Assembly: GCF_001044395.1 (NCBI RefSeq)
Contig: NZ_JANU01000012.1
Coordinates: forward strand, 62,001-126,000
From: Caenimonas sp. SL110
GTDB lineage: Bacteria; Pseudomonadota; Gammaproteobacteria; Burkholderiales; Burkholderiaceae_C
Length of the DNA: 64,000 bases
Reading direction: 5' to 3'
Shown one piece after another: positions 1-64,000 of the stretch. The notes under the pieces are model-generated. The model was not told the DNA's origin, searched no databases, and saw nothing but the letters and a program-made list of their open reading frames with translations. Positions within the stretch are counted from its first letter, which is position 1. Every line of letters begins with the position of its first letter. The translations under genes were made by a program, and so were the position numbers.

Positions 1-223
1 AGGTCGAGCTTTCGACCGTGCCCGACGCGTCGATGCCACCCACGCATGGAAACCGCCGGATGATCGGCGCCTTGCCGGTGGCTGCCAGCGCATCCTTGAA
101 GTTGATGCTGGCGTAGGCGGTCCTGACGACGACATCGCCGGCGTCGAGCGCTGCGTCGTCCATCTCTTCGAACCCGGCGCCGATGGCACCGTCTTTTTGC
201 GAAACAACGTATGCACGAATCAT
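1..223 (-). CDS. acuI: YhdH/AcuI-type zinc-free alcohol dehydrogenase-like reductase (5' part only)
   Basis: Only the first 74 codons are in the window; the gene runs off the left edge. The N-terminus MIRAYVVSQKDG and the stretch around SINFKDALAATG followed by FPCVGGIDASG are typical of the YhdH/YhfP medium-chain reductases, which act as NADPH-dependent acryloyl-CoA (quinone-like) reductases in the cytoplasm. The catalytic tyrosine/nucleotide-binding part is outside the window. Start is ATG at 223. It is transcribed leftwards, away from the dedA gene that ends 38 bases upstream of it. The family call is firm; the exact substrate is inferred from family knowledge. Confidence 0.8.
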   Translation of the reverse strand, partial: MIRAYVVSQKDGAIGAGFEEMDDAALDAGDVVVRTAYASINFKDALAATGKAPIIRRFPCVGGIDASGTVESST

Positions 224-260
224 GTGGATTGCCCCGTCTGCAAAATTGTTGGACTCAAGC

Positions 261-914
261 CTAGAGCGCGCCTGCAGCCGCCTTGCGCCTGCCCTTCCAG
301 GCGCCGAACAGCACCAGCACGCCCGGCAGCAGGATCATGGCCCAGATGATCTTGTCCAGATTGGCCTTGACCCACGGCACGCTGCCGAAAAAGTAACCCG
401 CCGTGATGATGCCGCCCACCCAGAGCGCACCACCGGTCACGTCATAGAAAGTGAACTTGCTGCGCGTCATCTGCGCCACGCCTGCCACGAACGGCGCAAA
501 GGTCCGCAGGAAAGGCATGAAGCGCGCAGCCACGATGGTGATGCCGCCGTACTTTTCATAGAAATCGTGCGCCTGGTTGAAGGCCCGCTTGTTGAAAAAG
601 CGCGAGTCCTCCCACTGGAACACCTTGGGCCCGAAGTAGCGGCCTATCGTGTAGTTGCTCTGGTTGCCCAGCACGGCCGCAACAAACAGCAGGCCCACCG
701 TCAGGGGATAGCTCATGAGCCCCACACCGCACATGGCGCCCACCACAAAGAGCAGCGAGTCGCCCGGCAGGAACGGCATGACCACCACGCCCGTCTCGAC
801 AAAGATGATCGCGAACAGCAGGGCGTAAACCCAGGGGCCGTAAGCGACAACAAAAGCTTCCAGGTGCTTGTCGACATGCAGGATGAAGTCGATCAGGTAG
901 GCAATGATTTCCAT
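261..914 (-). CDS. DedA family inner-membrane protein
   Basis: A 217-residue polytopic membrane protein. Near residues 35-45 it has the FVETGVVVMPFLPGDSLLF motif, and later GRYFGPKVF and FARFMPFLRTF-like (VAARFMPFLRTFAPFVAG) segments. These are the signatures of DedA/SNARE-associated (VTT-like) proteins, which are thought to flip lipids such as undecaprenyl phosphate or phosphatidylethanolamine and to support membrane homeostasis. Length matches the usual 200-220 residues. ATG at 914 is the only start that gives a normal N-terminus. The gene is divergent from mutL, with 48 bases between the start codons. The lipid substrate cannot be read from sequence. Confidence 0.93.
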   Translation of the reverse strand: MEIIAYLIDFILHVDKHLEAFVVAYGPWVYALLFAIIFVETGVVVMPFLPGDSLLFVVGAMCGVGLMSYPLTVGLLFVAAVLGNQSNYTIGRYFGPKVFQWEDSRFFNKRAFNQAHDFYEKYGGITIVAARFMPFLRTFAPFVAGVAQMTRSKFTFYDVTGGALWVGGIITAGYFFGSVPWVKANLDKIIWAMILLPGVLVLFGAWKGRRKAAAGAL

Positions 915-962
915 GCGGGCGATTATCCGGCAGGCGGGGTGCTCATCCCTACAATCAACCTC

Positions 963-2858
963 GTGAACGCCGTGCTTTCCCCCCTCCCCCATCGCCCCAT
1001 CCGGGACCTGCCTGATGAGCTGGTCAGCCAGATCGCCGCAGGCGAAGTCGTCGAGCGGCCTGCCTCTGTCGTGCGGGAACTCGTGGACAACGCGCTCGAT
1101 GCCGGTGCGACCCAGGTCACCGTGCGATTGCTGGCGGGTGGCGTTCGCTTGATCTCGGTCGAAGACGACGGCAGCGGCATCGCTCGCGAAGAGATGCCGC
1201 TGGCCTTGCGCCGCCATGCCACCAGCAAGATCACGTCGCTGGCCGACCTGGAATCGGTGGGCACCATGGGTTTTCGTGGCGAGGCGCTCGCTGCGATCGG
1301 CTCGGTTTCGGAGATGGGGCTGCTGTCGCGCACACAGTCTCAGGCCAACGCATTTCACCTGGACGCCCGCACCGGTGAGCTGCGTCCTGCGGCGCGGGCG
1401 ATCGGCACGACGGTGGAGGTCAAGGAGCTGTTTTTCGCCACGCCTGCGCGCCGCAAGTTCCTCAAGACCGACGCGACCGAGCTGGCCCATTGCATCGAAG
1501 CTGTGCGCCGCCATGCGCTCGCGCGGCCGGATGTGGGCTTTGCGATCTGGCACGAGGGACGGCTCGTCGAACAGTGGCGAGTCGCCACACGAGAGCAGCG
1601 CCTGGCCGATGTGCTGGGCGAAGAGTTGCTGGAGCAAAGCGTCGCCATCGACCACACGGCCGGGCCGATTCGCGTGACGGGTCGTGCGGGGGTTCCCGAT
1701 GCGGCGCGTTCGCGTGCGGACCAGCAGTTCGCCTACGTCAACGGCCGCTACGTGCGCGACAAGGTCATCACCCATGCGGCCCGCAGTGCGTACGAAGATG
1801 TGCTGCACGGCCATCGCCAGCCGGTGTATGCGATCTACATCGACATCGACCCGACGCGCGTCGATGTGAATGTGCATCCGACCAAGATCGAGGTGCGCTT
1901 CAGGGACAGCCGCGAGGTGCATCAGGCGGTGCGTCATGCGGTGGAGAACGCGCTGGCTGCGCCACGGGCTGGGGTGATGGCGGCGGGGTTGTTGCCGGCT
2001 GCTGCCCATCCTGTCGGTGCCGCTGCTGCCGCCCCTGCCTTTGCCGAACCCGGTGCCGGCAAGCCGCAGTCATTCACCTGGTCTCAACCCGCGATGGATT
2101 TGCGCCCGGCGGGGCATGCGGTCTCGGACCTGGGTGCGCTGTGGCAACCGTCCACCGTGCGCCCTGAGTCATTGCCAACCGTTCGCCCTGAGCTCTCCTC
2201 GACCGTTCGTCCTGAGCTTGTCGAAGGACTTCCCGCTCATCACTCCCCCCACGACTGGCCCCTGGGCCGGGCCATCGCCCAGATCCAGGGCATCTACATC
2301 CTGGCCGAGAACACCCACGGCCTGGTCATCGTCGACATGCACGCCGCTCATGAGCGGATCGTCTACGAACGCCTGAAGCGCCAGCTCGACCAGACCCAGG
2401 CCGAGTCGGGTGTGTCTCGCATTGCCAGCCAGCCCTTGCTGATCCCCGCGACATTCGCCGCGACACCGCAGGAAGTCGCAACAGCTGAAGCCAGCACCGA
2501 AGTGCTCGAAACGCTGGGCCTGGACATCACGCCGTTCTCGGCAAAAACACTGGCCGTGCGAGCGGTTCCGACCAGCCTGGCGCAAGGCGATGCTGTCGAG
2601 CTGGCCCGCAGCGTCCTGGCAGAGCTGGCGCTGCATGACGCCAGCACGGTGATCCAGCGCGCGCAAAACGAAATCCTGGGCACGATGGCCTGCCACGGCG
2701 CCGTGCGCGCCAATCGCAGGCTCACGATCGACGAAATGAATGCGCTGCTGCGCCAGATGGAAGACACCGAGCGGTCGGACCAGTGCAACCACGGAAGGCC
2801 GACGTGGCGGCAGCTGACCGTGCGCGAGCTCGATGCGCTGTTCATGCGGGGACGGTGA
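963..2858 (+). CDS. mutL: DNA mismatch repair protein MutL
   Basis: MutL couples MutS mismatch recognition to MutH/UvrD or acts as an endonuclease in mismatch repair. The N-terminal GHKL ATPase domain is clear: QIAAGEVVERPASVVRELVD, the DNALDAG motif, DDGSGI and GFRGEALAAI lie in the first 110 residues. They are followed by the transducer domain (NGRYVRDK, VDVNVHPTKIEVRF). The C-terminal dimerisation domain contains the VIVDMHAAHERIVYERLK and CHGAVRA segments. The product is 631 residues. The start is GTG at 963; an in-frame GTG at 939 is possible, and neither has a strong ribosome-binding site. The linker between the two domains carries an in-frame tandem repeat (2154-2227). The next gene, miaA, is several genes away, so the classical mutL-miaA pairing is interrupted. 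Confidence 0.97.
   Translation: MNAVLSPLPHRPIRDLPDELVSQIAAGEVVERPASVVRELVDNALDAGATQVTVRLLAGGVRLISVEDDGSGIAREEMPLALRRHATSKITSLADLESVGTMGFRGEALAAIGSVSEMGLLSRTQSQANAFHLDARTGELRPAARAIGTTVEVKELFFATPARRKFLKTDATELAHCIEAVRRHALARPDVGFAIWHEGRLVEQWRVATREQRLADVLGEELLEQSVAIDHTAGPIRVTGRAGVPDAARSRADQQFAYVNGRYVRDKVITHAARSAYEDVLHGHRQPVYAIYIDIDPTRVDVNVHPTKIEVRFRDSREVHQAVRHAVENALAAPRAGVMAAGLLPAAAHPVGAAAAAPAFAEPGAGKPQSFTWSQPAMDLRPAGHAVSDLGALWQPSTVRPESLPTVRPELSSTVRPELVEGLPAHHSPHDWPLGRAIAQIQGIYILAENTHGLVIVDMHAAHERIVYERLKRQLDQTQAESGVSRIASQPLLIPATFAATPQEVATAEASTEVLETLGLDITPFSAKTLAVRAVPTSLAQGDAVELARSVLAELALHDASTVIQRAQNEILGTMACHGAVRANRRLTIDEMNALLRQMEDTERSDQCNHGRPTWRQLTVRELDALFMRGR
2154..2227 (+). repeat. Three degenerate 24-bp units inside the mutL linker
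   Basis: Units start at 2154, 2178 and 2202 and share the core ACCGTTCGCCCTGAG. All are in frame and encode TVRPE(S/L)-type octapeptides. The last unit continues as CTTGTCGAAGGACT, which matches the widespread intergenic repeat that reads GTTCGTCCTGAGCTTGTCGAAG. The insertion lies in the poorly conserved proline/alanine-rich linker, where extra residues should be tolerated. Confidence 0.8.
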
Positions 2859-2864
2859 CCGGCC

Positions 2865-2973
2865 TGTCATTGCGGGCCGAGACCGGAGGAATCCTGCGAA
2901 TCCCCCGCAATCCATCTTCGATCAAACGCAGCAGCCGCTTCGCGGTGGATGCCGGTTCGAGTCCGGCATGACA
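2865..2973. repeat. Two-stem intergenic repeat, copy 1 (variant)
   Basis: Begins TGTCATTGCGGG and ends GTCCGGCATGACA. The left stem is interrupted, with extra bases between the two arms. The right stem reads GCCGG-TTCGAGT-CCGGC, a 5-bp stem with a 7-base loop that matches the tRNA T-loop consensus. The centre contains GCCGCTTCGCGGTGGATG, common to all full copies. The copy fills most of the gap between mutL and the following lipoprotein gene. Confidence 0.75.
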
Positions 2974-3058
2974 ACCTGAAACTTCACAAATACGGGGTCT
3001 TTGCCTGCGCGCAACAATGCAGCCTGAACTTTTTCGAGCTCAACCGATCAGTCACCCG

Positions 3059-3919
3059 ATGAAGCGCTGGACCCTCCTCACCGCCGCCGCACTGAGCCTG
3101 GCGGCACTCGTCAACGTGGGTTGCACCTCCCTGGACGAGCGGCAGCGCGCCTGGATCTTCCAGCCGAGCGACCGCAGCTGGGGTGGATCGGCCGACCTGG
3201 CGCGCGACATGACCGATGTCTGGATCGAGTTCGACTCCAAAGTCACTTCCCAGCCTACCAAGGTTCACGGCCTCTGGGCCGCAACCGGCAAGGCCGCCGC
3301 GGACGGCCCCATCCTGCTCTACCTGCACGGCGCGCGCTGGAACGTAGCAGGCTCCGCCCCACGCATCCGCCGCATGCAGGAACTGGGTTTCTCGGTGCTG
3401 GCCATCGACTACCGCGGTTTCGGCAAGAGCACCCCCGGCCTGCCGTCCGAAGAGATGGCGTATGAAGACGCCCGTGCCGCCTGGGACTGGCTGGCCCGCA
3501 CCTACCCCGACCGGCCACGCTACATCTTCGGCCATTCGCTGGGCGGCGCAGTCGCCATCGACCTGGCAGCCAACGTGGACGACGAGCGCGGCACCATCGT
3601 CGAAGGCACTTTCACCTCCATCCCCGATGTCGCGAGCAGCATGAAGTGGGGGTGGCTCCCGGTCGGGCCGCTCATCACGCAGCGCTTCGAGTCGATTCGC
3701 AAGGTCGCCAAGGTCGGCTCGCCCCTGCTGGTGGTCCACGGCGAAGACGACAACCTGATCAACAACGCACTGGGGCGCAAGCTGTACGAAGCAGCCACCG
3801 GACAAAAACGCTTCCTGCTGGTGGAAGGCGGCTCGCACCACAGCACGATGAGCGTGGGCCTGGCCAAATACCGCGAAGCGCTGGCCGACCTGTTCAGCTT
3901 GCGGCCGCTGGTGCGCTGA
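3059..3919 (+). CDS. Alpha/beta hydrolase lipoprotein
   Basis: A 286-residue protein of the serine alpha/beta hydrolase fold (hydrolase/esterase type, BEM46-like). The oxyanion HG motif lies in LLYLHGARW, the nucleophile elbow is GHSLGG, the acid is in HGEDDNL, and the catalytic histidine is in GGSHHSTM. The N-terminus MKRWTLLTAAALSLAALVNVGC looks like a lipoprotein signal with cysteine about residue 22, so the enzyme is probably membrane-anchored in the periplasm. ATG at 3059 is chosen because the upstream in-frame ATG at 3017 would bury the signal sequence. It stands alone between two repeat copies. Substrate is unknown. Confidence 0.88.
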   Translation: MKRWTLLTAAALSLAALVNVGCTSLDERQRAWIFQPSDRSWGGSADLARDMTDVWIEFDSKVTSQPTKVHGLWAATGKAAADGPILLYLHGARWNVAGSAPRIRRMQELGFSVLAIDYRGFGKSTPGLPSEEMAYEDARAAWDWLARTYPDRPRYIFGHSLGGAVAIDLAANVDDERGTIVEGTFTSIPDVASSMKWGWLPVGPLITQRFESIRKVAKVGSPLLVVHGEDDNLINNALGRKLYEAATGQKRFLLVEGGSHHSTMSVGLAKYREALADLFSLRPLVR

Positions 3920-3928
3920 ACCTGCGAC

Positions 3929-4015
3929 TGTCATTGCGGACTTGATCCGCAATCCATGTTTGATCAAGCGTCGTCGCCGCTTCGCGGTGGATGCCGGATC
4001 GAGTCCGGCATGACA
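3929..4015. repeat. Two-stem intergenic repeat, copy 2
   Basis: Full copy: left stem TGCGGACTTGATCCGCA, centre CGCCGCTTCGCGGTGGATG, right stem TGCCGGATCGAGTCCGGCA, bounded by TGTCA and TGACA. Lies 9 bases after the hydrolase stop codon, so it may also act as a transcription terminator (inference). Confidence 0.85.
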
Positions 4016-4067
4016 GTCATGGGGAGGCTGTCGCGTGTCGTGGATCGGCGTGACAACCCCCGGTGGC

Positions 4068-4130
4068 TGTCATTGCGGGCTTGACCCGCAATCCATGTTC
4101 GATCGAGAGCAGCAGCAGCTTCGTCCGCAA
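4068..4130. repeat. Two-stem intergenic repeat, copy 3 (left half only)
   Basis: TGTCATTGCGGGCTTGACCCGCAATCCATG followed by a degenerate centre (AGCAGCAGCTTCG). The right stem is missing or decayed into TCCGCAATTGCGTCA. It abuts the 3' end of the leftward gene that stops at 4139. Confidence 0.75.
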
Positions 4131-4138
4131 TTGCGTCA

Positions 4139-4615
4139 TCACAGGGACGCAGGAACCTGCGCAAACGTTTCGTTGACGATCTTGCGATCCTCTTCGTCGG
4201 CTATCGCGGCAATCGCCTTGACTGCCTCCTGATACGCCGAGCGATGCGCAGCCTCATCGCCCGCCACATGCGCAGCGTGCGCATAAATCGCATGGGTGAA
4301 TGCCAGCTCCCAGTCGGGCGTATCTGCACGTGGCAGGAAGTAGTCGCGCATCTCTTGCGCCATCGCGAGCGCCGTCTTGCCGTGACCGAGCAAGGCATGA
4401 ACCAGCGCCAGGCACATCGTGGCCCGCATCCAGTTCTGTTCGACGCCGACCTGGCCCCAGTGATACGCCGACGCATGCGCCGCGTTGAGCATCTCGCGAT
4501 CTTGCGCAGGCGTCCGGCCGGCCTGCGCTGTCAGGGCCCACGCGCGGTTGTTGCAACGCATCGCAAACTTCTTTGCCAGTGCGAGTTCATCAGGGGTGAG
4601 GTCCGGAGTCGTCAT
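4139..4615 (-). CDS. Conserved hypothetical helical (TPR-like) protein
   Basis: A 158-residue protein, predicted all helical with repeated alanine-rich helices (for example WMRATMCLALVHALLGHG and LAFTHAIYAHAAHVAGDEAAH) resembling tetratricopeptide packing. There is no signal peptide and no recognisable catalytic motif. The upstream acetyltransferase stops only one base before this ATG, so the two are almost certainly translated from one mRNA, and this protein may be a partner of that enzyme. The function is not recognised. Confidence 0.75.
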   Translation of the reverse strand: MTTPDLTPDELALAKKFAMRCNNRAWALTAQAGRTPAQDREMLNAAHASAYHWGQVGVEQNWMRATMCLALVHALLGHGKTALAMAQEMRDYFLPRADTPDWELAFTHAIYAHAAHVAGDEAAHRSAYQEAVKAIAAIADEEDRKIVNETFAQVPASL

Positions 4616-4616
4616 C

Positions 4617-5090
4617 TCAAAGCACCTTGGTCATGAAAACACTGTGAGGGTCCTCGGTGTAGTTGCCGAACGGCCCGCAGTATTCAAAGCCGAAACTTTC
4701 ATAGAGTTTTTGCGCAGGATAGAACGCATCGCCCGAGCCCGTCTCCAGGCTGAGCCGGGTGTAGCCGCGCTTCTTGGCGACCTCGATGATGTGCTTGAGC
4801 ACCGCGCGCCCTGCGCCCGTACGGCGCATCACGGCAGGCGTGCGCATCGATTTCACCTCGCCGTGGTCGGGCGAGAGTTCCTTGAGCGCGCCGCAGCCGA
4901 GCAATGCGCCGGGGCGGCCCTCGTGATCGTCATCCCACACCGTCCAGAACGTGATGTCGGGCGACTTCAGCTTGGACACGTCGAGTGCATGCACGCTCTC
5001 TGGCGGCGACAGCTCGTACATGTTGGTCAGGTGTTCGTTGAGCAGCGCCAGGATGGCCGGGCGCGTCAGGTCGTCGATTTCAATCTTCAT
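4617..5090 (-). CDS. GNAT family N-acetyltransferase
   Basis: 157 residues with the GNAT fold: the acetyl-CoA binding segment RRTGAGRAVLKHII matches the Q/RxxGxG/A motif, followed by YTRLSLETG and the C-terminal AQKLYESFGFEYCGPFG segment. It resembles small PhnO/YedL-type acetyltransferases that acetylate amines or peptides in the cytoplasm; the acceptor is not readable. ATG at 5090 (MKIEIDDL) is preferred over one four codons upstream because the family starts at the first strand. It is the first gene of a two-gene unit with the helical protein after it. Confidence 0.88.
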   Translation of the reverse strand: MKIEIDDLTRPAILALLNEHLTNMYELSPPESVHALDVSKLKSPDITFWTVWDDDHEGRPGALLGCGALKELSPDHGEVKSMRTPAVMRRTGAGRAVLKHIIEVAKKRGYTRLSLETGSGDAFYPAQKLYESFGFEYCGPFGNYTEDPHSVFMTKVL

Positions 5091-5145
5091 GTGTGCTTGC
5101 AATGGGCGTGTCAGTCGTCGTTGAATTACTTTAACGCAGGGAAAC

Positions 5146-5526
5146 TCAAGCAGGTCGAGTCTGCGTTCCGGCGCCGAGTGTCACATGCAGCATCCGGCTG
5201 GGCTCGTGAATTTTTGCGGTGTGCCAGATGCCTCGCGGCACGATGACCGCAGCGCTGCCACGCAATTGCAGGGTTCGCACACCCCCCGGTTCATCGAGCA
5301 GCAGATCGGCGCAACCCGACAGCAGATAAACAAACTCATCGCCGTCAGGGTGCATCTCCCACGTCGGCCAGTCGGCCGCGAATTCGTATTCCGAAATCAG
5401 CCAGCCACTTCCTGCCGCCTCGACCTCTTGCGGGGGCAGCAACCAGAAGGCATCGCCGCCGGGCACTGCGGTTGCGACCCCGCTGGACTGAAGCTGCACG
5501 TAGGTGGACAGGGGATCGAACGGCAT
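5146..5526 (-). CDS. Small cupin-domain protein
   Basis: 126 residues with a single beta-barrel cupin. The first motif is WEMHPDGDEFVYLLSG (metal-binding His and Glu) and the second is VIVPRGIWHTAKIHEP (His). Such proteins bind a metal and act as sugar isomerases, dioxygenases or sensors; the activity cannot be assigned. It is divergent from the drug exporter, 73 bases apart, so a shared regulatory region is possible. Confidence 0.85.
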   Translation of the reverse strand: MPFDPLSTYVQLQSSGVATAVPGGDAFWLLPPQEVEAAGSGWLISEYEFAADWPTWEMHPDGDEFVYLLSGCADLLLDEPGGVRTLQLRGSAAVIVPRGIWHTAKIHEPSRMLHVTLGAGTQTRPA

Positions 5527-5599
5527 GCGCGGGGTTCCTTGGCGCAGGGATGCGCTGCGGCGTTTATACCCGCGCTTCTGCTACCCTCCCCGGCACACC

Positions 5600-6790
5600 A
5601 TGCCCGCGCCAATCGTCGTCCTCATCCTGTCCCTTCTGCTGGGCATACAGCCTGTCACCACGGATCTCTACCTGCCGGCCCTGCCCTCGCTGACCGAGGG
5701 CTTTGGCGCGCCGGTCTCGCAGGCACAGCTGACGTTGACGGTGTTGCTGCTTGCATTCGGCACGTCGCAGCTGGTGTGGGGACCTTTATCGGATCGATTT
5801 GGCAGGCGGCCGATCCTGCTGCTCGGGCTGGGCGCTTACGCCCTCGCATCGATCGCCTGCGCGCTCGCGCCTTCGATGCTCATGCTGATCGCGGGACGCA
5901 TGGTGCAGGGCGCGGCGATGGGCGCGGCCGTGATGGGCGCACGCGCGATCGTCCGCGATCTCTACACCCCGGAAATCGGCGCCCGCATGATGTCCAAGGG
6001 CCTCACGGGCCTGGGCATCATTGCCTGCACCTGCGCGCCCATGGGCGGCTTGCTGTCGGACCTGCTGGGATGGCGCTACACACTGGGTGCGACGGCCGTG
6101 TTCGGCGTCGTTGCGTTCACCGTGGTCGCCCTGCGATTCCAGGAAACCGTGCCGCGGAAGAACCCGCTCGCGCTGCAACCTCGCACGCTGGTTTCGACCT
6201 GGCTCACCATCTTGCGGCATCCGACGTTCCTGGCGTGGTCTGCGCTATCGACGGCTTCGTATGCCGGCCTGTTCACCTTCCTCGCATCGTCATCGTTCAT
6301 CTTCATCCAGGTGCTGGATTTCACGCGCACGCAATACGGCCTGGCGATGTTCTCGATGGCCTTCATCTACATCCTGGGCACGTTCTGGTGCCGCTGGCTG
6401 CTGCCACGGCGCGGCGTCAAACGATCCGTGGCGATCGCAGGCGGCTTGACGCTTGCAGGCGGCACGCTGATGGGCGTGCTGGCACTGGCCGGCATGCACA
6501 ACACCTGGGCCATCCTGGTGCCGTTCTGGATCTTCATGTTCGCCCACGGCGTGCACCAGCCCTGCGGGCAAAGCGGTGCGGTGGCGCCGTTTCCGCATGC
6601 AGCGGGCGCGGCTTCTGCGCTCAATGGATTCCTGATGATGGTCGCCGCGTTCATCGTGGGCGGATGGATGGGCGGGCGGCTGGACGGCACCGTCTTCCCC
6701 ATGGCCAACGGCGTGTGGTTCTGGAGCGTCTGCATCGCGGTTGCGTCGTGGACGCTGGTGCAGCGATACGGTGATCCGCGGCATGCCTGA
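5600..6790 (+). CDS. Bcr/CflA family multidrug efflux transporter (MFS)
   Basis: 396 residues with about 12 membrane segments. The N-terminal [12 protein letters not shown] segment after the first helix and the [14 protein letters not shown] loop between helices 2 and 3 are hallmarks of the Bcr/CflA drug:proton antiporters. [20 protein letters not shown] is the conserved helix 4-5 region. ATG at 5600 gives the usual short cytoplasmic N-terminus. Its stop codon lies inside the start of miaA (8-base overlap), so the two are co-translated. The exported compound is not predictable. Confidence 0.93.
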
Positions 6791-7751
6791 GGTGAAGTCA
6801 TCTACGCTGCGAGCGATTGCGCTGGCGGGGCCCACCGCATCGGGCAAGACGGCTGCCGCACTGGCCATTGCACAAGAGCACCCGTGCGAAATCATCAGCG
6901 TCGATTCCGCGCTGGTGTATCGCGGGATGGACATCGGCACCGCAAAGCCCTCTGCGCAGGAGCTGGCGCAGGTGCCGCATCACCTGGTCGACATCCGCGA
7001 CCCGCTGCAGGCGTACAGCGCGGCTGAGTTTGTCCAGGATGCGAAAGCGCTGATCGACGAGATCAACTCGCGCGGCAAGCTCGCGCTGCTGGTGGGCGGC
7101 ACGATGCTGTACTTCAAGGCGCTGTTCGAGGGCCTGGATGCGATGCCGCCTGCCGACCCTGAAGTGCGTGCGCAGATCGAAGCGCGGGCCTTCGATGAAG
7201 GCTGGCCTGCCTTGCATGCCGAGCTGGCGAAGGTTGACGCCCCGACCGCCGCGAGACTGAGCCCGAACGACTCGCAGCGCATACAACGGGCGCTGGAGGT
7301 GTATCGCATCTCGGGGCGCGCGCTGTCGTCGTTCCATGCCTCGCCAGACAAGCAGGTGCAGGGCGTTGCAGGCATTGCGCTGGTCTCGCTGGAGCCGATG
7401 AATCGGGCGTGGCTGCATGAGCGCATCGCGCAGCGTTTTGACGCGATGCTTTCGGCGGGGTTTCTCGATGAGGTCAGGGCCCTGCGCGCGCGCGGTGACC
7501 TGCATGCCGACCTGCCCAGCATGCGCTGCGTCGGTTATCGGCAGGCGTGGGAACTGCTGGACCGGCAAGAGGCGAATCCGGGCTCGGCGTTTGCGCATTC
7601 GTTATTGCGTGAGCTGGGCATCAATGCCACTCGCCAGTTGGCCAAGCGCCAGATCACATGGCTGCGCAGCATGCCGCAGCGCCGCGTGATTGCCTGCGAC
7701 GCGCCGGATGCGCTGGACCAGGTCCTGCGCGCCGTGCGGGAGTCGCTGTGA
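6783..7751 (+). CDS. miaA: tRNA dimethylallyltransferase MiaA
   Basis: MiaA adds a dimethylallyl group to adenosine 37 of tRNAs reading UNN codons. The P-loop [12 protein letters not shown] is at residues about 14-25, followed by [18 protein letters not shown], the DIRDP segment and the [11 protein letters not shown] motif. The C-terminal half contains [10 protein letters not shown] and the [14 protein letters not shown] tRNA-binding segment. It is 322 residues, the usual size. ATG at 6783 overlaps the end of the exporter gene, and the stop overlaps the GTG of the next ABC ATPase gene (GTGA), indicating a tightly packed operon. Confidence 0.97.
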
Positions 7752-8401
7752 GCATCGCCCTGAAGGACCTGGGCAAGCGCTACGGCGATGTGCCGGTGTT
7801 CTCCCATGTTTCGCTCGATGTCGCACCGGGCGAGTTCGTGGCGATCGTCGGGGAATCGGGTGTGGGCAAGTCCACGATTCTCAATTGCATGGCGGGGCTC
7901 GACACCTGGGACGAAGGCACGGTGACGCTGGCCGGACACGACCTCGGATCGCTGGATGCCGACCAACGCGCGATCTTGCGGCGCTCCTGCACCGGCTTCG
8001 TGTTCCAGGCGTTTCATGTGCTGCCTCACCTGGATGTGGCGCAGAACATCGGGCTGCCGCTGATGCTGCTGAAGCAGGCGGACAACGGGCGTGTTGCAGC
8101 CATGATGAAAGCCGTGGGACTGGAGGGGCTGGGCGCGCGATTGCCGCAGCAGTTATCCGGTGGGCAACTTCAGCGCGTGGCGATTGCGCGGGCGTTGATC
8201 CACAGACCCGCGCTGCTGCTGGCCGATGAGCCGACGGGTAACCTCGACCCGACAACGGCGGCGATGGTGATGGATGCGCTGCTCGCGCAAACGCGCGAAC
8301 ACGGCGCGTCGCTGGTGCTGGTCACGCACTCGGAAGCGGCAGCGGCGCGGGCGGATCGGGTGATGACGTTGACTTCTAGAGGCCTGTCATTGCGGGCTTG
8401 A
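7748..8401 (+). CDS. ABC transporter ATPase, LolD/MacB-like
   Basis: 217 residues with a complete nucleotide-binding domain: Walker [11 protein letters not shown]-loop [11 protein letters not shown], signature [15 protein letters not shown], Walker [13 protein letters not shown] and the H-loop VTHSEA. The group powers FtsX-type permeases that move lipoproteins or peptides or drive periplasmic machines. The start is GTG at 7748, overlapping the miaA stop. The last residues (RGLSLRA) and the TGA stop are encoded by a copy of the two-stem repeat. Its likely partner permease is at 10323-12848, now separated by two genes on the other strand. Confidence 0.92.
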
Positions 8402-8471
8402 CCCGCAATCCATGACTTCGGTGGCGCTGTAGCCGCTTCGCGGTGGATGCCGGATCGAGTCCGGCATGACA
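8385..8471. repeat. Two-stem intergenic repeat, copy 4, overlapping a gene end
   Basis: Full copy with left stem TGCGGGCTTGACCCGCA, centre CCGCTTCGCGGTGGATG and right stem TGCCGGATCGAGTCCGGCA. The TGA in the left-stem loop is the stop codon of the ABC ATPase. Confidence 0.88.
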
Positions 8472-8515
8472 GCCGGGGGGGCAAGCGCCATGACGGCATG
8501 ACATCCGCAAGAGGC

Positions 8516-8546
8516 TGTCATCGCGGACTTGATCCGCAATCCATCG
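8516..8546. repeat. Two-stem repeat, copy 5 (single stem) at the 3' end of aroD
   Basis: TGTCATCGCGGACTTGATCCGCAATCCAT. Read on the minus strand it encodes the last residues MDCGSSPR and the TGA stop of the dehydroquinate dehydratase. Together with copy 4 it fills the gap between two convergent genes. Confidence 0.82.
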
Positions 8547-9306
8547 GCGATAGCGCGCGGCGCAACATGGCAATCCCCGCCTCCACATCCCCAATCGGCA
8601 TCTGCCCCGGCGCGGAGCTGCTCTGTCCCACGGCGAATGTCATGGCTGATCCGAAGGTCCAGCCGCACAGGCGGCTCACTGCGCCATAGCCGCCCATCGC
8701 CATGCTCACCACCGGAATCTTCAGCGTGCGGCTCGCATCCAGCGTGGCCTTGAACAGCACCAGCACATCGTCCATGCACTGCGGCATCACCGCGATCTTC
8801 GCGACATCGGCGCCCAGCCGTTGCGCCATGGCGAATCGCATCGCCAATTCTTCAGCAGCAGGCGTCTTGCCGAAGTCGTGGAACGACAGCACCAGCTGCA
8901 CGCCATGCGCCTTCGAGAACGCGCGCACCTGCGCGACGTTCGCCGCGTCATTGCTCATCTCATAGTCGATGAGATCGATATGCCCGCTCTCACACGCGGC
9001 GCGATAGGTCGCCAGCACCTGCTCTTCGGTGATGCCAATCTTCTCGCCGCCCTCGCGCATCGAACGGCGCGTGAGCAGCAGCGGGATGCCGGGCGCGGCC
9101 TTGCGGATCGCGGCAGCGACTTCGACCACCGCCTGCGCATCGCCAATGCCTTCAAAGAAATCGACGCGCCACTCCAGGATGTCGGGCTGCTTCAGACCCA
9201 CCACCCTCGCCTCTTCAATGATCGCCTCGCGCGTACGCGCAACCAGCGGCGCGCAAATCGCCGGAAACTTCGCTTGCCCAACCTGGATGGCTTTTGAACC
9301 ATTCAT
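8518..9306 (-). CDS. aroD: Type I 3-dehydroquinate dehydratase
   Basis: 262 residues. Type I dehydroquinases form a Schiff base with 3-dehydroquinate and dehydrate it to 3-dehydroshikimate. The strands PDILEWRVDFFEG, the VLSFHDF segment carrying the catalytic histidine and VAKIAVMP carrying the Schiff-base lysine are all present, as is the SMAMGGYGAVSRL phosphate-like binding loop. ATG at 9306 shares its A with the TGA of the upstream ammonia-lyase gene (TGATG). Burkholderiales usually make aromatic amino acids with a type II enzyme, so this copy may serve quinate/shikimate catabolism (inference). The C-terminus is repeat-encoded. Confidence 0.92.
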   Translation of the reverse strand: MNGSKAIQVGQAKFPAICAPLVARTREAIIEEARVVGLKQPDILEWRVDFFEGIGDAQAVVEVAAAIRKAAPGIPLLLTRRSMREGGEKIGITEEQVLATYRAACESGHIDLIDYEMSNDAANVAQVRAFSKAHGVQLVLSFHDFGKTPAAEELAMRFAMAQRLGADVAKIAVMPQCMDDVLVLFKATLDASRTLKIPVVSMAMGGYGAVSRLCGWTFGSAMTFAVGQSSSAPGQMPIGDVEAGIAMLRRALSPMDCGSSPR

Positions 9307-10277
9307 CACGCAAGCCCCTGCCCGATCAGTTGCGCATAGCGAGGAAGGTCCACATTGCCGCCGCTGATGATCACGCCCACCCGCTTGCCCGCCAGGTCAA
9401 TGCCCGCATGCCGCGCAGCCGCAAAGCCCAGGCAACCCGTCGGCTCGACCACCATCTTCATCCGCTCCGCAAAAAACCGCATCGCCTCGACCAATTGCTC
9501 ATCGGTGGCAGTGAGGATGCCGGTGACATCGCGCCTGATCACTTCAAAGGTGTAGCGACCCAGATGCTGCGTCTGCGCGCCATCGGCAATCGTTCGGGGC
9601 GTTTCGATATGCACGATTTCGCCTTTGGCCATCGACTGCTGCGCATCGTTGCCGGCTTCGGGTTCCACGCCATAAATCTGGCAGCGCGGCGACAGCGCGC
9701 GCGTGGCCAGCGCCGAGCCGCTGAGCAGCCCTCCACCGCCCAGGCACACGAACAGCACATCAAGCTCGCCGACTTCCTCGATCAGCTCCATCGCCGCCGT
9801 GCCCTGCCCTGCGATCACATCCGGGTGGTCGAATGGCGGGATCAAGGTCATCTCGCGTTGCTGCGCGACCTTCTTGGTAAGCGCCTCGCGGTCTTCCTTG
9901 TAGCGGTCAAACAAAATCACCTCTGCGCCATAGCCGCGTGTCGCATCGATCTTGGATTGCGGCGCGTCCATCGGCATGAGGATCACGGCAGGCATTCCCA
10001 GCAAGCGCGCAGACAGGGCAATGGCTTGCGCATGATTGCCGGACGAAAACGCGATCGCGCCTTTGCTCTTTTGCTGCGCGTTGAATTGCGACAGCGCATT
10101 GAACGCGCCACGGAACTTGAACGCGCCCATGCGCTGGAAGTTCTCGCATTTGAAAAACACTTCCGCGCCGAGCAGCTGGTTGGCGGTCGTGGACCGGTTG
10201 ACCGGCGTGCGGTGGGCGTGGCCTTGCAGGCGCCGCGCGGCAGCGGCGACATCGTCGAAAGTAGGTAGCTGGAGCAT
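9306..10277 (-). CDS. PLP-dependent threonine/threo-3-hydroxyaspartate ammonia-lyase (serine racemase family)
   Basis: 323 residues of fold-type II PLP enzyme. The Schiff-base lysine lies in MGAFKFRGA, the substrate loop is SSGNHAQA, the phosphate-binding glycine loop is CLGGGGLLSG, and the terminal SGGNVD stretch contacts the pyridine nitrogen. There is no C-terminal ACT regulatory domain, so this is the short catabolic type, closest in layout to threo-3-hydroxyaspartate dehydratase and serine racemase. It releases ammonia from a hydroxy-amino acid. It starts with ATG at 10277 and is translationally coupled to aroD. The exact substrate is uncertain. Confidence 0.88.
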   Translation of the reverse strand: MLQLPTFDDVAAAARRLQGHAHRTPVNRSTTANQLLGAEVFFKCENFQRMGAFKFRGAFNALSQFNAQQKSKGAIAFSSGNHAQAIALSARLLGMPAVILMPMDAPQSKIDATRGYGAEVILFDRYKEDREALTKKVAQQREMTLIPPFDHPDVIAGQGTAAMELIEEVGELDVLFVCLGGGGLLSGSALATRALSPRCQIYGVEPEAGNDAQQSMAKGEIVHIETPRTIADGAQTQHLGRYTFEVIRRDVTGILTATDEQLVEAMRFFAERMKMVVEPTGCLGFAAARHAGIDLAGKRVGVIISGGNVDLPRYAQLIGQGLA

Positions 10278-10322
10278 CGCGCAACTTTAGCGCACTGATC
10301 GCCGCCCACTCACAATGCGGGG

Positions 10323-12848
10323 ATGCTCGCTTTGCTTCGCACCTTCTCCCTGCAGGAATTGCGCCATCACCCCTGGCGCAACGCCGCTGCCGTGGTGGCG
10401 GTCATGCTGGGCGTGGCGCTCGCGTTCTCGGTGCACCTGATCAATGCATCAGCGCTGAGCGAATTCTCCAGCGCCGTGCGTTCCGCTGGCGGCCAGCCCG
10501 ACCTGGAAGTGCGCGCGGTGCAAGGCTCGTTCGACGAAGCGCTGTACGCACGCATCGCCAGTCATCCACAGGTGAGCATCGCCAGCCCGGTGCTGGAGCT
10601 TTCCACGATTGCCGTGGCTGGTGCCAAGCCACCCCTGCAACTGCGCATTGTGGGCATGGACGCGCTGGTTGTTGCTGCGGTCGCGCCGTCCCTCATGCCC
10701 GTGCCGGCAAAGAATGCAGATCGCTTCGCCCTGTTTGCGCCGGGGCAGGTGTTCCTCAACCCTGCCGCGCGGCTCGCGTTTGGCGATGCGCAGGTGGTGC
10801 AACTGCAAAACGGCAGCGCTCGCGTCCAGGCCAACATCGCGGGTACCGTTACCGCCCAGGGCAGCGCGCTGGCCGTGATGGACCTGGGCGCCGCGCAAGA
10901 CTTCTTCGCACGGCAAGGCCAGCTGACGCGCATCGATGTGCGGCTGCGCGCCGGCAGTGATCGCGCGTCGTTCCTTGGCTCGATGGAGATGCCCGCCGGT
11001 GTCGTTGTCGCTGAACCTGCAGACGCCGCAAGCCGCGTCAACAGCCTGTCGCGTGCCTACCGCGTCAACCTCACCGTGCTGGCGCTGGTCGCGCTTTTCA
11101 CGGGCGCATTCCTGGTGTATTCGGTGCTGGCGCTCAGCGTCGCGCGCCGCTCGCAGCAGTTTGCGCTGCTGGGGGTGCTGGGCGTGACCGCACCGCAGCG
11201 CAGGCGGCTGGTGCTCGCCGAATCGCTGCTGCTCGGCGTGATCGGCAGCGCATTGGGAATCGCACTGGGTACTGCGCTCGCCGCGCTGGGCTTGCGCTGG
11301 CTGGGCGGCGACCTGGGGGGCGGGTATTTCTCGGGGGTCGCGCCGCAGTTGCAGTGGACGACGCCAGCGGCCCTCCTGTATGCGGCGCTGGGCATCGCGG
11401 CGGCCGCTGCCGGTGGCTGGCTGCCCGCGCTCGCCGCGCAGCGCCTGCCGCTGGCGCAGACGCTCAAGGGGCTGGGCACCGGCCTGCCCGCCTCGCGCAA
11501 ACACTGGCTCGGCATGGCGATGGTGTTGGCAGGCGGGGCACTCGCGCTGCTGCCGCCGGTGCAAGGAATTCCGCTGGGCGCCTACCTGTCGGTGGGCCTG
11601 TTGCTGGTGGGCGGCATCTCGGTGTTGCCGTGGTTGATCGCGGGCATCTACGACGCGATTGCTCCGGCGCTTGGTGCCATGCTGCTGCCGATGCTGGCTG
11701 TCGAGCGCGCGAGACGGGTGCGCGAAAGCGCAGCGATTGCGGTGAGCGGCGTGGTGGCATCGCTCAGCCTGGCTGTCGCATTGACGGTGATGGTCGCGAG
11801 CTTTCGGGCGTCGGTGTCGCAGTGGCTGGATGTGGTGTTGCCTGCCGATCTGTATTCGCGCACATCGACCTCCGCATCTGCTGGCGACACCGTGTTCTTC
11901 CCGGCGTCGTTCATCCGGTCCGTGGAGCAGGTGCCCGGTGTTCGCCGCGTGTCGACACAACGCACTCGCCCTTTGCTGCTTGACGCGTCGCTTCCCGCCG
12001 TAGCGCTGCTGGCGCGCACGCTGGACGATCCGGGCAAGGCGCTTCCGCTCGTGGGTGAACTGCATCCAGCGCCCGCAGGGCAGATCGCGATCTACGTCAG
12101 CGAAGCCGTGGTGGACCTGTACGGCGCCAGGCCAGGTTCGCCCTTCCCCTTGCTGGAAAAAGCCTTCCCCGGATCGAACGCCAGATTCCATGTGGCAGGC
12201 GTGTGGCGCGATTACGTGCGTCAAAGCGGAGCCATTGCCATGTCACGCGCCGACTACGAGCGCCTGACCGGTGACAGCCGATTCAATGACTTCCAGCTCT
12301 GGCTCGAAACAGGCGCCGATCCGGCAAAGGTCCAGGGCGCGATACGCGAACTGGCCCAACGCGAAGCCGGCCTGGGCGGCATCGTCGAATTCGCCTCCGC
12401 GCAGGAGCTGCGAGCCGTGTCGCTGCGCATTTTTGATCGGAGCTTTGCGGTCACCTACTGGCTGCAGGCAGTGGCCATTGGCATCGGATTGTTTGGCGTG
12501 GCTGCGAGCTTCAGCGCGCAGGTGCTGGCAAGGCGAAAGGAGTTCGGCCTGCTCTCGCACCTGGGCCTGACGCGCCGCCAGATCCTGGGTGTGGTTGCAG
12601 GCGAGGGTGCAGCCTGGACGGTGATCGGCTCCATCGCAGGGCTTGTGCTGGGGCTTGCGGTTGCGGTGGTGCTGGTGCATGTGGTCAATCCGCAGAGTTT
12701 TCACTGGACCATGGATCTGCTCGTGCCGTGGATACGCCTGCTGGCGCTGTGCGCTGCCGTCATTGCAGCGGGCACGATCACCGCCTGGCTCGCGGGCCGC
12801 GCCGCCGCAGGGCGCGACGCGGTGCTGGCCGTGAAAGAAGACTGGTGA
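10323..12848 (+). CDS. FtsX-family ABC transporter permease (two-domain)
   Basis: 841 residues: one N-terminal membrane helix (about residues 20-40) and a periplasmic domain, then FtsX cores near residues 250-380 and 720-830, with several helices between. This arrangement is shared with AttF/AttG- and YbbP-like permeases. The C-terminal segment contains RRKEFGLLSHLGLTRRQIL, the usual coupling region before an FtsX helix. The stop TGA overlaps the ATG of the lipocalin-like gene (TGATG), so the two are co-translated. The matching ATPase is probably the gene at 7748-8401. Cargo unknown. Confidence 0.9.
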   Translation: MLALLRTFSLQELRHHPWRNAAAVVAVMLGVALAFSVHLINASALSEFSSAVRSAGGQPDLEVRAVQGSFDEALYARIASHPQVSIASPVLELSTIAVAGAKPPLQLRIVGMDALVVAAVAPSLMPVPAKNADRFALFAPGQVFLNPAARLAFGDAQVVQLQNGSARVQANIAGTVTAQGSALAVMDLGAAQDFFARQGQLTRIDVRLRAGSDRASFLGSMEMPAGVVVAEPADAASRVNSLSRAYRVNLTVLALVALFTGAFLVYSVLALSVARRSQQFALLGVLGVTAPQRRRLVLAESLLLGVIGSALGIALGTALAALGLRWLGGDLGGGYFSGVAPQLQWTTPAALLYAALGIAAAAAGGWLPALAAQRLPLAQTLKGLGTGLPASRKHWLGMAMVLAGGALALLPPVQGIPLGAYLSVGLLLVGGISVLPWLIAGIYDAIAPALGAMLLPMLAVERARRVRESAAIAVSGVVASLSLAVALTVMVASFRASVSQWLDVVLPADLYSRTSTSASAGDTVFFPASFIRSVEQVPGVRRVSTQRTRPLLLDASLPAVALLARTLDDPGKALPLVGELHPAPAGQIAIYVSEAVVDLYGARPGSPFPLLEKAFPGSNARFHVAGVWRDYVRQSGAIAMSRADYERLTGDSRFNDFQLWLETGADPAKVQGAIRELAQREAGLGGIVEFASAQELRAVSLRIFDRSFAVTYWLQAVAIGIGLFGVAASFSAQVLARRKEFGLLSHLGLTRRQILGVVAGEGAAWTVIGSIAGLVLGLAVAVVLVHVVNPQSFHWTMDLLVPWIRLLALCAAVIAAGTITAWLAGRAAAGRDAVLAVKEDW

Positions 12849-13915
12849 TGCGCCGCCGCGAAACACTCTTTGCCCTGCCGCTGCTGATGCATGCGCGGCC
12901 GCTGCTTGCACAAGCCGCGCGTCCTGCGCTCGGGCCGATGACGCTTGCCTTTCCGCGCGATCACGGCGCGCATCCCGAGTTGCGCACCGAGTGGTGGTAC
13001 ATCACCGGTCATGCGACATCAAAGGGGCGCGAGTTCGGCTTCCAGGTCACGTTCTTCAGGACGCGGGTCGATGCCACGCAGGCCATGACATCGAAGTTCG
13101 CCGCGAAGCAACTCGTGTTCGCACATGCGGCAGTGACCGACGTGCAAGGCGCGAAGCTGTGGCACGACCAGCGCATCGCGCGCGAGGGATTCGAGGTTGC
13201 GTTGGCCGCGCAAGGTGACACCCGCGTGCGGCTTCGCGATTGGTCGCTGCAACGCATGGGCGGGGCCTATCGCGCGGTGCTGCCGGGTGCCGACTTCTCG
13301 CTCGACATCGAGTGCACGCCCACCCAGCCCGTCTTGCTTCAGGGCGCGCAAGGTCTGTCGCGCAAGGGGCCGCAAGAGGCGCAGGCGAGCTACTACTACA
13401 GCCAGCCGCAACTCGCGGTGACCGGTGCCATCGTGCTGCGCGGCCAGCGGTTCGCGATCACGGGCAAGGCCTGGCTCGACCATGAGTGGAGTGAAGAAGT
13501 CCTGCATCCCGAAGCCGTCGGCTGGGACTGGATCGGCATGAACCTGGATGACGGGTCGGCGCTGACGGCGTTTCGCCTGCGCCGCGCGGATGGCTCGGCA
13601 CTGTGGCATGGCGGATCATTCCGCGCCGCGGGCGGTGCGACGCGATCGTTCGGGCCGGATGAGGTGTCATTCGCGGCGAAACGCAGCTGGACCAGTGCGG
13701 TGTCGCGCGCCGCCTATCCGGTCGAATGGACAGTCCGCACGCCGTCGGGAACCTACACCGTCAAGGCCGCGCTGGACAACCAGGAACTCGACAGCCGCGC
13801 CTCGACTGGGGCGATTTACTGGGAAGGCCTGAGTGATCTGTTCGACAACGCGGGACGACGCGTGGGGCGCGGCTACCTGGAGATGACCGGCTACGCGCAG
13901 CGGTTGAGGTTGTAG
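12848..13915 (+). CDS. AttH/CrtC-like secreted lipocalin-domain protein
   Basis: 355 residues with a signal peptide (MRRRETLFALPLLMHARPLL then AQA). Conserved features of the AttH/hydroxyneurosporene-synthase-like family are visible: LRTEWWYITGH near the N-terminus, YYYSQPQLAVTG, GKAWLDHEWSEE, GWDWIGMNLDDG and the C-terminal IYWEGLSDL. The family has two lipocalin-like barrels and is encoded next to FtsX permeases and LolD-like ATPases, as here, suggesting a periplasmic partner that binds a hydrophobic ligand. It has no proven enzyme activity in most bacteria. ATG overlaps the permease stop. Confidence 0.9.
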   Translation: MRRRETLFALPLLMHARPLLAQAARPALGPMTLAFPRDHGAHPELRTEWWYITGHATSKGREFGFQVTFFRTRVDATQAMTSKFAAKQLVFAHAAVTDVQGAKLWHDQRIAREGFEVALAAQGDTRVRLRDWSLQRMGGAYRAVLPGADFSLDIECTPTQPVLLQGAQGLSRKGPQEAQASYYYSQPQLAVTGAIVLRGQRFAITGKAWLDHEWSEEVLHPEAVGWDWIGMNLDDGSALTAFRLRRADGSALWHGGSFRAAGGATRSFGPDEVSFAAKRSWTSAVSRAAYPVEWTVRTPSGTYTVKAALDNQELDSRASTGAIYWEGLSDLFDNAGRRVGRGYLEMTGYAQRLRL

Positions 13916-13924
13916 GCGCCGTTG

Positions 13925-13963
13925 CCGCTTCGCGGTGGATGCCGGATCAAGTCCGGCATGACA
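13925..13963. repeat. Two-stem intergenic repeat, copy 6 (right half)
   Basis: CCGCTTCGCGGTGGATG followed by TGCCGGATCAAGTCCGGCATGACA. Only the centre and right stem are present. It lies 9 bases after the AttH-like gene stop and before nagA. Confidence 0.8.
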
Positions 13964-14013
13964 GCCAGCAAACGCACGAAACTCGCTATCCGTGGTCGAA
14001 TAGCGCGCTAACC

Positions 14014-15153
14014 ATGCCTACAGCCAACACCATCCACGGTCACATCCTCACGCCGCTGGGCTTTGTCCACGGCACGCTTGCCTGCGGCCCCGACGGGCGC
14101 ATCACCGGCATCGACGGCACGCCGGTTGCCGATGAGCGCGCCGTGCGTGACTCGCCGCTTCCCATCGTGCTGCCGGGATTCATCGACCTGCATGTTCATG
14201 GCGGCGGCGGGCGCGACATCATGGAAGGCGGCGATGCGGCGCTGCATGTGGCGCGCACGCATGCCGCGCACGGCACCACGACGCTGCTCGCGACCACGAT
14301 GACTGCGCCGTTCGAGGACTTGCAGGCAGCTTTCAACGGTCTCGCTTCGCTCTGCGCACAGCGGGCAACGCAAGCTGCGCATGTGCTGGGCGTGCATCTC
14401 GAAGGACCCTACATCAACGCCGGCAAGCTGGGCGCGCAGCCAGGCTATGCACGGCCCGTCTCACTCGACGAGCTGTCCCGCCTGAACGACATCGCGCCGG
14501 TGCGACTGCTGACCCTCGCGCCGGAAGTCCCGGGCAACATGGCGCACATACAGGCGCTGGCGCACGCCGGGTATCGCGTGCAGATCGGGCACACCCTGGG
14601 CACCTACGAAGACGGCATCGAAGCGATGGCATGCGGCGCGAGCGGCTTCACGCATCTGTTCAATGCGATGACGCCGCTCAACCACCGGATGCCGGGCATG
14701 GTCGGTGCGGCGCTGGCTCATGCGCAGTTCGCAGAGATCATTCCCGACCTGCTGCATGTCCACCCCGGCGCTATCAAGGTCGCCTTGCGTTCGATCCCGG
14801 GTCTGTATTGCGTCACCGATTCCACTTCGGCCACCGGCATGCCCGATGGCGACTACATGCTCGGCCGGCAGACTGTCACCAAGTGCCTGGGCGGTGTGCG
14901 CCTGGCCGATGGCACGCTGGCGGGCTCGACGCTGACGATGGACAAGGCCTTGCGCAACCTGGTGGACAAGCTGGGGCTGACGCTGGCCGATGCATCCAAT
15001 CGTGTGTCCACCCACGCCGCGAACTACCTGGGCCTCGCCGATCGCGGCAGGCTGGATGCGGGCGCATGGGCCGATGCGGTGGTGCTCGACCGCGACCTGA
15101 AACTGCTGTCGGTCCATGCGCAGGGCGAACGCATCGAAGGGCAAGGCGTGTGA
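14014..15153 (+). CDS. nagA: N-acetylglucosamine-6-phosphate deacetylase
   Basis: 379 residues, amidohydrolase fold. NagA removes acetate from GlcNAc-6-P during amino-sugar or peptidoglycan recycling. The metal-binding LPGFIDLHVHGGGGRD motif, the HLEGPYIN loop (metal glutamate), QIGHT with the metal histidine, HLFNAMTPLNHRMPG and the catalytic aspartate region VTDSTSATGMPDG are all in order. The start is ATG at 14014; an upstream in-frame ATG at 13939 would translate the repeat and is rejected. The stop overlaps the start of the SIS-domain gene (GTGTGA), forming a two-gene amino-sugar operon. Confidence 0.95.
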   Translation: MPTANTIHGHILTPLGFVHGTLACGPDGRITGIDGTPVADERAVRDSPLPIVLPGFIDLHVHGGGGRDIMEGGDAALHVARTHAAHGTTTLLATTMTAPFEDLQAAFNGLASLCAQRATQAAHVLGVHLEGPYINAGKLGAQPGYARPVSLDELSRLNDIAPVRLLTLAPEVPGNMAHIQALAHAGYRVQIGHTLGTYEDGIEAMACGASGFTHLFNAMTPLNHRMPGMVGAALAHAQFAEIIPDLLHVHPGAIKVALRSIPGLYCVTDSTSATGMPDGDYMLGRQTVTKCLGGVRLADGTLAGSTLTMDKALRNLVDKLGLTLADASNRVSTHAANYLGLADRGRLDAGAWADAVVLDRDLKLLSVHAQGERIEGQGV

Positions 15154-16172
15154 TCTCGCACATGCTGCTTGAAGCGCGCGAAGCACCGGCATGCGTCGCG
15201 CGCCAGCTCGCGCATGACGCGCTGGCCTACGACGATTTCGGCGAGCTGCTGCGAAGCGAGTCGCCGCAGTCGCTGCTGACGATCGCGCGTGGCAGCTCGG
15301 ACCACGCGGCGCATTACGCGGCGTATCTCATCATGGCGCGATTGGGCCGCCTGGTGACATCACTGCCGATGTCGCTGGTGACGCTGTATCAATCGCAGAT
15401 CGCGTGCAAGAGCCTTGCCTGCTTTGCGTTCTCTCAATCGGGGCAGAGCCCGGACCTGGTCGAGCCGACGCGCTACTTTCGCAAGTGCGAAGCAATCACC
15501 GCGTGCTTCGTCAATGCGGCCGAGTCTCCGCTCGCGCAGGCCGCGCAATGGGTGTTTCCGCTGCATGCCGGGCGCGAGCAAAGCGTGGCCGCGACCAAGA
15601 GCTTCATCGCGCAACTGGTGGCCGGTGCGCGAGTCGTCGCTGCATGGCAGGGCAATGACGATCTGTCGCGCGCGCTTCATGCGCTGCCCGATGTGCTGTC
15701 TCGCGCCGCAACCATCGATTGGTCGCTCGCCGTGCCTCAGCTCATGGACGCAGAACGCCTGTTCGTGATCGGGCGCGGCCTGGGCTTGCCTGTCGCGCAG
15801 GAAGCAGCGCTCAAGTTCAAGGAAACCTGCGGCATCCAGGCCGAGGCATTCTCTGGCGCCGAAGTGCAGCACGGGCCGATGGCGCTGATCGATGAGGGCT
15901 ATCCGCTTCTCATCTTCGCGCCGCGCGGGCCGGCCCAGGCGGGACTGCTCGCACTGGCCGCTGCCATGCGTGAGCGCGGTGCAAATGTGCTGCTCGCCGC
16001 ACCTGAAGGCACGCCGGGCAGCATGTTGCCCATCTGCGCCACCGCCTCGGAAGATCTCGATGCGATCTCGATGGTGCAAAGCTTCTACCCGTTGGTCGAA
16101 GCGTTGTCGCGCGCGCGTGGCTTCGACCCCGACAGGCCGCCTCACCTGAACAAGGTCACCCGCACGAGCTGA
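15150..16172 (+). CDS. SIS-domain glucosamine-6-phosphate deaminase/isomerase (GlmS-like, AgaS/NagB-II type)
   Basis: 340 residues with two SIS domains and no glutaminase domain. The sugar-phosphate motifs LTIARGSSDHAAHYAAYL, FSQSGQSPDLV, SVAATKSF and the C-terminal ETCGIQAEAFSGAEVQHGP segment match GlmS-like deaminases that convert glucosamine-6-P to fructose-6-P. This is the logical next step after NagA. GTG at 15150 is used because it couples to the nagA stop; ATG at 15162 is the alternative. The assignment as deaminase rather than synthase rests on the missing glutaminase domain and the nagA neighbour. Confidence 0.9.
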   Translation: MISHMLLEAREAPACVARQLAHDALAYDDFGELLRSESPQSLLTIARGSSDHAAHYAAYLIMARLGRLVTSLPMSLVTLYQSQIACKSLACFAFSQSGQSPDLVEPTRYFRKCEAITACFVNAAESPLAQAAQWVFPLHAGREQSVAATKSFIAQLVAGARVVAAWQGNDDLSRALHALPDVLSRAATIDWSLAVPQLMDAERLFVIGRGLGLPVAQEAALKFKETCGIQAEAFSGAEVQHGPMALIDEGYPLLIFAPRGPAQAGLLALAAAMRERGANVLLAAPEGTPGSMLPICATASEDLDAISMVQSFYPLVEALSRARGFDPDRPPHLNKVTRTS

Positions 16173-16216
16173 CGGCAGTGCCTTTGCCGGGCTGTCATGC
16201 CGCATTCGGCGGCGAC

Positions 16217-16230
16217 TTGATCTACCTCAA
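16217..16230. promoter_or_regulatory. FNR-type box for the beta-CASP hydrolase
   Basis: TTGATCTACCTCAA. Its centre is 40.5 bases before the ATG at 16264. A -10-like TAGACT lies at 16253-16258, so transcription would start at or next to the start codon. Confidence 0.75.
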
Positions 16231-16263
16231 GCGACGGCGTGACGCCGCTTCCTAGACTGCATC

Positions 16264-17622
16264 ATGCAACTTCAATTCCTGGGCGCGACCGATACGGTCA
16301 CCGGCTCGAAGTACCTGGTGCGAGAGGGCACGAGCAAGGTGCTCGTCGACTGCGGGCTCTTTCAGGGCTACAAGCAGCTGCGGCTTCGCAACTGGTCCGC
16401 ACTGCCGGTGCGACCCGACCAGATCGACGCGGTGATCCTCACCCATGCGCACATCGATCACAGCGGCTACCTGCCGCTGCTGGTGCGCGATGGCTTCAAG
16501 GGACCCATCTACTGCACGCCCGCCACCAAGGATCTGTGCTCCATCCTGCTGCCCGACTGCGGACACCTGCTCGAAGAAGAGGCCGAGCACGCGAACCAAT
16601 ACGGCCTGTCCAGGCATCACCCCGCCCTGCCGCTCTACACGCGCAATGACGCGATGGCTTCGCTGAAGCGATTCAAGGCCGTGGCTCCTTCAAAACCGTG
16701 GCAGCCGGTCCCGGGCCTGACCGCGCACCTCACGCCATCGGGCCACATGCCGGGGTCGGCATTCGTCAGGCTGGACAACGGCAAGCGCAGCATTGTGTTT
16801 TCGGGTGACCTGGGCCGGCCCAATGACCTGGTGCTGGGCGCGCCGGTGCCATTCGAGGGCGCGGACTACCTGGTGGTCGAATCGACCTATGGCGATCGCC
16901 TGCACGACAACTCCGACCCGCTCGTGGCGCTGGCTGCCATCATCAACCGCACCGTCAAGCGCGGCGGCATGGTGCTGATCCCTGCGTTTGCGGTGGGCCG
17001 CGCGCAAACCGTGCTGCACTGCCTGCGCCTGCTGATGGACCGGGGCGACATTGCGCATCTGCCCGTGTTCCTGAACAGTCCGATGGCAGCGAGCGCAACG
17101 CAGGCCTATCTGAAGCACGGCGACCAGCTGCGCCTGTCGGACCATGACAGGAAGGCGATGGCCGCGCTGCCCAAGATCGTGGGCACGCCGCAAGAGTCAG
17201 AAAAGCTCAATTCGCGCAAGGGCCCGATGATCGTGATTGCCGCCAGCGGCATGGCGACTGGCGGGCGTGTGGTTCATCACCTGAAGGCGTTCGCACCCGA
17301 TGCCCGCAACACGATTTTGTTCACCGGCTTCCAGGCCGGTGGTACGCGCGGCGCGACGATTGTGAGCGGCAGCCCGACGGTGCGGATTCACGGACAGGAT
17401 GTTCCGGTTCGGGCTGAAGTCGCGAGTATCGATCACCTGTCGGCGCACGCCGATTCCAATGAAATCCTGCAGTGGCTGAGCAGTGCAAAGACTCCGCCCA
17501 AGACCACGTTCATCACGCATGGCGAACCTCACGCCGCCGACGCGCTGCGCCAGCGGATCGAGCGCGAGCTGCACTGGGATGTCTACATGCCGACGTGGCT
17601 GGAGACGGTGAAGCTGCGCTGA
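16264..17622 (+). CDS. Metallo-beta-lactamase/beta-CASP RNA-processing-type hydrolase
   Basis: 452 residues. The N-terminal metallo-beta-lactamase motifs HTHAHIDHSG, the GHMPGSA histidine and SGDLGRP aspartate are intact. They are followed by a beta-CASP insert and the C-terminal zinc-ligand segments IDHLSAHADSNE and FITHGEP (RMMBL). This is the layout of the CPSF73/YSH1-like bacterial nucleases (RNA cleavage) in the cytoplasm. Under an FNR box and within an anaerobic-response cluster, it may act in RNA turnover during oxygen limitation (inference). No ribosome-binding site is visible before the ATG. The nucleic-acid target is unknown. Confidence 0.92.
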   Translation: MQLQFLGATDTVTGSKYLVREGTSKVLVDCGLFQGYKQLRLRNWSALPVRPDQIDAVILTHAHIDHSGYLPLLVRDGFKGPIYCTPATKDLCSILLPDCGHLLEEEAEHANQYGLSRHHPALPLYTRNDAMASLKRFKAVAPSKPWQPVPGLTAHLTPSGHMPGSAFVRLDNGKRSIVFSGDLGRPNDLVLGAPVPFEGADYLVVESTYGDRLHDNSDPLVALAAIINRTVKRGGMVLIPAFAVGRAQTVLHCLRLLMDRGDIAHLPVFLNSPMAASATQAYLKHGDQLRLSDHDRKAMAALPKIVGTPQESEKLNSRKGPMIVIAASGMATGGRVVHHLKAFAPDARNTILFTGFQAGGTRGATIVSGSPTVRIHGQDVPVRAEVASIDHLSAHADSNEILQWLSSAKTPPKTTFITHGEPHAADALRQRIERELHWDVYMPTWLETVKLR

Positions 17623-17654
17623 GTTTGAGCGGCGCGGCTGTCCGGAAATCCGGC

Positions 17655-17746
17655 TGTCATACCGGGCTTGACCCGGTATCCATGCGGCGATTGATCAGGC
17701 GCGGCTGCCGCTTCGCGGTGGATTGCGGATCAAGTCCGCAATGACA
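17655..17746. repeat. Two-stem intergenic repeat, copy 7, with exchanged stems
   Basis: Left stem ATACCGGGCTTGACCCGGTAT, centre CTGCCGCTTCGCGGTGGAT and right stem TTGCGGATCAAGTCCGCAA. The arm sequences are swapped and altered relative to copies 2 and 4, yet both stems still pair, indicating compensatory change. Confidence 0.88.
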
Positions 17747-17772
17747 GCCTCACAAGTCAGCAATGACATCCT

Positions 17773-18588
17773 TCAAACCAGGCCGCACCACACCGCCACG
17801 CGGTGAACCATATCGCTCCACAGCGCCCAGATCGCGACCAGGGCCAGCATCAATCCGGCCAATCGCGTTCCCAGGTCCTTGAACCGGCCATTGCCTGCAT
17901 CACGCAGTCGCAGGAACAACCACGGCGCGGCCGTCAGCGACAGCCCGCTGCCCAGCGCAAACAGCGCCATCGCAATCGCGCCATCGAGCGGCCCGCCGCT
18001 GAGCGAAGCCACCAGCAGCGCGGAATACAGCAGGCCGCACGGCATCAGCGCCCATAGCGTGCCGGCCACCAGCACGCCGCCCTGCCGACTCGCCAGCGGC
18101 CGCACGCGGGTCCATGCGAGCCGACCCGCACGCCCCGCCCACATCGGCTGCCGGGCCAGCACCAGCAGCGCCAGGCCCCACGCCAGCACCGCCAGATGAA
18201 AGAACATCCAGATCGGCCGCAACGCAGCCGCATTGGACGTGAGCCAGGCCAGGCTTTGCACCGCGCCAGCCGCAGCCGCGCCAGCGGCCGTGTAACCCGC
18301 GAGGCGTCCCAGCTGGAACAAGGCGGCGCGCTGGAACGCCGGATGGCTTGCAGGGCTCGCGGGCCGCGAAGGGATCGCAGTTGCAAACGTGATCGGATGG
18401 GTCATCACCTGCGCGCCGCCTGAGGCATCCCGTGCATCGCCCACACCCCGTTCACCCCCTGCACCCTGCCCATCCGACCGATCCCCAGGCCTCGTGATGG
18501 CGCCGCATGCAGCGCCGCACATGGCGATGCAATGTGGCCCGCCCGCCAGGCCCATGAGCAGCGCCGAGAACGCAAGCGCGGTGGACAA
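17773..18588 (-). CDS. Sulfite exporter TauE/SafE-family (UreH-like) membrane protein
   Basis: 271 residues with about six membrane helices. The first helix carries GLAGGPHCIAMCGAACG and the later TLWALMPCGLLYSALL, typical of the DsbD/SafE-like family often found with cbb3 oxidase genes and thought to help copper or heme delivery. A hydrophilic insert of about 40 residues follows the first helix and looks unusual. The start appears to be TTG at 18588, preceded by GAAGG at 7 bases; the next ATG would cut into the first helix. It begins 10 bases after hemN, so the two share an operon. Confidence 0.82.
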   Translation of the reverse strand: MSTALAFSALLMGLAGGPHCIAMCGAACGAITRPGDRSDGQGAGGERGVGDARDASGGAQVMTHPITFATAIPSRPASPASHPAFQRAALFQLGRLAGYTAAGAAAAGAVQSLAWLTSNAAALRPIWMFFHLAVLAWGLALLVLARQPMWAGRAGRLAWTRVRPLASRQGGVLVAGTLWALMPCGLLYSALLVASLSGGPLDGAIAMALFALGSGLSLTAAPWLFLRLRDAGNGRFKDLGTRLAGLMLALVAIWALWSDMVHRVAVWCGLV

Positions 18589-18598
18589 GGTCGTGCCT

Positions 18599-19978
18599 TC
18601 AGATGATGCGCGAGAACTTCGCGCGGTTGCGGTCGGCCTGCAGGTAGCGGTCGAACACCATCGCGACCGCCCGCACCAGGTACCAGCCGCTTTCAGTCAC
18701 TTCGATGCCGGTGTCGGTGACGCGCACGAGGCCCTGCTCGACCAGCTGGTCCATCTGCGCGAGTTCCGGCGCGAAGTACCTGCGAAAGTCGATGAGCCAT
18801 GCCACTTCGATCGACTCGAACATCACCTGGCCCTGGCACATCAGCACCATGATGACCGCGCGGCGCACCAGGTCGTCACGGTTGAGCGCAAGGCCGCGCA
18901 CCACCGGCAGGCGCCCCTGGTCCAGGTGGTCGCAATACTCTTCCATCGTCTTGGCGTTCTGGCTGTAGGTCGCGCCGATACGGCCGATGGCAGAAACACC
19001 CAGCCCGATCAGGTCGCAGTCGGGCTGCGTGCTGTAGCCCTGGAAGTTGCGGTGCAACCGCCCCTGGCGCTTGGCCACGGCGAGCGAGTCCGTGGGCAAT
19101 GCAAAGTGATCCATGCCGATGTATTCATAGCCTGCCTTGATGAAGCCATCGATCGACTGAGACAGCATCGCCAGCTTGGAACTCGCACCGGGCAGATCGG
19201 CCGACACGATGCGCCGCTGCGGCTTGAAGCGCTCGGGCAGGTGCGCGTAGCCATACATTGCCACGCGGTCGGGCCGCAAGGCGCAGACCTGCTCCAGCGT
19301 CTGCGCGAATGATTCGGGCGTCTGTTTGGGCAGGCCGTAAATCAGGTCGACATTGATGGAATCGAAACCGATGGCGCGTGCCTGCTGCATCAAGGCGGCA
19401 ACCTGTTCCAGCGGCTGGATGCGGTGCACCGCCTTCTGCACCTCCGGATTGAAGTCCTGCACCCCAAAGCTGATCCGGTTGAAGCCGAGCGCGGCGAGCG
19501 CGTCGAGCCGCTTGCCATCGACCGTGCGCGGATCGACCTCAATCGATCGCTCGCCACCGGCGGCAAGGTTGAAGGTGCGGCCCAGCATGTCCATGAGCTG
19601 GCGCAGCTCGGCATCGGAGAAGAAGGTGGGCGTGCCACCACCCAGATGCAGCTGCGTCACCGTCTGGCCGTTGCCGAGCGCAGCGCCATGCAGATCGATT
19701 TCGCGCGCCAGATAGGCCAGGTAGCCCGTGCTGCGCGAATGGTGCTTGGTGATGATCTTGTTGCAGGCGCAGTAGTAGCACAGCGACTCGCAAAACGGGA
19801 TGTGAACGTAGATCGACAGGGGCGCCGCTGCCGCCGCGCCCTGCTGCCTCTGCACGAGCGCCTGGGAGTAGTCGGGCGCAGCGAACGCCTCGACGAACCG
19901 GTCGGCCGTCGGGTAGGAGGTATAGCGCGGGCCGGAGATATCGAATCGGCGCAGCAGGTCGGATGAAACTACGGTCAT
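18599..19978 (-). CDS. hemN: Oxygen-independent coproporphyrinogen III oxidase
   Basis: 459 residues, radical SAM enzyme. HemN decarboxylates coproporphyrinogen III to protoporphyrinogen IX without oxygen. The N-terminal GPRYTSYPTADRF segment and IPFCESLCYYCACNK cluster (CxxxCxxC) are at about residues 15-70, and LHLGGGTPTFF follows. HemN_C elements are in the last third. ATG at 19978 is used; a TTG two codons upstream is less likely. It is preceded by the acyl-CoA ligase gene at 15 bases and followed by the SafE-type gene, fitting heme supply for cbb3 oxidase under low oxygen. Confidence 0.96.
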   Translation of the reverse strand: MTVVSSDLLRRFDISGPRYTSYPTADRFVEAFAAPDYSQALVQRQQGAAAAAPLSIYVHIPFCESLCYYCACNKIITKHHSRSTGYLAYLAREIDLHGAALGNGQTVTQLHLGGGTPTFFSDAELRQLMDMLGRTFNLAAGGERSIEVDPRTVDGKRLDALAALGFNRISFGVQDFNPEVQKAVHRIQPLEQVAALMQQARAIGFDSINVDLIYGLPKQTPESFAQTLEQVCALRPDRVAMYGYAHLPERFKPQRRIVSADLPGASSKLAMLSQSIDGFIKAGYEYIGMDHFALPTDSLAVAKRQGRLHRNFQGYSTQPDCDLIGLGVSAIGRIGATYSQNAKTMEEYCDHLDQGRLPVVRGLALNRDDLVRRAVIMVLMCQGQVMFESIEVAWLIDFRRYFAPELAQMDQLVEQGLVRVTDTGIEVTESGWYLVRAVAMVFDRYLQADRNRAKFSRII

Positions 19979-19993
19979 GGACAAGACGTTTTT

Positions 19994-22717
19994 TTAGTTC
20001 GCCGACTTTGCACCGCCAGACGCCGCTGCGACTTGATCCATGTCACGAACCAGCGTCATCCGCAGTGCGAATCCGTCATCGCCTTCGGTGACGGCAAATC
20101 CGACGCTGCGAGCCAGCGCCAGCATCGCCGCGTTCTCGCGCAGGCACTGCCCGATGACTTCTGTCGTGCCGCGCGCACGCAGGTAGTTGAGCAGCTTGTC
20201 CATCATCACCCGGCCCAGCCCGTGCCCCTGCCATGCCGATGCCACCTGTATCGCAAACTCCGCGCGGATGTTGTCCGGGTCACACACCGCGCGCACCTCA
20301 CCTGCCATGCGCTGGTTGCCGAATTCATCAGCCGGTGTGAGCGCGATGAAAGTCATCTCGCGGTCGTAGTCGATCTGGCTGAAGCGCGCGAGTTCCGAGG
20401 TCGGCACTTCGCGCCTGGCCATGAAAAACCGCAGCCGCATGTCTTGCGGCGAACACTTCGCATAGAAAGCCTTCAGCCGGTTTCCGTCTTCGGGGCGTAT
20501 AGGTCGCAGCAGCAGCTGCGTGCTGTTGACGGTGACGCGTTCTTCCAGCTTCTGCGGATACGGCCGCAGGGCAAGCTGCGCACCAGCGGCCGTGCCGCGC
20601 AGCCGTACGCGCACGCGTGCATCGAGCGAGATCGCGCCCTGCGCATCGACCACCAGCGGGTTGATGTCCAGCTCGGCCAGGGACGCGAGGTCGCAGGCCA
20701 TCTGCGACAGCCGCACCAGCGCATCGACAACCGCCTGTTCGCTCTTGGCCGGTGCGCCGCGATGGGCAGCGAGCATGGTGCGCACACCGCTGCGATCGAT
20801 CAGGTCGCGCGCCAGCAGGTCGTTCAGGGGCGGCAATGCAATGGCGTGGTCCTTCGACAGCTCGACATCGGTGCCACCCCGGCCAAACAGCAGCACCGGC
20901 CCGAACACCGGGTCGCTCGCGATGCCAGCAATCAGTTCGCGGCCATGCGGGCGCTTGACCATGCCCTGCACCGCGAAACCCGCGATCTGGGCACCGGGCA
21001 CCAGGCGCGCGGCTTGCTGGCGCATGCGAACGGTGGTGTTGCGCACCTCGTCGGATGAATCCAGTCCCAGCGCGACGCCGCCCACATCCGACTTGTGCAC
21101 GATCTGCTGCGAGACCAGCTTCACCGCGACCGGAAACCCGATGTCCACTGCTGCCTGCGCAGCCTCGTCACCGGTGCGCGCCATTCTTGTCGGCGCTGTC
21201 TCGATGCCGTACGCACGCAGCAAGGCATGCGCTTCTTCCGGATCCAGCCATTCGTGGCCGGCATCGACGGCCCGGCGCACGATGGCCAGTGCGCGATCGC
21301 GTTCCGGGGCAGGCCCGGTTTCGCGGTCGTCAGGCACCTGGTGCAACGATTCCTGGTTGCGGTGGTAGTCGGCCAGCTGCAGCCATGCGCCCACTGCGCG
21401 TTCGGGTGTGCTGTACCAGGGCAGGCCCTGATACGAGAAAGAGCTGCGGGCACCTGCTACCGCGTTGCCTCCCATCCAGCAACTGAGTACCAGCTTGGAC
21501 GCATTGCGGATATGCGGCAGGCATTCGAGCGCGATGTCGGAAGCCGGCACGATGGCCGTCGGCGCATGCATGAAGATGACGCCATCGACTTCCTGCGCCG
21601 ACAGCAGCACGTCGAGCGCCTGCGAATACCGCTGCGTGGGTGCATCGCCCACGATATCCACCGGATTGCCATGCGACCAGCTCGGCGGCAGGCAGGCATC
21701 GAGCGCCTTCATCGTCGCATCCGACAACTGCGCGAGATTGCCGCCGGCCAGGGCCAGTGCGTCGGCAGCGAGCACGCCCGCACCACCGCCGTTGGTGAGC
21801 AAGGCCACCCGCTCGCCACGCCAGCTGTGGGGATGGGCCAGCGTGCCTGCTGCATCGAACAGGGCCTCCAGCGTGTCCACCCGCAACATGCCCGCCCGGC
21901 GCGCTGCGGCGTCGAAGACCGCATCGGAGCCGGCCAGCGCACCGGTATGCGAGGCGGCTGCCTTCGCCGCAGTGGGCGAACGGCCCGCCTTCACGACGAT
22001 GACCGGCTTGTTGCGCGACGCCGCGCGCGCGGCCGACATGAACTTGCGGGCCGCCTTCACGGATTCGACGTACAGCAAGATGGCGCGCGTGTTCGGATCG
22101 CTGGCCAGATAGTCGAGCACATCGCCGAAATCGACATCGGAGCTGTCGCCCAGCGAGATGAAGTGAGAAAAACCGATGCCGCGTTCGTTGGCCCAGTCGA
22201 GCATGGTGGTCGCAAGCGCTCCCGACTGCGTGACGAATGCGAGCGAACCGGCCAGTGCATTGCCCGGCGCAAAGCTGGCGTTCAGGCCGATGCCCGGGAC
22301 CAGCGCGCCAATGCAGTTGGGGCCGAGGATTCGCAGCAGATACGGCTTGGCCGCCGTGAGCATCGCCTGCTCCAGGGTGATGCCACTTTCTTGCGCCGGC
22401 TCCCGAAGTCCCGCCGCAAAGACGATGGCCGCGCGCGTGCCCTTCGCGCCCAGCTGCGCAATCACCGACGGCACCGAGGCGGCAGGCGTGCAGACGATCG
22501 CAAGGTCGGGCGCTGCCGGCAACGATGCGACATCGGGCCAGGCCTTCTCGCCGCCGACCAGCTCATGGTTCTTGTTGACAGCCCACACCGGCCCGGTCAG
22601 GCCGCCTGAGCGCGCATTGCGCAACACGACGTTGCCCACACTGCCGGGCCGGTCCGATGCGCCGATGACGGCGACAGACCGGGGCTGGAACAACGACTCC
22701 AGGTTGCGAACGCTCAT
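19994..22717 (-). CDS. ADP-forming acyl-CoA synthetase fused to a GNAT acetyltransferase (Pat/YfiQ-like)
   Basis: 907 residues. The order is a CoA-binding domain (VIGASDRPGSVGN), a ligase domain with PNCIGALVPG and the ASHTGALAG loop bearing the phospho-histidine candidate, an ATP-grasp domain (around VAVKLVSQQIVHKSDVGGV), and a C-terminal GNAT domain of about 150 residues (acetyl-CoA loop WQGHGLGRVMMDKLL). This is the architecture of protein lysine acetyltransferases such as E. coli PatZ. Some relatives also make acetate from acetyl-CoA with ATP gain. Its ATG overlaps the stop of a universal stress gene (ATGA), so both are expressed from the FNR-controlled promoter upstream. Confidence 0.93.
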   Translation of the reverse strand: MSVRNLESLFQPRSVAVIGASDRPGSVGNVVLRNARSGGLTGPVWAVNKNHELVGGEKAWPDVASLPAAPDLAIVCTPAASVPSVIAQLGAKGTRAAIVFAAGLREPAQESGITLEQAMLTAAKPYLLRILGPNCIGALVPGIGLNASFAPGNALAGSLAFVTQSGALATTMLDWANERGIGFSHFISLGDSSDVDFGDVLDYLASDPNTRAILLYVESVKAARKFMSAARAASRNKPVIVVKAGRSPTAAKAAASHTGALAGSDAVFDAAARRAGMLRVDTLEALFDAAGTLAHPHSWRGERVALLTNGGGAGVLAADALALAGGNLAQLSDATMKALDACLPPSWSHGNPVDIVGDAPTQRYSQALDVLLSAQEVDGVIFMHAPTAIVPASDIALECLPHIRNASKLVLSCWMGGNAVAGARSSFSYQGLPWYSTPERAVGAWLQLADYHRNQESLHQVPDDRETGPAPERDRALAIVRRAVDAGHEWLDPEEAHALLRAYGIETAPTRMARTGDEAAQAAVDIGFPVAVKLVSQQIVHKSDVGGVALGLDSSDEVRNTTVRMRQQAARLVPGAQIAGFAVQGMVKRPHGRELIAGIASDPVFGPVLLFGRGGTDVELSKDHAIALPPLNDLLARDLIDRSGVRTMLAAHRGAPAKSEQAVVDALVRLSQMACDLASLAELDINPLVVDAQGAISLDARVRVRLRGTAAGAQLALRPYPQKLEERVTVNSTQLLLRPIRPEDGNRLKAFYAKCSPQDMRLRFFMARREVPTSELARFSQIDYDREMTFIALTPADEFGNQRMAGEVRAVCDPDNIRAEFAIQVASAWQGHGLGRVMMDKLLNYLRARGTTEVIGQCLRENAAMLALARSVGFAVTEGDDGFALRMTLVRDMDQVAAASGGAKSAN

Positions 22718-23184
22718 GAGGACGACTTCTCTTGCGGCGTCCGCACGAGCAGCACCGGCACGGGTGCATGACGCACGATCTGTTCGGCATCGCTGCCCAT
22801 CAACAACCGGTCCACGCCGTGGCGGGCGTGCGTGCCGACCACGATGAGGTCGGCGTCCCAGCCGGTCGCTTCCGATGCGATCAGCTCGCAGACTCGGCCT
22901 GTGACGCCGATGATCAAGGCACCTTCGGCCAGCACCTGCTTTTGCGCTGCGCGGGCGCAGGCCGCTGCCAGCAGCTTTTCGCCAGCCTCGCGCATGCGCG
23001 GCACGATGTCGCGCATCAGCGCCACTGCGGGCTCGAACCCATTGGTCCAGGTCAGCTCATCCATGACGTGCACGATCCGCAGCCGGGAGCCGCTGACCTC
23101 GCCCAGCGCGATGGCTTCGTCCAGCGCCCGCCAGGAAGCTGCGCTGTCGTCAAACGGAACGAGAATTCGGTGAAAGCGTGTCAT
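22714..23184 (-). CDS. Universal stress protein (UspA family)
   Basis: 156 residues with the Rossmann-like Usp fold. The N-terminal RILVPFDDSAASWRALDEA and the C-terminal ATP-binding G-rich segment GTHARHGVDRLLMGSDAEQIVRHAPVPVLLVR (G2xG9xG(S/T)-type) are clear. It starts at ATG 23184 after GGAGACGCAAGAC. It is divergent from another usp gene across an FNR box (23243-23256) whose centre is 65.5 bases upstream, with TATCGT at the -10 place. It is translationally coupled to the acyl-CoA ligase/acetyltransferase. Usp proteins bind ATP and support survival under energy or oxygen stress. Confidence 0.93.
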   Translation of the reverse strand: MTRFHRILVPFDDSAASWRALDEAIALGEVSGSRLRIVHVMDELTWTNGFEPAVALMRDIVPRMREAGEKLLAAACARAAQKQVLAEGALIIGVTGRVCELIASEATGWDADLIVVGTHARHGVDRLLMGSDAEQIVRHAPVPVLLVRTPQEKSSS

Positions 23185-23242
23185 GTCTTGCGTCTCCATC
23201 TGCGATGCGGTTTCACGATATCGTGCCAGCTGGCGCCTGGGT

Positions 23243-23256
23243 TTGACACAGGTCAA
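23243..23256. promoter_or_regulatory. FNR/DNR-type box between divergent usp genes
   Basis: TTGACACAGGTCAA, a perfect inverted repeat. The -10-like elements lie 29.5 bases from the centre on both sides (AACACT rightwards, TATCGT leftwards). Confidence 0.75.
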
Positions 23257-23317
23257 TCGAAAGCCGCCGCAACGGGCAAACACTAGGCTGTCTGGGTTCA
23301 TTGTTCTGGAGAGAGAT

Positions 23318-23758
23318 ATGTACAAGCGATTCCTCGTCCCGGTCGACGGCAGCGAGACATCCAACAAGGCGCTGGTGACGGCGCTGCAGATGGCGCGTGA
23401 CGCCGGCGGTGCCATGCGCCTGGTTCACCTCGAAAACGAGCTGGCCGCGTTAGGCATTGGCGACGTGGACCCGAGCATCGTCGAAGAGCTTCTGGAACTG
23501 GGGCACCAGGCTGCGCAGAAAGTCATCGCAGACGCGACGGCCATAGCCGAATCGGCCGGCGTGGCGGTTGAAAGCCACCTGGTCACCGCGATGGGCGAGC
23601 GCCTGGGCGATGTGGTCGCGCGCGAGGCCACCGACTGGAACGCCGACCTCATCGTGGTGGGCAGCCACGGCAGGCGAGGCATCGGACGCGTGCTGCTGGG
23701 CAGCGGCGCCGAGCAGATCATGCGCATGGCGCCGGTGCCGGTGCTGGTGATCCGCTGA
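23318..23758 (+). CDS. Universal stress protein (UspA family)
   Basis: 146 residues starting MYKRFLVPVDGSETSNKAL and ending with VVGSHGRRGIGRVLLGSGAE and VPVLVIR, the complete ATP-binding Usp signature. A good ribosome-binding site, GGAGAGAG, precedes the ATG at 23318. It is divergent from a second usp gene across a perfect FNR-type palindrome. It converges with the FocA/NirC-like channel gene, whose stop is 9 bases downstream. Confidence 0.93.
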   Translation: MYKRFLVPVDGSETSNKALVTALQMARDAGGAMRLVHLENELAALGIGDVDPSIVEELLELGHQAAQKVIADATAIAESAGVAVESHLVTAMGERLGDVVAREATDWNADLIVVGSHGRRGIGRVLLGSGAEQIMRMAPVPVLVIR

Positions 23759-23766
23759 ACGGCTGG

Positions 23767-24609
23767 TCAGCGCGGCTTCTCGCGCCGGTAGATCAGGTGG
23801 TAGGCCAGGCTCACCAGCCCCGCCCCACCGACCAGGTTGCCCGCAATCACCACCGCGAGATTCGCGGCCATGCCGCCCACCGTCACTGCCGCATCGACAG
23901 ACCCAACCCCAACCCCAACCCCAGCCCCAGCCCCCGACTGGATCAGCATCGCCAGTGGCATCAGGTACATGTTGGCGATGCTGTGCTCGAATCCGGCGGC
24001 AACAAACGCGCTAACCGGAAGCACCACCGCAATCGCCTTGTCGATCACGCTGCGACCCGCCATCGCCATCCACACCGCCATGCAGACCAGCACGTTGCAC
24101 AGCACGCCGCGCACGAAGGCCTGCTCCCACGGCAGGTCTTGCTTGGCAAGGGCGATCTTCACGACCGTACGGCCGATCGCGCCGTTGCCCATCTCGGTGT
24201 GCCCGCTCAGGTAGACGGCCAGCGCGAGCGAGGCGGCGCCGGCAAAGTTCGCCAGGCAGACCACGATCCAGTTGCGGGCCACTGCGCGCCAGCCGATCAG
24301 CCCGTCGGCCCAGGCCATGACCAGCAGGTTGTTGCCGGTGAACAGCTCCGCGCCGGCGACCACAACCAGCACCAGACCCAGCGAGAACACAGCCCCACCC
24401 AGCAGTTGCGACGTGGCCAGGCCCAGGGAGGCGTCGGCCTTCACGATGACAAACAGCAAGGAGCCAAAGCCGATGAATACCCCCGCCAGCAACCCCAGCA
24501 TGGCGAGGGGCACCAGGGCCATGCGCGCCTTGGCGACGCCAGCCTCCTCCACCCTTCTCGCGATCTGTGCGGGCGCGTACGCATCGGAGCCAAAAAGTTC
24601 GGTGCTCAT
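23767..24609 (-). CDS. FocA/NirC-family formate/nitrite channel
   Basis: 280 residues with six or more membrane helices. The FNT segments FIGFGSLLFVIV, the GAELFTGNNLLVMAWADG loop (omega loop region) and GVLCNVLVCMAVWMA are characteristic. Such pentameric channels move formate, nitrite or lactate across the inner membrane, relevant under low oxygen. A short hexanucleotide tract encodes GAGAGVGVGVGS near residues 220-232, a region between the last helices. ATG at 24609 has no ribosome-binding site and sits 40.5 bases from an FNR box centre. The anion carried is not predictable. Confidence 0.92.
   Translation of the reverse strand: MSTELFGSDAYAPAQIARRVEEAGVAKARMALVPLAMLGLLAGVFIGFGSLLFVIVKADASLGLATSQLLGGAVFSLGLVLVVVAGAELFTGNNLLVMAWADGLIGWRAVARNWIVVCLANFAGAASLALAVYLSGHTEMGNGAIGRTVVKIALAKQDLPWEQAFVRGVLCNVLVCMAVWMAMAGRSVIDKAIAVVLPVSAFVAAGFEHSIANMYLMPLAMLIQSGAGAGVGVGVGSVDAAVTVGGMAANLAVVIAGNLVGGAGLVSLAYHLIYRREKPR
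23901..23935. repeat. Hexanucleotide tract inside the formate/nitrite channel gene
   Basis: About five units of AACCCC/AGCCCC on the plus strand, encoding alternating Gly-Val/Gly-Ala on the minus strand. The 6-bp period keeps frame, so length change would only add or remove dipeptides. Confidence 0.7.
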
Positions 24610-24642
24610 GGGCAGAGTGTGCGTGGTCACGGTCGCCCGCGG

Positions 24643-24656
24643 TTGACAAGGATCAA
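24643..24656. promoter_or_regulatory. FNR-type box between the channel gene and the DksA/TraR-like gene
   Basis: TTGACAAGGATCAA. The centre is 40.5 bases from the leftward ATG (24609) and 59.5 bases from the rightward ATG (24709). AACAAT at 24679-24684 is the rightward -10 candidate. Confidence 0.75.
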
Positions 24657-24708
24657 ACCGGGCAGCGCCTAACGCTCCAACAATGCGGGTGTAACCAGAG
24701 GAGCCCTC

Positions 24709-25092
24709 ATGAACACCAACACCGATCCCGCCCGCAAACGCATCGTCATGGCCTTGCTGCAACGCGAAGCCGAACTGCGCGCCGTCCTGCAGTCGGAAAC
24801 CGCCGCCATTTCACAGGCAGGAGGCGCTCCGGGCGAGGTGACTGACTTCAAGGACCTGGCCTCCAGTGAATCGCTCACCGCGATCGACGCGATCCAGGGT
24901 GACCATGCGGCCACAGAACTCGCGCAGGTCGGCGCTGCGATGCGCAGGCTGCAGGATGGCACCTACGGCACCTGCACGGACTGCGGCGTTGCCATCGACG
25001 AAAAACGCCTGCTGGCGATGCCGGCCGCGCCGCGCTGCACGGCTTGCCAGGCGATCGCCGAACAGGCGAGCGGGCACGGACACACGCATTGA
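24709..25092 (+). CDS. DksA/TraR-type C4 zinc-finger protein
   Basis: 127 residues with an N-terminal helical half and a C-terminal zinc finger: CTDCGVAI followed by CTAC, with the family signature YGTCTDCGVAIDEKRL. Proteins of this type bind RNA polymerase through the secondary channel and change promoter response to ppGpp or stress; here the coiled coil is short. The tail is His-rich (GHGHTH). AGAGGAG precedes the ATG. It is the first gene of an FNR-box unit and is followed by a usp gene 21 bases later, so they are probably co-transcribed. RNA polymerase binding is inferred from family. Confidence 0.9.
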   Translation: MNTNTDPARKRIVMALLQREAELRAVLQSETAAISQAGGAPGEVTDFKDLASSESLTAIDAIQGDHAATELAQVGAAMRRLQDGTYGTCTDCGVAIDEKRLLAMPAAPRCTACQAIAEQASGHGHTH

Positions 25093-25113
25093 CAAGACAG
25101 CAGGAGGCATGAC

Positions 25114-25587
25114 ATGTACCAGCGAATCCTCGTGCCGATTGACGGCAGCACCACCTCCAACCGAGCGCTCACTGCGGCCATCGGCATGGCCCAGGCGTTC
25201 AGGGGGCGGCTGCGGCTGATCTACGTGGTGGACGAAGCCGCGTACGTCACCGGTTACGACCCATCGGGCGGCTATTCGGGTGAGTTGATCCGCGTGATGC
25301 GCGAATCGGGCGAGAAGATTCTCAACGAGGGCATGTCACTCGCAAAAGCTGCAGGCATTGAAGCCGACAGCATGCTGTTCGACACGTTTGGCGAACGGCT
25401 CGGAGAAGTTGTGGCCAAGGCCGCCAAGCTGTGGAACGCCGACCTGGTGGTGGTGGGCACGCACGGCAGGCGCGGGTTCAGCCGGCTGCTGCTGGGCAGT
25501 GGCGCGGAACAGGTCATCCGGCTTGCGCCGGTGCCGGTGCTGGCGATACGGGCGGCTGAGGAGGATGTGGACGGGCACGGGGGTTAA
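25114..25587 (+). CDS. Universal stress protein (UspA family)
   Basis: 157 residues: MYQRILVPIDGSTTSNRAL at the start and VVGTHGRRGFSRLLLGSGAEQ plus VPVLAIR near the end, so the ATP-binding loop is complete. A strong ribosome-binding site, AGGAGG, precedes the ATG. It shares an FNR-controlled unit with the DksA/TraR-like gene. A two-stem repeat follows the stop codon at 9 bases and probably ends the transcript. Confidence 0.93.
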   Translation: MYQRILVPIDGSTTSNRALTAAIGMAQAFRGRLRLIYVVDEAAYVTGYDPSGGYSGELIRVMRESGEKILNEGMSLAKAAGIEADSMLFDTFGERLGEVVAKAAKLWNADLVVVGTHGRRGFSRLLLGSGAEQVIRLAPVPVLAIRAAEEDVDGHGG

Positions 25588-25595
25588 AACGCGGC

Positions 25596-25682
25596 TGTCA
25601 TGCCGGACTCGATCCGGCATCCACCGCGAAGCGGACGCTGCGCCTGGTCGACGATGGATTGCGGATCAAGTCCGCAATGACA
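25596..25682. repeat. Two-stem intergenic repeat, copy 8, reversed order
   Basis: Here the TGCCGGACTCGATCCGGCA stem comes first and TTGCGGATCAAGTCCGCAA second, with CACCGCGAAGCGG between, the reverse complement of the usual centre. The copy is thus inserted in the opposite orientation. Confidence 0.88.
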
Positions 25683-25716
25683 GCCTCTTTTTCAAGTGCG
25701 CGATGACGGCCTGTCT

Positions 25717-26034
25717 TCAGATCTCCGATGACAGCTCAGTTGGCACACGCGCATTGAGCGCCCGCAGCTGCGCCTGCAACTCCTCGATCGTGCGCAGGTA
25801 GTCCACCAGCAGTCCCATCGTGAAGATGTCCAGGTCGAAGATCGCGCGCTGCCTGGCGGCTTCACGCAGCGGCCACAGGGCTTGCGCGTTGAAGCCTTCA
25901 GGCGCCTCGCGCGAAACGCAAAATTGCAGCACGCCGTAGTCCAGCAACTCGCTGAGCTCTTCCAGCGTCAGGCCGCAGGCGAGCGAAAGCTCCGTGGCGT
26001 CGAGCACGCCCGGTTCATGCAGATGCGCGTTCAT
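25717..26034 (-). CDS. cbpM: Chaperone modulator CbpM
   Basis: 105 residues. CbpM binds the J-domain of CbpA and inhibits it. A MerR-like N-terminal helix-turn-helix (ATELSLACGLTLEELSELLDYGVL) and a C-terminal helical part (DLDIFTMGLLVDYLRTIEELQAQL) match the family. The ATG at 26034 lies inside the last codons of cbpA (20-base overlap), confirming the usual cbpA-cbpM operon. The protein ends in a short acidic tail. Confidence 0.88.
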   Translation of the reverse strand: MNAHLHEPGVLDATELSLACGLTLEELSELLDYGVLQFCVSREAPEGFNAQALWPLREAARQRAIFDLDIFTMGLLVDYLRTIEELQAQLRALNARVPTELSSEI

Positions 26035-26965
26035 GGGCGGTGTCCTTGTCGTTGTCCTTGCCGCTGCCAGCGCGGGCATGGAATGTTGATACCTTGGCGA
26101 GCTGTTCGAAAAGATCGCGCTCGGCAGGTGTGAGCGTGGCTGGCACATCGATGTGCGCGACCGCATACAAATCGCCACGACCGCCTTTGCCATCGGCAAG
26201 GCCCCGTCCACGCAGGCGAAGCTTTCGCCCGGCGCGCGTGCCAGCCGCCACCGTGAGCACCACCGCGCCGTCGAGCGTCGGCACTTCAACTTCGGCGCCG
26301 AGCGCGGCTTCCCAGGGCGCGAGCATCAGGTCGAACTGCAGGTCGCGGCCATCGACCCGGAACACGCGATGCGGCAACAGGTGGATGTGCAGATAGATGT
26401 CGCCATCCGCGCCGCCATGCACGCCCTTGCCACCCTTGCCGCGTAGCCGCACCCGCTGGCCGTCGGCCACACCGGCGGGCACCGTTACCTCCAGCGTGCT
26501 GGTGCCGCCCTCTTCGCGTGCCAGGTCCAGGTTGAGCGTGGTGCCCCGATGCGCCTGCTCCAGCGTGAGCTTGACCACGGTTTCGTAATCACGGCCGCGC
26601 TGCGGATGGGTTGCACCTCGGCCACCATGCCCGCCGCGCGCCCTGCGGCCCAGTGACGCGAGCAGGTCGGCCAGGTCGGCGTCGTCGAAGCTGTGCGTAT
26701 CGAACCCCCCGCCGTTCCAGTTGGGCGGCGGCGAAAAATCCGCGCCGGGTTCACGCTGGCCCAACTGGTCGTAGGCGGCGCGTTTTTCGGGGTCCTTGAG
26801 GGTGGCATAGGCCTCGCCGATGTCCTTGAAGCGTTCCTCGGCACCGCTGGCCTTTGACACATCGGGGTGGTGTTCGCGGGCCAGCTTGCGATAGGCCTTC
26901 TTGATGGCGTCGGCGTCCGCGTCGCGGGCCACGCCGAGCACGGCGTAGTAGTCCTTGTATTTCAC
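26015..26965 (-). CDS. cbpA: Curved DNA-binding/DnaJ-class co-chaperone CbpA
   Basis: 316 residues: J-domain (residues about 1-70) starting [18 protein letters not shown] with the HPD motif in EHHPDVSK, then a glycine/phenylalanine-rich linker, and two C-terminal substrate-binding beta domains, with no zinc finger. It stimulates DnaK and binds curved DNA. GTG at 26965 is chosen because AAGGAA stands 8 bases upstream; an in-frame GTG at 27001 would add 12 residues not typical of the family. It is driven by the FNR box at 27028-27041 together with cbpM. Confidence 0.93.
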
Positions 26966-27027
26966 GGCGGCATTTCCTTGGGGCTCGGGTTCTTTTTGCA
27001 CTATGCGCGCGGCGCAGGGGCATGCAG

Positions 27028-27041
27028 TTGAGAAAGATCAA
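27028..27041. promoter_or_regulatory. FNR-type box between cbpA and the MacB-like ABC operon
   Basis: TTGAGAAAGATCAA. Rightwards, TACAGT at 27064-27069 is a -10 candidate, with the ATG 44.5 bases from the box centre. Leftwards, CATAGT occupies the same spacing before cbpA. Confidence 0.72.
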
Positions 27042-27078
27042 GCCCGCCGCACGCCCTGCTGCCTACAGTCGCAGCAAC

Positions 27079-27801
<723 letters not shown>

Positions 27802-27805
27802 TTGC

Positions 27806-30169
27806 ATGAAGGCGCTCGACCGCAAGGTGCTGCGCGACCTGCGCCTGCTGTGGAGCCAGGCACTCACGATTGCGCTGGTGGTGGCCAGCGGCATCGGCGG
27901 CTTTCTGGCGATGCTGTCGGCGGTCGATTCGCTGGCCCATGCGCGCGACAGTTTCTATGCGCAAGGACACTTTGCCGACGTGTTCGCATCGGTGCGCCGC
28001 GCGCCCGATTCAATGGCGCAGCGGCTGGCCGAACTACCTGGCGTCGTTGACGTGCAGACCACGGTGGAGTCGATGGCGCGCGTGAGCGTGCCCGGCAGCA
28101 CCGACCCTGTCATCGGCCAGCTGATCGGGCTCGACACGCTGCGGCCGCAACGCCTGAACCTGGTGCTGCTGCGATCCGGCCGCCTGCCCGAAGGCGGCTC
28201 GCGCGGCGGCGAACTGGAGACGCTGGTGACCGAAAGCTTTGCGCAGGCGCACAAGCTGCGCCCCGGCGCGACCGTGACGGCGCTGGTCAATGGCAAGCGC
28301 CGCACCTTGCGCATCACCGGCACCGCCCTGTCCCCCGAGTTCATCTTTGGCGGCCAGATGGGCGTGCCCGACCTGCGATCGTTCGGCGTGTTCTGGCTCG
28401 ACAAGGCAGAGCTCGCTGCGGCCACCGACATGACCGGCGCATTCACGCGCGTTGCCTTGAAGCTCGCACCCGGCGCATCGCAGCCCGCAGTGATCGATGC
28501 CGTCACGCGGCAACTCGCGTCGCTGGGCGGATCGCAGGCGCATGGACGCGACGAGCAGGCCTCGCACGCGATGCTCGACAACGAGATCAAGGAGCAGCGC
28601 GTACTGGGCACGGTGCTTCCTGCGATCTTTCTCGCGGTCGCCGGGTTCCTCTTGCATGTGGTCACCGCGCGGCTGGTCGCCACGCAACGCGAACAGGTGG
28701 CCGCGCTCAAGGCGCTGGGCTACGACAACACCGCGATCGCGATGCACTATCTCAAGCTTGTCACGCCAATGGTGCTGGGGGGCTACCTGCTGGGCGTGGC
28801 GCTGGGCAACTGGCTGGGCACCGGCATGACCCACCTGTATGCGGACTTCTTTCACTTCCCGAGTTTCGAGCACAGCATCCCGTTGACGCTGGCGTTGATT
28901 GCGCTGCTCATCGTGGGGCTCACGGCCGTGCTGGGCACGCTCACGGCCATCGCTGCGACGGTGCGGCTGTCTCCTGCGGAAGCGATGCGCCCGCCGTCAC
29001 CGGGCAACTACCGCCGTGCCCTGCTCGAACGCGTGCCGCGCCTGCCCGTGGGCCCTGCCCTGCGCATGATCCTGCGCAACATCGAGCGCAGGCCGCTGCG
29101 CGCAGCGGTGACAACCGGCGGCATTGCCGCTGCTGTCGCTGTCGTGGTGATGGGCAACTTCTTTAGGGACGCGATGGATGCCATCGTGCACACGCAGTTC
29201 AATGTGGCGATGCGCGGCGACCTGATCGTGTGGGCGACTGACGCGGTCGATGCGAGCGCGGCGCGTGAACTGGCACGGCTGCCGGGCGTGACGCAGGTGG
29301 AAACCGGCCGGCGCATTGCGGTGCGCTTCATCAAGGGATCGCGCAGCGAGAACAGCGTGGTCGATGGGCAGGCCGCCGTGCCGGTGTTGCAGCGCGTGGT
29401 CGATGTGGACAGCCAGATTGCACTGGCAGGCACGCACGGCGTACTCATGACCGATCGCCTGGCCGACAAGCTGCGCGTCAAGCCCGGAGACACGGTGACA
29501 ATGCAGGTGCGAGACGGCAAACGGCAGGAGCGCGAGGTGGTGATCGAGCGGACCGTGCGCGACATGATGGGCCTGAACGCCTTCATGGAGCGTGATGCGC
29601 TCAACCGCCTGCTCGGCGATGGCGACCTGGCCAACAACTTCAGCCTGCGGGTGGAAAAGGATTCGCTGCCGCGCGTGCTCGAAGCCACGCAGCAATTGCC
29701 GCGCATTGCAGGCGCTTTCAGCAAGTCGACCCTGCTGCGCAACATGCAGGAAGTGACCGCGCGCAACATCCTCATCATGAGTTCCATCCTCACTGCGTTC
29801 GCCGTGGTGATTGCGGTGGGCGTGGTCTACAACAACGCGCGCATCGCGCTGGCTGAACGCACCTGGGAACTCGCAAGCCTGCGCGTGCTGGGTTTCACCA
29901 AGGCCGAAGTGTCGATGCTGCTGCTGGGCGAACTCGCGCTGGGTATCGCCATCGCCCTGCCGCTGGGCATGTTGCTCGGGTGGTCGCTGACCCACACCGT
30001 GGTCGCGCTGATGCGGTCTGACCAGTTTCTGTTTCCGGTCGTGATTCAGGCACGCACCTACGCATGGGCAGCGATTGCAGTGGTAACGGCAGGTGTGGCC
30101 AGCGCGCTGGTCGTGCGCAGGCGCATCAACGGGCTGGACATGGTCGCAGCCTTGAAGACAAGGGAGTGA
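27806..30169 (+). CDS. FtsX-family ABC permease (DevC/MacB-like, two FtsX cores)
   Basis: 787 residues. An N-terminal helix ([21 protein letters not shown]) is followed by a periplasmic domain. FtsX cores lie at about residues 270-390 and 660-780 (for example [26 protein letters not shown], then two helices). This type exports macrolides, peptides or lipids or removes molecules from the periplasmic face. It is sandwiched between its ATPase and membrane-fusion genes. The substrate is unknown. Confidence 0.92.
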
Positions 30170-30174
30170 TCCGC

Positions 30175-31368
30175 ATGATGAACAAAAAGACATGGGCCGG
30201 CGCTGCCGCAGGCGTTGCAGTGGTGGCGGCGCTCGTATGGGCCTTCGCGCCCAAACCGGTCGAAGTGGAGACCGCAGCAGTGGAGCGAGGACGCTTCGAG
30301 CAGAGCATCGACGAGGACGGCCGCACGCGGCTGCGCGACCGATACGTGGTCTCGGCTCCGGTGACCGCGCGCGTCTCGCGCATCTCGATGCGCGAGGGCG
30401 ACCGGGTCGCGGCTGGCGATGTCATTGCGGTGCTGACGCCGGTGATGGCGTCGCTGTACGACGAGCGCAGCATGCGCGAGGCCACCGCGCGCGCCAGGGC
30501 CGCGCAGGCAGGGGTCGCGGGTGCCGATGCGCACGTGGAGCGGGCGCGGGTTTCGCAGGAAGAGGCGCGGCTGGAGCTGCAACGCACCGCGCGGCTGGCC
30601 AGCGAAGGTTTTCTCTCGGCATCGCGGCTGGACAGCGCGCGCCTGGCGTTGAGCGGCGCGCAGCGTGAGTTGCAGGCCGCTCAAGCTGCGCGCGAGGTCG
30701 CTGTGTACGAGCGCGCACAGGCCCAGGCCGCCGTGCAGCCCGCCTCGCCGCAATCACCTGCGGGGCAGCCGCTGTCGATCCGCGCGCCGATCTCGGGCGT
30801 GGTGCTGCGGTTGCCGGTGCAAAGCGAAGGCACGATCGCTGCTGGCGCAGCACTGATGGACATCGGTGATCCGTCGCGCATGGAGGTGGTGGCGCAACTG
30901 CTCACGACCGATGCGGTGAGGGCTGTGCCCGGCACGCGGGCCGTCATCGAGCGCTGGGGTGGACCGGCACTGGAAGGCCGCGTGCGCCGCGTGGAACCGG
31001 CTGCGTTCACCAAGGTTTCTGCGCTGGGCATCGAGGAGCAGCGCGTCAATGTGCTGGTGGACGTGACAGACCCACCGCCCGCGTGGCTGCAAATGGGAGA
31101 CGGCTTTCGTGTCACGGTGCGCGTCGTCGTGGTCAGCGCCGCAGATGCAACCCTGGTGCCCATAGGCGCGCTGTTTCCGAACGCCGACGGCGGCATGGCC
31201 GCTTACGTGATTGACGGCTCGCGCGCACGCCTCGCGCCTGTGGATCTGGCCGCGCGCAACGCCAGCATGGGCTGGATTCGCAGCGGGCTCAAGCCGGGTG
31301 AGCGGGTGGTGGTTTACGCACCGCCTTCGGTCTCGGACGGCAGGCGCATCAAGTTGCGCAAGCCCTGA
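30175..31368 (+). CDS. HlyD/RND-type periplasmic adaptor (membrane fusion protein)
   Basis: 397 residues with an N-terminal membrane anchor (AGAAAGVAVVAALVWAFAP). Then come a biotinyl-lipoyl-like half (VSAPVTARVSRISMREGDRVAAGDVIAVL), a coiled-coil hairpin of alanine/arginine-rich helices (about residues 100-190), and the second lipoyl half (SIRAPISGVVLRLPVQSEG). The C-terminal part is a beta-barrel domain. It links the inner-membrane permease to an outer-membrane channel; no TolC gene is present nearby. ATG at 30175 is chosen, with another ATG immediately after it. Confidence 0.92.
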   Translation: MMNKKTWAGAAAGVAVVAALVWAFAPKPVEVETAAVERGRFEQSIDEDGRTRLRDRYVVSAPVTARVSRISMREGDRVAAGDVIAVLTPVMASLYDERSMREATARARAAQAGVAGADAHVERARVSQEEARLELQRTARLASEGFLSASRLDSARLALSGAQRELQAAQAAREVAVYERAQAQAAVQPASPQSPAGQPLSIRAPISGVVLRLPVQSEGTIAAGAALMDIGDPSRMEVVAQLLTTDAVRAVPGTRAVIERWGGPALEGRVRRVEPAAFTKVSALGIEEQRVNVLVDVTDPPPAWLQMGDGFRVTVRVVVVSAADATLVPIGALFPNADGGMAAYVIDGSRARLAPVDLAARNASMGWIRSGLKPGERVVVYAPPSVSDGRRIKLRKP

Positions 31369-31374
31369 CCGCCC

Positions 31375-32529
31375 TCAGTTCAGGCGAACGATCCAGCCTT
31401 CGGCCACGCCTTGCGGATTGATGCCAGTGCCCGCGATCGCGCGGCCGTCCGGAGAGATCGCATTGGCGCGCTGCAATGTCCAGCCGGAAAGCGTCAGGCG
31501 GCGTTCGTCAGTCAAAGCCTGTGCAAGTGTGCGCAGGCCGCGCGCCTGGTCCCAGATCACCGCCGATTCGACGCCGCCGCGCGTCCATCCGCCCACCAGC
31601 ACCGCGCCACTCGCCGAAAGCGCGCGGACATTCATGGCCGTGACATCAGAAGGCGCGCCTGTGATGGCGGTCACTCCACTTGCTACGGTCCAGCGAAACA
31701 TGCGCGCTGCGCCCGTACTGCCAATCGACACACCGGCAGCGACCCCGCCATCGGCCGACAGGGCACTGACGGAGGCGAAGGTGTCGCCCGTTGCAAGATG
31801 CCCGAGCGTCACCGGCGGCTGGCCGAAGGGCCACAGCATCGCGCCCCTGAGCACCGGGCTTCCCGCGCCGCCAATCACCTGGCCGTCACTGGAAATGGCA
31901 GAGGCAGTGCTGGCCGCGCTCAGGCCGCCGCCAAACTGCCCCAGGCTGACAGGACCCGTTGCCTCGGTCCATCTGAACGCGGTGTTGTTGGTGCCCAGGC
32001 AGGTGCCGACGACAACTTGTCCGTCGCCAGACACCGCCGTGCCGTTGCAAAGCACGGTGGAAGGCAAGGGCGCGACGCGCTGCATGCCGCCAGTTGCAGT
32101 CCACCGGAAAGCGGTGAGCGACGAGGTCGGCATGGCGCTGGTGTCTGCGCTGCCAACAACCACGGAACCGTCACTGGACATATCGGCGCCGGTGCTTCGC
32201 GTGCCGCCGGGCAGGAAGCCGAGCGCTGTGAATCCCGCGCCGACCGTCCATCGAAAGGCCTGCTCGCGTCCGGTTGCATCCTTGGCCGTTCCAGCAACTG
32301 CAAGGCCATCGGCCGAGATCGCGGTGGCCTCACTCGTCACATGCCCCGCAGGCGCGCCCAGCGGCAGGAAGCTCGCGGTGGGCGCATCAGGCCGCGCCGG
32401 CTCGTCGCCCGCGCTGCCCCCGCCGCCGCAACCCGACATGAAGCCGATTGAAACAAGTGCTGCCGAAAGCAACACAAGTGATACGGCACGACGGCGCGGG
32501 CCACGGGTGCGGGAGTGTGCGATGTTCAT
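31375..32529 (-). CDS. HAF-repeat (extracellular beta-propeller-like) lipoprotein
   Basis: 384 residues. The signal SLVLLSAALVSIGFMSGC ends at a cysteine in a lipobox-like MSGC, followed by GGGG. The mature part holds about six HAF-type repeats, of the kind AISADGLAVAG...AFRWT...FTALGFLPGG and MSSDGSVVVG...AFRWT. These are predicted to form a beta-propeller on the cell surface or in the periplasm. The start is ATG at 32529, exactly 41.5 bases from the centre of an FNR box shared with the phosphorylase gene. The function is not known; FNR control for such a protein is unexpected. Confidence 0.85.
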   Translation of the reverse strand: MNIAHSRTRGPRRRAVSLVLLSAALVSIGFMSGCGGGGSAGDEPARPDAPTASFLPLGAPAGHVTSEATAISADGLAVAGTAKDATGREQAFRWTVGAGFTALGFLPGGTRSTGADMSSDGSVVVGSADTSAMPTSSLTAFRWTATGGMQRVAPLPSTVLCNGTAVSGDGQVVVGTCLGTNNTAFRWTEATGPVSLGQFGGGLSAASTASAISSDGQVIGGAGSPVLRGAMLWPFGQPPVTLGHLATGDTFASVSALSADGGVAAGVSIGSTGAARMFRWTVASGVTAITGAPSDVTAMNVRALSASGAVLVGGWTRGGVESAVIWDQARGLRTLAQALTDERRLTLSGWTLQRANAISPDGRAIAGTGINPQGVAEGWIVRLN

Positions 32530-32563
32530 GCTTTCACTCTGCGCGCCCTGCCGCTGCCTCGCA

Positions 32564-32577
32564 TTGATCTTCGTCAA
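32564..32577. promoter_or_regulatory. FNR-type box exactly centred between two divergent start codons
   Basis: TTGATCTTCGTCAA. Its centre (32570.5) is 41.5 bases from both the leftward ATG (32529) and the rightward GTG (32612). -10 candidates TAGAGT (rightwards, 32600-32605) and CAGAGT (leftwards, 32541-32536) are equally spaced. Confidence 0.8.
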
Positions 32578-32611
32578 GCGTGGGCAGCTCGCGCATGCCT
32601 AGAGTGCGTAG

Positions 32612-34132
32612 GTGGAAACTTCAACACATCACCATCTGCGCCTGCGCCGGATGGGCATCGACACCTACCAGGAGCCGGTGCTCTACATGCGCAAGGACTG
32701 CCCTGTGTGCGTGTCCGAGGGCTTCGAGGCGCAATCGCGGGTCGAGCTGACGCTGGGCACTCGCACCATCGTCGCAACCCTGAACGTCGTGGACGGCGAC
32801 TACCTCACCAACGGCGAGACCGGGCTATCTGAAGCCGCGTGGCGAATGCTGGGCGCAAAGGACGGTGACGAAGCCATTGCGCGTCACCCTCGCCCCCTGG
32901 AGTCGCTGGGTCATGTACGGGCCAAGGTGTACGGCAAGCGATTGAGCGGCTCGGCTTTTGACGCCGTCATCGAGGACGTGGCCGCAGGCCGCTACTCGGA
33001 CCTGCAGCTTGCCGCTTTCGTCACCGCGTGCGCGGGCGACGGCCTGGACACCGAAGAGACGATCGCGCTGACCCGCTCGATGGTCAAGGCCGGCGACCGC
33101 ATGCAATGGGGCGACGGCAGCATCATGGACAAGCACTGCGTGGGCGGCCTGCCCGGCAACCGCACCAGCATGATCATCGTGCCCATCGTCGCCGCGTGCG
33201 GCCTGCGCATGCCAAAGACTTCGTCGCGCGCGATCACCTCGCCCGCAGGCACCGCCGACACCATGGAGACGATTGCGCCGGTCGAACTCGACACCACCCA
33301 GATACGGCGTGTGGTCGACACCACCGGCGGCTGCGTCGTGTGGGGCGGGGCCGTGCGCCTGAGTCCTGCCGATGATGTGCTGATACGGGTGGAGCGTCCG
33401 CTCGACCTCGACAGCCAGGGCCAGCTGGTCGCCTCCATCCTTTCCAAGAAGGCGGCCGCGGGCGCGACCCATGTGCTGATCGACATGCCCGTGGGGCCCA
33501 CCGCCAAGATTCGCAGCCAGAAAGCTGCGCGCGACCTGACCGAACAACTGCGCGTGGTGGGCGAAGCCCTGGGACTGCGGGTCGAGGTCATGCAGACCGA
33601 CGGCCTGATGCCGGTGGGTCGCGGCATAGGTCCGGCGCTCGAAGCACACGACGTGCTCGCCGTGCTGGAGCAGACGCCCGGGTTCCCGCAGGACCTGGCC
33701 GAGCGCAGCCTGCAGCTGGCGGCGCGCTTGCTCGAGATCGGCGGCGCTGCCGCGCCTGGCATGGGCATGCAGCTGGCTGGCCCCGTGCTGGCTGACGGCC
33801 GTGCGTGGCGCAAGTTCCAGGAAATCTGCGAGGCGCAGGGCGGCATGCGCGAGCCACCGGTCGCACCCTTCACGCGCGAGATCGTGGCGGGCCGCAGCGG
33901 CTCGGTCGTGTCGATGCACAACCGCCGTCTTGCACGCATCGCCAAGCTCGCAGGCGCACCCAAGTCGCCCAGCGCAGGCATCTACCTGCATGTGCGGGCC
34001 GGTGAATTCGTGGAACGCGGCCAGCCGCTCTACACGCTGCACGCCGCATCGCCGGGCGCCCTCGCCTACGCCGCCGAATACGCGCAGTCGCAAGCCGATG
34101 CGGTGTTCGTGATCGAGGACGAGCCATGCTGA
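32612..34132 (+). CDS. Thymidine/AMP phosphorylase family protein
   Basis: 506 residues, longer than classical DeoA (about 440) because of an N-terminal domain of about 80 residues with the YMRKDCPVC motif. The phosphate-binding segment MDKHCVGGLPGNRTSM and the SSRAITSPAGTADTMETI signature resemble archaeal-type AMP phosphorylases, which cleave nucleoside monophosphates to ribose-1,5-bisphosphate. The start is GTG at 32612, with no ribosome-binding site and at the predicted transcription start. It overlaps the PRPP synthetase gene by 7 bases, so the pair should work together in nucleotide salvage. Confidence 0.9.
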   Translation: METSTHHHLRLRRMGIDTYQEPVLYMRKDCPVCVSEGFEAQSRVELTLGTRTIVATLNVVDGDYLTNGETGLSEAAWRMLGAKDGDEAIARHPRPLESLGHVRAKVYGKRLSGSAFDAVIEDVAAGRYSDLQLAAFVTACAGDGLDTEETIALTRSMVKAGDRMQWGDGSIMDKHCVGGLPGNRTSMIIVPIVAACGLRMPKTSSRAITSPAGTADTMETIAPVELDTTQIRRVVDTTGGCVVWGGAVRLSPADDVLIRVERPLDLDSQGQLVASILSKKAAAGATHVLIDMPVGPTAKIRSQKAARDLTEQLRVVGEALGLRVEVMQTDGLMPVGRGIGPALEAHDVLAVLEQTPGFPQDLAERSLQLAARLLEIGGAAAPGMGMQLAGPVLADGRAWRKFQEICEAQGGMREPPVAPFTREIVAGRSGSVVSMHNRRLARIAKLAGAPKSPSAGIYLHVRAGEFVERGQPLYTLHAASPGALAYAAEYAQSQADAVFVIEDEPC

Positions 34133-35028
34133 TCGTCGCCCTGCCCGGTGGCATCCGGCTGGCGGCGGCGCTGTCGGGCCTGCTCGGCTGTGAATGCAGC
34201 CCGCTGGCGGTTCACACATTTCCCGATGGGGAAACCTCCGTGCGCATCGACGCGCCCGTCGCGGGCCGCCGCGTGGTCTTTGCGGGCAGCCTGCACCACC
34301 CCGATGCCAGAACGCTGCCCCTGCTGTTTGCCGCCGATGCTGCGCGCGAACTCGGAGCCACATCGACAGGCCTGGTTGCGCCCTACCTGGCCTACATGCG
34401 GCAGGACGCGCGGTTCAGGCCCGGCGAGGCCATCACATCGCGAACCTATGCGCGCATGCTGAGCCAGTCGCTGGACTTGCTCATCACCGTCGATCCGCAC
34501 CTGCACCGCTGGCACGCGCTGGGCGAGATCTATTCGATTCCCACGCAGGCCGTTGCGGCAGCGCCCGCGATCGCGGCCTGGCTGGTGGAGCATGTTCGCC
34601 ACCCGCTCATCGTCGGTCCCGATGCAGAAAGTGAGCAGTGGGTATCTGAGGTCGCCCGGCTTGCCGGCGCTCCCTGGACGGTGCTGTCCAAGAAGCGCCA
34701 TGGCGACCGCGATGTTTCGGTGTACGCACTCGACCAGGCGGCAGTGGAAAGCGGCGCGTGGCACGGACACACGCCCGTTTTGCTGGACGATATCGTGTCG
34801 TCGGGTGAGACGCTGGTGGCGGCCAGCGCCGCGTTGCAGCATGCCGGGCTCGGCGCGACCATTTGCATCGCGGTGCATGCGCTGTTCGCCACAGGTGCGC
34901 TCGAGCGCATGCGCGGCGCCGGCATCGCACGCATCGTGTCGTGCGACACGATTGAACATGAAACCAATGCCATCGAACTCGCGCCCCTGTTGGCCGATGC
35001 ATTGACCCAGGCGCTGGCAAGCCCCTGA
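34126..35028 (+). CDS. Ribose-phosphate pyrophosphokinase-like protein
   Basis: 300 residues, slightly shorter than Prs (about 315). The N-terminal FPDGETSVRI strand, YLAYMRQDARFRPGEAITSR, the KKRHGDRDVSV catalytic flexible loop and the PRPP-binding LLDDIVSSGETL are all present. It makes PRPP from ribose-5-P and ATP for nucleotide synthesis. Coupling to the upstream phosphorylase suggests it reuses ribose phosphate from nucleotide breakdown (inference). The main housekeeping prs is expected elsewhere. It converges with a DegP-like gene, whose stop is 4 bases away. Confidence 0.9.
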   Translation: MLIVALPGGIRLAAALSGLLGCECSPLAVHTFPDGETSVRIDAPVAGRRVVFAGSLHHPDARTLPLLFAADAARELGATSTGLVAPYLAYMRQDARFRPGEAITSRTYARMLSQSLDLLITVDPHLHRWHALGEIYSIPTQAVAAAPAIAAWLVEHVRHPLIVGPDAESEQWVSEVARLAGAPWTVLSKKRHGDRDVSVYALDQAAVESGAWHGHTPVLLDDIVSSGETLVAASAALQHAGLGATICIAVHALFATGALERMRGAGIARIVSCDTIEHETNAIELAPLLADALTQALASP

Positions 35029-35032
35029 ATCC

Positions 35033-36424
35033 TCAGCGCCCCTGCCGGTCGACCGGGATGTAGAGCGAAAACCCGGCCCGGGCCACCAAGAGTGCCACCA
35101 CCGGTGCATTGCCCAGCGCCTTGAGCGCCGCATCGAATTCGGCATGGCTGGAAACCGGCGTGCCGTTGACGGCCATGATGCGATCTCCCTGCTCGATGCC
35201 CGCGACCAGGCTGGAACCCGAGGCGCTGTCCACATAGACGCCGGCCGGCATCTTTGCGGTGGTGCTGATCGGCGCCAGACGCAGGCCCAGCTGGACCTCA
35301 GGCGGCGCCGTGCGTTGGCCGGCCATGGACAGGTTCGAGGCCGCCGGGACCTCGGGGCGCACGACAACGCCAAATGTCGACTTGCCGCGCCGCACCTCCA
35401 GTGCAAGCTGCGAATGCGGGGCCGCCTGCGCGATGACGTCTCCGATATCCATCGCACCAGCAGCGCCGTTCGCGGTGAGGATGTCACCGATGCGAAGGCC
35501 CGCTCGCTCGGCCGGACCTTTGGGGCTGACCTGGGTGACCAGCACCCCGCGCAGGTCGCGAAGGTCGCTCATGCCAAAGGCAGTGGCCAGGTCGCGCGTG
35601 ACCGGCTGCGTGAGGACGCCTATCGTGCTGCGCGAAGCGACGCCGTTGGTGCGCAGTTCCTGCGCGATGCGCAACACCCGGTCGATCGGCAAGGCGAATG
35701 AGACACCCATGTAGATGCCGCTGTTGGAATAGACCATCGAGTTCATCCCGATGACCCGACCCTGGTCGTTGAACAGCGGTCCGCCCGAGCTGCCGGGATT
35801 GAGGGCCGCGTCGGTCTGGATCAGCGGCATGCCGCCCCCACCCGGCAGGAACCGGGGATTGGCGCTGACCACACCCACGGTGAGGGTCTGGTCGAAGCCG
35901 AACGGGGCGCCGATGGCGGCCACCCAATCGCCGGGGCATGCGGGTCGCGCCAGCTCCACCGGTGCGGCTGGCATGTCGCCGCCGGTGACCTGCAGCAGGG
36001 CCACGTCCGATCGCCTGTCGTATCCCATCACACGTGTGGGCAGGCGGCGGCCATCGGCGGCCACCACCCAGACCTCGCGCGCGTCGTGGACCACATGGGC
36101 ATTGGTGAGCACTGCGCCGTCGGCGCTGATCGCAAAGCCCGAGGCGGTGGTGCGGTCCAGCGCAACCGCGTCCGATTCCCGGCCTGGCAATGGCAGGCCC
36201 GCCAGCGCCTGGAAGAATTCGGGGCCTGTGTCTTCGTCGAGCAATGAACGGCGGGGCCGCACCACGATCACGCTGACGACCGAGCCCGATTGGGCGGCGG
36301 CTGCTCGCGCGAACGAAGACGATGTACTGGTGGGCGGGGCCTGCTGGCACTCAGGGGCAGGTGCCGCCGCGCCGTGAACCGCAAACGCAAGCAGTGCACA
36401 TGCCAGGCCCAGCCGCAACTTCAT
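35033..36424 (-). CDS. DegP/HtrA-like periplasmic serine protease with two PDZ domains
   Basis: 463 residues with a signal peptide (MKLRLGLACALLAFAVHGAAA). The trypsin-like domain has the catalytic triad: His in LTNAHVVHD, Asp in RRSDVALLQV and Ser in LNPGSSGGPLF. The first PDZ-like domain follows near residues 290-360 (GVLVTQVSPKGPAERAGLRIGD) and the second at the end (IEQGDRIMAVNGTPV). It degrades or refolds damaged envelope proteins. The start overlaps the hemerythrin stop (ATGA), so it is co-translated with that gene. A regulatory PDZ without a membrane anchor fits DegP rather than DegS. Confidence 0.92.
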   Translation of the reverse strand: MKLRLGLACALLAFAVHGAAAPAPECQQAPPTSTSSSFARAAAAQSGSVVSVIVVRPRRSLLDEDTGPEFFQALAGLPLPGRESDAVALDRTTASGFAISADGAVLTNAHVVHDAREVWVVAADGRRLPTRVMGYDRRSDVALLQVTGGDMPAAPVELARPACPGDWVAAIGAPFGFDQTLTVGVVSANPRFLPGGGGMPLIQTDAALNPGSSGGPLFNDQGRVIGMNSMVYSNSGIYMGVSFALPIDRVLRIAQELRTNGVASRSTIGVLTQPVTRDLATAFGMSDLRDLRGVLVTQVSPKGPAERAGLRIGDILTANGAAGAMDIGDVIAQAAPHSQLALEVRRGKSTFGVVVRPEVPAASNLSMAGQRTAPPEVQLGLRLAPISTTAKMPAGVYVDSASGSSLVAGIEQGDRIMAVNGTPVSSHAEFDAALKALGNAPVVALLVARAGFSLYIPVDRQGR

Positions 36425-37023
36425 GCGGCCGTGGCCACCGCGTCCCGGGGACCGACGCCGATGGGTGCCGGTGCGGCCATCACGATTCGGGTGAACAGGC
36501 GTTCGTACACCGGGTCGCGCACGCCGCCGGCCAGCGGATCGAGCGACGTGAGGAAGGCCTTGTCCATGGCAGCCCACTCGGCCTCGGAGAGCGCCTGCTC
36601 TGCGGCAGGCAGCAGTTCGCGCTCTTCGGTGCGCATGTGGTCCAGGTAGAACGCAACATACTCGTTGGCCGCTTCGCAAAAGGCGTCCCGCCGTGTTTCG
36701 CCGAGCAGCTCCCAGGCCAGCAGCAGATGCTGGAGCGCACGCGCCCTGCCTTCGCCGCTCATGTGGTCCGACTCCAGGCGCCGTATCACCGGCATGAGGT
36801 GCGGAACCGCCCGTGCCAGGGCCGGGAACAGCAGGTCCGACTCCTTGGGGTGGTGGCGTTTTTCGGGGAACTCGTCGATGTAGAACAGCATGGCACGCAC
36901 GACATCGAAGAACTGGTCGGGAGATTCGCCCGGCCCTTGCCGGATCATCATCGTCATCGAGCGCAGCATGGCAGCGAGCGCGGCATGTTCATCACGGATC
37001 ACACGAAGGGTGGGTCGGGTCAT
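36421..37023 (-). CDS. Hemerythrin-domain protein
   Basis: 200 residues, four-helix bundle of the hemerythrin HHE type. Iron ligand candidates lie in RDEHAAL, RHHPKESDLLFP, LESDHMSGE and YLDHMRTEERELLPAAE. These proteins bind a diiron centre and sense or store oxygen or nitric oxide; in this location, between fnr and a protease gene, it may protect against oxygen or NO during shifts (inference). It starts 22 bases after the fnr stop, in the same direction, and its stop overlaps the protease start. Confidence 0.9.
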   Translation of the reverse strand: MTRPTLRVIRDEHAALAAMLRSMTMMIRQGPGESPDQFFDVVRAMLFYIDEFPEKRHHPKESDLLFPALARAVPHLMPVIRRLESDHMSGEGRARALQHLLLAWELLGETRRDAFCEAANEYVAFYLDHMRTEERELLPAAEQALSEAEWAAMDKAFLTSLDPLAGGVRDPVYERLFTRIVMAAPAPIGVGPRDAVATAA

Positions 37024-37045
37024 GGCTTGGGTCTCTTGAAAAAAT

Positions 37046-37870
37046 TCAGTGCACTCTCAGTTCGAACGCGCGCGTCATCGCCGGCACGTCCACGATGCGG
37101 ATGTGGCGCTTGTCCACTTCGAGCAGGCCCTGCTGCTGGAAAGCAGAAAACGTGCGGCTCACGGTTTCGAGCTTCATGCCCAGGTAGCTGCCGATCTCCT
37201 GGCGTGACATGCGCAGGTGGAACTCGGTTGGCGAGTAGCCGCGCGCCTTCAGGCGTTGCGAGAGGTTCAGCAGGAAAGCGGCAAGGCGCTCTTCGGCGTT
37301 CATGCTGCCCAGCAGCAGCATCAGGCTGTGTTCGCGCACGATTTCGCGGCTCATGAGGCGGCTCACGATGTGCTGCAGGTTGCTGGATGTGGCGGCCAGT
37401 TCATTCAAGTGCGAATACGGAATCGCGCAGACTTCGGCGTCTTCCAGTGCCACGGCCGTGCTGGCGTGCTTGCCGTGCGCCACGCCGTCCAGGCCCATCA
37501 GTTCACCAGCCATGTGAAAGCCGCTGACCTGGTCGCGGCCATCGGCCAGCACCAGGCTGGACTTGAAGGTGCCCATTCGCACCGCATAGATGAAGTGGAA
37601 GGCCTCGCCCTCGTGGTAAATCGCCTGGCCGGCTGCGATGCGGCGGCGCGCGAACTTCAGGCCGTCAAGGCGCTCGATGTCGTTGCCGGCCAGTCCGCAG
37701 GGCAGGCAGATCTCGCGCAGGTGGCAGCTGGAGCACGAAGTCTTCAGCGGTGCAACCGGCGAAGTCTCGACCGGGGCCGTGGTGGCGGTCTTGGTCGCGG
37801 CCTTGGGGGCAGTCGTCGCAGGCACGAGCCGGAAAACGCGTTCACGCGGCATCGAGGCAGTAGCGGACAT
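37046..37870 (-). CDS. fnr: FNR-type oxygen-sensing transcription regulator
   Basis: 274 residues, with about 30 residues more at the N-terminus than E. coli FNR. The 4Fe-4S ligands are visible: C46, C49 and C55 (CSSCHLREICLPC) and C148 in DAEVCAIPY. The cyclic-nucleotide-fold domain follows. The C-terminal helix-turn-helix has MSRQEIGSYLGMKLETVSRTFSAFQQ with the E-x2-SR contacts for TTGAT half-sites. When oxygen is absent the dimer binds TTGATN4ATCAA. Seven such boxes are in this window, so this is the likely master regulator of the surrounding genes. It is preceded by a lone receiver gene at 20 bases. Confidence 0.95.
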   Translation of the reverse strand: MSATASMPRERVFRLVPATTAPKAATKTATTAPVETSPVAPLKTSCSSCHLREICLPCGLAGNDIERLDGLKFARRRIAAGQAIYHEGEAFHFIYAVRMGTFKSSLVLADGRDQVSGFHMAGELMGLDGVAHGKHASTAVALEDAEVCAIPYSHLNELAATSSNLQHIVSRLMSREIVREHSLMLLLGSMNAEERLAAFLLNLSQRLKARGYSPTEFHLRMSRQEIGSYLGMKLETVSRTFSAFQQQGLLEVDKRHIRIVDVPAMTRAFELRVH

Positions 37871-37890
37871 GGTGATTCCTCCTGGGGTTT

Positions 37891-38295
37891 TTATTCGCGG
37901 TGACGCGGCGCGGCGGCGATGGCGCCGGCGAGCTGGTCGAACTGGGTGGACTTGTCGAGAAAGACGTGAGCGCCTTCCGCGAGATAGCGCTTGCGGTAAG
38001 CGTCTTCGGCGTTGTTGCTGAAGACGATGAACTCGGGCAACGACCCGGCGCCAGCGGCACCAGCTGCTTCGCGCACGCCGCGCAGCACGTCGATGCCGGT
38101 GCCGCCTTCGAGCTGCACATCGAGCACCACCACGTCGGGACGCGACGCGCGAATGCCGTCGATGCAGGCGCGCGGCGTGGAGCCTTGCCCGACGATCGTC
38201 ATGGCAGGCGCGGCGAGCATCGCTGCGACGCGGGTGCGTATCAGCGCTGAATCGTCAGCAAGAAAAACCTTGAGGGATGAATCGGTGCGGGCCAT
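37891..38295 (-). CDS. Single-domain response regulator (receiver only)
   Basis: 134 residues of the CheY-like fold: LKVFLADDSALIRTR with the acidic pair, the phosphorylation Asp in VVVLDVQLEGG and the conserved lysine in VFLDKS. There is no output domain. It may receive phosphate from the PAS kinase encoded upstream or act by protein contacts. ATG at 38295; longer upstream frames lack homologous content. It is followed by fnr 20 bases later, suggesting co-transcription. A palindrome (38396-38411) lies about 100 bases upstream. Confidence 0.9.
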   Translation of the reverse strand: MARTDSSLKVFLADDSALIRTRVAAMLAAPAMTIVGQGSTPRACIDGIRASRPDVVVLDVQLEGGTGIDVLRGVREAAGAAGAGSLPEFIVFSNNAEDAYRKRYLAEGAHVFLDKSTQFDQLAGAIAAAPRHRE

Positions 38296-38395
38296 GACTC
38301 GAATGTCGCTTTTCGAGCGGCTGCGCACCATCGGCGGGCACTGAGACCAGGGATCGGCGGTTTCCGGTTCGCAGCTTCCGTCACACCGAGGGCGG

Positions 38396-38411
38396 CTAGG
38401 AATATTCCTAG
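38396..38411. promoter_or_regulatory. Palindrome upstream of the receiver-fnr unit, possible LuxR-type regulator site
   Basis: CTAGGAATATTCCTAG is a perfect 16-bp inverted repeat. A related sequence, TAGGGATATGTCC read on the minus strand, occurs at 40164-40176 before the histidine kinase gene. Both face leftward genes of the same signalling group. Confidence 0.5.
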
Positions 38412-38429
38412 GACACTGGCCTGACTGCC

Positions 38430-39074
38430 TTAAACGCTCTCTTCGTCGAGACCGTGGCGCATGCAATAGCGCACCAGGTCGGCCTGGTTGTCCAGACCCA
38501 TCTTCTGCATCATGTTCGACTTGTGCGTGCTCACCGTCTTGACCGAAAGTTTCAGCCGGGCGGCGATGTCGGTGACCGAGGCTCCCGCGACCAGCAGGCT
38601 CATCACCTCGAATTCACGGTCGGAGAGCGCTTCGTGCGGCGCAGCAGACGCACCGCCGGGCATTGCGCCCAGGGCGAGCTGCTGCGCGACTTCGGCGGTG
38701 ACGAAGGCGCCGCCACCCGCGATCTTGCGAATCGCATCGACCAGTTGGGCCGGCGCGCTTTCCTTGGTGAGATAGCCACTTGCGCCCGACTTGATCGCGC
38801 GCACGGCGTACTGCAGTTCCTGGTGCATGCTCAGCACGAGGATGCGCAGCTTGGGCCGCGTGGCCTTCACCAGCTTGATCAACTCCATGCCGCTGCGACC
38901 GGGCATCGACAGATCGAGCACCAGCACGTCGAACTCGTGTTCGCGCACGACTTCCATCACGCGGTTGCCGTCGGCCGCTTCATCAACGACTTCCAGGTCG
39001 GTGGCCTCCGAGACGATGCGCTTCAAGCCCTCGCGAACGATCGCGTGGTCATCGGCAATGACGATCCGGGTCAA
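38430..39074 (-). CDS. NarL/FixJ-family response regulator (LuxR-type HTH)
   Basis: 214 residues. The receiver domain has ADDHAIVREGL, the phosphorylation Asp in VLVLDLSMPG and the lysine in GYLTKESAP. The C-terminal LuxR DNA-binding domain contains ALSDREFEVMSLLVAGAS and AARLKLSVKTVSTHKSNMMQKMGL. The start is TTG at 39074, inside TTGA shared with the kinase stop, preceded by a good ribosome-binding site (GGAGACAGAGC). It pairs with the upstream histidine kinase. Its targets probably include the palindromes nearby (inference). Confidence 0.92.
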   Translation of the reverse strand: MTRIVIADDHAIVREGLKRIVSEATDLEVVDEAADGNRVMEVVREHEFDVLVLDLSMPGRSGMELIKLVKATRPKLRILVLSMHQELQYAVRAIKSGASGYLTKESAPAQLVDAIRKIAGGGAFVTAEVAQQLALGAMPGGASAAPHEALSDREFEVMSLLVAGASVTDIAARLKLSVKTVSTHKSNMMQKMGLDNQADLVRYCMRHGLDEESV

Positions 39075-40129
39075 GCTCTGTCTCCTTCGATGCGGACCGG
39101 AATGTGTGCCTCGACCCGCGTTCCGCCGCCGGGGCTGCTGGAGACAGTCACGGTGCCGCGCAGCAGTTGCGCGCGCTCGCGCACGCCCACGAGCCCGAGC
39201 GAGTTCTGCTGCCGGGGCCGGGTGGGATCGAAACCTACCCCGTCGTCCTCGACGCACAGGGTCACTTCATCGTCCGAGCTTTCGACCGCCACATGTGCGC
39301 GCGTTGCGCGGGCATGCTTTGCAACATTGGCGAGCGACTCCTGGACGATGCGAAAGATGGCGGTGGCATAGGGCTCGCGAAACTCGATGGCCTCGTCCAT
39401 CACCAGGTCGCATGGCACGCCGGTGCGCCGGGTGAAGTTCTGCACCACCCACTCGATGGCCGGCGCAAGACCGAGGTCGTCGAGCATCAGCGGGCGCAGG
39501 TCCGCAGCGATGCGTCTTGTGGCGGCGACGGTTGCGTCGAGCATGACGAGCATCTGGGAAAGCTTGGCCGAGCCTTCGTCGGTTGCGGGCAGGTTGTCGC
39601 GCAACCAGATCGTGTCCATCTTGAGCGCCGTGAGCGACTGGGCCAGTTCGTCATGCAATTCGCGTGCGACGCGGGTTTTTTCCTGCTCGCGGATGGCGCT
39701 GGCCTCGGCGGCAAAGGATGCGAGGTCTTCCTGCGCCCGTACGCGCTCGGTGACGTCGCGCATGATGACCGTGTAGAGCTTGCCCTCGGGGGTGTCGAGC
39801 TGCGAGATCGCGGCATCCACCGGGAACTCCTGGCCGTTGGCGCGCAGCGCATACACAACGGCGCTGCCACCCATGCGCCGGGATGTCGTGCCGGTCGCAC
39901 CGAACCGCCTGACGTGGTTCGCATGTCCGCCCTGGAAGCGTTGCGGAATCAGTTTGGTCAGCGGCTGCCCCAGCACCTGGTCCCCGGACCAGCCGAAGAT
40001 CTTCTCGGCGGCGCGGTTGTACAGCACGATGCTCTGCGCCTCGTCGACAGTGACGATGGCGTCCATGGCGGAATCGAGCAGGCCCGCCAGCCTGGCGGCT
40101 GAGTTCTCGGTCGACAGCTTGTTCGGCAT
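39071..40129 (-). CDS. PAS-domain sensor histidine kinase (HisKA_3/NarX-like)
   Basis: 352 residues, no membrane segment, so cytoplasmic. An N-terminal PAS domain (SAMDAIVTVDEAQSIVLYNRAAEKIFGW) is followed by the dimerisation/phosphoacceptor segment RVARELHDELAQSLTALK with the H in ELHDELAQ. The ATPase domain has the N-box EPYATAIFRIVQESLANVAKHA and GVGFDP. It probably senses redox or a small ligand and phosphorylates the downstream LuxR-type regulator; the receiver near fnr may be a second target. Start ATG 40129. Confidence 0.93.
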   Translation of the reverse strand: MPNKLSTENSAARLAGLLDSAMDAIVTVDEAQSIVLYNRAAEKIFGWSGDQVLGQPLTKLIPQRFQGGHANHVRRFGATGTTSRRMGGSAVVYALRANGQEFPVDAAISQLDTPEGKLYTVIMRDVTERVRAQEDLASFAAEASAIREQEKTRVARELHDELAQSLTALKMDTIWLRDNLPATDEGSAKLSQMLVMLDATVAATRRIAADLRPLMLDDLGLAPAIEWVVQNFTRRTGVPCDLVMDEAIEFREPYATAIFRIVQESLANVAKHARATRAHVAVESSDDEVTLCVEDDGVGFDPTRPRQQNSLGLVGVRERAQLLRGTVTVSSSPGGGTRVEAHIPVRIEGDRA

Positions 40130-40163
40130 GGCCGCACTGTACTAGAGCCCGATGACGGGCTCC

Positions 40164-40176
40164 GGACATATCCCTA
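40164..40176. promoter_or_regulatory. Imperfect box upstream of the histidine kinase gene
   Basis: On the minus strand TAGGGATATGTCC, resembling half of CTAGGAATATTCCTAG at 38396-38411. It overlaps the stop of the small membrane protein gene, and the kinase start is 35 bases further on. Confidence 0.4.
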
Positions 40177-40422
40177 ATCGGCGGGGCGCGACTCCTGCCT
40201 GCCCAGCACCGCCGTGAGGGTGCTCGCCACCACGCAGATGGCCCAGAAAACGAAAAAGCCCCCGGCGTAGACGGCCTGGCGCGACCACCCTGGCGATCGC
40301 CCCATCCATTGCACCTCGGCCGGGTCCACCATGGCGAACACCACCAGTTCCAGCAGGCAGGCCGCGATGAAGGCAGGCCACACCACCTGCATCAGGCGCT
40401 CGCTCCAGCGTATCTTGGACAT
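40174..40422 (-). CDS. Small membrane protein of the cbb3 cluster, unknown function
   Basis: 82 residues: two predicted membrane helices, VWPAFIAACLLELVVFAMV (about residues 14-32) and AVYAGGFFVFWAICVVASTL (about 50-70). The VQWMGRSPGWSRQAVYAGG loop joins them. ATG at 40422 follows the ccoH-like gene by 13 bases on the same strand, so it belongs to the ccoNOQPGH transcript. It may assist oxidase assembly, as many small genes in these clusters do (inference). No domain was recognised. Confidence 0.75.
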   Translation of the reverse strand: MSKIRWSERLMQVVWPAFIAACLLELVVFAMVDPAEVQWMGRSPGWSRQAVYAGGFFVFWAICVVASTLTAVLGRQESRPAD

Positions 40423-40435
40423 GCCGTTCGCCCCT

Positions 40436-40714
40436 TTAAGGAGCGCTCCCAGGAGCGCTCCCGGCCGGCACGGTCGCGGCATGGTTGCGGCCCTGCAAGG
40501 CAGGCGCCAGCGCCGGCTGCACGGTCTTGATGCGGGTGTCGGCCCGCTTGAAATAGTCTCCGGTGAGCACCGGGTCCGGATTGTTGACTGCAATGAACGC
40601 AGTCACGAAGCCGGCCACCACGACGATGGCAGGTCCTGCGATCACCAGCCAGACATGACCGAATTTCCACCAGGGCGGCGCGGTCGCAGGCTGGGTCTGT
40701 GAGTTGGTTTTCAT
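40436..40714 (-). CDS. ccoH: FixH/CcoH-like cbb3 oxidase assembly protein
   Basis: 92 residues. One membrane helix (VWLVIAGPAIVVVAGFVTAFIAV) follows a PWWKFGHVW segment, then a soluble end with NPDPVLTGDYFKRADTRIK, the pattern of short betaproteobacterial FixH proteins. It stabilises the cbb3 oxidase complex, perhaps with copper transfer. Start ATG 40714. It follows ccoG at 16 bases. The C-terminal GSAPGSAP duplicates a GGAGCGCTCC motif and is low complexity. Confidence 0.88.
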   Translation of the reverse strand: MKTNSQTQPATAPPWWKFGHVWLVIAGPAIVVVAGFVTAFIAVNNPDPVLTGDYFKRADTRIKTVQPALAPALQGRNHAATVPAGSAPGSAP

Positions 40715-40730
40715 CGGGTGTCCCCTGTTT

Positions 40731-42137
40731 TTAGCGCGGCACAAGAAATACGGACTTCTCGCTCACATGGGCATCGCCCGAAGCGGTCGCGACATCGAAA
40801 TGAATCGGATGGGAGCCCGGCGTCGCCGATCCGTACGGAATCTGCAGCCGCACGGCCAGCCAGCGCGACTCTGCAGGGCCGACCTCGACCTGTGCCTCGG
40901 ACGCCACGACCAGCCCCTGCAGCCCGCTGACCTTCACGACATATCGCTGCGGCTCTTCGGTGGCATTCATCACCTGCAGCCGGTACACGTTCTCCAGCTT
41001 GCCCCCGGCGACGATGCGCGACAGCATGCCCCGGTCGCGGATCACATCGACCTTCAATGGCGTGCGCGTGGCCAGGCTGGCCAGCAATGCAAAACAAAGG
41101 GCAAGCAGGATTGCGCCATAGGCCAGCACACGCGGGCGCAAGGTCCGGCGCACCAGGTCCTTGCCCTCCAGGCCCAGGGCCAGCGCGTTCTGCGTGGTGA
41201 ACCGGATGAGCCCGCGCGGATAGTTCATCTTGTCCATCACGCCGTTGCAGACATCGACGCAGCCCGCGCAGCCGATGCACTCGTACTGCAGGCCCTCCCG
41301 GATGTCGATGCCTGTCGGACACACATGAACACACAGGTTGCAGTCGACGCAGGCACCGAGCGCGAGCGTGGACAGCTCAGCCTTGCGCGAGCGTGCACCG
41401 CGCGGCTCGCCACGCTCTGCGTCGTAGCTCACGATGAGCGTGTCCTTGTCGAACATCGCGCTCTGGAAGCGGGCGTAGGGACACATGTACTTGCACACCT
41501 GCTCGCGCAGGAAACCGGCGTTGCCGTAAGTGGCAAAGCCGTAGAAAAAGACCCAGAACACTTCCCACGAACCCATGCGGGTCTGCAGAAACTCCATGCC
41601 CAGTTCACGGATCGGCGTGAAGTAGCCCACGAAGGTGAAGCCCGTCCACATCGCAAGCGCAATCCACAGCACATGCTTGAACCACTTCTTGACGAGCTTC
41701 TCTAGGGACATGGGCGATGCGTCCAGGCGCATGCGCGCGGCGCGCTCGCCTTCGACCTTGCGCTCTATCCACAGGAACATCTCGGTGTAGACGGTCTGGG
41801 GGCAGGCAAAGCCGCACCACAGGCGTCCGGCCAGCGCGGTGAACAGGAACAGCGCCAGTGCACTGACGACCAGCAGGCCGGTGAGATAGATGAAGTCCTG
41901 CGGGTACAGCACGAACCCGAAGATGTAGAAGCGCCGCGCCGCCAGGTCGAACAGCACCGACTGGCGCTGTCCCCATTCGATCCACGGCATGCCGTAGAAC
42001 ACCAACTGGGTGAGCCACACCATGGCCCAGCGCCAGCGGGCGTACTTGCCCGTCACCTGGCGCGGATAGATCTTTTTCTGCGCTTCGTAGAGGGATTCGC
42101 TGCCCGACTCCGCAGCGATGATCGGTATGACTTTCAC
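40731..42137 (-). CDS. ccoG: Cytochrome c oxidase accessory protein CcoG
   Basis: 468 residues with about five membrane helices. RLWCGFACPQTVYTE and the two ferredoxin-type motifs CVDCNLCVHVCPTGID and CIGCAGCVDVCNGVM (4Fe-4S binding) are characteristic. CcoG reduces copper for delivery to the cbb3 oxidase. The C-terminal part is an immunoglobulin-like fold (QVMNATEEPQRYVVKVSGL). The start is GTG at 42137, four bases after the ccoP stop, with only weak ribosome-binding sequence in an AT-rich spot, so it may be translated by coupling to ccoP. Confidence 0.94.
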   Translation of the reverse strand: MKVIPIIAAESGSESLYEAQKKIYPRQVTGKYARWRWAMVWLTQLVFYGMPWIEWGQRQSVLFDLAARRFYIFGFVLYPQDFIYLTGLLVVSALALFLFTALAGRLWCGFACPQTVYTEMFLWIERKVEGERAARMRLDASPMSLEKLVKKWFKHVLWIALAMWTGFTFVGYFTPIRELGMEFLQTRMGSWEVFWVFFYGFATYGNAGFLREQVCKYMCPYARFQSAMFDKDTLIVSYDAERGEPRGARSRKAELSTLALGACVDCNLCVHVCPTGIDIREGLQYECIGCAGCVDVCNGVMDKMNYPRGLIRFTTQNALALGLEGKDLVRRTLRPRVLAYGAILLALCFALLASLATRTPLKVDVIRDRGMLSRIVAGGKLENVYRLQVMNATEEPQRYVVKVSGLQGLVVASEAQVEVGPAESRWLAVRLQIPYGSATPGSHPIHFDVATASGDAHVSEKSVFLVPR

Positions 42138-42141
42138 AATA

Positions 42142-43068
42142 TTATGGTTTTACCACCGCCGTATTGACCGCACGGTTGGACAGGCCCCAGATGTAGGAGC
42201 CCAGGACGTGGATCTGCGCTTCGGTCAGCTTGCCGTTTTGCGAAGGCATCGCGTTGGTCTTGCCGCTGTTGACGATGTTGATGATGGCCTGCTCGCCCCA
42301 GCCGTGCAGCCAGATGTCGTCGGCCAGGTTCGGCGCGCCGACCGCCGTGTTGCCCTTGCCGTCAACGCCGTGGCAGGCAGCGCAGGCGGTGAACTTCGAC
42401 TTGCCCAGTTGCGCGCGCAGCGAGTCGTGCGGGCTGCCCGACAGCGACAGCACGTAGTTGGCGACGTTCTTCACATCGTCGGGCGTGCCGACTGCTGCGG
42501 CCATGGGGGGCATGACGCCCACGCGGCCCGCCGTGATCGTCTCGACGATCTTTTGCGGCGATCCGCCGTGCATCCAGTCGGCATCGGTCAGGTTGGGAAA
42601 GCCCTTGCTGCCGCGTGCGTCGGAGCCGTGGCACTGCGCGCAGTTGTTCATGAACAGGCGCTCGCCGATGGCCATCGCGCTGGCGTCGCCTGCCAGCGCC
42701 TCTGCCGGTTTTGCGCTGTACTGCGCATAGAGCGGCCCCAGCTCCTTGTTGGCCTGCGCCATCTCTTCGCTGTGCTCGCCACGGGTGCTCCACTGCAGTT
42801 GCCCTTCGTAGCTGCCCAGGCCCGGATAGGCCACCAGGTACATCAGCGAAAAGACAATCGAGATCACGAACAGCCACATCCACCAGCGTGGCATGGGGTT
42901 GTTCATTTCACGCAGGTCGCCGTCCCAGACGTGGCCGGTGGTGTTGTCGGCCGAAGACTCGACCTTCTTGCGCGCCGTGACCCACAGCAGCAGCAGGCAC
43001 GCCGCGATGCTGATCAGCGTGAAGGCCGCTACATAGATCGACCAGAAACTGTTGTTGAAATCGCTCAT
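42142..43068 (-). CDS. ccoP: Cytochrome c oxidase cbb3-type diheme subunit CcoP
   Basis: 308 residues. The membrane part is an N-terminal helix (SIYVAAFTLISIAACLLLLWV) and a second one (WMWLFVISIVFSLMYLVAYP). Two heme c sites follow, CAQCH and CAACH, with distal methionines in MPPM and MPSQNG. CcoP carries electrons from the donor to CcoO/CcoN on the periplasmic side. It is downstream of ccoQ with 12 bases between the genes. The length matches diheme CcoP. Confidence 0.97.
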   Translation of the reverse strand: MSDFNNSFWSIYVAAFTLISIAACLLLLWVTARKKVESSADNTTGHVWDGDLREMNNPMPRWWMWLFVISIVFSLMYLVAYPGLGSYEGQLQWSTRGEHSEEMAQANKELGPLYAQYSAKPAEALAGDASAMAIGERLFMNNCAQCHGSDARGSKGFPNLTDADWMHGGSPQKIVETITAGRVGVMPPMAAAVGTPDDVKNVANYVLSLSGSPHDSLRAQLGKSKFTACAACHGVDGKGNTAVGAPNLADDIWLHGWGEQAIINIVNSGKTNAMPSQNGKLTEAQIHVLGSYIWGLSNRAVNTAVVKP

Positions 43069-43080
43069 TTGCGTGATCCC

Positions 43081-43218
43081 TCAGTCCTGCTCGAACGGAA
43101 TGCGTGCGGCTTCATCGAAGCCGCCCTTGTTACGGCGGGCATAAGCCCACCAGACGATGCCGAGAAACGTTGCAAGCGAGACCAGCGTGGCCGCGATGCG
43201 CATGGTGGTGATGTCCAT
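43081..43218 (-). CDS. ccoQ: Cbb3 oxidase small subunit CcoQ
   Basis: A 45-residue protein, MDITTMRIAATLVSLATFLG..., with one membrane helix (IAATLVSLATFLGIVWWAYA) and a polar tail containing RRNKGGFDEAARIPFEQD. CcoQ stabilises CcoP in the complex. It lies between ccoO (stop 43238) and ccoP (start 43068), the usual place. Short, but the position and sequence fit the family. Confidence 0.92.
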   Translation of the reverse strand: MDITTMRIAATLVSLATFLGIVWWAYARRNKGGFDEAARIPFEQD

Positions 43219-43237
43219 TGTTGTTGCTCCTCGGGGT

Positions 43238-43864
43238 TCACTTGAGCGCCAGGCCCATGGCCTGCAGGTACGCGATGAGTGCTTCCATTTCGGTCTTGTC
43301 TTTCACTGCCTTTTCGGCAGCGCCGATCTCGGCGTCGGTGTACGGCACGCCGGCCACACGCAGTGCCTTCATGTGGGCCGGCATGGCGGCTGCATCGACG
43401 ACAGCCTTTTCCAGCCAGGGGTACGCGGGCATGTTCGATTCAGGCACCACGTCGCGCGGGTTGACCAGGTGGATGCGATGCCAGTCGTCGCTGTACTTGC
43501 CGCCCACGCGGTGCAGGTCGGGACCGGTGCGCTTGCTGCCCCACTGGAACGGGTGGTCATAGATGAACTCACCGGCTACCGAGTAGTGGCCGTAGCGCAG
43601 CGTCTCGGCGCGAAACGGCCGGATCATCTGCGAGTGGCAGTTGTAGCAGCCCTCGCGCACATAGATGTCACGTCCCGCCAGTTGCAGCGCGGTGTAGGGC
43701 TTGACCCCTGCGATCGGCTGCGTGGTCGACTTCTGGAAGAACAGGGGCACGATCTCGATCAGGCCGCCTACGGCCACGACCAGAAGGATCAGCACGATCA
43801 TCAGGAAGTTGTTGGTCTCGATCTTCTCGTGCGAGAAGCCGGCAGTCTTGGTGTTGTCGCTCAT
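43238..43864 (-). CDS. ccoO: Cytochrome c oxidase cbb3-type monoheme subunit CcoO
   Basis: 208 residues. An N-terminal helix ([23 protein letters not shown]) is followed by the periplasmic heme c domain with [35 protein letters not shown] and [11 protein letters not shown] hold the methionine ligand region. It transfers electrons from CcoP to CcoN. The start is 17 bases after ccoN, and ccoQ follows. The length is normal for the family. Confidence 0.97.
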
Positions 43865-43881
43865 GATTTTTTATTACCTTG

Positions 43882-45315
43882 TCATGCCGCTGCAGGAACA
43901 GCCACCGGCACGCGCGCCGCACGTCCCTGGGTTGCCGTCATCCAGGTGTTCCAGGCCATGATCAGCATGCCGCCGAGGTACAGCACACCGCCCAGGAAGC
44001 GCACCACATAGAAGGGGTACGTGGCCTTCACCGATTCGACGAAGGTGTAGGTGAGCGAGCCGTCTGCGTTGACCGCGCGCCACATCAGGCCCTGCATCAC
44101 ACCGGCGATCCACATGGCGGCGATGTACAGCACGATGCCGATCGTCGCCATCCAGAAGTGCAGCTCGATGGCAGGCACCGAATGCATCTTCTTCTGGCCG
44201 AACAGGCGGGGAATCAGGTAGTAGAGCGAGCCCATCGAGATCAGGCCCACCCAGCCGAGCGCGCCGGAGTGCACATGGCCCACGGTCCAGTCGGTGTAGT
44301 GCGACAGGGCGTTGACGGTCTTGATCGACATCATCGGACCTTCGAACGTGCTCATGCCGTAGAACGAAAGCGACACGATCAGAAAGCGCAGGATCGGGTC
44401 GTCACGCAGCTTGTGCCATGCGCCCGAGAGCGTCATCACGCCGTTGATCATGCCGCCCCAGCTGGGCGCGAGCAGGATCAGCGAGAACACCATGCCGATG
44501 GACTGCGTCCAGTCGGGCAGCGCGGTGTAGTGCAGGTGGTGCGGACCCGCCCACATGTAGGTGAAGATCAGCGCCCAGAAGTGAACGATGGACAGGCGGT
44601 AGCTGTAGACCGGCCGCTCGGCCTGCTTGGGGATGAAGTAATACATCATGCCCAGGAAGCCTGCGGTGAGAAAGAAGCCGACCGCGTTGTGGCCGTACCA
44701 CCACTGGATCATCGCGTCTTGTACACCGGCGAATGCCGAGTACGACTTCATCCAGCCCGCAGGAATCGCGGCGCTGTTGACGATGTGCAGGATGGCGACG
44801 GCCAGGATGAAGGAGCCGTAGAACCAGTTGGCCACGTAGATGTGGCGCACCTTGCGGATACCGATGGTGCCGAAGAACACGATGGCATACGCAATCCACG
44901 ACACGGCGATCAACAGGTCGATCGGCCATTCGAGTTCCGCGTATTCCTTGCCTTGCGTGTAACCCAGCGGCAGGCTGATCGCTGCGGCGACGATCACCAG
45001 CTGCCATGACCAGAAGTGGAACTGCGCCAGCTTGCCCAGAAAGAGCGGCACGTGGCAGGTGCGCTGCACGACGTAGTAGCTGGTGCCAAAGAGCGCGCAG
45101 CCGCCAAAGGCGAAGATCACGGCGTTGGTATGCAGGGGACGAAGCCGCCCGTAACTGAGCCAGGAAATGCCGAAGTTGAGTTCGGGCCAGGCCAGTTGCG
45201 CCGCAATCAGCAGCCCCACCAGCATGCCAACCACGCCCCAGACAACGGCCATGATGGAGAACTGTCGCACCACCGTGTCGTCGTAGATCGCTGGCTGCGC
45301 AGGGTTTTCAGTCAT
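43882..45315 (-). CDS. ccoN: Cytochrome c oxidase cbb3-type catalytic subunit CcoN
   Basis: 477 residues with about 12 membrane helices. CcoN is the high-affinity oxygen reductase subunit, with hemes b and b3 and CuB. The segments [44 protein letters not shown] (histidine ligand region), [18 protein letters not shown] and [11 protein letters not shown] are conserved. FNR box 45371-45384 lies 62.5 bases upstream, and the ATG at 45315 is preceded by AGGTG. It heads the ccoNOQPG transcript. Confidence 0.98.
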
Positions 45316-45370
45316 GGTTACACCTTTTTGTTCGATGCTCCCAGTGTCCCGCGCGCGACCTCGTGGTCAC

Positions 45371-45384
45371 TTGATGAATATCAA
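45371..45384. promoter_or_regulatory. FNR box for ccoN, overlapping the ccoS stop codon
   Basis: TTGATGAATATCAA, the closest match to the consensus TTGATN4ATCAA in the window. A -10 candidate GACACT stands 29.5 bases leftwards. The stop codon of ccoS is inside the box. Confidence 0.88.
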
Positions 45385-45518
45385 TCGGACTTGAGAATGC
45401 GCTCGCCTTCTGCCTCGACTGACTCAAACTGACCACGCCAGACAGCCCACGCCAGCGCTCCCAGGATCAACAGGCCCAGCCCGACGGAAAGGGGAATGAG
45501 AAGAAAGAGGATGTCCAT
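45381..45518 (-). CDS. ccoS: Cbb3 oxidase maturation protein CcoS
   Basis: 45 residues starting MDILFLLIPLSVGLGLLILG, a single membrane helix, then ALAWAVWRGQFESVEAEGER. CcoS is required for heme and copper insertion into the cbb3 oxidase. It follows ccoI by 28 bases and precedes ccoN. Its TGA stop lies inside the FNR box, so the box is shared between the gene end and the ccoN promoter. The family call is supported by the MDILFLLIPLS start and the neighbours. Confidence 0.93.
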   Translation of the reverse strand: MDILFLLIPLSVGLGLLILGALAWAVWRGQFESVEAEGERILKSD

Positions 45519-45546
45519 GTGCTGCGCTTTCAGTCTTTGTTCACGC

Positions 45547-47796
45547 TCAGTCCCGATTGACGCTCAGGCGGGCGGAATTGGCCACCACGAGCAGCGAACT
45601 CGCCGCCATGCCCAACCCTGCGAGCCACGGCGGCATCGCGCCAATCACTGCAAGGGGCACGCAGACGGCGTTGTAGATGGCGGCCCACGCGAGGTTCTGT
45701 CGGACCACGCGACGCGTGCGACGTGCAAGACGCAGCAATTGAGGAATCGCCGTCAGCTGGCCGCCAGGAACCGTGAAGTCGGCGCGGGCCTGCGCAAGCG
45801 GTGCGCCCTGCCCCATCGCCACCGATGCGTCGGCGCGCGCCAGCACCGGCCCATCGTTCACACCGTCGCCCACCATCAACACGCGATGGCCGAGCACCTG
45901 CTCATGGGCGACATGATCGAGCTTGGCCTCGGGCGAACAGCCACCGATGGCAGTTGCCAGGCCAGCCCGCTGGGCGATGCGGTGCACCGCAGTTTCGTTG
46001 TCGCCCGATAGCAGTTGCAGCCGCAGGGAGCTTCCGCGCAGCGCGCCCAGCGCAGAGGCGCTGTCGCTGCGCAGCACCTCTTCCAGCTCGAAGGTCGCCA
46101 GCCAGCCGTTGTCATCGGCCATGTGGACCTGGGTCGCAGACGCGGCGTTTTGAATGCCGATCACGCCGCAAAACACCGCTGAGCCCAGGCGCAACGACTT
46201 CGCGCCTTGCGCTTCCTGCAGTTGCGCCAGCACGCCACTGCCGGCGATTTCATGGCAGCCGCGCAGGTGGTAGGTCACAGCGTGGACCTCGCCTGGGGCC
46301 TTTGCGGCGCTTGCTATTGCCCGCGACGCCGGATGCAGGGAGTGGCTTGCCAGCGCGCCGGCAAGCGCCATCACGCGAGCGCGGTCTGCGCCGGGGCGCA
46401 AGTGCACAGCCGAGACGGTGAGGTCTTCGTGCGTGAGCGTGCCGGTCTTGTCGAACACCACCGTGTCGATGGCCGCGCATGCGTCGAGCGCCTGCAGCCG
46501 CCGCACCAGGATGCCGCGTCGTGCCAGCGAACCTGCAGCGGCCAGCGTTGCTGCAGGCGTTGCCAGCGAGAGCGCGCAGGGGCAGGTCACCACCAGCACG
46601 GCAATCGCAACGCTGATCGCGTGGCGCGGATCGGTGGGCCACCAGTACATCGCAGCCGCTGCTGCCGCTGCAATCACCGCAATGATGAAAGGACCGGCAA
46701 TGCGATCGGCAGCCTGCGCCAGCAGCGGCTTGTCGAGCGCCGCCTGTTCCATCAGGGCCACGATGCCTGCATAGCGCGTCTTCGAGCCGGTCTGCTCCAC
46801 CCGCATCGTGATCACGCCGGTGACGTTGTGGGTTCCGGCGATGACGGCATCGCCCTTGCGCCGCGAAACGGGATTGGATTCTCCGGTGAGGAGCGCCTCG
46901 TCGAGGTCGCTCACGCCTTCGGTCACGACGCCGTCAGCAGGAACCGTCTCGCCGGGCAGGAGGCGCACGATGTCCCCGGGCTGGAGCCGGTTCGCCGGCA
47001 CATGCTCGAAAGACCCATCGGCCGCCTGGCGCAGCACCGCCCTGGGCAGGCGGCGCATCAGCGCTTCGAGCGAGCCCGCCGTGCGGTCGCGCAGGCGCTG
47101 CTCCAGCAGGCGGCCCGACAACAGGAAGAAGACAAACATCGTGACCGAGTCGTACCAGACTTCGCCCCCGAGCGGACCCTTGGCGTCGAAGGTGGCTGCG
47201 CTGCTCGCGGCAAAGGCGATGGCGATGCCGAGCGCGACCGGCACATCCATGCCCACCCGGAGCCGGCTGAGGTCCTTGAAGGCCGCGCGAAAGAACGGCC
47301 ACGCCGAAAACACGATCACCGGTAGCGTGAGGACCCAGGATGCCCATGCCAGCAGCGCGATGATGTCGGGCGTGATCTCGCCGGGTGCAGCCGTATAGGA
47401 CGGCGTGGCATACATCATCACCTGCATCATGCAAAAACCCGCCACCAGCCAGCGCCACAGCAGCAGCCTGCGCTCCTGCACGCGTGGCAGGGCCGTGAGC
47501 AGGTCGCCCGCCGGCGTGGCGCCGTAACCTGCCCGCTGCAAGGCGTTCAACCACTGGGACGGAACGCTTGCCTGCGGCGACCACTGCAAGCGGGCCGCAT
47601 GCGTGGCGCCATTGACGTGCACGCGCTCCACGCCGGGCAGAACGCGCAGGGCGTCTTCCACGTCGAGCGCGCAGGCGGCGCAATGCATGCCCTCGATTGC
47701 CAGGAACGATTCGAGCCAGCCTTCGCGGCCGGGGACGGCGCGGCTGAACGACTCCCACTCGCGCGGGTCGTCCAGGGCGATGGAGGCCGGATTCAT
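45547..47796 (-). CDS. ccoI: Copper-translocating P1B-type ATPase CcoI
   Basis: 749 residues. An N-terminal heavy-metal-associated domain with the motif GMHCAACALDVEDAL binds copper. Eight or so membrane helices include the CPC motif in VVTCPCALSLATP, with DKTGTLT phosphorylation and GDGVNDGPVLARA nucleotide segments. It supplies copper to the cbb3 oxidase. The start is ATG at 47796, 42.5 bases from an FNR box centre, with TAGGCT as a -10 candidate; no ribosome-binding site is seen. ccoS follows. Confidence 0.96.
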   Translation of the reverse strand: MNPASIALDDPREWESFSRAVPGREGWLESFLAIEGMHCAACALDVEDALRVLPGVERVHVNGATHAARLQWSPQASVPSQWLNALQRAGYGATPAGDLLTALPRVQERRLLLWRWLVAGFCMMQVMMYATPSYTAAPGEITPDIIALLAWASWVLTLPVIVFSAWPFFRAAFKDLSRLRVGMDVPVALGIAIAFAASSAATFDAKGPLGGEVWYDSVTMFVFFLLSGRLLEQRLRDRTAGSLEALMRRLPRAVLRQAADGSFEHVPANRLQPGDIVRLLPGETVPADGVVTEGVSDLDEALLTGESNPVSRRKGDAVIAGTHNVTGVITMRVEQTGSKTRYAGIVALMEQAALDKPLLAQAADRIAGPFIIAVIAAAAAAAMYWWPTDPRHAISVAIAVLVVTCPCALSLATPAATLAAAGSLARRGILVRRLQALDACAAIDTVVFDKTGTLTHEDLTVSAVHLRPGADRARVMALAGALASHSLHPASRAIASAAKAPGEVHAVTYHLRGCHEIAGSGVLAQLQEAQGAKSLRLGSAVFCGVIGIQNAASATQVHMADDNGWLATFELEEVLRSDSASALGALRGSSLRLQLLSGDNETAVHRIAQRAGLATAIGGCSPEAKLDHVAHEQVLGHRVLMVGDGVNDGPVLARADASVAMGQGAPLAQARADFTVPGGQLTAIPQLLRLARRTRRVVRQNLAWAAIYNAVCVPLAVIGAMPPWLAGLGMAASSLLVVANSARLSVNRD

Positions 47797-47831
47797 GCCT
47801 GCGAGCCTAACGCGCGCGCCAAACCCCGCGA

Positions 47832-47845
47832 TTGACATGGATCAA
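47832..47845. promoter_or_regulatory. FNR-type box between ccoI and a usp gene
   Basis: TTGACATGGATCAA. The centre is 42.5 bases from the ccoI ATG and 67.5 bases from the usp ATG. -10 candidates TAGGCT (leftwards) and TAAGCT (rightwards, 47868-47873) are both 29.5 bases from the centre. Confidence 0.8.
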
Positions 47846-47905
47846 CCGGGCCGAAGCGATAGCTGACTAAGCTGTGCGCTGGAATCCAACCAACCGGAGA
47901 GAGCC

Positions 47906-48349
47906 ATGTACAAGAAGATCCTGGTAGCCACCGACGGCAGCACGCTGTCGAAGAAGGCCGTGCGCGGTGCCATTGGGCTGGCTGCGGCCACCGGTGGATC
48001 GGTCGTCGCGCTATACGTCGTGCCGCGATACCCCGTGAGCTATTTCGAGGGCTCGATCACGCTGGACAGCACCGAAATCTCCCGCGTCGAAAAGCAGTGG
48101 ACCGACAAGGGCCGCGAAGTGGTCGAGCGTGCCCAGCGCGAGGCCGAGGCGGCCGGCGTGCAGCTCAAGGCTGTCACGGCGCAATCGGACCTGGTCGCAG
48201 AGGCCATCGTGTCGGCTGCCAAAAAGCACAAGTGCGACCTCATCACCATGGCTTCGCATGGCCGCAAGGGCATCAAACGCCTTCTTTTGGGCAGCGAAAC
48301 GCAGCATGTGCTGGCAAACAGTACAGTCCCGGTGTTGGTCCTGCGTTAA
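47906..48349 (+). CDS. Universal stress protein (UspA family)
   Basis: 147 residues: MYKKILVATDGSTLSKKAV at the start, ending in MASHGRKGIKRLLLGSETQHVL and VPVLVLR, the ATP-binding loop. The ribosome-binding site GGAGAGAG is seen before ATG 47906. It is driven from the same FNR box as ccoI and is followed by a second usp gene 30 bases later, so the two likely form one transcript. Confidence 0.93.
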   Translation: MYKKILVATDGSTLSKKAVRGAIGLAAATGGSVVALYVVPRYPVSYFEGSITLDSTEISRVEKQWTDKGREVVERAQREAEAAGVQLKAVTAQSDLVAEAIVSAAKKHKCDLITMASHGRKGIKRLLLGSETQHVLANSTVPVLVLR

Positions 48350-48379
48350 AACTCAATTGATGGAAGAGGAAGACAACCC

Positions 48380-48802
48380 ATGAAGATCCTGCTCGCTGCA
48401 GACGGAAGCAAGTACACCAAGAAGGCCCTGGCCTTTCTCACGACGCACGAGAGCATGTGCGGCCCCAACGATGAACTGGTGGTGCTCCACGTGCAGCCCA
48501 TCGTGCCGCCGGGCGTGAAGTCGATGGTCGGCGCCAGTGTGGTCACCGACTATTACCGCGAAGAAGCCGACAAGGTGCTCGCGCCGATCAAGACCTACCT
48601 GGCACGCCACAAGATCGACGCGCGCTGCATCTGGAAGGCTGCGCCCGTGGTCGATGAGATCCTCAAGGTCGCTGCCTCAGAAAAGGTCCACATGGTGGTG
48701 ATGGGCACCCACGGCCACGGCCTGCTGGCTCGCGCCGTGATGGGCAGCATCGCCCAGCGGGTGATCGCGCAGTGCGATGTGCCGGTGCTGCTGGTCAAGT
48801 AA
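48380..48802 (+). CDS. Universal stress protein (UspA family)
   Basis: 140 residues: MKILLAADGSKYTKKALAF at the start and MGTHGHGLLARAVMGSIAQR plus VPVLLVK at the end. The middle (residues 30-60) differs from its partner upstream, so the two are not recent duplicates. AAGAGGAAGACAACCC precedes the ATG. It is the second gene of the usp pair under the FNR box and converges with the methyltransferase gene. Confidence 0.92.
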   Translation: MKILLAADGSKYTKKALAFLTTHESMCGPNDELVVLHVQPIVPPGVKSMVGASVVTDYYREEADKVLAPIKTYLARHKIDARCIWKAAPVVDEILKVAASEKVHMVVMGTHGHGLLARAVMGSIAQRVIAQCDVPVLLVK

Positions 48803-48832
48803 TCCAGCCGCAGTCCTGCCGCTGAAACTGGC

Positions 48833-49672
48833 CTACCTGCAACCCTCGGGGCCTGCCCGCGTGAACGACTGGCCCTGAGCAAGGGTCAGCGGTCCGCCGG
48901 CGGCCACGAGACGCATCTGGGAGCCGCTGACCTCCAGCACCAGCTCACCAGCCTTTTCGGTCACGCTGCGAAGCGTTGACCCTTCTACCGTGCCCTTGAG
49001 TTCGCGCGCCCGGTTGCGATGGCGCAGCGTGCCTTCGAATCGCTGGAACTTCTGCGCGAGTTCCAGGCTCGCTCCGCGCAGCAAGCCTGCTCCGCACCAC
49101 AGGCCAGCGACCTTCGCAGGCACCGTCCACAGGTGGATCTTGCTGGATTTCTCCAGGCCCACCTTCTTGTCGGGAACGGCAACGACCGTGGTGCGGTCGG
49201 GTGCCCAGTCGCCCATGTCCCAGTCGTGCGAGACGACGCGCGTGCCCGGCTTGAGGCCCAGGATGGCCGGACGCAGTTGCAGGTTCACTTCCTGCAGCAG
49301 GTACATGGTGATCACCGTTGCCTGCGCGAGGTCGGTCTTGAACAGGTCCTGCACCCGAAAGCTCACCCGGTCGGCAACGCCCGCATCCTTCGCACTGCGG
49401 TTGCTGCGCTCCACCAGGTCGGGCACGATTTCCACGCCCATGCCAGAAGCCCCGAAGCGTTTCGCAGCCGTGATGACGATGCGCCCATCGCCTGAACCCA
49501 GGTCGAGCACATGATCTTTTGGACCGACCCTGGCGGCGCTGAGCATTTCAAGCGTGACGTTGTCGGGGGATGTGATGAACGGCACGTCTTCTCCTGACTG
49601 GAGCGCGCTGGCATTGGCGCAAGCCAGCGCAACGGACAAGGCGGCGATGCGGTGAACGTGCTTGAAATTCAT
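48833..49672 (-). CDS. SAM-dependent methyltransferase-like protein with a signal peptide
   Basis: 279 residues. The N-terminus MNFKHVHRIAALSVALACANASA looks like a cleavable signal. It is followed by a class I methyltransferase core: motif I VLDLGSGDGRIVITAA, then GVEIVPDLV and VITMYLLQEVNLQLRP. The C-terminal 100 residues are of unknown type. A secreted methyltransferase lacks an obvious supply of S-adenosylmethionine, so either the signal is not used or the fold has another role. Start ATG 49672 is the best fit. It is 19 bases from the DAHP synthase stop upstream. Confidence 0.85.
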   Translation of the reverse strand: MNFKHVHRIAALSVALACANASALQSGEDVPFITSPDNVTLEMLSAARVGPKDHVLDLGSGDGRIVITAAKRFGASGMGVEIVPDLVERSNRSAKDAGVADRVSFRVQDLFKTDLAQATVITMYLLQEVNLQLRPAILGLKPGTRVVSHDWDMGDWAPDRTTVVAVPDKKVGLEKSSKIHLWTVPAKVAGLWCGAGLLRGASLELAQKFQRFEGTLRHRNRARELKGTVEGSTLRSVTEKAGELVLEVSGSQMRLVAAGGPLTLAQGQSFTRAGPEGCR

Positions 49673-49691
49673 GAGGTACTGCTTTCGAAAT

Positions 49692-50762
49692 TCAGGGGTG
49701 GGCATGTGAGCGGCGCTCGCGCGCCGCTGCTGCGAGTTGCTCGATGACGGCGACGGTGCTCTCCCAGCCGATGCAGCCGTCGGTCACGCTCTGGCCGTAG
49801 CGCAGGCCCGAGCGGCCTTGCGTGATGTCCTGGCGGCCCTCGACCAGGTGGCTTTCGAGCAGCACGCCGCAGATCGCAGTGGAGCGATTGGCGACCTGCC
49901 TTGCAAGATCAGCGGCCACCTCGGGCTGGCGGCGGTAGTCCTTGGCGCTGTTGCCGTGGCTGCAGTCCACCAGAAGACGCGGCTGCAACCCGGATTTCTC
50001 AAGCGCGGCTGCGGCCTGCGCGATATGTTTTTCGTCGTAGTTCGGGCCGCTGTGGGAGCCCCGCAGCACAAGGTGCGCATCGGGGTTGCCGGTGGTGCTC
50101 ACCACAATCGCGCGGCCTTCTTGCGAAACGCTGGGAAAGCGATGCGGCTGCGCAGCAACGTGGATGGCATCGATGGCGATGTCGACGCCGCCATGCGTCG
50201 GGTTCTTGAAGCCCAGCGGTGCCGAGAGCGCCGAAGCCATCTGGCGATGCAAGGGGCTTTCTACCGTGCGCGCACCGATGGCGCCCCAGGTGAGCAGTTC
50301 GGCGTAGTACTGGGGCGTGACCAGGTCGAGGATCTCCGATGCTGCGGGCAGCTCCAGGCGCGCGCATTCCAGCAGCAAGCGACGTGCGGCACGCAGGCCC
50401 TCGCCGATGTCGCCTTCGCCGTCCAGGCCCGGGTCATAGATCAGGCCCTTCCAGCCCATGCGCGTGCGCGGCTTTTCGAAGTAGACGCGCATGATGATGA
50501 ACACGTCCTTGTGAAGGCGCATCGCCAGTTCGCGCAGCTTGCCCGCGTATTCGACGGCGGACTCGGGCTCGTGAATGGAGCAGGGGCCGACGATCACCAG
50601 CAGCCGGTCGTCGTCGCCGCGAAGGATGCGCCGCGCGGCGTCGCGCGAGCGGTCGATGTGCGCGGCCTGTGCGTCGCTGCAGGGTAGTTCGGCAGACAGC
50701 GCGCTGGGCGCGGGCAACGCGTCTTCGCGCGCGATGTGAAGGTCGGATATGCGTTGGGTCAC
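49692..50762 (-). CDS. aroG: 3-deoxy-7-phosphoheptulonate synthase (DAHP synthase, AroF/G/H type)
   Basis: 356 residues. It condenses PEP and erythrose-4-P in the first step of the shikimate pathway. VIVGPCSIHEPESAVEYAGKL, MRVYFEKPRTRMGWKGLIYDP, GFKNPTHGGVDIAIDA, LVDCSHGNSAKDYRRQ and the GRSGLRYGQSVTDGCIGWE segments are conserved. GTG at 50762 is chosen (TQRISDLHI), since ATG at 50792 would lengthen the N-terminus and overlap the divergent ABC gene promoter. The feedback-inhibitor amino acid is not predictable. The start is 42 bases from the divergent exporter gene. Confidence 0.95.
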   Translation of the reverse strand: MTQRISDLHIAREDALPAPSALSAELPCSDAQAAHIDRSRDAARRILRGDDDRLLVIVGPCSIHEPESAVEYAGKLRELAMRLHKDVFIIMRVYFEKPRTRMGWKGLIYDPGLDGEGDIGEGLRAARRLLLECARLELPAASEILDLVTPQYYAELLTWGAIGARTVESPLHRQMASALSAPLGFKNPTHGGVDIAIDAIHVAAQPHRFPSVSQEGRAIVVSTTGNPDAHLVLRGSHSGPNYDEKHIAQAAAALEKSGLQPRLLVDCSHGNSAKDYRRQPEVAADLARQVANRSTAICGVLLESHLVEGRQDITQGRSGLRYGQSVTDGCIGWESTVAVIEQLAAAARERRSHAHP

Positions 50763-50804
50763 CGTTGCAATGCTAACCGCTGACCGCGCCATACACTTGG
50801 GTAC

Positions 50805-52619
50805 ATGGCTTCGCCCTCCTCCCCTGCGCCCGACGCCAAAGGCTCGCCACGCTCGATGCCCGCCAAAGGCTCGCCCCGCTCGCTGTCCGGCCTCGTGCCG
50901 TTCATTCGACCCTACCGGGGACGGATCGCATTGGCGATGGCTTTCATGGTGCTGGCGGCAGGGGCAACGCTGCTGTTTCCGGTGGCGCTGCGCGGACTCA
51001 TCGATGGCGGATTGGGGCCGCAGGCCAAAGGTGCGCAGCTGGTCGGTTTGCGCGATCACTTCCTGGCGCTCTTCGGGGTTGCGGTTGCTGTCGGCCTGTT
51101 CTCCGCCGCGCGTTTTTACATGGTCAGCTGGCTGGGTGAGCGGGTCACTGCTGACCTTCGCAACGCGGTGTATGCGCATGTTCTGGACCAGAGCCCCGAG
51201 TTCTTTGAAACCACGCAGACGGGCGAAGTGTTGTCGCGTTTGACAACCGACACCACGCTGGTGCAGTCGGTTGTCGGCTCCCAGCTCAGCCTGGGATTGC
51301 GCAATGTGGTGATGGGCATAGGCGCGCTCGGCATGCTGGTGTGGACCAATCCGTATGTGATGACACAGGTGTTGCTCATCATCGTGCTGGTCGTGTTGCC
51401 GACCATGTGGTTCGGGCGACGTGTGCGCAAGCTGTCCCGTGCCAGCCAGGATCGGGTTGCCGATTCGAGCGCCATTGCGGCCGAAGTGCTGAATGCCATT
51501 CCTGTCGTGCAGAGCTACACCGCGGAGCGGCGAGAAGCGGCGCGGTTCGATTCGGCGACCGATAACGCCTTCCAGACTGGCGTGCGGCGCACCAAAGCGC
51601 GTGCCGTGCTGGTGGCGTTCATCATCATTGCCAATGCGGCCCTGCTGCTGTGGGGGCTGTACCAGGGCACGCAGGCGGTGATCGCCGGAAAGATTTCTGC
51701 AGGGCACCTGGGCGAGACCGTGGTGTACGTGATCATTCTCGCGGGCGCTGTGGCGGTGCTGGGCGAGGTTTACGGTGACCTGCTGCGGGCGGCGGGCGCG
51801 ACCGAGCGGCTGATGGAGCTGCTGGACTCGCGCTCACCGGTTGCGTCGCCTGCCCATCCGGTGCCGCTGGGCAATTCGAGTGGCGGCAGCGCTGTGTCGT
51901 TCGATGCGGTGACGTTCAACTATCCTTCGCGCCCGCTGATTCCGGCGCTGCGCGATTTCAGCCTGCAGGTGGTGCCGGGCGAAACGGTGGCGCTGGTCGG
52001 GCCGAGCGGCGCTGGCAAGAGCACGGTGTTCCAGCTGCTCCTGCGCTTCTACGATCCGCAGCAGGGAAGCATCGTGCTGGACGGGACCTGGACCGGGCAA
52101 GTGGCGCTGCACGACCTTCGCAGTCGAATCGGCATCGTGCCGCAAGATGCGGTCATCTTTTCGAGCAGCGCGATGGACAACATCCGTTATGGGCGTCCGG
52201 ACGCGAGCGATGCGCAAGTGATCGAAGCGGCGACGTCCGCCTTTGCACATGACTTCATCACGGCCCTGCCCGAAGGCTACGCCACGTTCCTGGGGGAGCG
52301 CGGTGTGCGTCTTTCAGGCGGCCAGCGCCAGCGCATTGCCATCGCGCGCGCGATGCTGAAGAACCCACCGCTGCTATTGCTGGACGAGGCGACCAGCGCG
52401 CTCGATGCGGAAAGCGAGCGCATGGTGCAGGCTGCGCTGGAGACCGCCATGCGCGACCGCACGACACTGGTGATTGCGCATCGGCTGGCCACGGTGCAGC
52501 AGGCCGACCGCATCATCGTGATGGACCATGGACGCATCGTCGAACAGGGCACGCATGAGTCGCTGATGGCTACGAATGGGGTTTATGCGAGGTTGGCTGC
52601 GCTGCAGTTCATGGAGTAA
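50805..52619 (+). CDS. ABC exporter with fused membrane and ATPase domains (MsbA/LmrA-like)
   Basis: 604 residues. Six membrane helices (residues about 40-320, with TGEVLSRLTTDTTLVQ after helix 2) are followed by an ATPase: Walker A GPSGAGKST, signature VRLSGGQRQRIAIARAML, Walker B LLLLDEATSALD and H-loop IAHRLATV. Such half-transporters form dimers that export lipids or drugs. The N-terminus has a duplicated AKGSPRS motif (50835-50882); a later ATG at 50856 would drop the first copy. The substrate is unknown. Confidence 0.93.
   Translation: MASPSSPAPDAKGSPRSMPAKGSPRSLSGLVPFIRPYRGRIALAMAFMVLAAGATLLFPVALRGLIDGGLGPQAKGAQLVGLRDHFLALFGVAVAVGLFSAARFYMVSWLGERVTADLRNAVYAHVLDQSPEFFETTQTGEVLSRLTTDTTLVQSVVGSQLSLGLRNVVMGIGALGMLVWTNPYVMTQVLLIIVLVVLPTMWFGRRVRKLSRASQDRVADSSAIAAEVLNAIPVVQSYTAERREAARFDSATDNAFQTGVRRTKARAVLVAFIIIANAALLLWGLYQGTQAVIAGKISAGHLGETVVYVIILAGAVAVLGEVYGDLLRAAGATERLMELLDSRSPVASPAHPVPLGNSSGGSAVSFDAVTFNYPSRPLIPALRDFSLQVVPGETVALVGPSGAGKSTVFQLLLRFYDPQQGSIVLDGTWTGQVALHDLRSRIGIVPQDAVIFSSSAMDNIRYGRPDASDAQVIEAATSAFAHDFITALPEGYATFLGERGVRLSGGQRQRIAIARAMLKNPPLLLLDEATSALDAESERMVQAALETAMRDRTTLVIAHRLATVQQADRIIVMDHGRIVEQGTHESLMATNGVYARLAALQFME
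50835..50882. repeat. Duplicated 21-base motif at the N-terminus of the ABC exporter gene
   Basis: GCCAAAGGCTCGCCACGCTC at 50835 and nearly the same at 50862, period 27, encoding AKGSPRS twice, in frame. It lies in the cytoplasmic N-terminal tail. Confidence 0.75.
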
Positions 52620-52650
52620 GGCCTCGACACGCGCAGCGATCGCCAGGCAC

Positions 52651-53100
52651 CTACTGCAGCGGCTCTTTCAACGCCTTCGGAATCGGCAACGGCACAACGC
52701 CGATCCCCTCTTCCATCAGCGCCTCGGTCTCTTCGCGCGACGCCTGCCCGCGTATGCCGCGCTCTTGCACTTCACCGTAATGAATGCGCCGCGCCTCTTC
52801 AGGAAACCGCTCGCCAACATCCTCGGTATTGGCCAACACCTGCTTGACCATCTGCATCCAGGCGACCTGCATCTGGACATCGGGTGTCGTGGCGACCTGA
52901 TGGCGGGGCGAACTGGACTCAGCAGCCTGGGACGCACCGAGATTCAGGCGCGGGGCGCTGAGCATTTTGACGACTGCCGTGTCCGAGCACATCGGGCATT
53001 CGACCAGGCCCCGTGCAAGCTGGCCCTGGAAGTCATCCTCGGACGCAAACCAGCCTTCGAAGCCGTGGCCGTTGGAGCACTGGAGGTCGAGGACTTTCAT
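52651..53100 (-). CDS. DUF1178 family protein
   Basis: 149 residues. The N-terminal zinc-finger-like half has MKVLDLQCSNGHGFEGWF and LVECPMCSDTAVVKML (CxxxH and CxxC pairs), and the C-terminal half reads VQMQVAWMQMVKQVLANTEDVGERFPEEARRIHYGE. These are the signatures of DUF1178, common in alpha- and betaproteobacteria, of unknown role. ATG at 53100. It follows the NUDIX gene in the nuo-linked group, 10 bases away. Confidence 0.9.
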   Translation of the reverse strand: MKVLDLQCSNGHGFEGWFASEDDFQGQLARGLVECPMCSDTAVVKMLSAPRLNLGASQAAESSSPRHQVATTPDVQMQVAWMQMVKQVLANTEDVGERFPEEARRIHYGEVQERGIRGQASREETEALMEEGIGVVPLPIPKALKEPLQ

Positions 53101-53110
53101 GACCTCCAAA

Positions 53111-53683
53111 TTATGACTGCCAGTTGAGGGCCCAGGTACCGGCAAGGACATTCTGGAGCCACATGGCGCCGATGAGGGTCTTGGAATCGGTCACCACGCC
53201 GTCGCGGCACCAGTCCATCAGCTGCTGCGGCGTGGCGTTGATCACCTCAAGGAATTCGCCCTCGTCCAGAGAACGCTTTTGTTGCACGAGGCCACGCGCG
53301 AACCAGATTTCTATCAGTTCGGTCGAGTATGAAATGACGGGGTGCATCAACGTGGCCCGGGCCCATTGCCTGGCGACATAGCCCGTCTCTTCGAGCAACT
53401 CGCGCCGGGCGCAGACCAGTCGGTCCTCGCCCTTGTCGATCTTGCCGGCGGGGAATTCGATCATCACCTCGCCGATGGGGTAACGGAACTGCCGCTCCAT
53501 CACAAGGCGCCCGTCGTCGAGCATGGGGATGATCATGACCGCACCGGGATGCACGACGTATTCGCGGGTGGCCTGCGAGCCGTCGGGCAGTTTCACCGTG
53601 TCGCGAAACGCGTGCAGCAGTCGACCCTTGAGCAGTTCTTCACTGCCGAGCTTGCGCTCGATCAGGTGGTCGTCACCGGCCAT
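53111..53683 (-). CDS. NUDIX hydrolase, ADP-ribose pyrophosphatase-like
   Basis: 190 residues. The Nudix box is GKIDKGEDRLVCARRELLEE followed by TGYV, fitting Gx5Ex7REUxEExGU. The N-terminal REYVVHPGAVMIIPMLDDGRLVMERQ and IGEVMIEFPAG are typical of ADP-ribose diphosphatases (NudF-like). It cleans up ADP-ribose or related sugars. The start at 53683 overlaps the end of the DUF2818 gene by 11 bases, so it belongs to the tail of the nuo transcript. Confidence 0.92.
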   Translation of the reverse strand: MAGDDHLIERKLGSEELLKGRLLHAFRDTVKLPDGSQATREYVVHPGAVMIIPMLDDGRLVMERQFRYPIGEVMIEFPAGKIDKGEDRLVCARRELLEETGYVARQWARATLMHPVISYSTELIEIWFARGLVQQKRSLDEGEFLEVINATPQQLMDWCRDGVVTDSKTLIGAMWLQNVLAGTWALNWQS

Positions 53684-53990
53684 CCGAGTTCTTTCCGTGT
53701 TTCCACAGGAACCGCCAGATGAAGCCGGGGAACGCGAGCACGATGAACAGCGCCGCCGTCACCGCATAGAACTCCCATTTCTGTGGGGCGATCTGGCCGG
53801 CACGCGTTTCAAGCAGGAGCCCAAGGCCGCCCACCACAAAATAGAGAACAACCAGTTCAGCGAGCCGGATCGCCAGCGACTTGCCGCCGGCCATTGGCAC
53901 CACAGCGAGCAGGCGCTGGTTGACAAACGGAAGGTTCGCCGCGACCAGCGCGACAACGATCACGATCCAGATGGAAATGGTCTGCGACAT
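53673..53990 (-). CDS. DUF2818 family membrane protein at the nuo operon end
   Basis: 105 residues with three predicted helices: SIWIVIVVALVAANLPFV, LAELVVLYFVVGGLGLLLE and FYAVTAALFIVLAFPGFIW, and a basic C-terminus. The DUF2818 family is found directly after nuoN in betaproteobacteria and may help complex I, but this is unproven. ATG 53990 is 35 bases after nuoN and the stop overlaps the NUDIX gene. Confidence 0.9.
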   Translation of the reverse strand: MSQTISIWIVIVVALVAANLPFVNQRLLAVVPMAGGKSLAIRLAELVVLYFVVGGLGLLLETRAGQIAPQKWEFYAVTAALFIVLAFPGFIWRFLWKHGKNSDGR

Positions 53991-54025
53991 CGCCCGTACA
54001 ACAGATAAGTGGCCGGGACTAGGCT

Positions 54026-55513
54026 TTACGCGCCCAGCGTCTTGACGATCGCGTCCCTGCACAGGGTCATCAGGCCGCCCGGGAGAATGCCCAGCGCCAG
54101 CACCAGCGCACCGTTGATCGTCAGCACGACGCGCACGTCCAGAGGTGCCGACACGGTGGTCGCCGTGATGGGCGCATCGAAGTACATGACCTTGATGACG
54201 CGGATGTAATAGAAGGTGCCTACCAGCGACATGATCACCGCGAAGATCGCAAGGCCCACATACAGCGCCTGTCCGGAAGAGATCAGGGCCTGCAGCACTG
54301 CCAGCTTGGCGAAGAAGCCGACCATGGGTGGAATACCGGCAAGCGACAGCAGGCACACAGCCATCACGCCGGCATAGAGCGGGCTGCGCTGGTTGAGGCC
54401 GGCGAGGTCGGAGATTTCTTCGCTCTCAAATCCTTCGCGCGCCAGCAGCAAGATGATGCCGAAGGTGGCGAGCGTCGTCATGACGTAGGTCACGATGTAG
54501 AACATCGCCGAGCTGTACGCGTTGGCTGCCGACAGCGTGTTGCCGTTCACGACGCCCGACAGCAGGCCCAGCAGCACAAAGCCCATCTGCGCGATCGTCG
54601 AATAGGCCAGCATGCGCTTGAGATTGGTCTGTGCGATCGCGGCCAGGTTGCCAACGAGCAGCGAGCCGATTGCAAGAATCATCAGCATCTGCTGCCAGTC
54701 GATGGCCAGGGGCAGCAGGCCTTCCACCAGCAGCCGGATGCAGATCGCGAATGCAGCGAGTTCAGGGGCGCTGCCGATCATGAGCGTCACCGACGTCGGG
54801 GCGCCCTGGTACACATCGGGAATCCACATGTGGAACGGCGCAGCGCCCAGCTTGAACGCAAGGCCGGCCACGATGAAGACGAGGCCGAACACCAGCACCT
54901 GGTGCTTGACCTGGCCCGAACTCACGACCTTGAAGACGGTGCCGATATCGAGCGAGCCGGTCGCGCCGTACATCATCGACAGGCCGTACAGCAGGAAGCC
55001 GCTGGCCATCGCGCCCAGCACGAAATACTTCATGGCCGCTTCTGTTGCGGTGCCGTTGTCGCGGCGAAGCGCCACCAGCGCGTAGCTGCACAGCGTGAGC
55101 AATTCGAGACCCAGATAGATCACCAGGAAGTTGCTGCCGGAGATCATCACGAAGATGCCCAGCAGCGAGAACATCGCCAGCGTGAACATCTCGCCGCCAC
55201 GCAGCATGTCGCGGTCGGCAGCGTATGGGCGGCCATAAACCAGGCAGACCATCATCGCGACCGACGCGAAGCACTTGAGCCAGTTGCCCATCGGGTCGCT
55301 GACGACCATGCTGCCGAATGCGTACAGGGTCTGGTTCTCGGTGGCCAGCACGGCCGACATGGCGGCCACGAAGGCCAGCGTGCCCATGGTGAGCCAGTAG
55401 GTGAGCGTGCGAAGGCGCGACTTGACGCCCAGGTCCACCAGCGCGATCAGGCAGGCCATGGCCAGCAGCACGATCTCGGGCGAAACGACGATGAGGCTTG
55501 ATTTGTCCAGCAT
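54026..55513 (-). CDS. nuoN: NADH-quinone oxidoreductase subunit N
   Basis: 495 residues, about 14 membrane helices. NuoN is one of the antiporter-like proton-pumping subunits of complex I. Motifs include LAFKLGAAPFHMWIPDVYQG (helix 7-8 loop) and LKRMLAYSTIAQMGFVLLGL with the conserved lysine. ATG at 55513 lies 12 bases after the nuoM stop. It is the last nuo gene here, followed by the DUF2818 gene. Confidence 0.97.
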   Translation of the reverse strand: MLDKSSLIVVSPEIVLLAMACLIALVDLGVKSRLRTLTYWLTMGTLAFVAAMSAVLATENQTLYAFGSMVVSDPMGNWLKCFASVAMMVCLVYGRPYAADRDMLRGGEMFTLAMFSLLGIFVMISGSNFLVIYLGLELLTLCSYALVALRRDNGTATEAAMKYFVLGAMASGFLLYGLSMMYGATGSLDIGTVFKVVSSGQVKHQVLVFGLVFIVAGLAFKLGAAPFHMWIPDVYQGAPTSVTLMIGSAPELAAFAICIRLLVEGLLPLAIDWQQMLMILAIGSLLVGNLAAIAQTNLKRMLAYSTIAQMGFVLLGLLSGVVNGNTLSAANAYSSAMFYIVTYVMTTLATFGIILLLAREGFESEEISDLAGLNQRSPLYAGVMAVCLLSLAGIPPMVGFFAKLAVLQALISSGQALYVGLAIFAVIMSLVGTFYYIRVIKVMYFDAPITATTVSAPLDVRVVLTINGALVLALGILPGGLMTLCRDAIVKTLGA

Positions 55514-55525
55514 GTTCTTGGGTGC

Positions 55526-57001
55526 TCAGTTCAGTTTGGACACGGCCACGTGCTTGAGGAAATCGGCCACCGTGACGTTCATGACGTCGGTGAAGGGCTT
55601 GGGATAGATGCCCATGTAGAGCACCGCTGCGGCCAGCAGGCCCAGCATCAGGAACTCACGCGCGTTGATGTCGGTGAGGCCACGCACGTCGTCGTTGACG
55701 ACCGGTCCCAGATAGACGCGCTTGAACATCCAGAGCGTGTAGGCCGCGCCAAAGATCAGTGCGGATGCCGCCGCGAAGCCGAGCCAGAAGTTGGCCTTGA
55801 CCGCGCCCAGGATCACCATCCACTCTCCGACGAAACCGGCCGTGGCGGGAAGGCCGCAGTTCGCCATGGCGAAGAGCAGCGCGAACGCCGTGAAATTCGG
55901 CATGGTGTTGACCACGCCGCCGTAGCTGGCGATCTGGCGCGAGTGAACGCGGTCATACAGCACGCCGATGCACAGGAACATCGCGCCCGACACGAAGCCG
56001 TGCGCAATCATCTGCACGATGCCGCCGGCAACGCCCAGGTCATTGAAGATGAAGAAGCCGAGCGTCACGAAACCCATGTGCGCGACCGACGAATAGGCCA
56101 CGAGTTTCTTCATGTCCTGCTGCACCATCGCCACGAGACCCACGTAGATCACGGCGATGAGCGACAGCGCAATCATCAGCCACGCCCATTCATGCGATGC
56201 GTCCGGCGCGATCGGCATGGAGAACCGCAAAAAGCCGTAGGCACCCAGCTTCAGCATGATCGCAGCCAGCACGGCGGAGCCGCCGGTCGGTGCTTCAACG
56301 TGCACATCGGGAAGCCAGGTGTGCACCGGCCACATCGGCACCTTCACCGCGAAGGCCGCGAAGAACGCGAAAAAGAGCAAGGTTTGCGCCGTGCCGCCAA
56401 GCGGCAGCTTGTGCCACGCCAGGATGTCGAAGCTGCCGCCGGACGTGGTGTACAGGTACACCAGCGCGACCAGCATCAGCAGCGAGCCGAGCAAGGTGTA
56501 GAGGAAGAACTTGAACGCCGCGTAGATCTTGTTAGGCCCGCCCCAGATGCCGATGATCAGGTACATCGGGATCAGCGTCGCCTCGAAGAACGTGTAGAAC
56601 AGGATGCCATCGAGCGCGCAGAACACGCCGATCAGCAGGCCCGACAGGATGAGGAAGGCACCCATGTACTGGTTGACGCGCTCGGTGATCGCTTCCCAGG
56701 CAGAGATCACCACGATCACCGTGATGAACGCGGTGAGCAGCACGAACCAGAACGAGATGCCGTCGATACCCAGGTGGTAGTTGACGTTGAATCGCTCGAT
56801 CCACGGCGCTTTCTCGACGAACTGCATCGCCGAGGTTGCGCGGTCGAAGCGCGAGTAAAGCGGCAGCGTCACCAGCAAGCTGATGATGGAGCCGATGAGG
56901 GCGACCCAGCGTACGACGCGTGCCTGGTCGTCACGCCCCAGCGCGAGCAGGACGGCGCCGAAGAAGATCGGCGTCCAGATGGCAAGACTCAGCAAACCCA
57001 T
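55526..57001 (-). CDS. nuoM: NADH-quinone oxidoreductase subunit M
   Basis: 491 residues, about 14 helices. Proton-pumping antiporter-like subunit. NYHLGIDGISFWFVLL, FFEATLIPMYLIIGIWGG (with the conserved glutamate), VKVPMWPVHTWLPDVHVEAP and MKKLVAYSSVAHMGFVTLG are clear. ATG 57001 is 24 bases after nuoL. nuoN follows by 12 bases. Confidence 0.98.
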   Translation of the reverse strand: MGLLSLAIWTPIFFGAVLLALGRDDQARVVRWVALIGSIISLLVTLPLYSRFDRATSAMQFVEKAPWIERFNVNYHLGIDGISFWFVLLTAFITVIVVISAWEAITERVNQYMGAFLILSGLLIGVFCALDGILFYTFFEATLIPMYLIIGIWGGPNKIYAAFKFFLYTLLGSLLMLVALVYLYTTSGGSFDILAWHKLPLGGTAQTLLFFAFFAAFAVKVPMWPVHTWLPDVHVEAPTGGSAVLAAIMLKLGAYGFLRFSMPIAPDASHEWAWLMIALSLIAVIYVGLVAMVQQDMKKLVAYSSVAHMGFVTLGFFIFNDLGVAGGIVQMIAHGFVSGAMFLCIGVLYDRVHSRQIASYGGVVNTMPNFTAFALLFAMANCGLPATAGFVGEWMVILGAVKANFWLGFAAASALIFGAAYTLWMFKRVYLGPVVNDDVRGLTDINAREFLMLGLLAAAVLYMGIYPKPFTDVMNVTVADFLKHVAVSKLN

Positions 57002-57025
57002 TTATTGTTGTTCCTTGAATCTTGG

Positions 57026-59095
<2,070 letters not shown>

Positions 59096-59102
59096 GTTGT
59101 AG

Positions 59103-59411
59103 TTATCCCTTGAGCGTGTTCAGCTCATCGACGTTGATGTTCGACTTGTTGCGGAACAGCAGCACGAGGATGGCCAGGCCGATGGCCGATTCGGCGGCGG
59201 CGACGGTGAGAATGAAGAACACGAACACCTGTCCGTGCATGTCGTTCAGGTAGTACGAGAACGCCACGAAATTCATGTTGACCGCCAGCAGCATCAGCTC
59301 GATGGCCATCAGCAGCACGATCAGGTTGCGGCGATTGAGGAAGATGCCGATGACCGACAGCGCGAACAGCATCGCGCCCAGCGAAAGGAAATGGCCGAGG
59401 GTGAGCGTCAT
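59103..59411 (-). CDS. nuoK: NADH-quinone oxidoreductase subunit K
   Basis: 102 residues with three membrane helices. [41 protein letters not shown] (conserved glutamate) and [23 protein letters not shown] (conserved glutamate) match NuoK, part of the proton channel. Start ATG 59411 overlaps the nuoJ stop (ATGA). The size is as expected. Confidence 0.97.
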
Positions 59412-60088
59412 GCCTTGGTCTCCGGTGCAGCGGTCGCCGCGTTCGGTGCGGATGTGGGCTCCGGAGTCGGCGGCGGCGCGGACATCGTCGGTGCAAGCTT
59501 CAGGACCTGCAGGCGATCGCCAGCCTTGACGCGAACCTGGTCCGCCGGGTCCATGTGCCGGCTGTCCTTGCGTTCACGCAGCGTGAGCGCGATGGCAGCG
59601 ATGATGGCGACCAGCAGGATGACAGCCGCGATTTCGAGCGGGTACAGATACTGGGTGTACAGCAGCTTGCCCAGTTCCTTGGTGTTGGAGTACTGCGCCA
59701 ACGCATTCGCTGCGGCAGGCACCGACCTGGGTTCTTCGCCGAGCCGGAACCCCGCGAGCAACACAGCCGCCATTTCCAGCGCAATCACCGCGCCGACGAT
59801 GGCCGCGAGCGGAAAGTGCTTCCAGAACCCGGCGCGCATCGCATCGACGTTGATGTCGAGCATCATCACCACGAAGAGAAACAGCACCATGACGGCACCG
59901 ACGTAGACCAGCACGAGCGAGATCGCAAGGAACTCGGCCTTCAGCAGGATCCACACCGCAGCGGCCTGGAAGAACGCGAGCACCAGGTACAGCGCGGCGT
60001 AGACCGGGTTGCGGGCCGTGATCACGCGAAATGCTGCAAACAGCAGCACTGCGGAGAACAGGTAAAAAAGGCCGGTTCGGATGTCCAT
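59408..60088 (-). CDS. nuoJ: NADH-quinone oxidoreductase subunit J
   Basis: 226 residues with five membrane helices. [62 protein letters not shown] are typical of NuoJ. The C-terminal 60 residues are proline/alanine rich and not conserved ([12 protein letters not shown]), probably flexible. ATG 60088 is 28 bases after nuoI. The stop overlaps nuoK. Confidence 0.96.
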
Positions 60089-60116
60089 GTGTCTTGTTCT
60101 TGTTGCGCTTGGCGCG

Positions 60117-60632
60117 TCAGCGGTACTTTGCGTCCGCTGCCTTTGCGGCCGCGATCTCGGGTTCGTAGCGATCGCCCACGGCGAGCAGCATGTCTTTGGT
60201 GAAGTACAGGTCGCCGCGCTTTTCACCGTGGTATTCGAAGATGTGCGTCTCGACGATGGAATCGACCGGGCAGCTTTCTTCGCAGAAGCCGCAGAAGATG
60301 CACTTGGTCAGGTCGATGTCGTATCGCGTGGTGCGGCGCGTACCGTCGTCGCGCTGGTCGGATTCGATGGTGATCGCCATCGCCGGGCAAACAGCCTCGC
60401 ACAGCTTGCATGCAATGCAGCGCTCTTCGCCGTTTTCATAGCGGCGAAGGGCATGAAGGCCCCGGAAACGCGGGCTGAGCGGCGTCTTTTCTTCCGGGAA
60501 CTGCACGGTGATCTTGCGCGCGAACGCGTACTTGCCAGTGATGGCCAGGCCCTTGAACAGCTCGAACAGCATGAAGCTGCTGAGGAAGTCCTTCAGGGAA
60601 AACGGCGCCCTGACGATTGCGTGGGAAGACAT
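60117..60632 (-). CDS. nuoI: NADH-quinone oxidoreductase subunit I
   Basis: 171 residues. Two 4Fe-4S motifs, [12 protein letters not shown] and [12 protein letters not shown], form the N6a and N6b clusters that pass electrons to N2 in Nuo[21 protein letters not shown] precedes the first. A nuoH-following start at ATG 60632 (5 bases after nuoH) is used. The length fits. Confidence 0.98.
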
Positions 60633-60637
60633 ACTTT

Positions 60638-61714
60638 TTATTTCCAGATGTTGTACGGCGTTTGCATCCAGATGCCGACCACCACCAGCCACACGAGCGT
60701 GACCGGAATAAAGATCTTCCAGCCCAGACGCATGATCTGGTCGTAGCGATAGCGCGGGAACGTCGAGCGCACCCAGAGGAACATCGTGACCACCATGAAG
60801 GTCTTGATGCCCAGCCAGATCCAGCCCGGAATGAAGGACAGGAATTCGAACGGCGCGATCCAGCCGCCCAGGAACAGGACCACGGCGAGGATGGACACCA
60901 GCCACATGTTGGCGTACTCGGCCAGGAAGAACATCGCGAAGCTCATGCCCGAGTACTCGATCATGTGGCCCGCAACGATTTCGGACTCGCCTTCGACCAC
61001 GTCGAACGGGTGGCGGTTGGTCTCAGCCAGGCCGGAGATGAAGTACACGATGAAGATCGGCAGCAGCGGCAGCCAGTTCCACGACAGGAAGTTCAGGCCC
61101 TGGTTGGCGAAGATGCCCTTGGCCTGGCTCATGACGATGTCGGTCATGTTCATGCTGCCAGCGACCATCAGCACTACCACGAGGCAAAAGCCCATCGCGA
61201 TTTCGTAGCTGACCATCTGCGCGGAGGCGCGCAGCGCACCGAGGAATGCGTACTTCGAGTTGGAAGCCCAGCCCGCGATGATCACGCCGTACACCTCGAG
61301 CGAGGTGATGGCCATCAGGAACAGCAGGCCTGCGTTGATGTTGGACAGCGCGACTTCAGGGCCAAACGGAATCACGACCCATGCGGCGAGCGCCGGCATG
61401 ATCGTCATGATCGGGCCGAGCAGGAACAACCCCTTGTTGGCGACCGTCGGAATGATGATTTCCTTGGTCAGCAGCTTCAAGGCGTCTGCGATCGGCTGCA
61501 ACAGGCCCAGAGGGCCGATGCGATTGGGGCCGACGCGAATCTGCGTGAAGCCAATGGCCTTGCGCTCCCACAGCGTGAGGTAGGCCACGGCGCCCATGAG
61601 CGGCGCCACGACGACGACGATCTTGATCAGCGTCCAGAGCACCGGCCAGCCGGCAGCTGTCCACCATCCGGCATTGATGAGGCCGTTACCAAAGCCCCAG
61701 ATCTGGTCGATCAT
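60638..61714 (-). CDS. nuoH: NADH-quinone oxidoreductase subunit H
   Basis: 358 residues, eight or nine helices, forming part of the quinone cavity. [51 protein letters not shown] and the C-terminal [20 protein letters not shown] are conserved. The ATG overlaps the nuoG stop by 4 bases (ATGA). Confidence 0.98.
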
Positions 61715-63882
61715 GCTGGCACTCCAGTTTGTTCTGACTGATCTGCCTGCGCCGCCTGCGCGAGCGCGGCAAGTGCATCGGCCGTGAGCTGCAGCGACGG
61801 CGCGCGGCGAACGATGCTGTCGAGCTGGTAGATCGACGCGGTGACCGGTCGGCCGGCATTGGCGGCATTCAACTGCGCAGTCATCGACGCGGAGCTGGCA
61901 TTGTTCAACTTGCCACCTTGCACCAGCGCCTGATCGTGATCGGCTTCGCCGCGTGCTGCACGCAGAACTTCACCGGACGACTCCTGTTCGAACCCTTGCA
62001 GGCCGAGCATGTTGCCCAGCACCCGCAAGACTTTCCATGCGGGACGCGCCTCACCGAGCGGCTTGACGACTGCATGAAACGACTGCACGCGGCCTTCGGC
62101 ATTGACGAATGTGCCCGGCGTTTCGGTGAACGGAGCGATCGGCAAGACGACGTCGCTGAACGCGAGGTTGGCCTTGAACGGGCTGAGCGTGATGACCATC
62201 GCCGCATTGCCGAGACCGGCCGCTGCGTGCTCACCCATCGCCGAATCGAATTCAGGCTCGGTATTGAGCAGGATCGCGGCCTTGAGTTTTCCGCCCAGCA
62301 TGTCGGCCGCGTTCAGACCGCCGTCGCCTGGCAGCGCGCCTGCGAGCTGCGCACCGACGGTATTGGCTGCTTCGGTGAGGAAGCCGACCGTAGCGCCCGT
62401 GTGCATGCCGATCCAGTTCGCCAGGGCGAGAAGGCCGGATGCATTTGCGTGATGAGCTGCCGCGTTGCCCAGCAGGATTGCCTTGCGCTCGCCCGCTGCC
62501 AGCGACTTCGCGATGGCAGTCCAGCGGTCGTCGTGTGCAGCGGAAACGGGGCTCGAAATGCCCTTGTCCGATGCCACCGCAGAGGCGATGCCTCCAAGCA
62601 CGTCCATCCAGTCGGACGCAGGGGCAATCACCGACGAAGCGATGCTCATTGCCCAGTCGTTTTCCTGGTCGTGAATGACCGATATCTTTGCGCCCTTGCG
62701 CGTCGCGGCGCGAATGCGCAACGCGAACAGCGGGTGGTCCTTGCGCAGGTTCGAACCGATGACGAGCGCGCCCTGCAAATTCGACAGAGAAGCGATGGAG
62801 GTGCCGAGCCAGCGGACGCCATCAGATTTCGAGAAATCCGCATTGCGCAAGCGGTAGTCGATGTTTTCGCTACCCAGACCGCGCACCAGCGAGCCGGCCA
62901 GGAACAGTTCTTCCACCGTGCTGTGCGGGCTGACCAGCGCGCCGATGCTCTTCGCACCGTAGTCGGCCTTGATCTGCTTCAAGCCGTTGGCGACGTATTC
63001 AAGCGCGGTCTGCCAGTCAACGGTCTTCCACTCGCCGCCCTGCTTGATCATGGGCGAGGTCAGGCGCTCGTCGCCATTGAGCGCTTCGTACGAGAAGCGG
63101 TCGCGGTCGGCGATCCAGCATTCATTGACGTCGTTGTTCTCCAGCGGAAGAACACGCATCACCTTGTTGCCTTTGACCTGAACGATCAGGTTGGCGCCGG
63201 TGGAGTCGTGCGGGCTCACCGACTTGCGGCGCGACAGTTCCCAGTTACGGGCCTGAAAGCGGAACGGCTTGCTGGTGAGCGCACCGACCGGACACAGGTC
63301 GATCATGTTGCCTGACACTTCGGAATCGATCGTGTCGTTCAGCACGGTGGTGATCTCCGAGTGCTCGCCCCGGTGGATCATGCCCAGCTCCATCACGCCG
63401 GCGATTTCCTGGCCAAATCGAACGCAGCGCGTGCAGTGGATGCAGCGCTCCATTTCCTTCATGGAAATGAGCGGGCCGACTTCCTTGACCGGCACCGTGC
63501 GCTTTTCTTCTTCGTAACGGGAAGAAGATGCGCCGTAACCGACAGCCAGATCCTGCAGTTGGCACTCGCCGCCCTGGTCGCAGATCGGGCAATCGAGCGG
63601 ATGGTTGATGAGGAGGAACTCCATCACCGACTGCTGCGCCTTGATCGCCTTGTCGCTCTTGGTGCGAACGATCATGCCGTTGGTGACCGGCGTGGCGCAG
63701 GCCGGCATCGGCTTGGGCGCCTTTTCCACATCGACCAGGCACATGCGGCAGTTGGCCGCGATGGACAGTTTCTTGTGATAGCAGAAATGCGGGATGTAGG
63801 TACCCGCCTTGTCGGCCGCATGCATGATCATGCTGCCTTCAGTGATCTCTACCTTCTGGCCGTCGAGTTCGATTTCAATCAT
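61711..63882 (-). CDS. nuoG: NADH-quinone oxidoreductase subunit G
   Basis: 723 residues. The N-terminal 2Fe-2S domain ([21 protein letters not shown]), the His-Cys 4Fe-4S site around [18 protein letters not shown], and the [16 protein letters not shown] cluster lead to a molybdopterin-oxidoreductase-like domain. It passes electrons from NuoF/NuoE to NuoI. ATG 63882 overlaps the nuoF stop. It is shorter than E. coli NuoG (908 residues), as usual for betaproteobacteria. Confidence 0.97.
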
Positions 63883-64000
63883 GTTCTTGCTCCCTCTCCC
63901 ACTGGGAGAGGGTTGGGGTGAGGGCTGGCAGCCTTGCTGGCCGCCTGGATCTTGGCTTCGAACTCATGCCTGAAGTGCTTGATCATCGCGCGCACCGGCA
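63879..64000 (-). CDS. nuoF: NADH-quinone oxidoreductase subunit F (3' end only)
   Basis: The last 40 or so residues: PVRAMIKHFRHEFEAKI matches the end of betaproteobacterial NuoF. The chain then continues with QAASKAASPHPNPLPVGEGA and stops as TGA overlapping the nuoG ATG (ATGA). The last twelve or so residues are encoded by a GGGAGAGGG-type repeat. The rest of the gene, with FMN, NADH and 4Fe-4S sites, is outside the window. Confidence 0.85.
   Translation of the reverse strand, partial: PVRAMIKHFRHEFEAKIQAASKAASPHPNPLPVGEGART
63891..63924. repeat. Inverted repeat CCCTCTCCC/GGGAGAGGG in the nuoF 3' end
   Basis: TCCCTCTCCCACTGGGAGAGGG then TTGGGGTGAGGG. The palindrome is a well-known short intergenic repeat of proteobacteria. 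Here it is inside coding sequence and translates to PHPNPLPVGEG. Confidence 0.85.

What the first reader, a model, noticed from the sequence alone, without database searches (positions are those of the whole stretch)
16217..47845. FNR boxes set exactly for leaderless translation of about half the low-oxygen genes
Distances from box centre to start codon fall in two classes. Six starts are at 40.5-44.5 bases: the beta-CASP hydrolase 40.5, the formate/nitrite channel 40.5, the HAF lipoprotein 41.5, the phosphorylase 41.5, ccoI 42.5 and the MacB-like ATPase 44.5. Six others are at 59.5-69.5, and most of those have a visible ribosome-binding site: three usp genes, the DksA/TraR gene, cbpA and ccoN. 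At every site a -10-like hexamer begins about 29.5 bases from the box centre. Class II FNR activation starts transcription about 41.5 bases from the centre, so the first class would yield mRNAs starting at or within a few bases of AUG/GUG. Leaderless mRNAs are translated differently, so oxygen limitation could switch a set of genes into that mode.
Basis: partly seen in the sequence, partly recalled or inferred. Interest (0 to 1): 0.78.

Follow-up and report, generated by a model that had tools for sequence, protein, structure and literature searches.

The report
Oxygen-sensor promoters making leaderless mRNAs
In this bacterial family the low-oxygen regulator FNR often sits at exactly the distance that should make the messenger RNA begin on the start codon itself, so some low-oxygen proteins are probably made without the usual ribosome landing site, and one respiratory assembly gene keeps this layout in most of the related genera examined.

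Summary
The measurements are right. Six FNR-box genes in the window start 40.5-44.5 bases from the box centre and six at 59.5-69.5; a -10-like hexamer begins at 29.5 in 11 of 12 and at 28.5 in one. Both classes recur: in four genomes, 76 units with a -10 give ATG counts of 1 (35.5-39.5), 16 (40.5-44.5), 3 (45.5-49.5), then a broad Shine-Dalgarno class. In 60 family genomes ATG after box-N22-TANNNT peaks 6 bases on; 60 further genomes repeat it, 30 of 45 rows at 6-8. The peak is weak in other families of the order and absent in the rest of the class. ccoI is the deep case: 25 of 30 orthologues examined start at 40.5-43.5, and in 20 of those 25 the same box faces a divergent usp gene with a Shine-Dalgarno start. 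Beta-CASP and the formate channel are mostly not arranged so in relatives. Best reading: class II FNR promoters giving leaderless mRNAs, about a quarter of classifiable units rather than half. No RNA data were seen, and nothing shows that low oxygen changes how mRNAs are translated.

The parts
16217..16230 (+). FNR box (one changed base), centre 16223.5; -10 TAGACT 16253-16258; beta-CASP start ATG 16264 at 40.5
16264..17622 (+). beta-CASP metallo-hydrolase, leaderless type
   Evidence: Pfam Beta-Casp and RMMBL; homologues align from residues 1-3
23243..23256 (.). FNR box for divergent usp genes: ATG 23184 (-) at 65.5, ATG 23318 (+) at 68.5, both with GGAG upstream
24643..24656 (.). FNR box between formate/nitrite channel (ATG 24609, -, 40.5; -10 CACACT 24621-24616) and DksA/TraR gene (ATG 24709, +, 59.5; -10 AACAAT; AGGAG)
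23767..24609 (-). formate/nitrite channel, leaderless type
   Evidence: Pfam Form_Nir_trans; the 19 best homologues align from residues 1-5
27028..27041 (.). FNR box (one changed base) between ABC ATPase (ATG 27079, +, 44.5; -10 TACAGT 27064-27069) and cbpA (GTG 26965, -, 69.5; -10 CATAGT)
27079..27801 (+). ABC transporter ATPase, near-leaderless type (about 3-base leader expected)
   Evidence: Pfam ABC_tran; start 44.5
32564..32577 (.). FNR box with leaderless-type starts both ways: GTG 32612 (+) 41.5, -10 TAGAGT 32600-32605; ATG 32529 (-) 41.5, -10 CAGAGT 32541-32536
31375..32529 (-). HAF-repeat protein with lipoprotein-like N-terminus, leaderless type
   Evidence: NCBIfam HAF_rpt; start 41.5; lipobox by eye
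32612..34132 (+). thymidine/AMP phosphorylase family protein, GTG start, leaderless type
   Evidence: NCBIfam PRK04350 from residue 8, TIGR02645 from residue 9; in-frame TAG directly before the GTG
37046..37870 (-). FNR-type regulator encoded in the window
   Evidence: NCBIfam PRK11161 Fnr 227.7 bits, cut-off 228; Cys cluster and ETVSR helix in the translation
45371..45384 (-). FNR box for ccoN (ATG 45315, 62.5; -10 GACACT 45348-45343; AGGTG)
47832..47845 (.). FNR box between ccoI (ATG 47796, -, 42.5; -10 TAGGCT 47809-47804; leaderless type) and usp (ATG 47906, +, 67.5; -10 TAAGCT 47868-47873; GGAG)
45547..47796 (-). ccoI/fixI-type metal P-type ATPase, leaderless type conserved in 25 of 30 orthologues examined
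   Evidence: the name ccoI rests on the neighbouring ccoN and is inference
20033..20046 (-). additional near-perfect FNR box (GTGACATGGATCAA on the - strand) for hemN, ATG 19978 at 61.5, -10 CAAAGT

Best explanation
The boxes are class II FNR sites. Bound FNR places RNA polymerase so that the -10 begins 28.5-29.5 bases and transcription starts about 41.5 bases from the box centre. In one set of genes the start codon lies at that point, so the mRNA begins at or within about 3 bases of AUG/GUG and is translated without a Shine-Dalgarno site; in the rest the start codon lies roughly 15-55 bases further on behind a Shine-Dalgarno sequence. Shown here: the geometry, its sharp peak in the family, its conservation at ccoI. 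Inferred: the exact 5' ends and leaderless translation. Likely role (weaker inference): leaderless starts give a modest output for assembly and maintenance proteins such as CcoI, while proteins expected to be abundant (Usp, DksA-like, CcoN, CbpA) keep leaders. FNR sets the amount of mRNA, not the mode of translation.
For: Two distance classes in four genomes: 16 ATGs at 40.5-44.5 against 1 and 3 in the neighbouring bins among 76 units with a -10, and 1 among 47 units without one. Family peak at spacing 6: 35 of 82 rows at 6-8, repeated in 60 further genomes, 30 of 45, p 6e-10. Fading with kinship: order 29 of 96, rest of class 15 of 79, at spacings 0-16. ccoI: 25 of 26 orthologues with a perfect box (25 of 30 examined) start at 40.5-43.5, with TANNNT 6-8 bases before. 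Pyrimidine before the start codon in 33 of 39 rows and 20 of 25 ccoI, as at transcription starts. In 13 of 25 ccoI the frame opens no more than 9 bases before the start. From the same boxes usp starts scatter over 59.5-96.5. Two FNR-type proteins in the genome.
Against: No transcription start site was seen for any of these genes. A start at exactly 40.5 would place the expected +1 on the second base of the codon unless initiation shifts by one. The phosphorylase begins with GTG, reported as inefficient for leaderless mRNA in E. coli (PMC3616915, passage). Beta-CASP has the layout in only 4 of 30 loci and the channel in one other clear case. Codon-position bias in the ccoI N-terminal stretch is weak: GC 0.70, 0.62, 0.70, and 9 of 25 ccoI have a later in-frame start with a 4-5-base Shine-Dalgarno match. 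The low structure of the first 36 bases is common at gene starts and proves little.
Confidence: 0.78

Rival explanations
1. Oxygen limitation switches cells to leaderless translation: the leaderless set is selected as a group because such mRNAs are translated better when oxygen, energy or initiation factors are short.
For: Leaderless starts are more frequent at FNR promoters (15 of 58 classed units) than among coding ORFs at large (excess about 18 of 478), though the two counts are not like for like; ccoI layout is conserved.
Against: The same regulator, often the same box, makes leadered mRNAs; leaderless signatures occur without FNR boxes, as in 10 phosphorylase loci; several window members are not conserved.
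Confidence: 0.12
2. The near codons are not the main starts: true starts lie downstream with Shine-Dalgarno sites and the near ATG is incidental.
For: 9 of 25 ccoI have a later in-frame start with a 4-5-base Shine-Dalgarno match and the N-terminal stretch is variable.
Against: 25 of 26 ccoI keep a start codon in a 4-base window; 16 of 25 have no later start with such a match before or just after LDDP; beta-CASP and channel homologues align from their first residues; phosphorylase profiles begin at residues 8-9, before the next in-frame ATG at residue 14.
Confidence: 0.08
3. The main mRNAs start further upstream from other promoters, so the proteins are read from leadered transcripts and the FNR start is minor.
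For: Other promoters were not searched for or excluded here.
Against: Box, -10 and start codon keep register in 25 ccoI promoters, and a -10 of TAG/TAA type with spacing 6 is itself an in-frame stop, which suits initiation at the codon.
Confidence: 0.1

Closest known systems
Class II FNR promoters, e.g. fnr1 of Herbaspirillum seropedicae with the box centred at -42 (PMC5934665, passages) and cld of Ideonella dechloratans (PMC7349173, passages)
   Same: FNR box at about 41.5 from the start of transcription, -10 at the expected place
   Different: In the cld case the box is 105.5 bases from the start codon, so the mRNA has a long leader; no leaderless FNR start is described in the passages seen
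Leaderless mRNAs of Burkholderia cenocepacia (PMC4603805, passages) and Cupriavidus metallidurans (PMC7563307, passages)
   Same: A few per cent of primary starts lie on the start codon; a TA-rich -10 stands in place of the Shine-Dalgarno site
   Different: Reported as enriched for transcription-related genes; no link to FNR in the passages seen, and the word fnr has 0 occurrences in both main texts
Leaderless transcription in Mycobacterium smegmatis in aerobic growth and hypoxia (PMC6448022, passages)
   Same: Leaderless mRNAs studied together with low oxygen; leader status conserved between species
   Different: About 24% of genes with a primary start, not tied to one regulator's geometry in the passages seen

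Membership tests
Class II FNR promoter | FNR-type box TTGAYNNNNRTCAA | tested here: met
   five perfect and two one-change boxes in the window; 39 perfect in the genome, control 5
Class II FNR promoter | -10 element placed for a box at about -41.5 | tested here: met
   A2/T6 hexamer at 29.5 in 11 of 12 and 28.5 in 1
Class II FNR promoter | an FNR protein with Fe-S cysteines and the matching recognition helix in the genome | tested here: met
   window 37046-37870 and L341, both with CxxC cluster and ETVSR; the meaning of these motifs is recalled
Class II FNR promoter | oxygen- and FNR-dependent transcription start at the predicted base | not testable with these tools
   needs RNA 5'-end mapping
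Leaderless mRNA | near codon is the true translation start | tested here: met
   homologue alignments for beta-CASP, channel, phosphorylase; ccoI by conserved position; less firm for the HAF protein and the ABC ATPase
Leaderless mRNA | no Shine-Dalgarno site and -10 directly upstream of the start codon | tested here: met
   best matches of 0-4 bases before the six near codons; -10 end to start 5-9 bases
Leaderless mRNA | 5' end at or within a few bases of the start codon | not testable with these tools
   predicted only

The most novel reading that the evidence does not exclude
Leaderlessness is a selected part of the FNR regulon in this family: one box emits a leaderless ccoI mRNA one way and a Shine-Dalgarno usp mRNA the other way, so that when ribosome or initiation-factor supply changes at low oxygen the ratio of the two proteins shifts although one regulator site makes both mRNAs.
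Probability: 0.15. Interest if true: 0.85.

Novelty: new variant of a known kind. Interest (0 to 1): 0.62.

Why it matters
A regulator's geometry and a start codon are locked together here, the lock holds at one gene in 25 of 30 genera examined, and in 20 of those the divergent leadered gene on the same box is a built-in control. If the 5' ends are confirmed, the open question whether proteobacteria use leaderless translation for regulation can be tested by comparing two mRNAs made from one regulator site. It also gives a rule for correcting start-codon and promoter annotation in this family.

Tried and rejected
A generic promoter control (TTGAC-N18-TATAAT-N{0,30}-ATG, 60 genomes) gave 5 rows and was too rare to use. 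Two versions of the base-rate script were faulty and discarded: 0 ORFs; frame shifted; one search is the corrected one, and its loci are enriched for flanks of phosphorylase, ccoI and beta-CASP genes. That the beta-CASP or channel layout is conserved was tested and not borne out. Tracking of the start by the -10 position within ccoI was weak (rho 0.32, p 0.12) and is not used. L003 was first taken for fnr and is an IclR-type regulator.

Limits of the counts. Rows of pattern searches are ATGs, not genes; a box with two ATGs counts twice, and ccoI supplies many of the family rows, so rows are not independent. One search lists only 150 rows; the 142 outside the family were counted and 8 own-family rows left out. 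In one search seven own-family rows were left out, leaving 96. ccoI: 50 of 60 genomes matched and only the 30 best loci were examined. Beta-CASP: 79 of 150 genomes matched and 30 loci were examined. Phosphorylase: 49 of 150 matched and 30 loci were examined. One search excludes the two imperfect boxes, and the HAF gene fails its coding rule. Searches for papers linking FNR-type control and leaderless starts: (and 7); none of the listed titles or abstracts does, but only listings were seen for most papers, many subscription papers are not held, and supplements could not be opened.
Full report
Observation. The window is G000:C4:62001-126000 of a 4.72 Mb genome in 74 contigs. Boxes, hexamers and start codons were read directly and the hexamers recounted. 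An A-at-2, T-at-6 hexamer begins at 29.5 in eleven of twelve genes and at 28.5 (CACACT) for the formate/nitrite channel. Two boxes (16217, 27028) have one changed base; five are perfect. A further site, for hemN, belongs to the far class: box 20033-20046, ATG 19978, 61.5. An FNR-type protein is encoded in the window at 37046-37870, with a Cys cluster and an ETVSR helix, 227.7 bits against a cut-off of 228 for NCBIfam Fnr; a second is in L341. What those motifs mean is recalled.

Start codons. Beta-CASP homologues align from residues 1-3. The 19 best channel homologues align from residues 1-5. Phosphorylase profiles begin at residues 8-9, the next in-frame ATG is residue 14, and an in-frame TAG stands directly before the GTG at 32612. 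In ccoI the conserved LDDPxEW motif begins at residue 8. The HAF-repeat protein and the ABC ATPase rest on less.

Four genomes. The own genome and three relatives have 95 perfect boxes (39, 15, 13 and 28). They gave 123 box-and-gene units, 76 with a -10 core. Among these 76, ATG counts per five-base bin were 1 (35.5-39.5), 16 (40.5-44.5), 3 (45.5-49.5), 7, 13, 10 and 12 (65.5-69.5). Among the 47 units without a -10 core the 40.5-44.5 bin held 1. By a fixed rule the 76 fall into 15 leaderless type, 43 Shine-Dalgarno type, 2 both and 16 neither. So the two classes are real, and the near class is 15 of 58 of those placed in one class, not half.

Family-wide. The pattern box-N22-TANNNT-N{0,30}-ATG matched in 38 of 60 family genomes; the reversed control matched once. 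Of 82 rows, 22 lie at spacing 6, 8 at 7 and 5 at 8; other spacings hold 0-4. The base before the ATG is C in 28 and T in 5 of the 39 rows at spacing 5-9. In 60 further family genomes, 28 with a match, 30 of 45 rows lie at 6-8, against 3 of 13 spacings allowed (p 6e-10). Outside the family the signal fades: 29 of 96 rows in other families of the order and 15 of 79 in the rest of the class, both at spacings 0-16; the corresponding family figure is 35 of 53. The genes at these spacings include ccoI many times and others that read by eye as NarX-like kinases, flavin mono-oxygenases, hemerythrins and a DksA-like protein (no profile search was made for them).

ccoI. Fifty of 60 genomes, one per genus, had a match, and the 30 best loci were examined. 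Twenty-six have a perfect box, and 25 of these have an in-frame start at 40.5-43.5 with a TANNNT -10; L233 is the exception, and L240, L244, L247 and L254 lack a perfect box. Sixteen of the 25 are at 41.5 by the script's first start, and a seventeenth (L249, ATGATG) also has an ATG at 41.5. In 20 of the 25 the same box faces a divergent usp gene with a Shine-Dalgarno start at 59.5-96.5. The near side is fixed within 3 bases, the far side is not. In 13 of 25 the reading frame opens no more than 9 bases before the start, which rules out a start further upstream. The 650 codons between start and LDDP are open, but codon-position bias there is weak, and 9 of 25 have a later in-frame start with a 4-5-base Shine-Dalgarno match. 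The first 36 bases are less structured than later stretches (-4.5 against -9.6 to -12.9 kcal/mol), which is common at gene starts.

Other near genes. Beta-CASP: 4 of 30 loci, its own included, have a box at 40.5-41.5, one of the four perfect; others have boxes at 62.5-77.5 or none. Phosphorylase: 13 of 30 loci have TANNNT 6-7 bases before an in-frame start near the aligned N-terminus; three have a box at 41.5-42.5 (its own perfect, two weaker) and ten have none. Channel: one other clear case, L091; most relatives have leaders and no box. So ccoI is anciently fixed, the phosphorylase tends to be leaderless with or without FNR, and beta-CASP and the channel are local. The HAF protein and the ABC ATPase could not be judged: one homologous ATPase locus passed the identity rule and had no box.

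Background. Among 478 coding ORFs of family loci, non-FNR genes also peak at spacings 6-7, 21 against 1.6 per position, an excess of about 18. Published maps give 4.67% of primary starts in C. metallidurans (PMC7563307, passages), and in B. cenocepacia 72 genes with the start exactly at the codon and 42 within 10 bases, 24 of them tRNAs (PMC4603805, passages). Leaderless starts are an ordinary minority in such bacteria and look over-represented at FNR class II promoters, though no like-for-like base rate was made.

Interpretation. Class II geometry (box at -42 for H. seropedicae fnr1, PMC5934665, passages) puts the start of transcription on the near codons. That step is inference from position, backed by comparison, and not shown by RNA. 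The claim that oxygen limitation switches genes into leaderless translation has no support here, since the same regulator and often the same box also makes leadered mRNAs. A plausible use is output tuning: in M. smegmatis genes with canonical Shine-Dalgarno leaders had higher expression than leaderless ones (PMC6448022, passages), and here the leadered genes are those one would expect to be abundant; that expectation is recalled, not measured.

Verdict. Observation confirmed; interpretation partly supported; a new variant combining two known things, class II FNR activation and leaderless mRNA, with a conserved and testable divergent pair at ccoI-usp.

Noticed in passing
   Followed up: partly
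window 32529-32612; L035 around box 1490: A single FNR box has leaderless-type starts in both directions: 41.5/41.5 in the window and 40.5/42.5 in L035.
   Followed up: partly
L048, L051, L052, L056, L058, L060, L061, L062, L064, L065: Phosphorylase orthologues without an FNR box still have TANNNT 6-7 bases before an in-frame ATG, so the leaderless layout seems older than, or independent of, FNR control.
   Followed up: partly
ccoI promoters L226, L227, L236, L238 and others: With a TAG or TAA -10 and spacing 6, the -10 hexamer is itself an in-frame stop codon for the leaderless gene.
   Followed up: partly
window 16264-17622: The beta-CASP protein resembles archaeal aCPSF1 and Cas14 (type VII CRISPR) models well below their cut-offs; its RNA or DNA target is unknown.
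   Followed up: no
window 62969-62982: Another one-mismatch FNR-like box (TTGATCTGCTTCAA) lies at the end of the window and was not tied to a gene.
   Followed up: no
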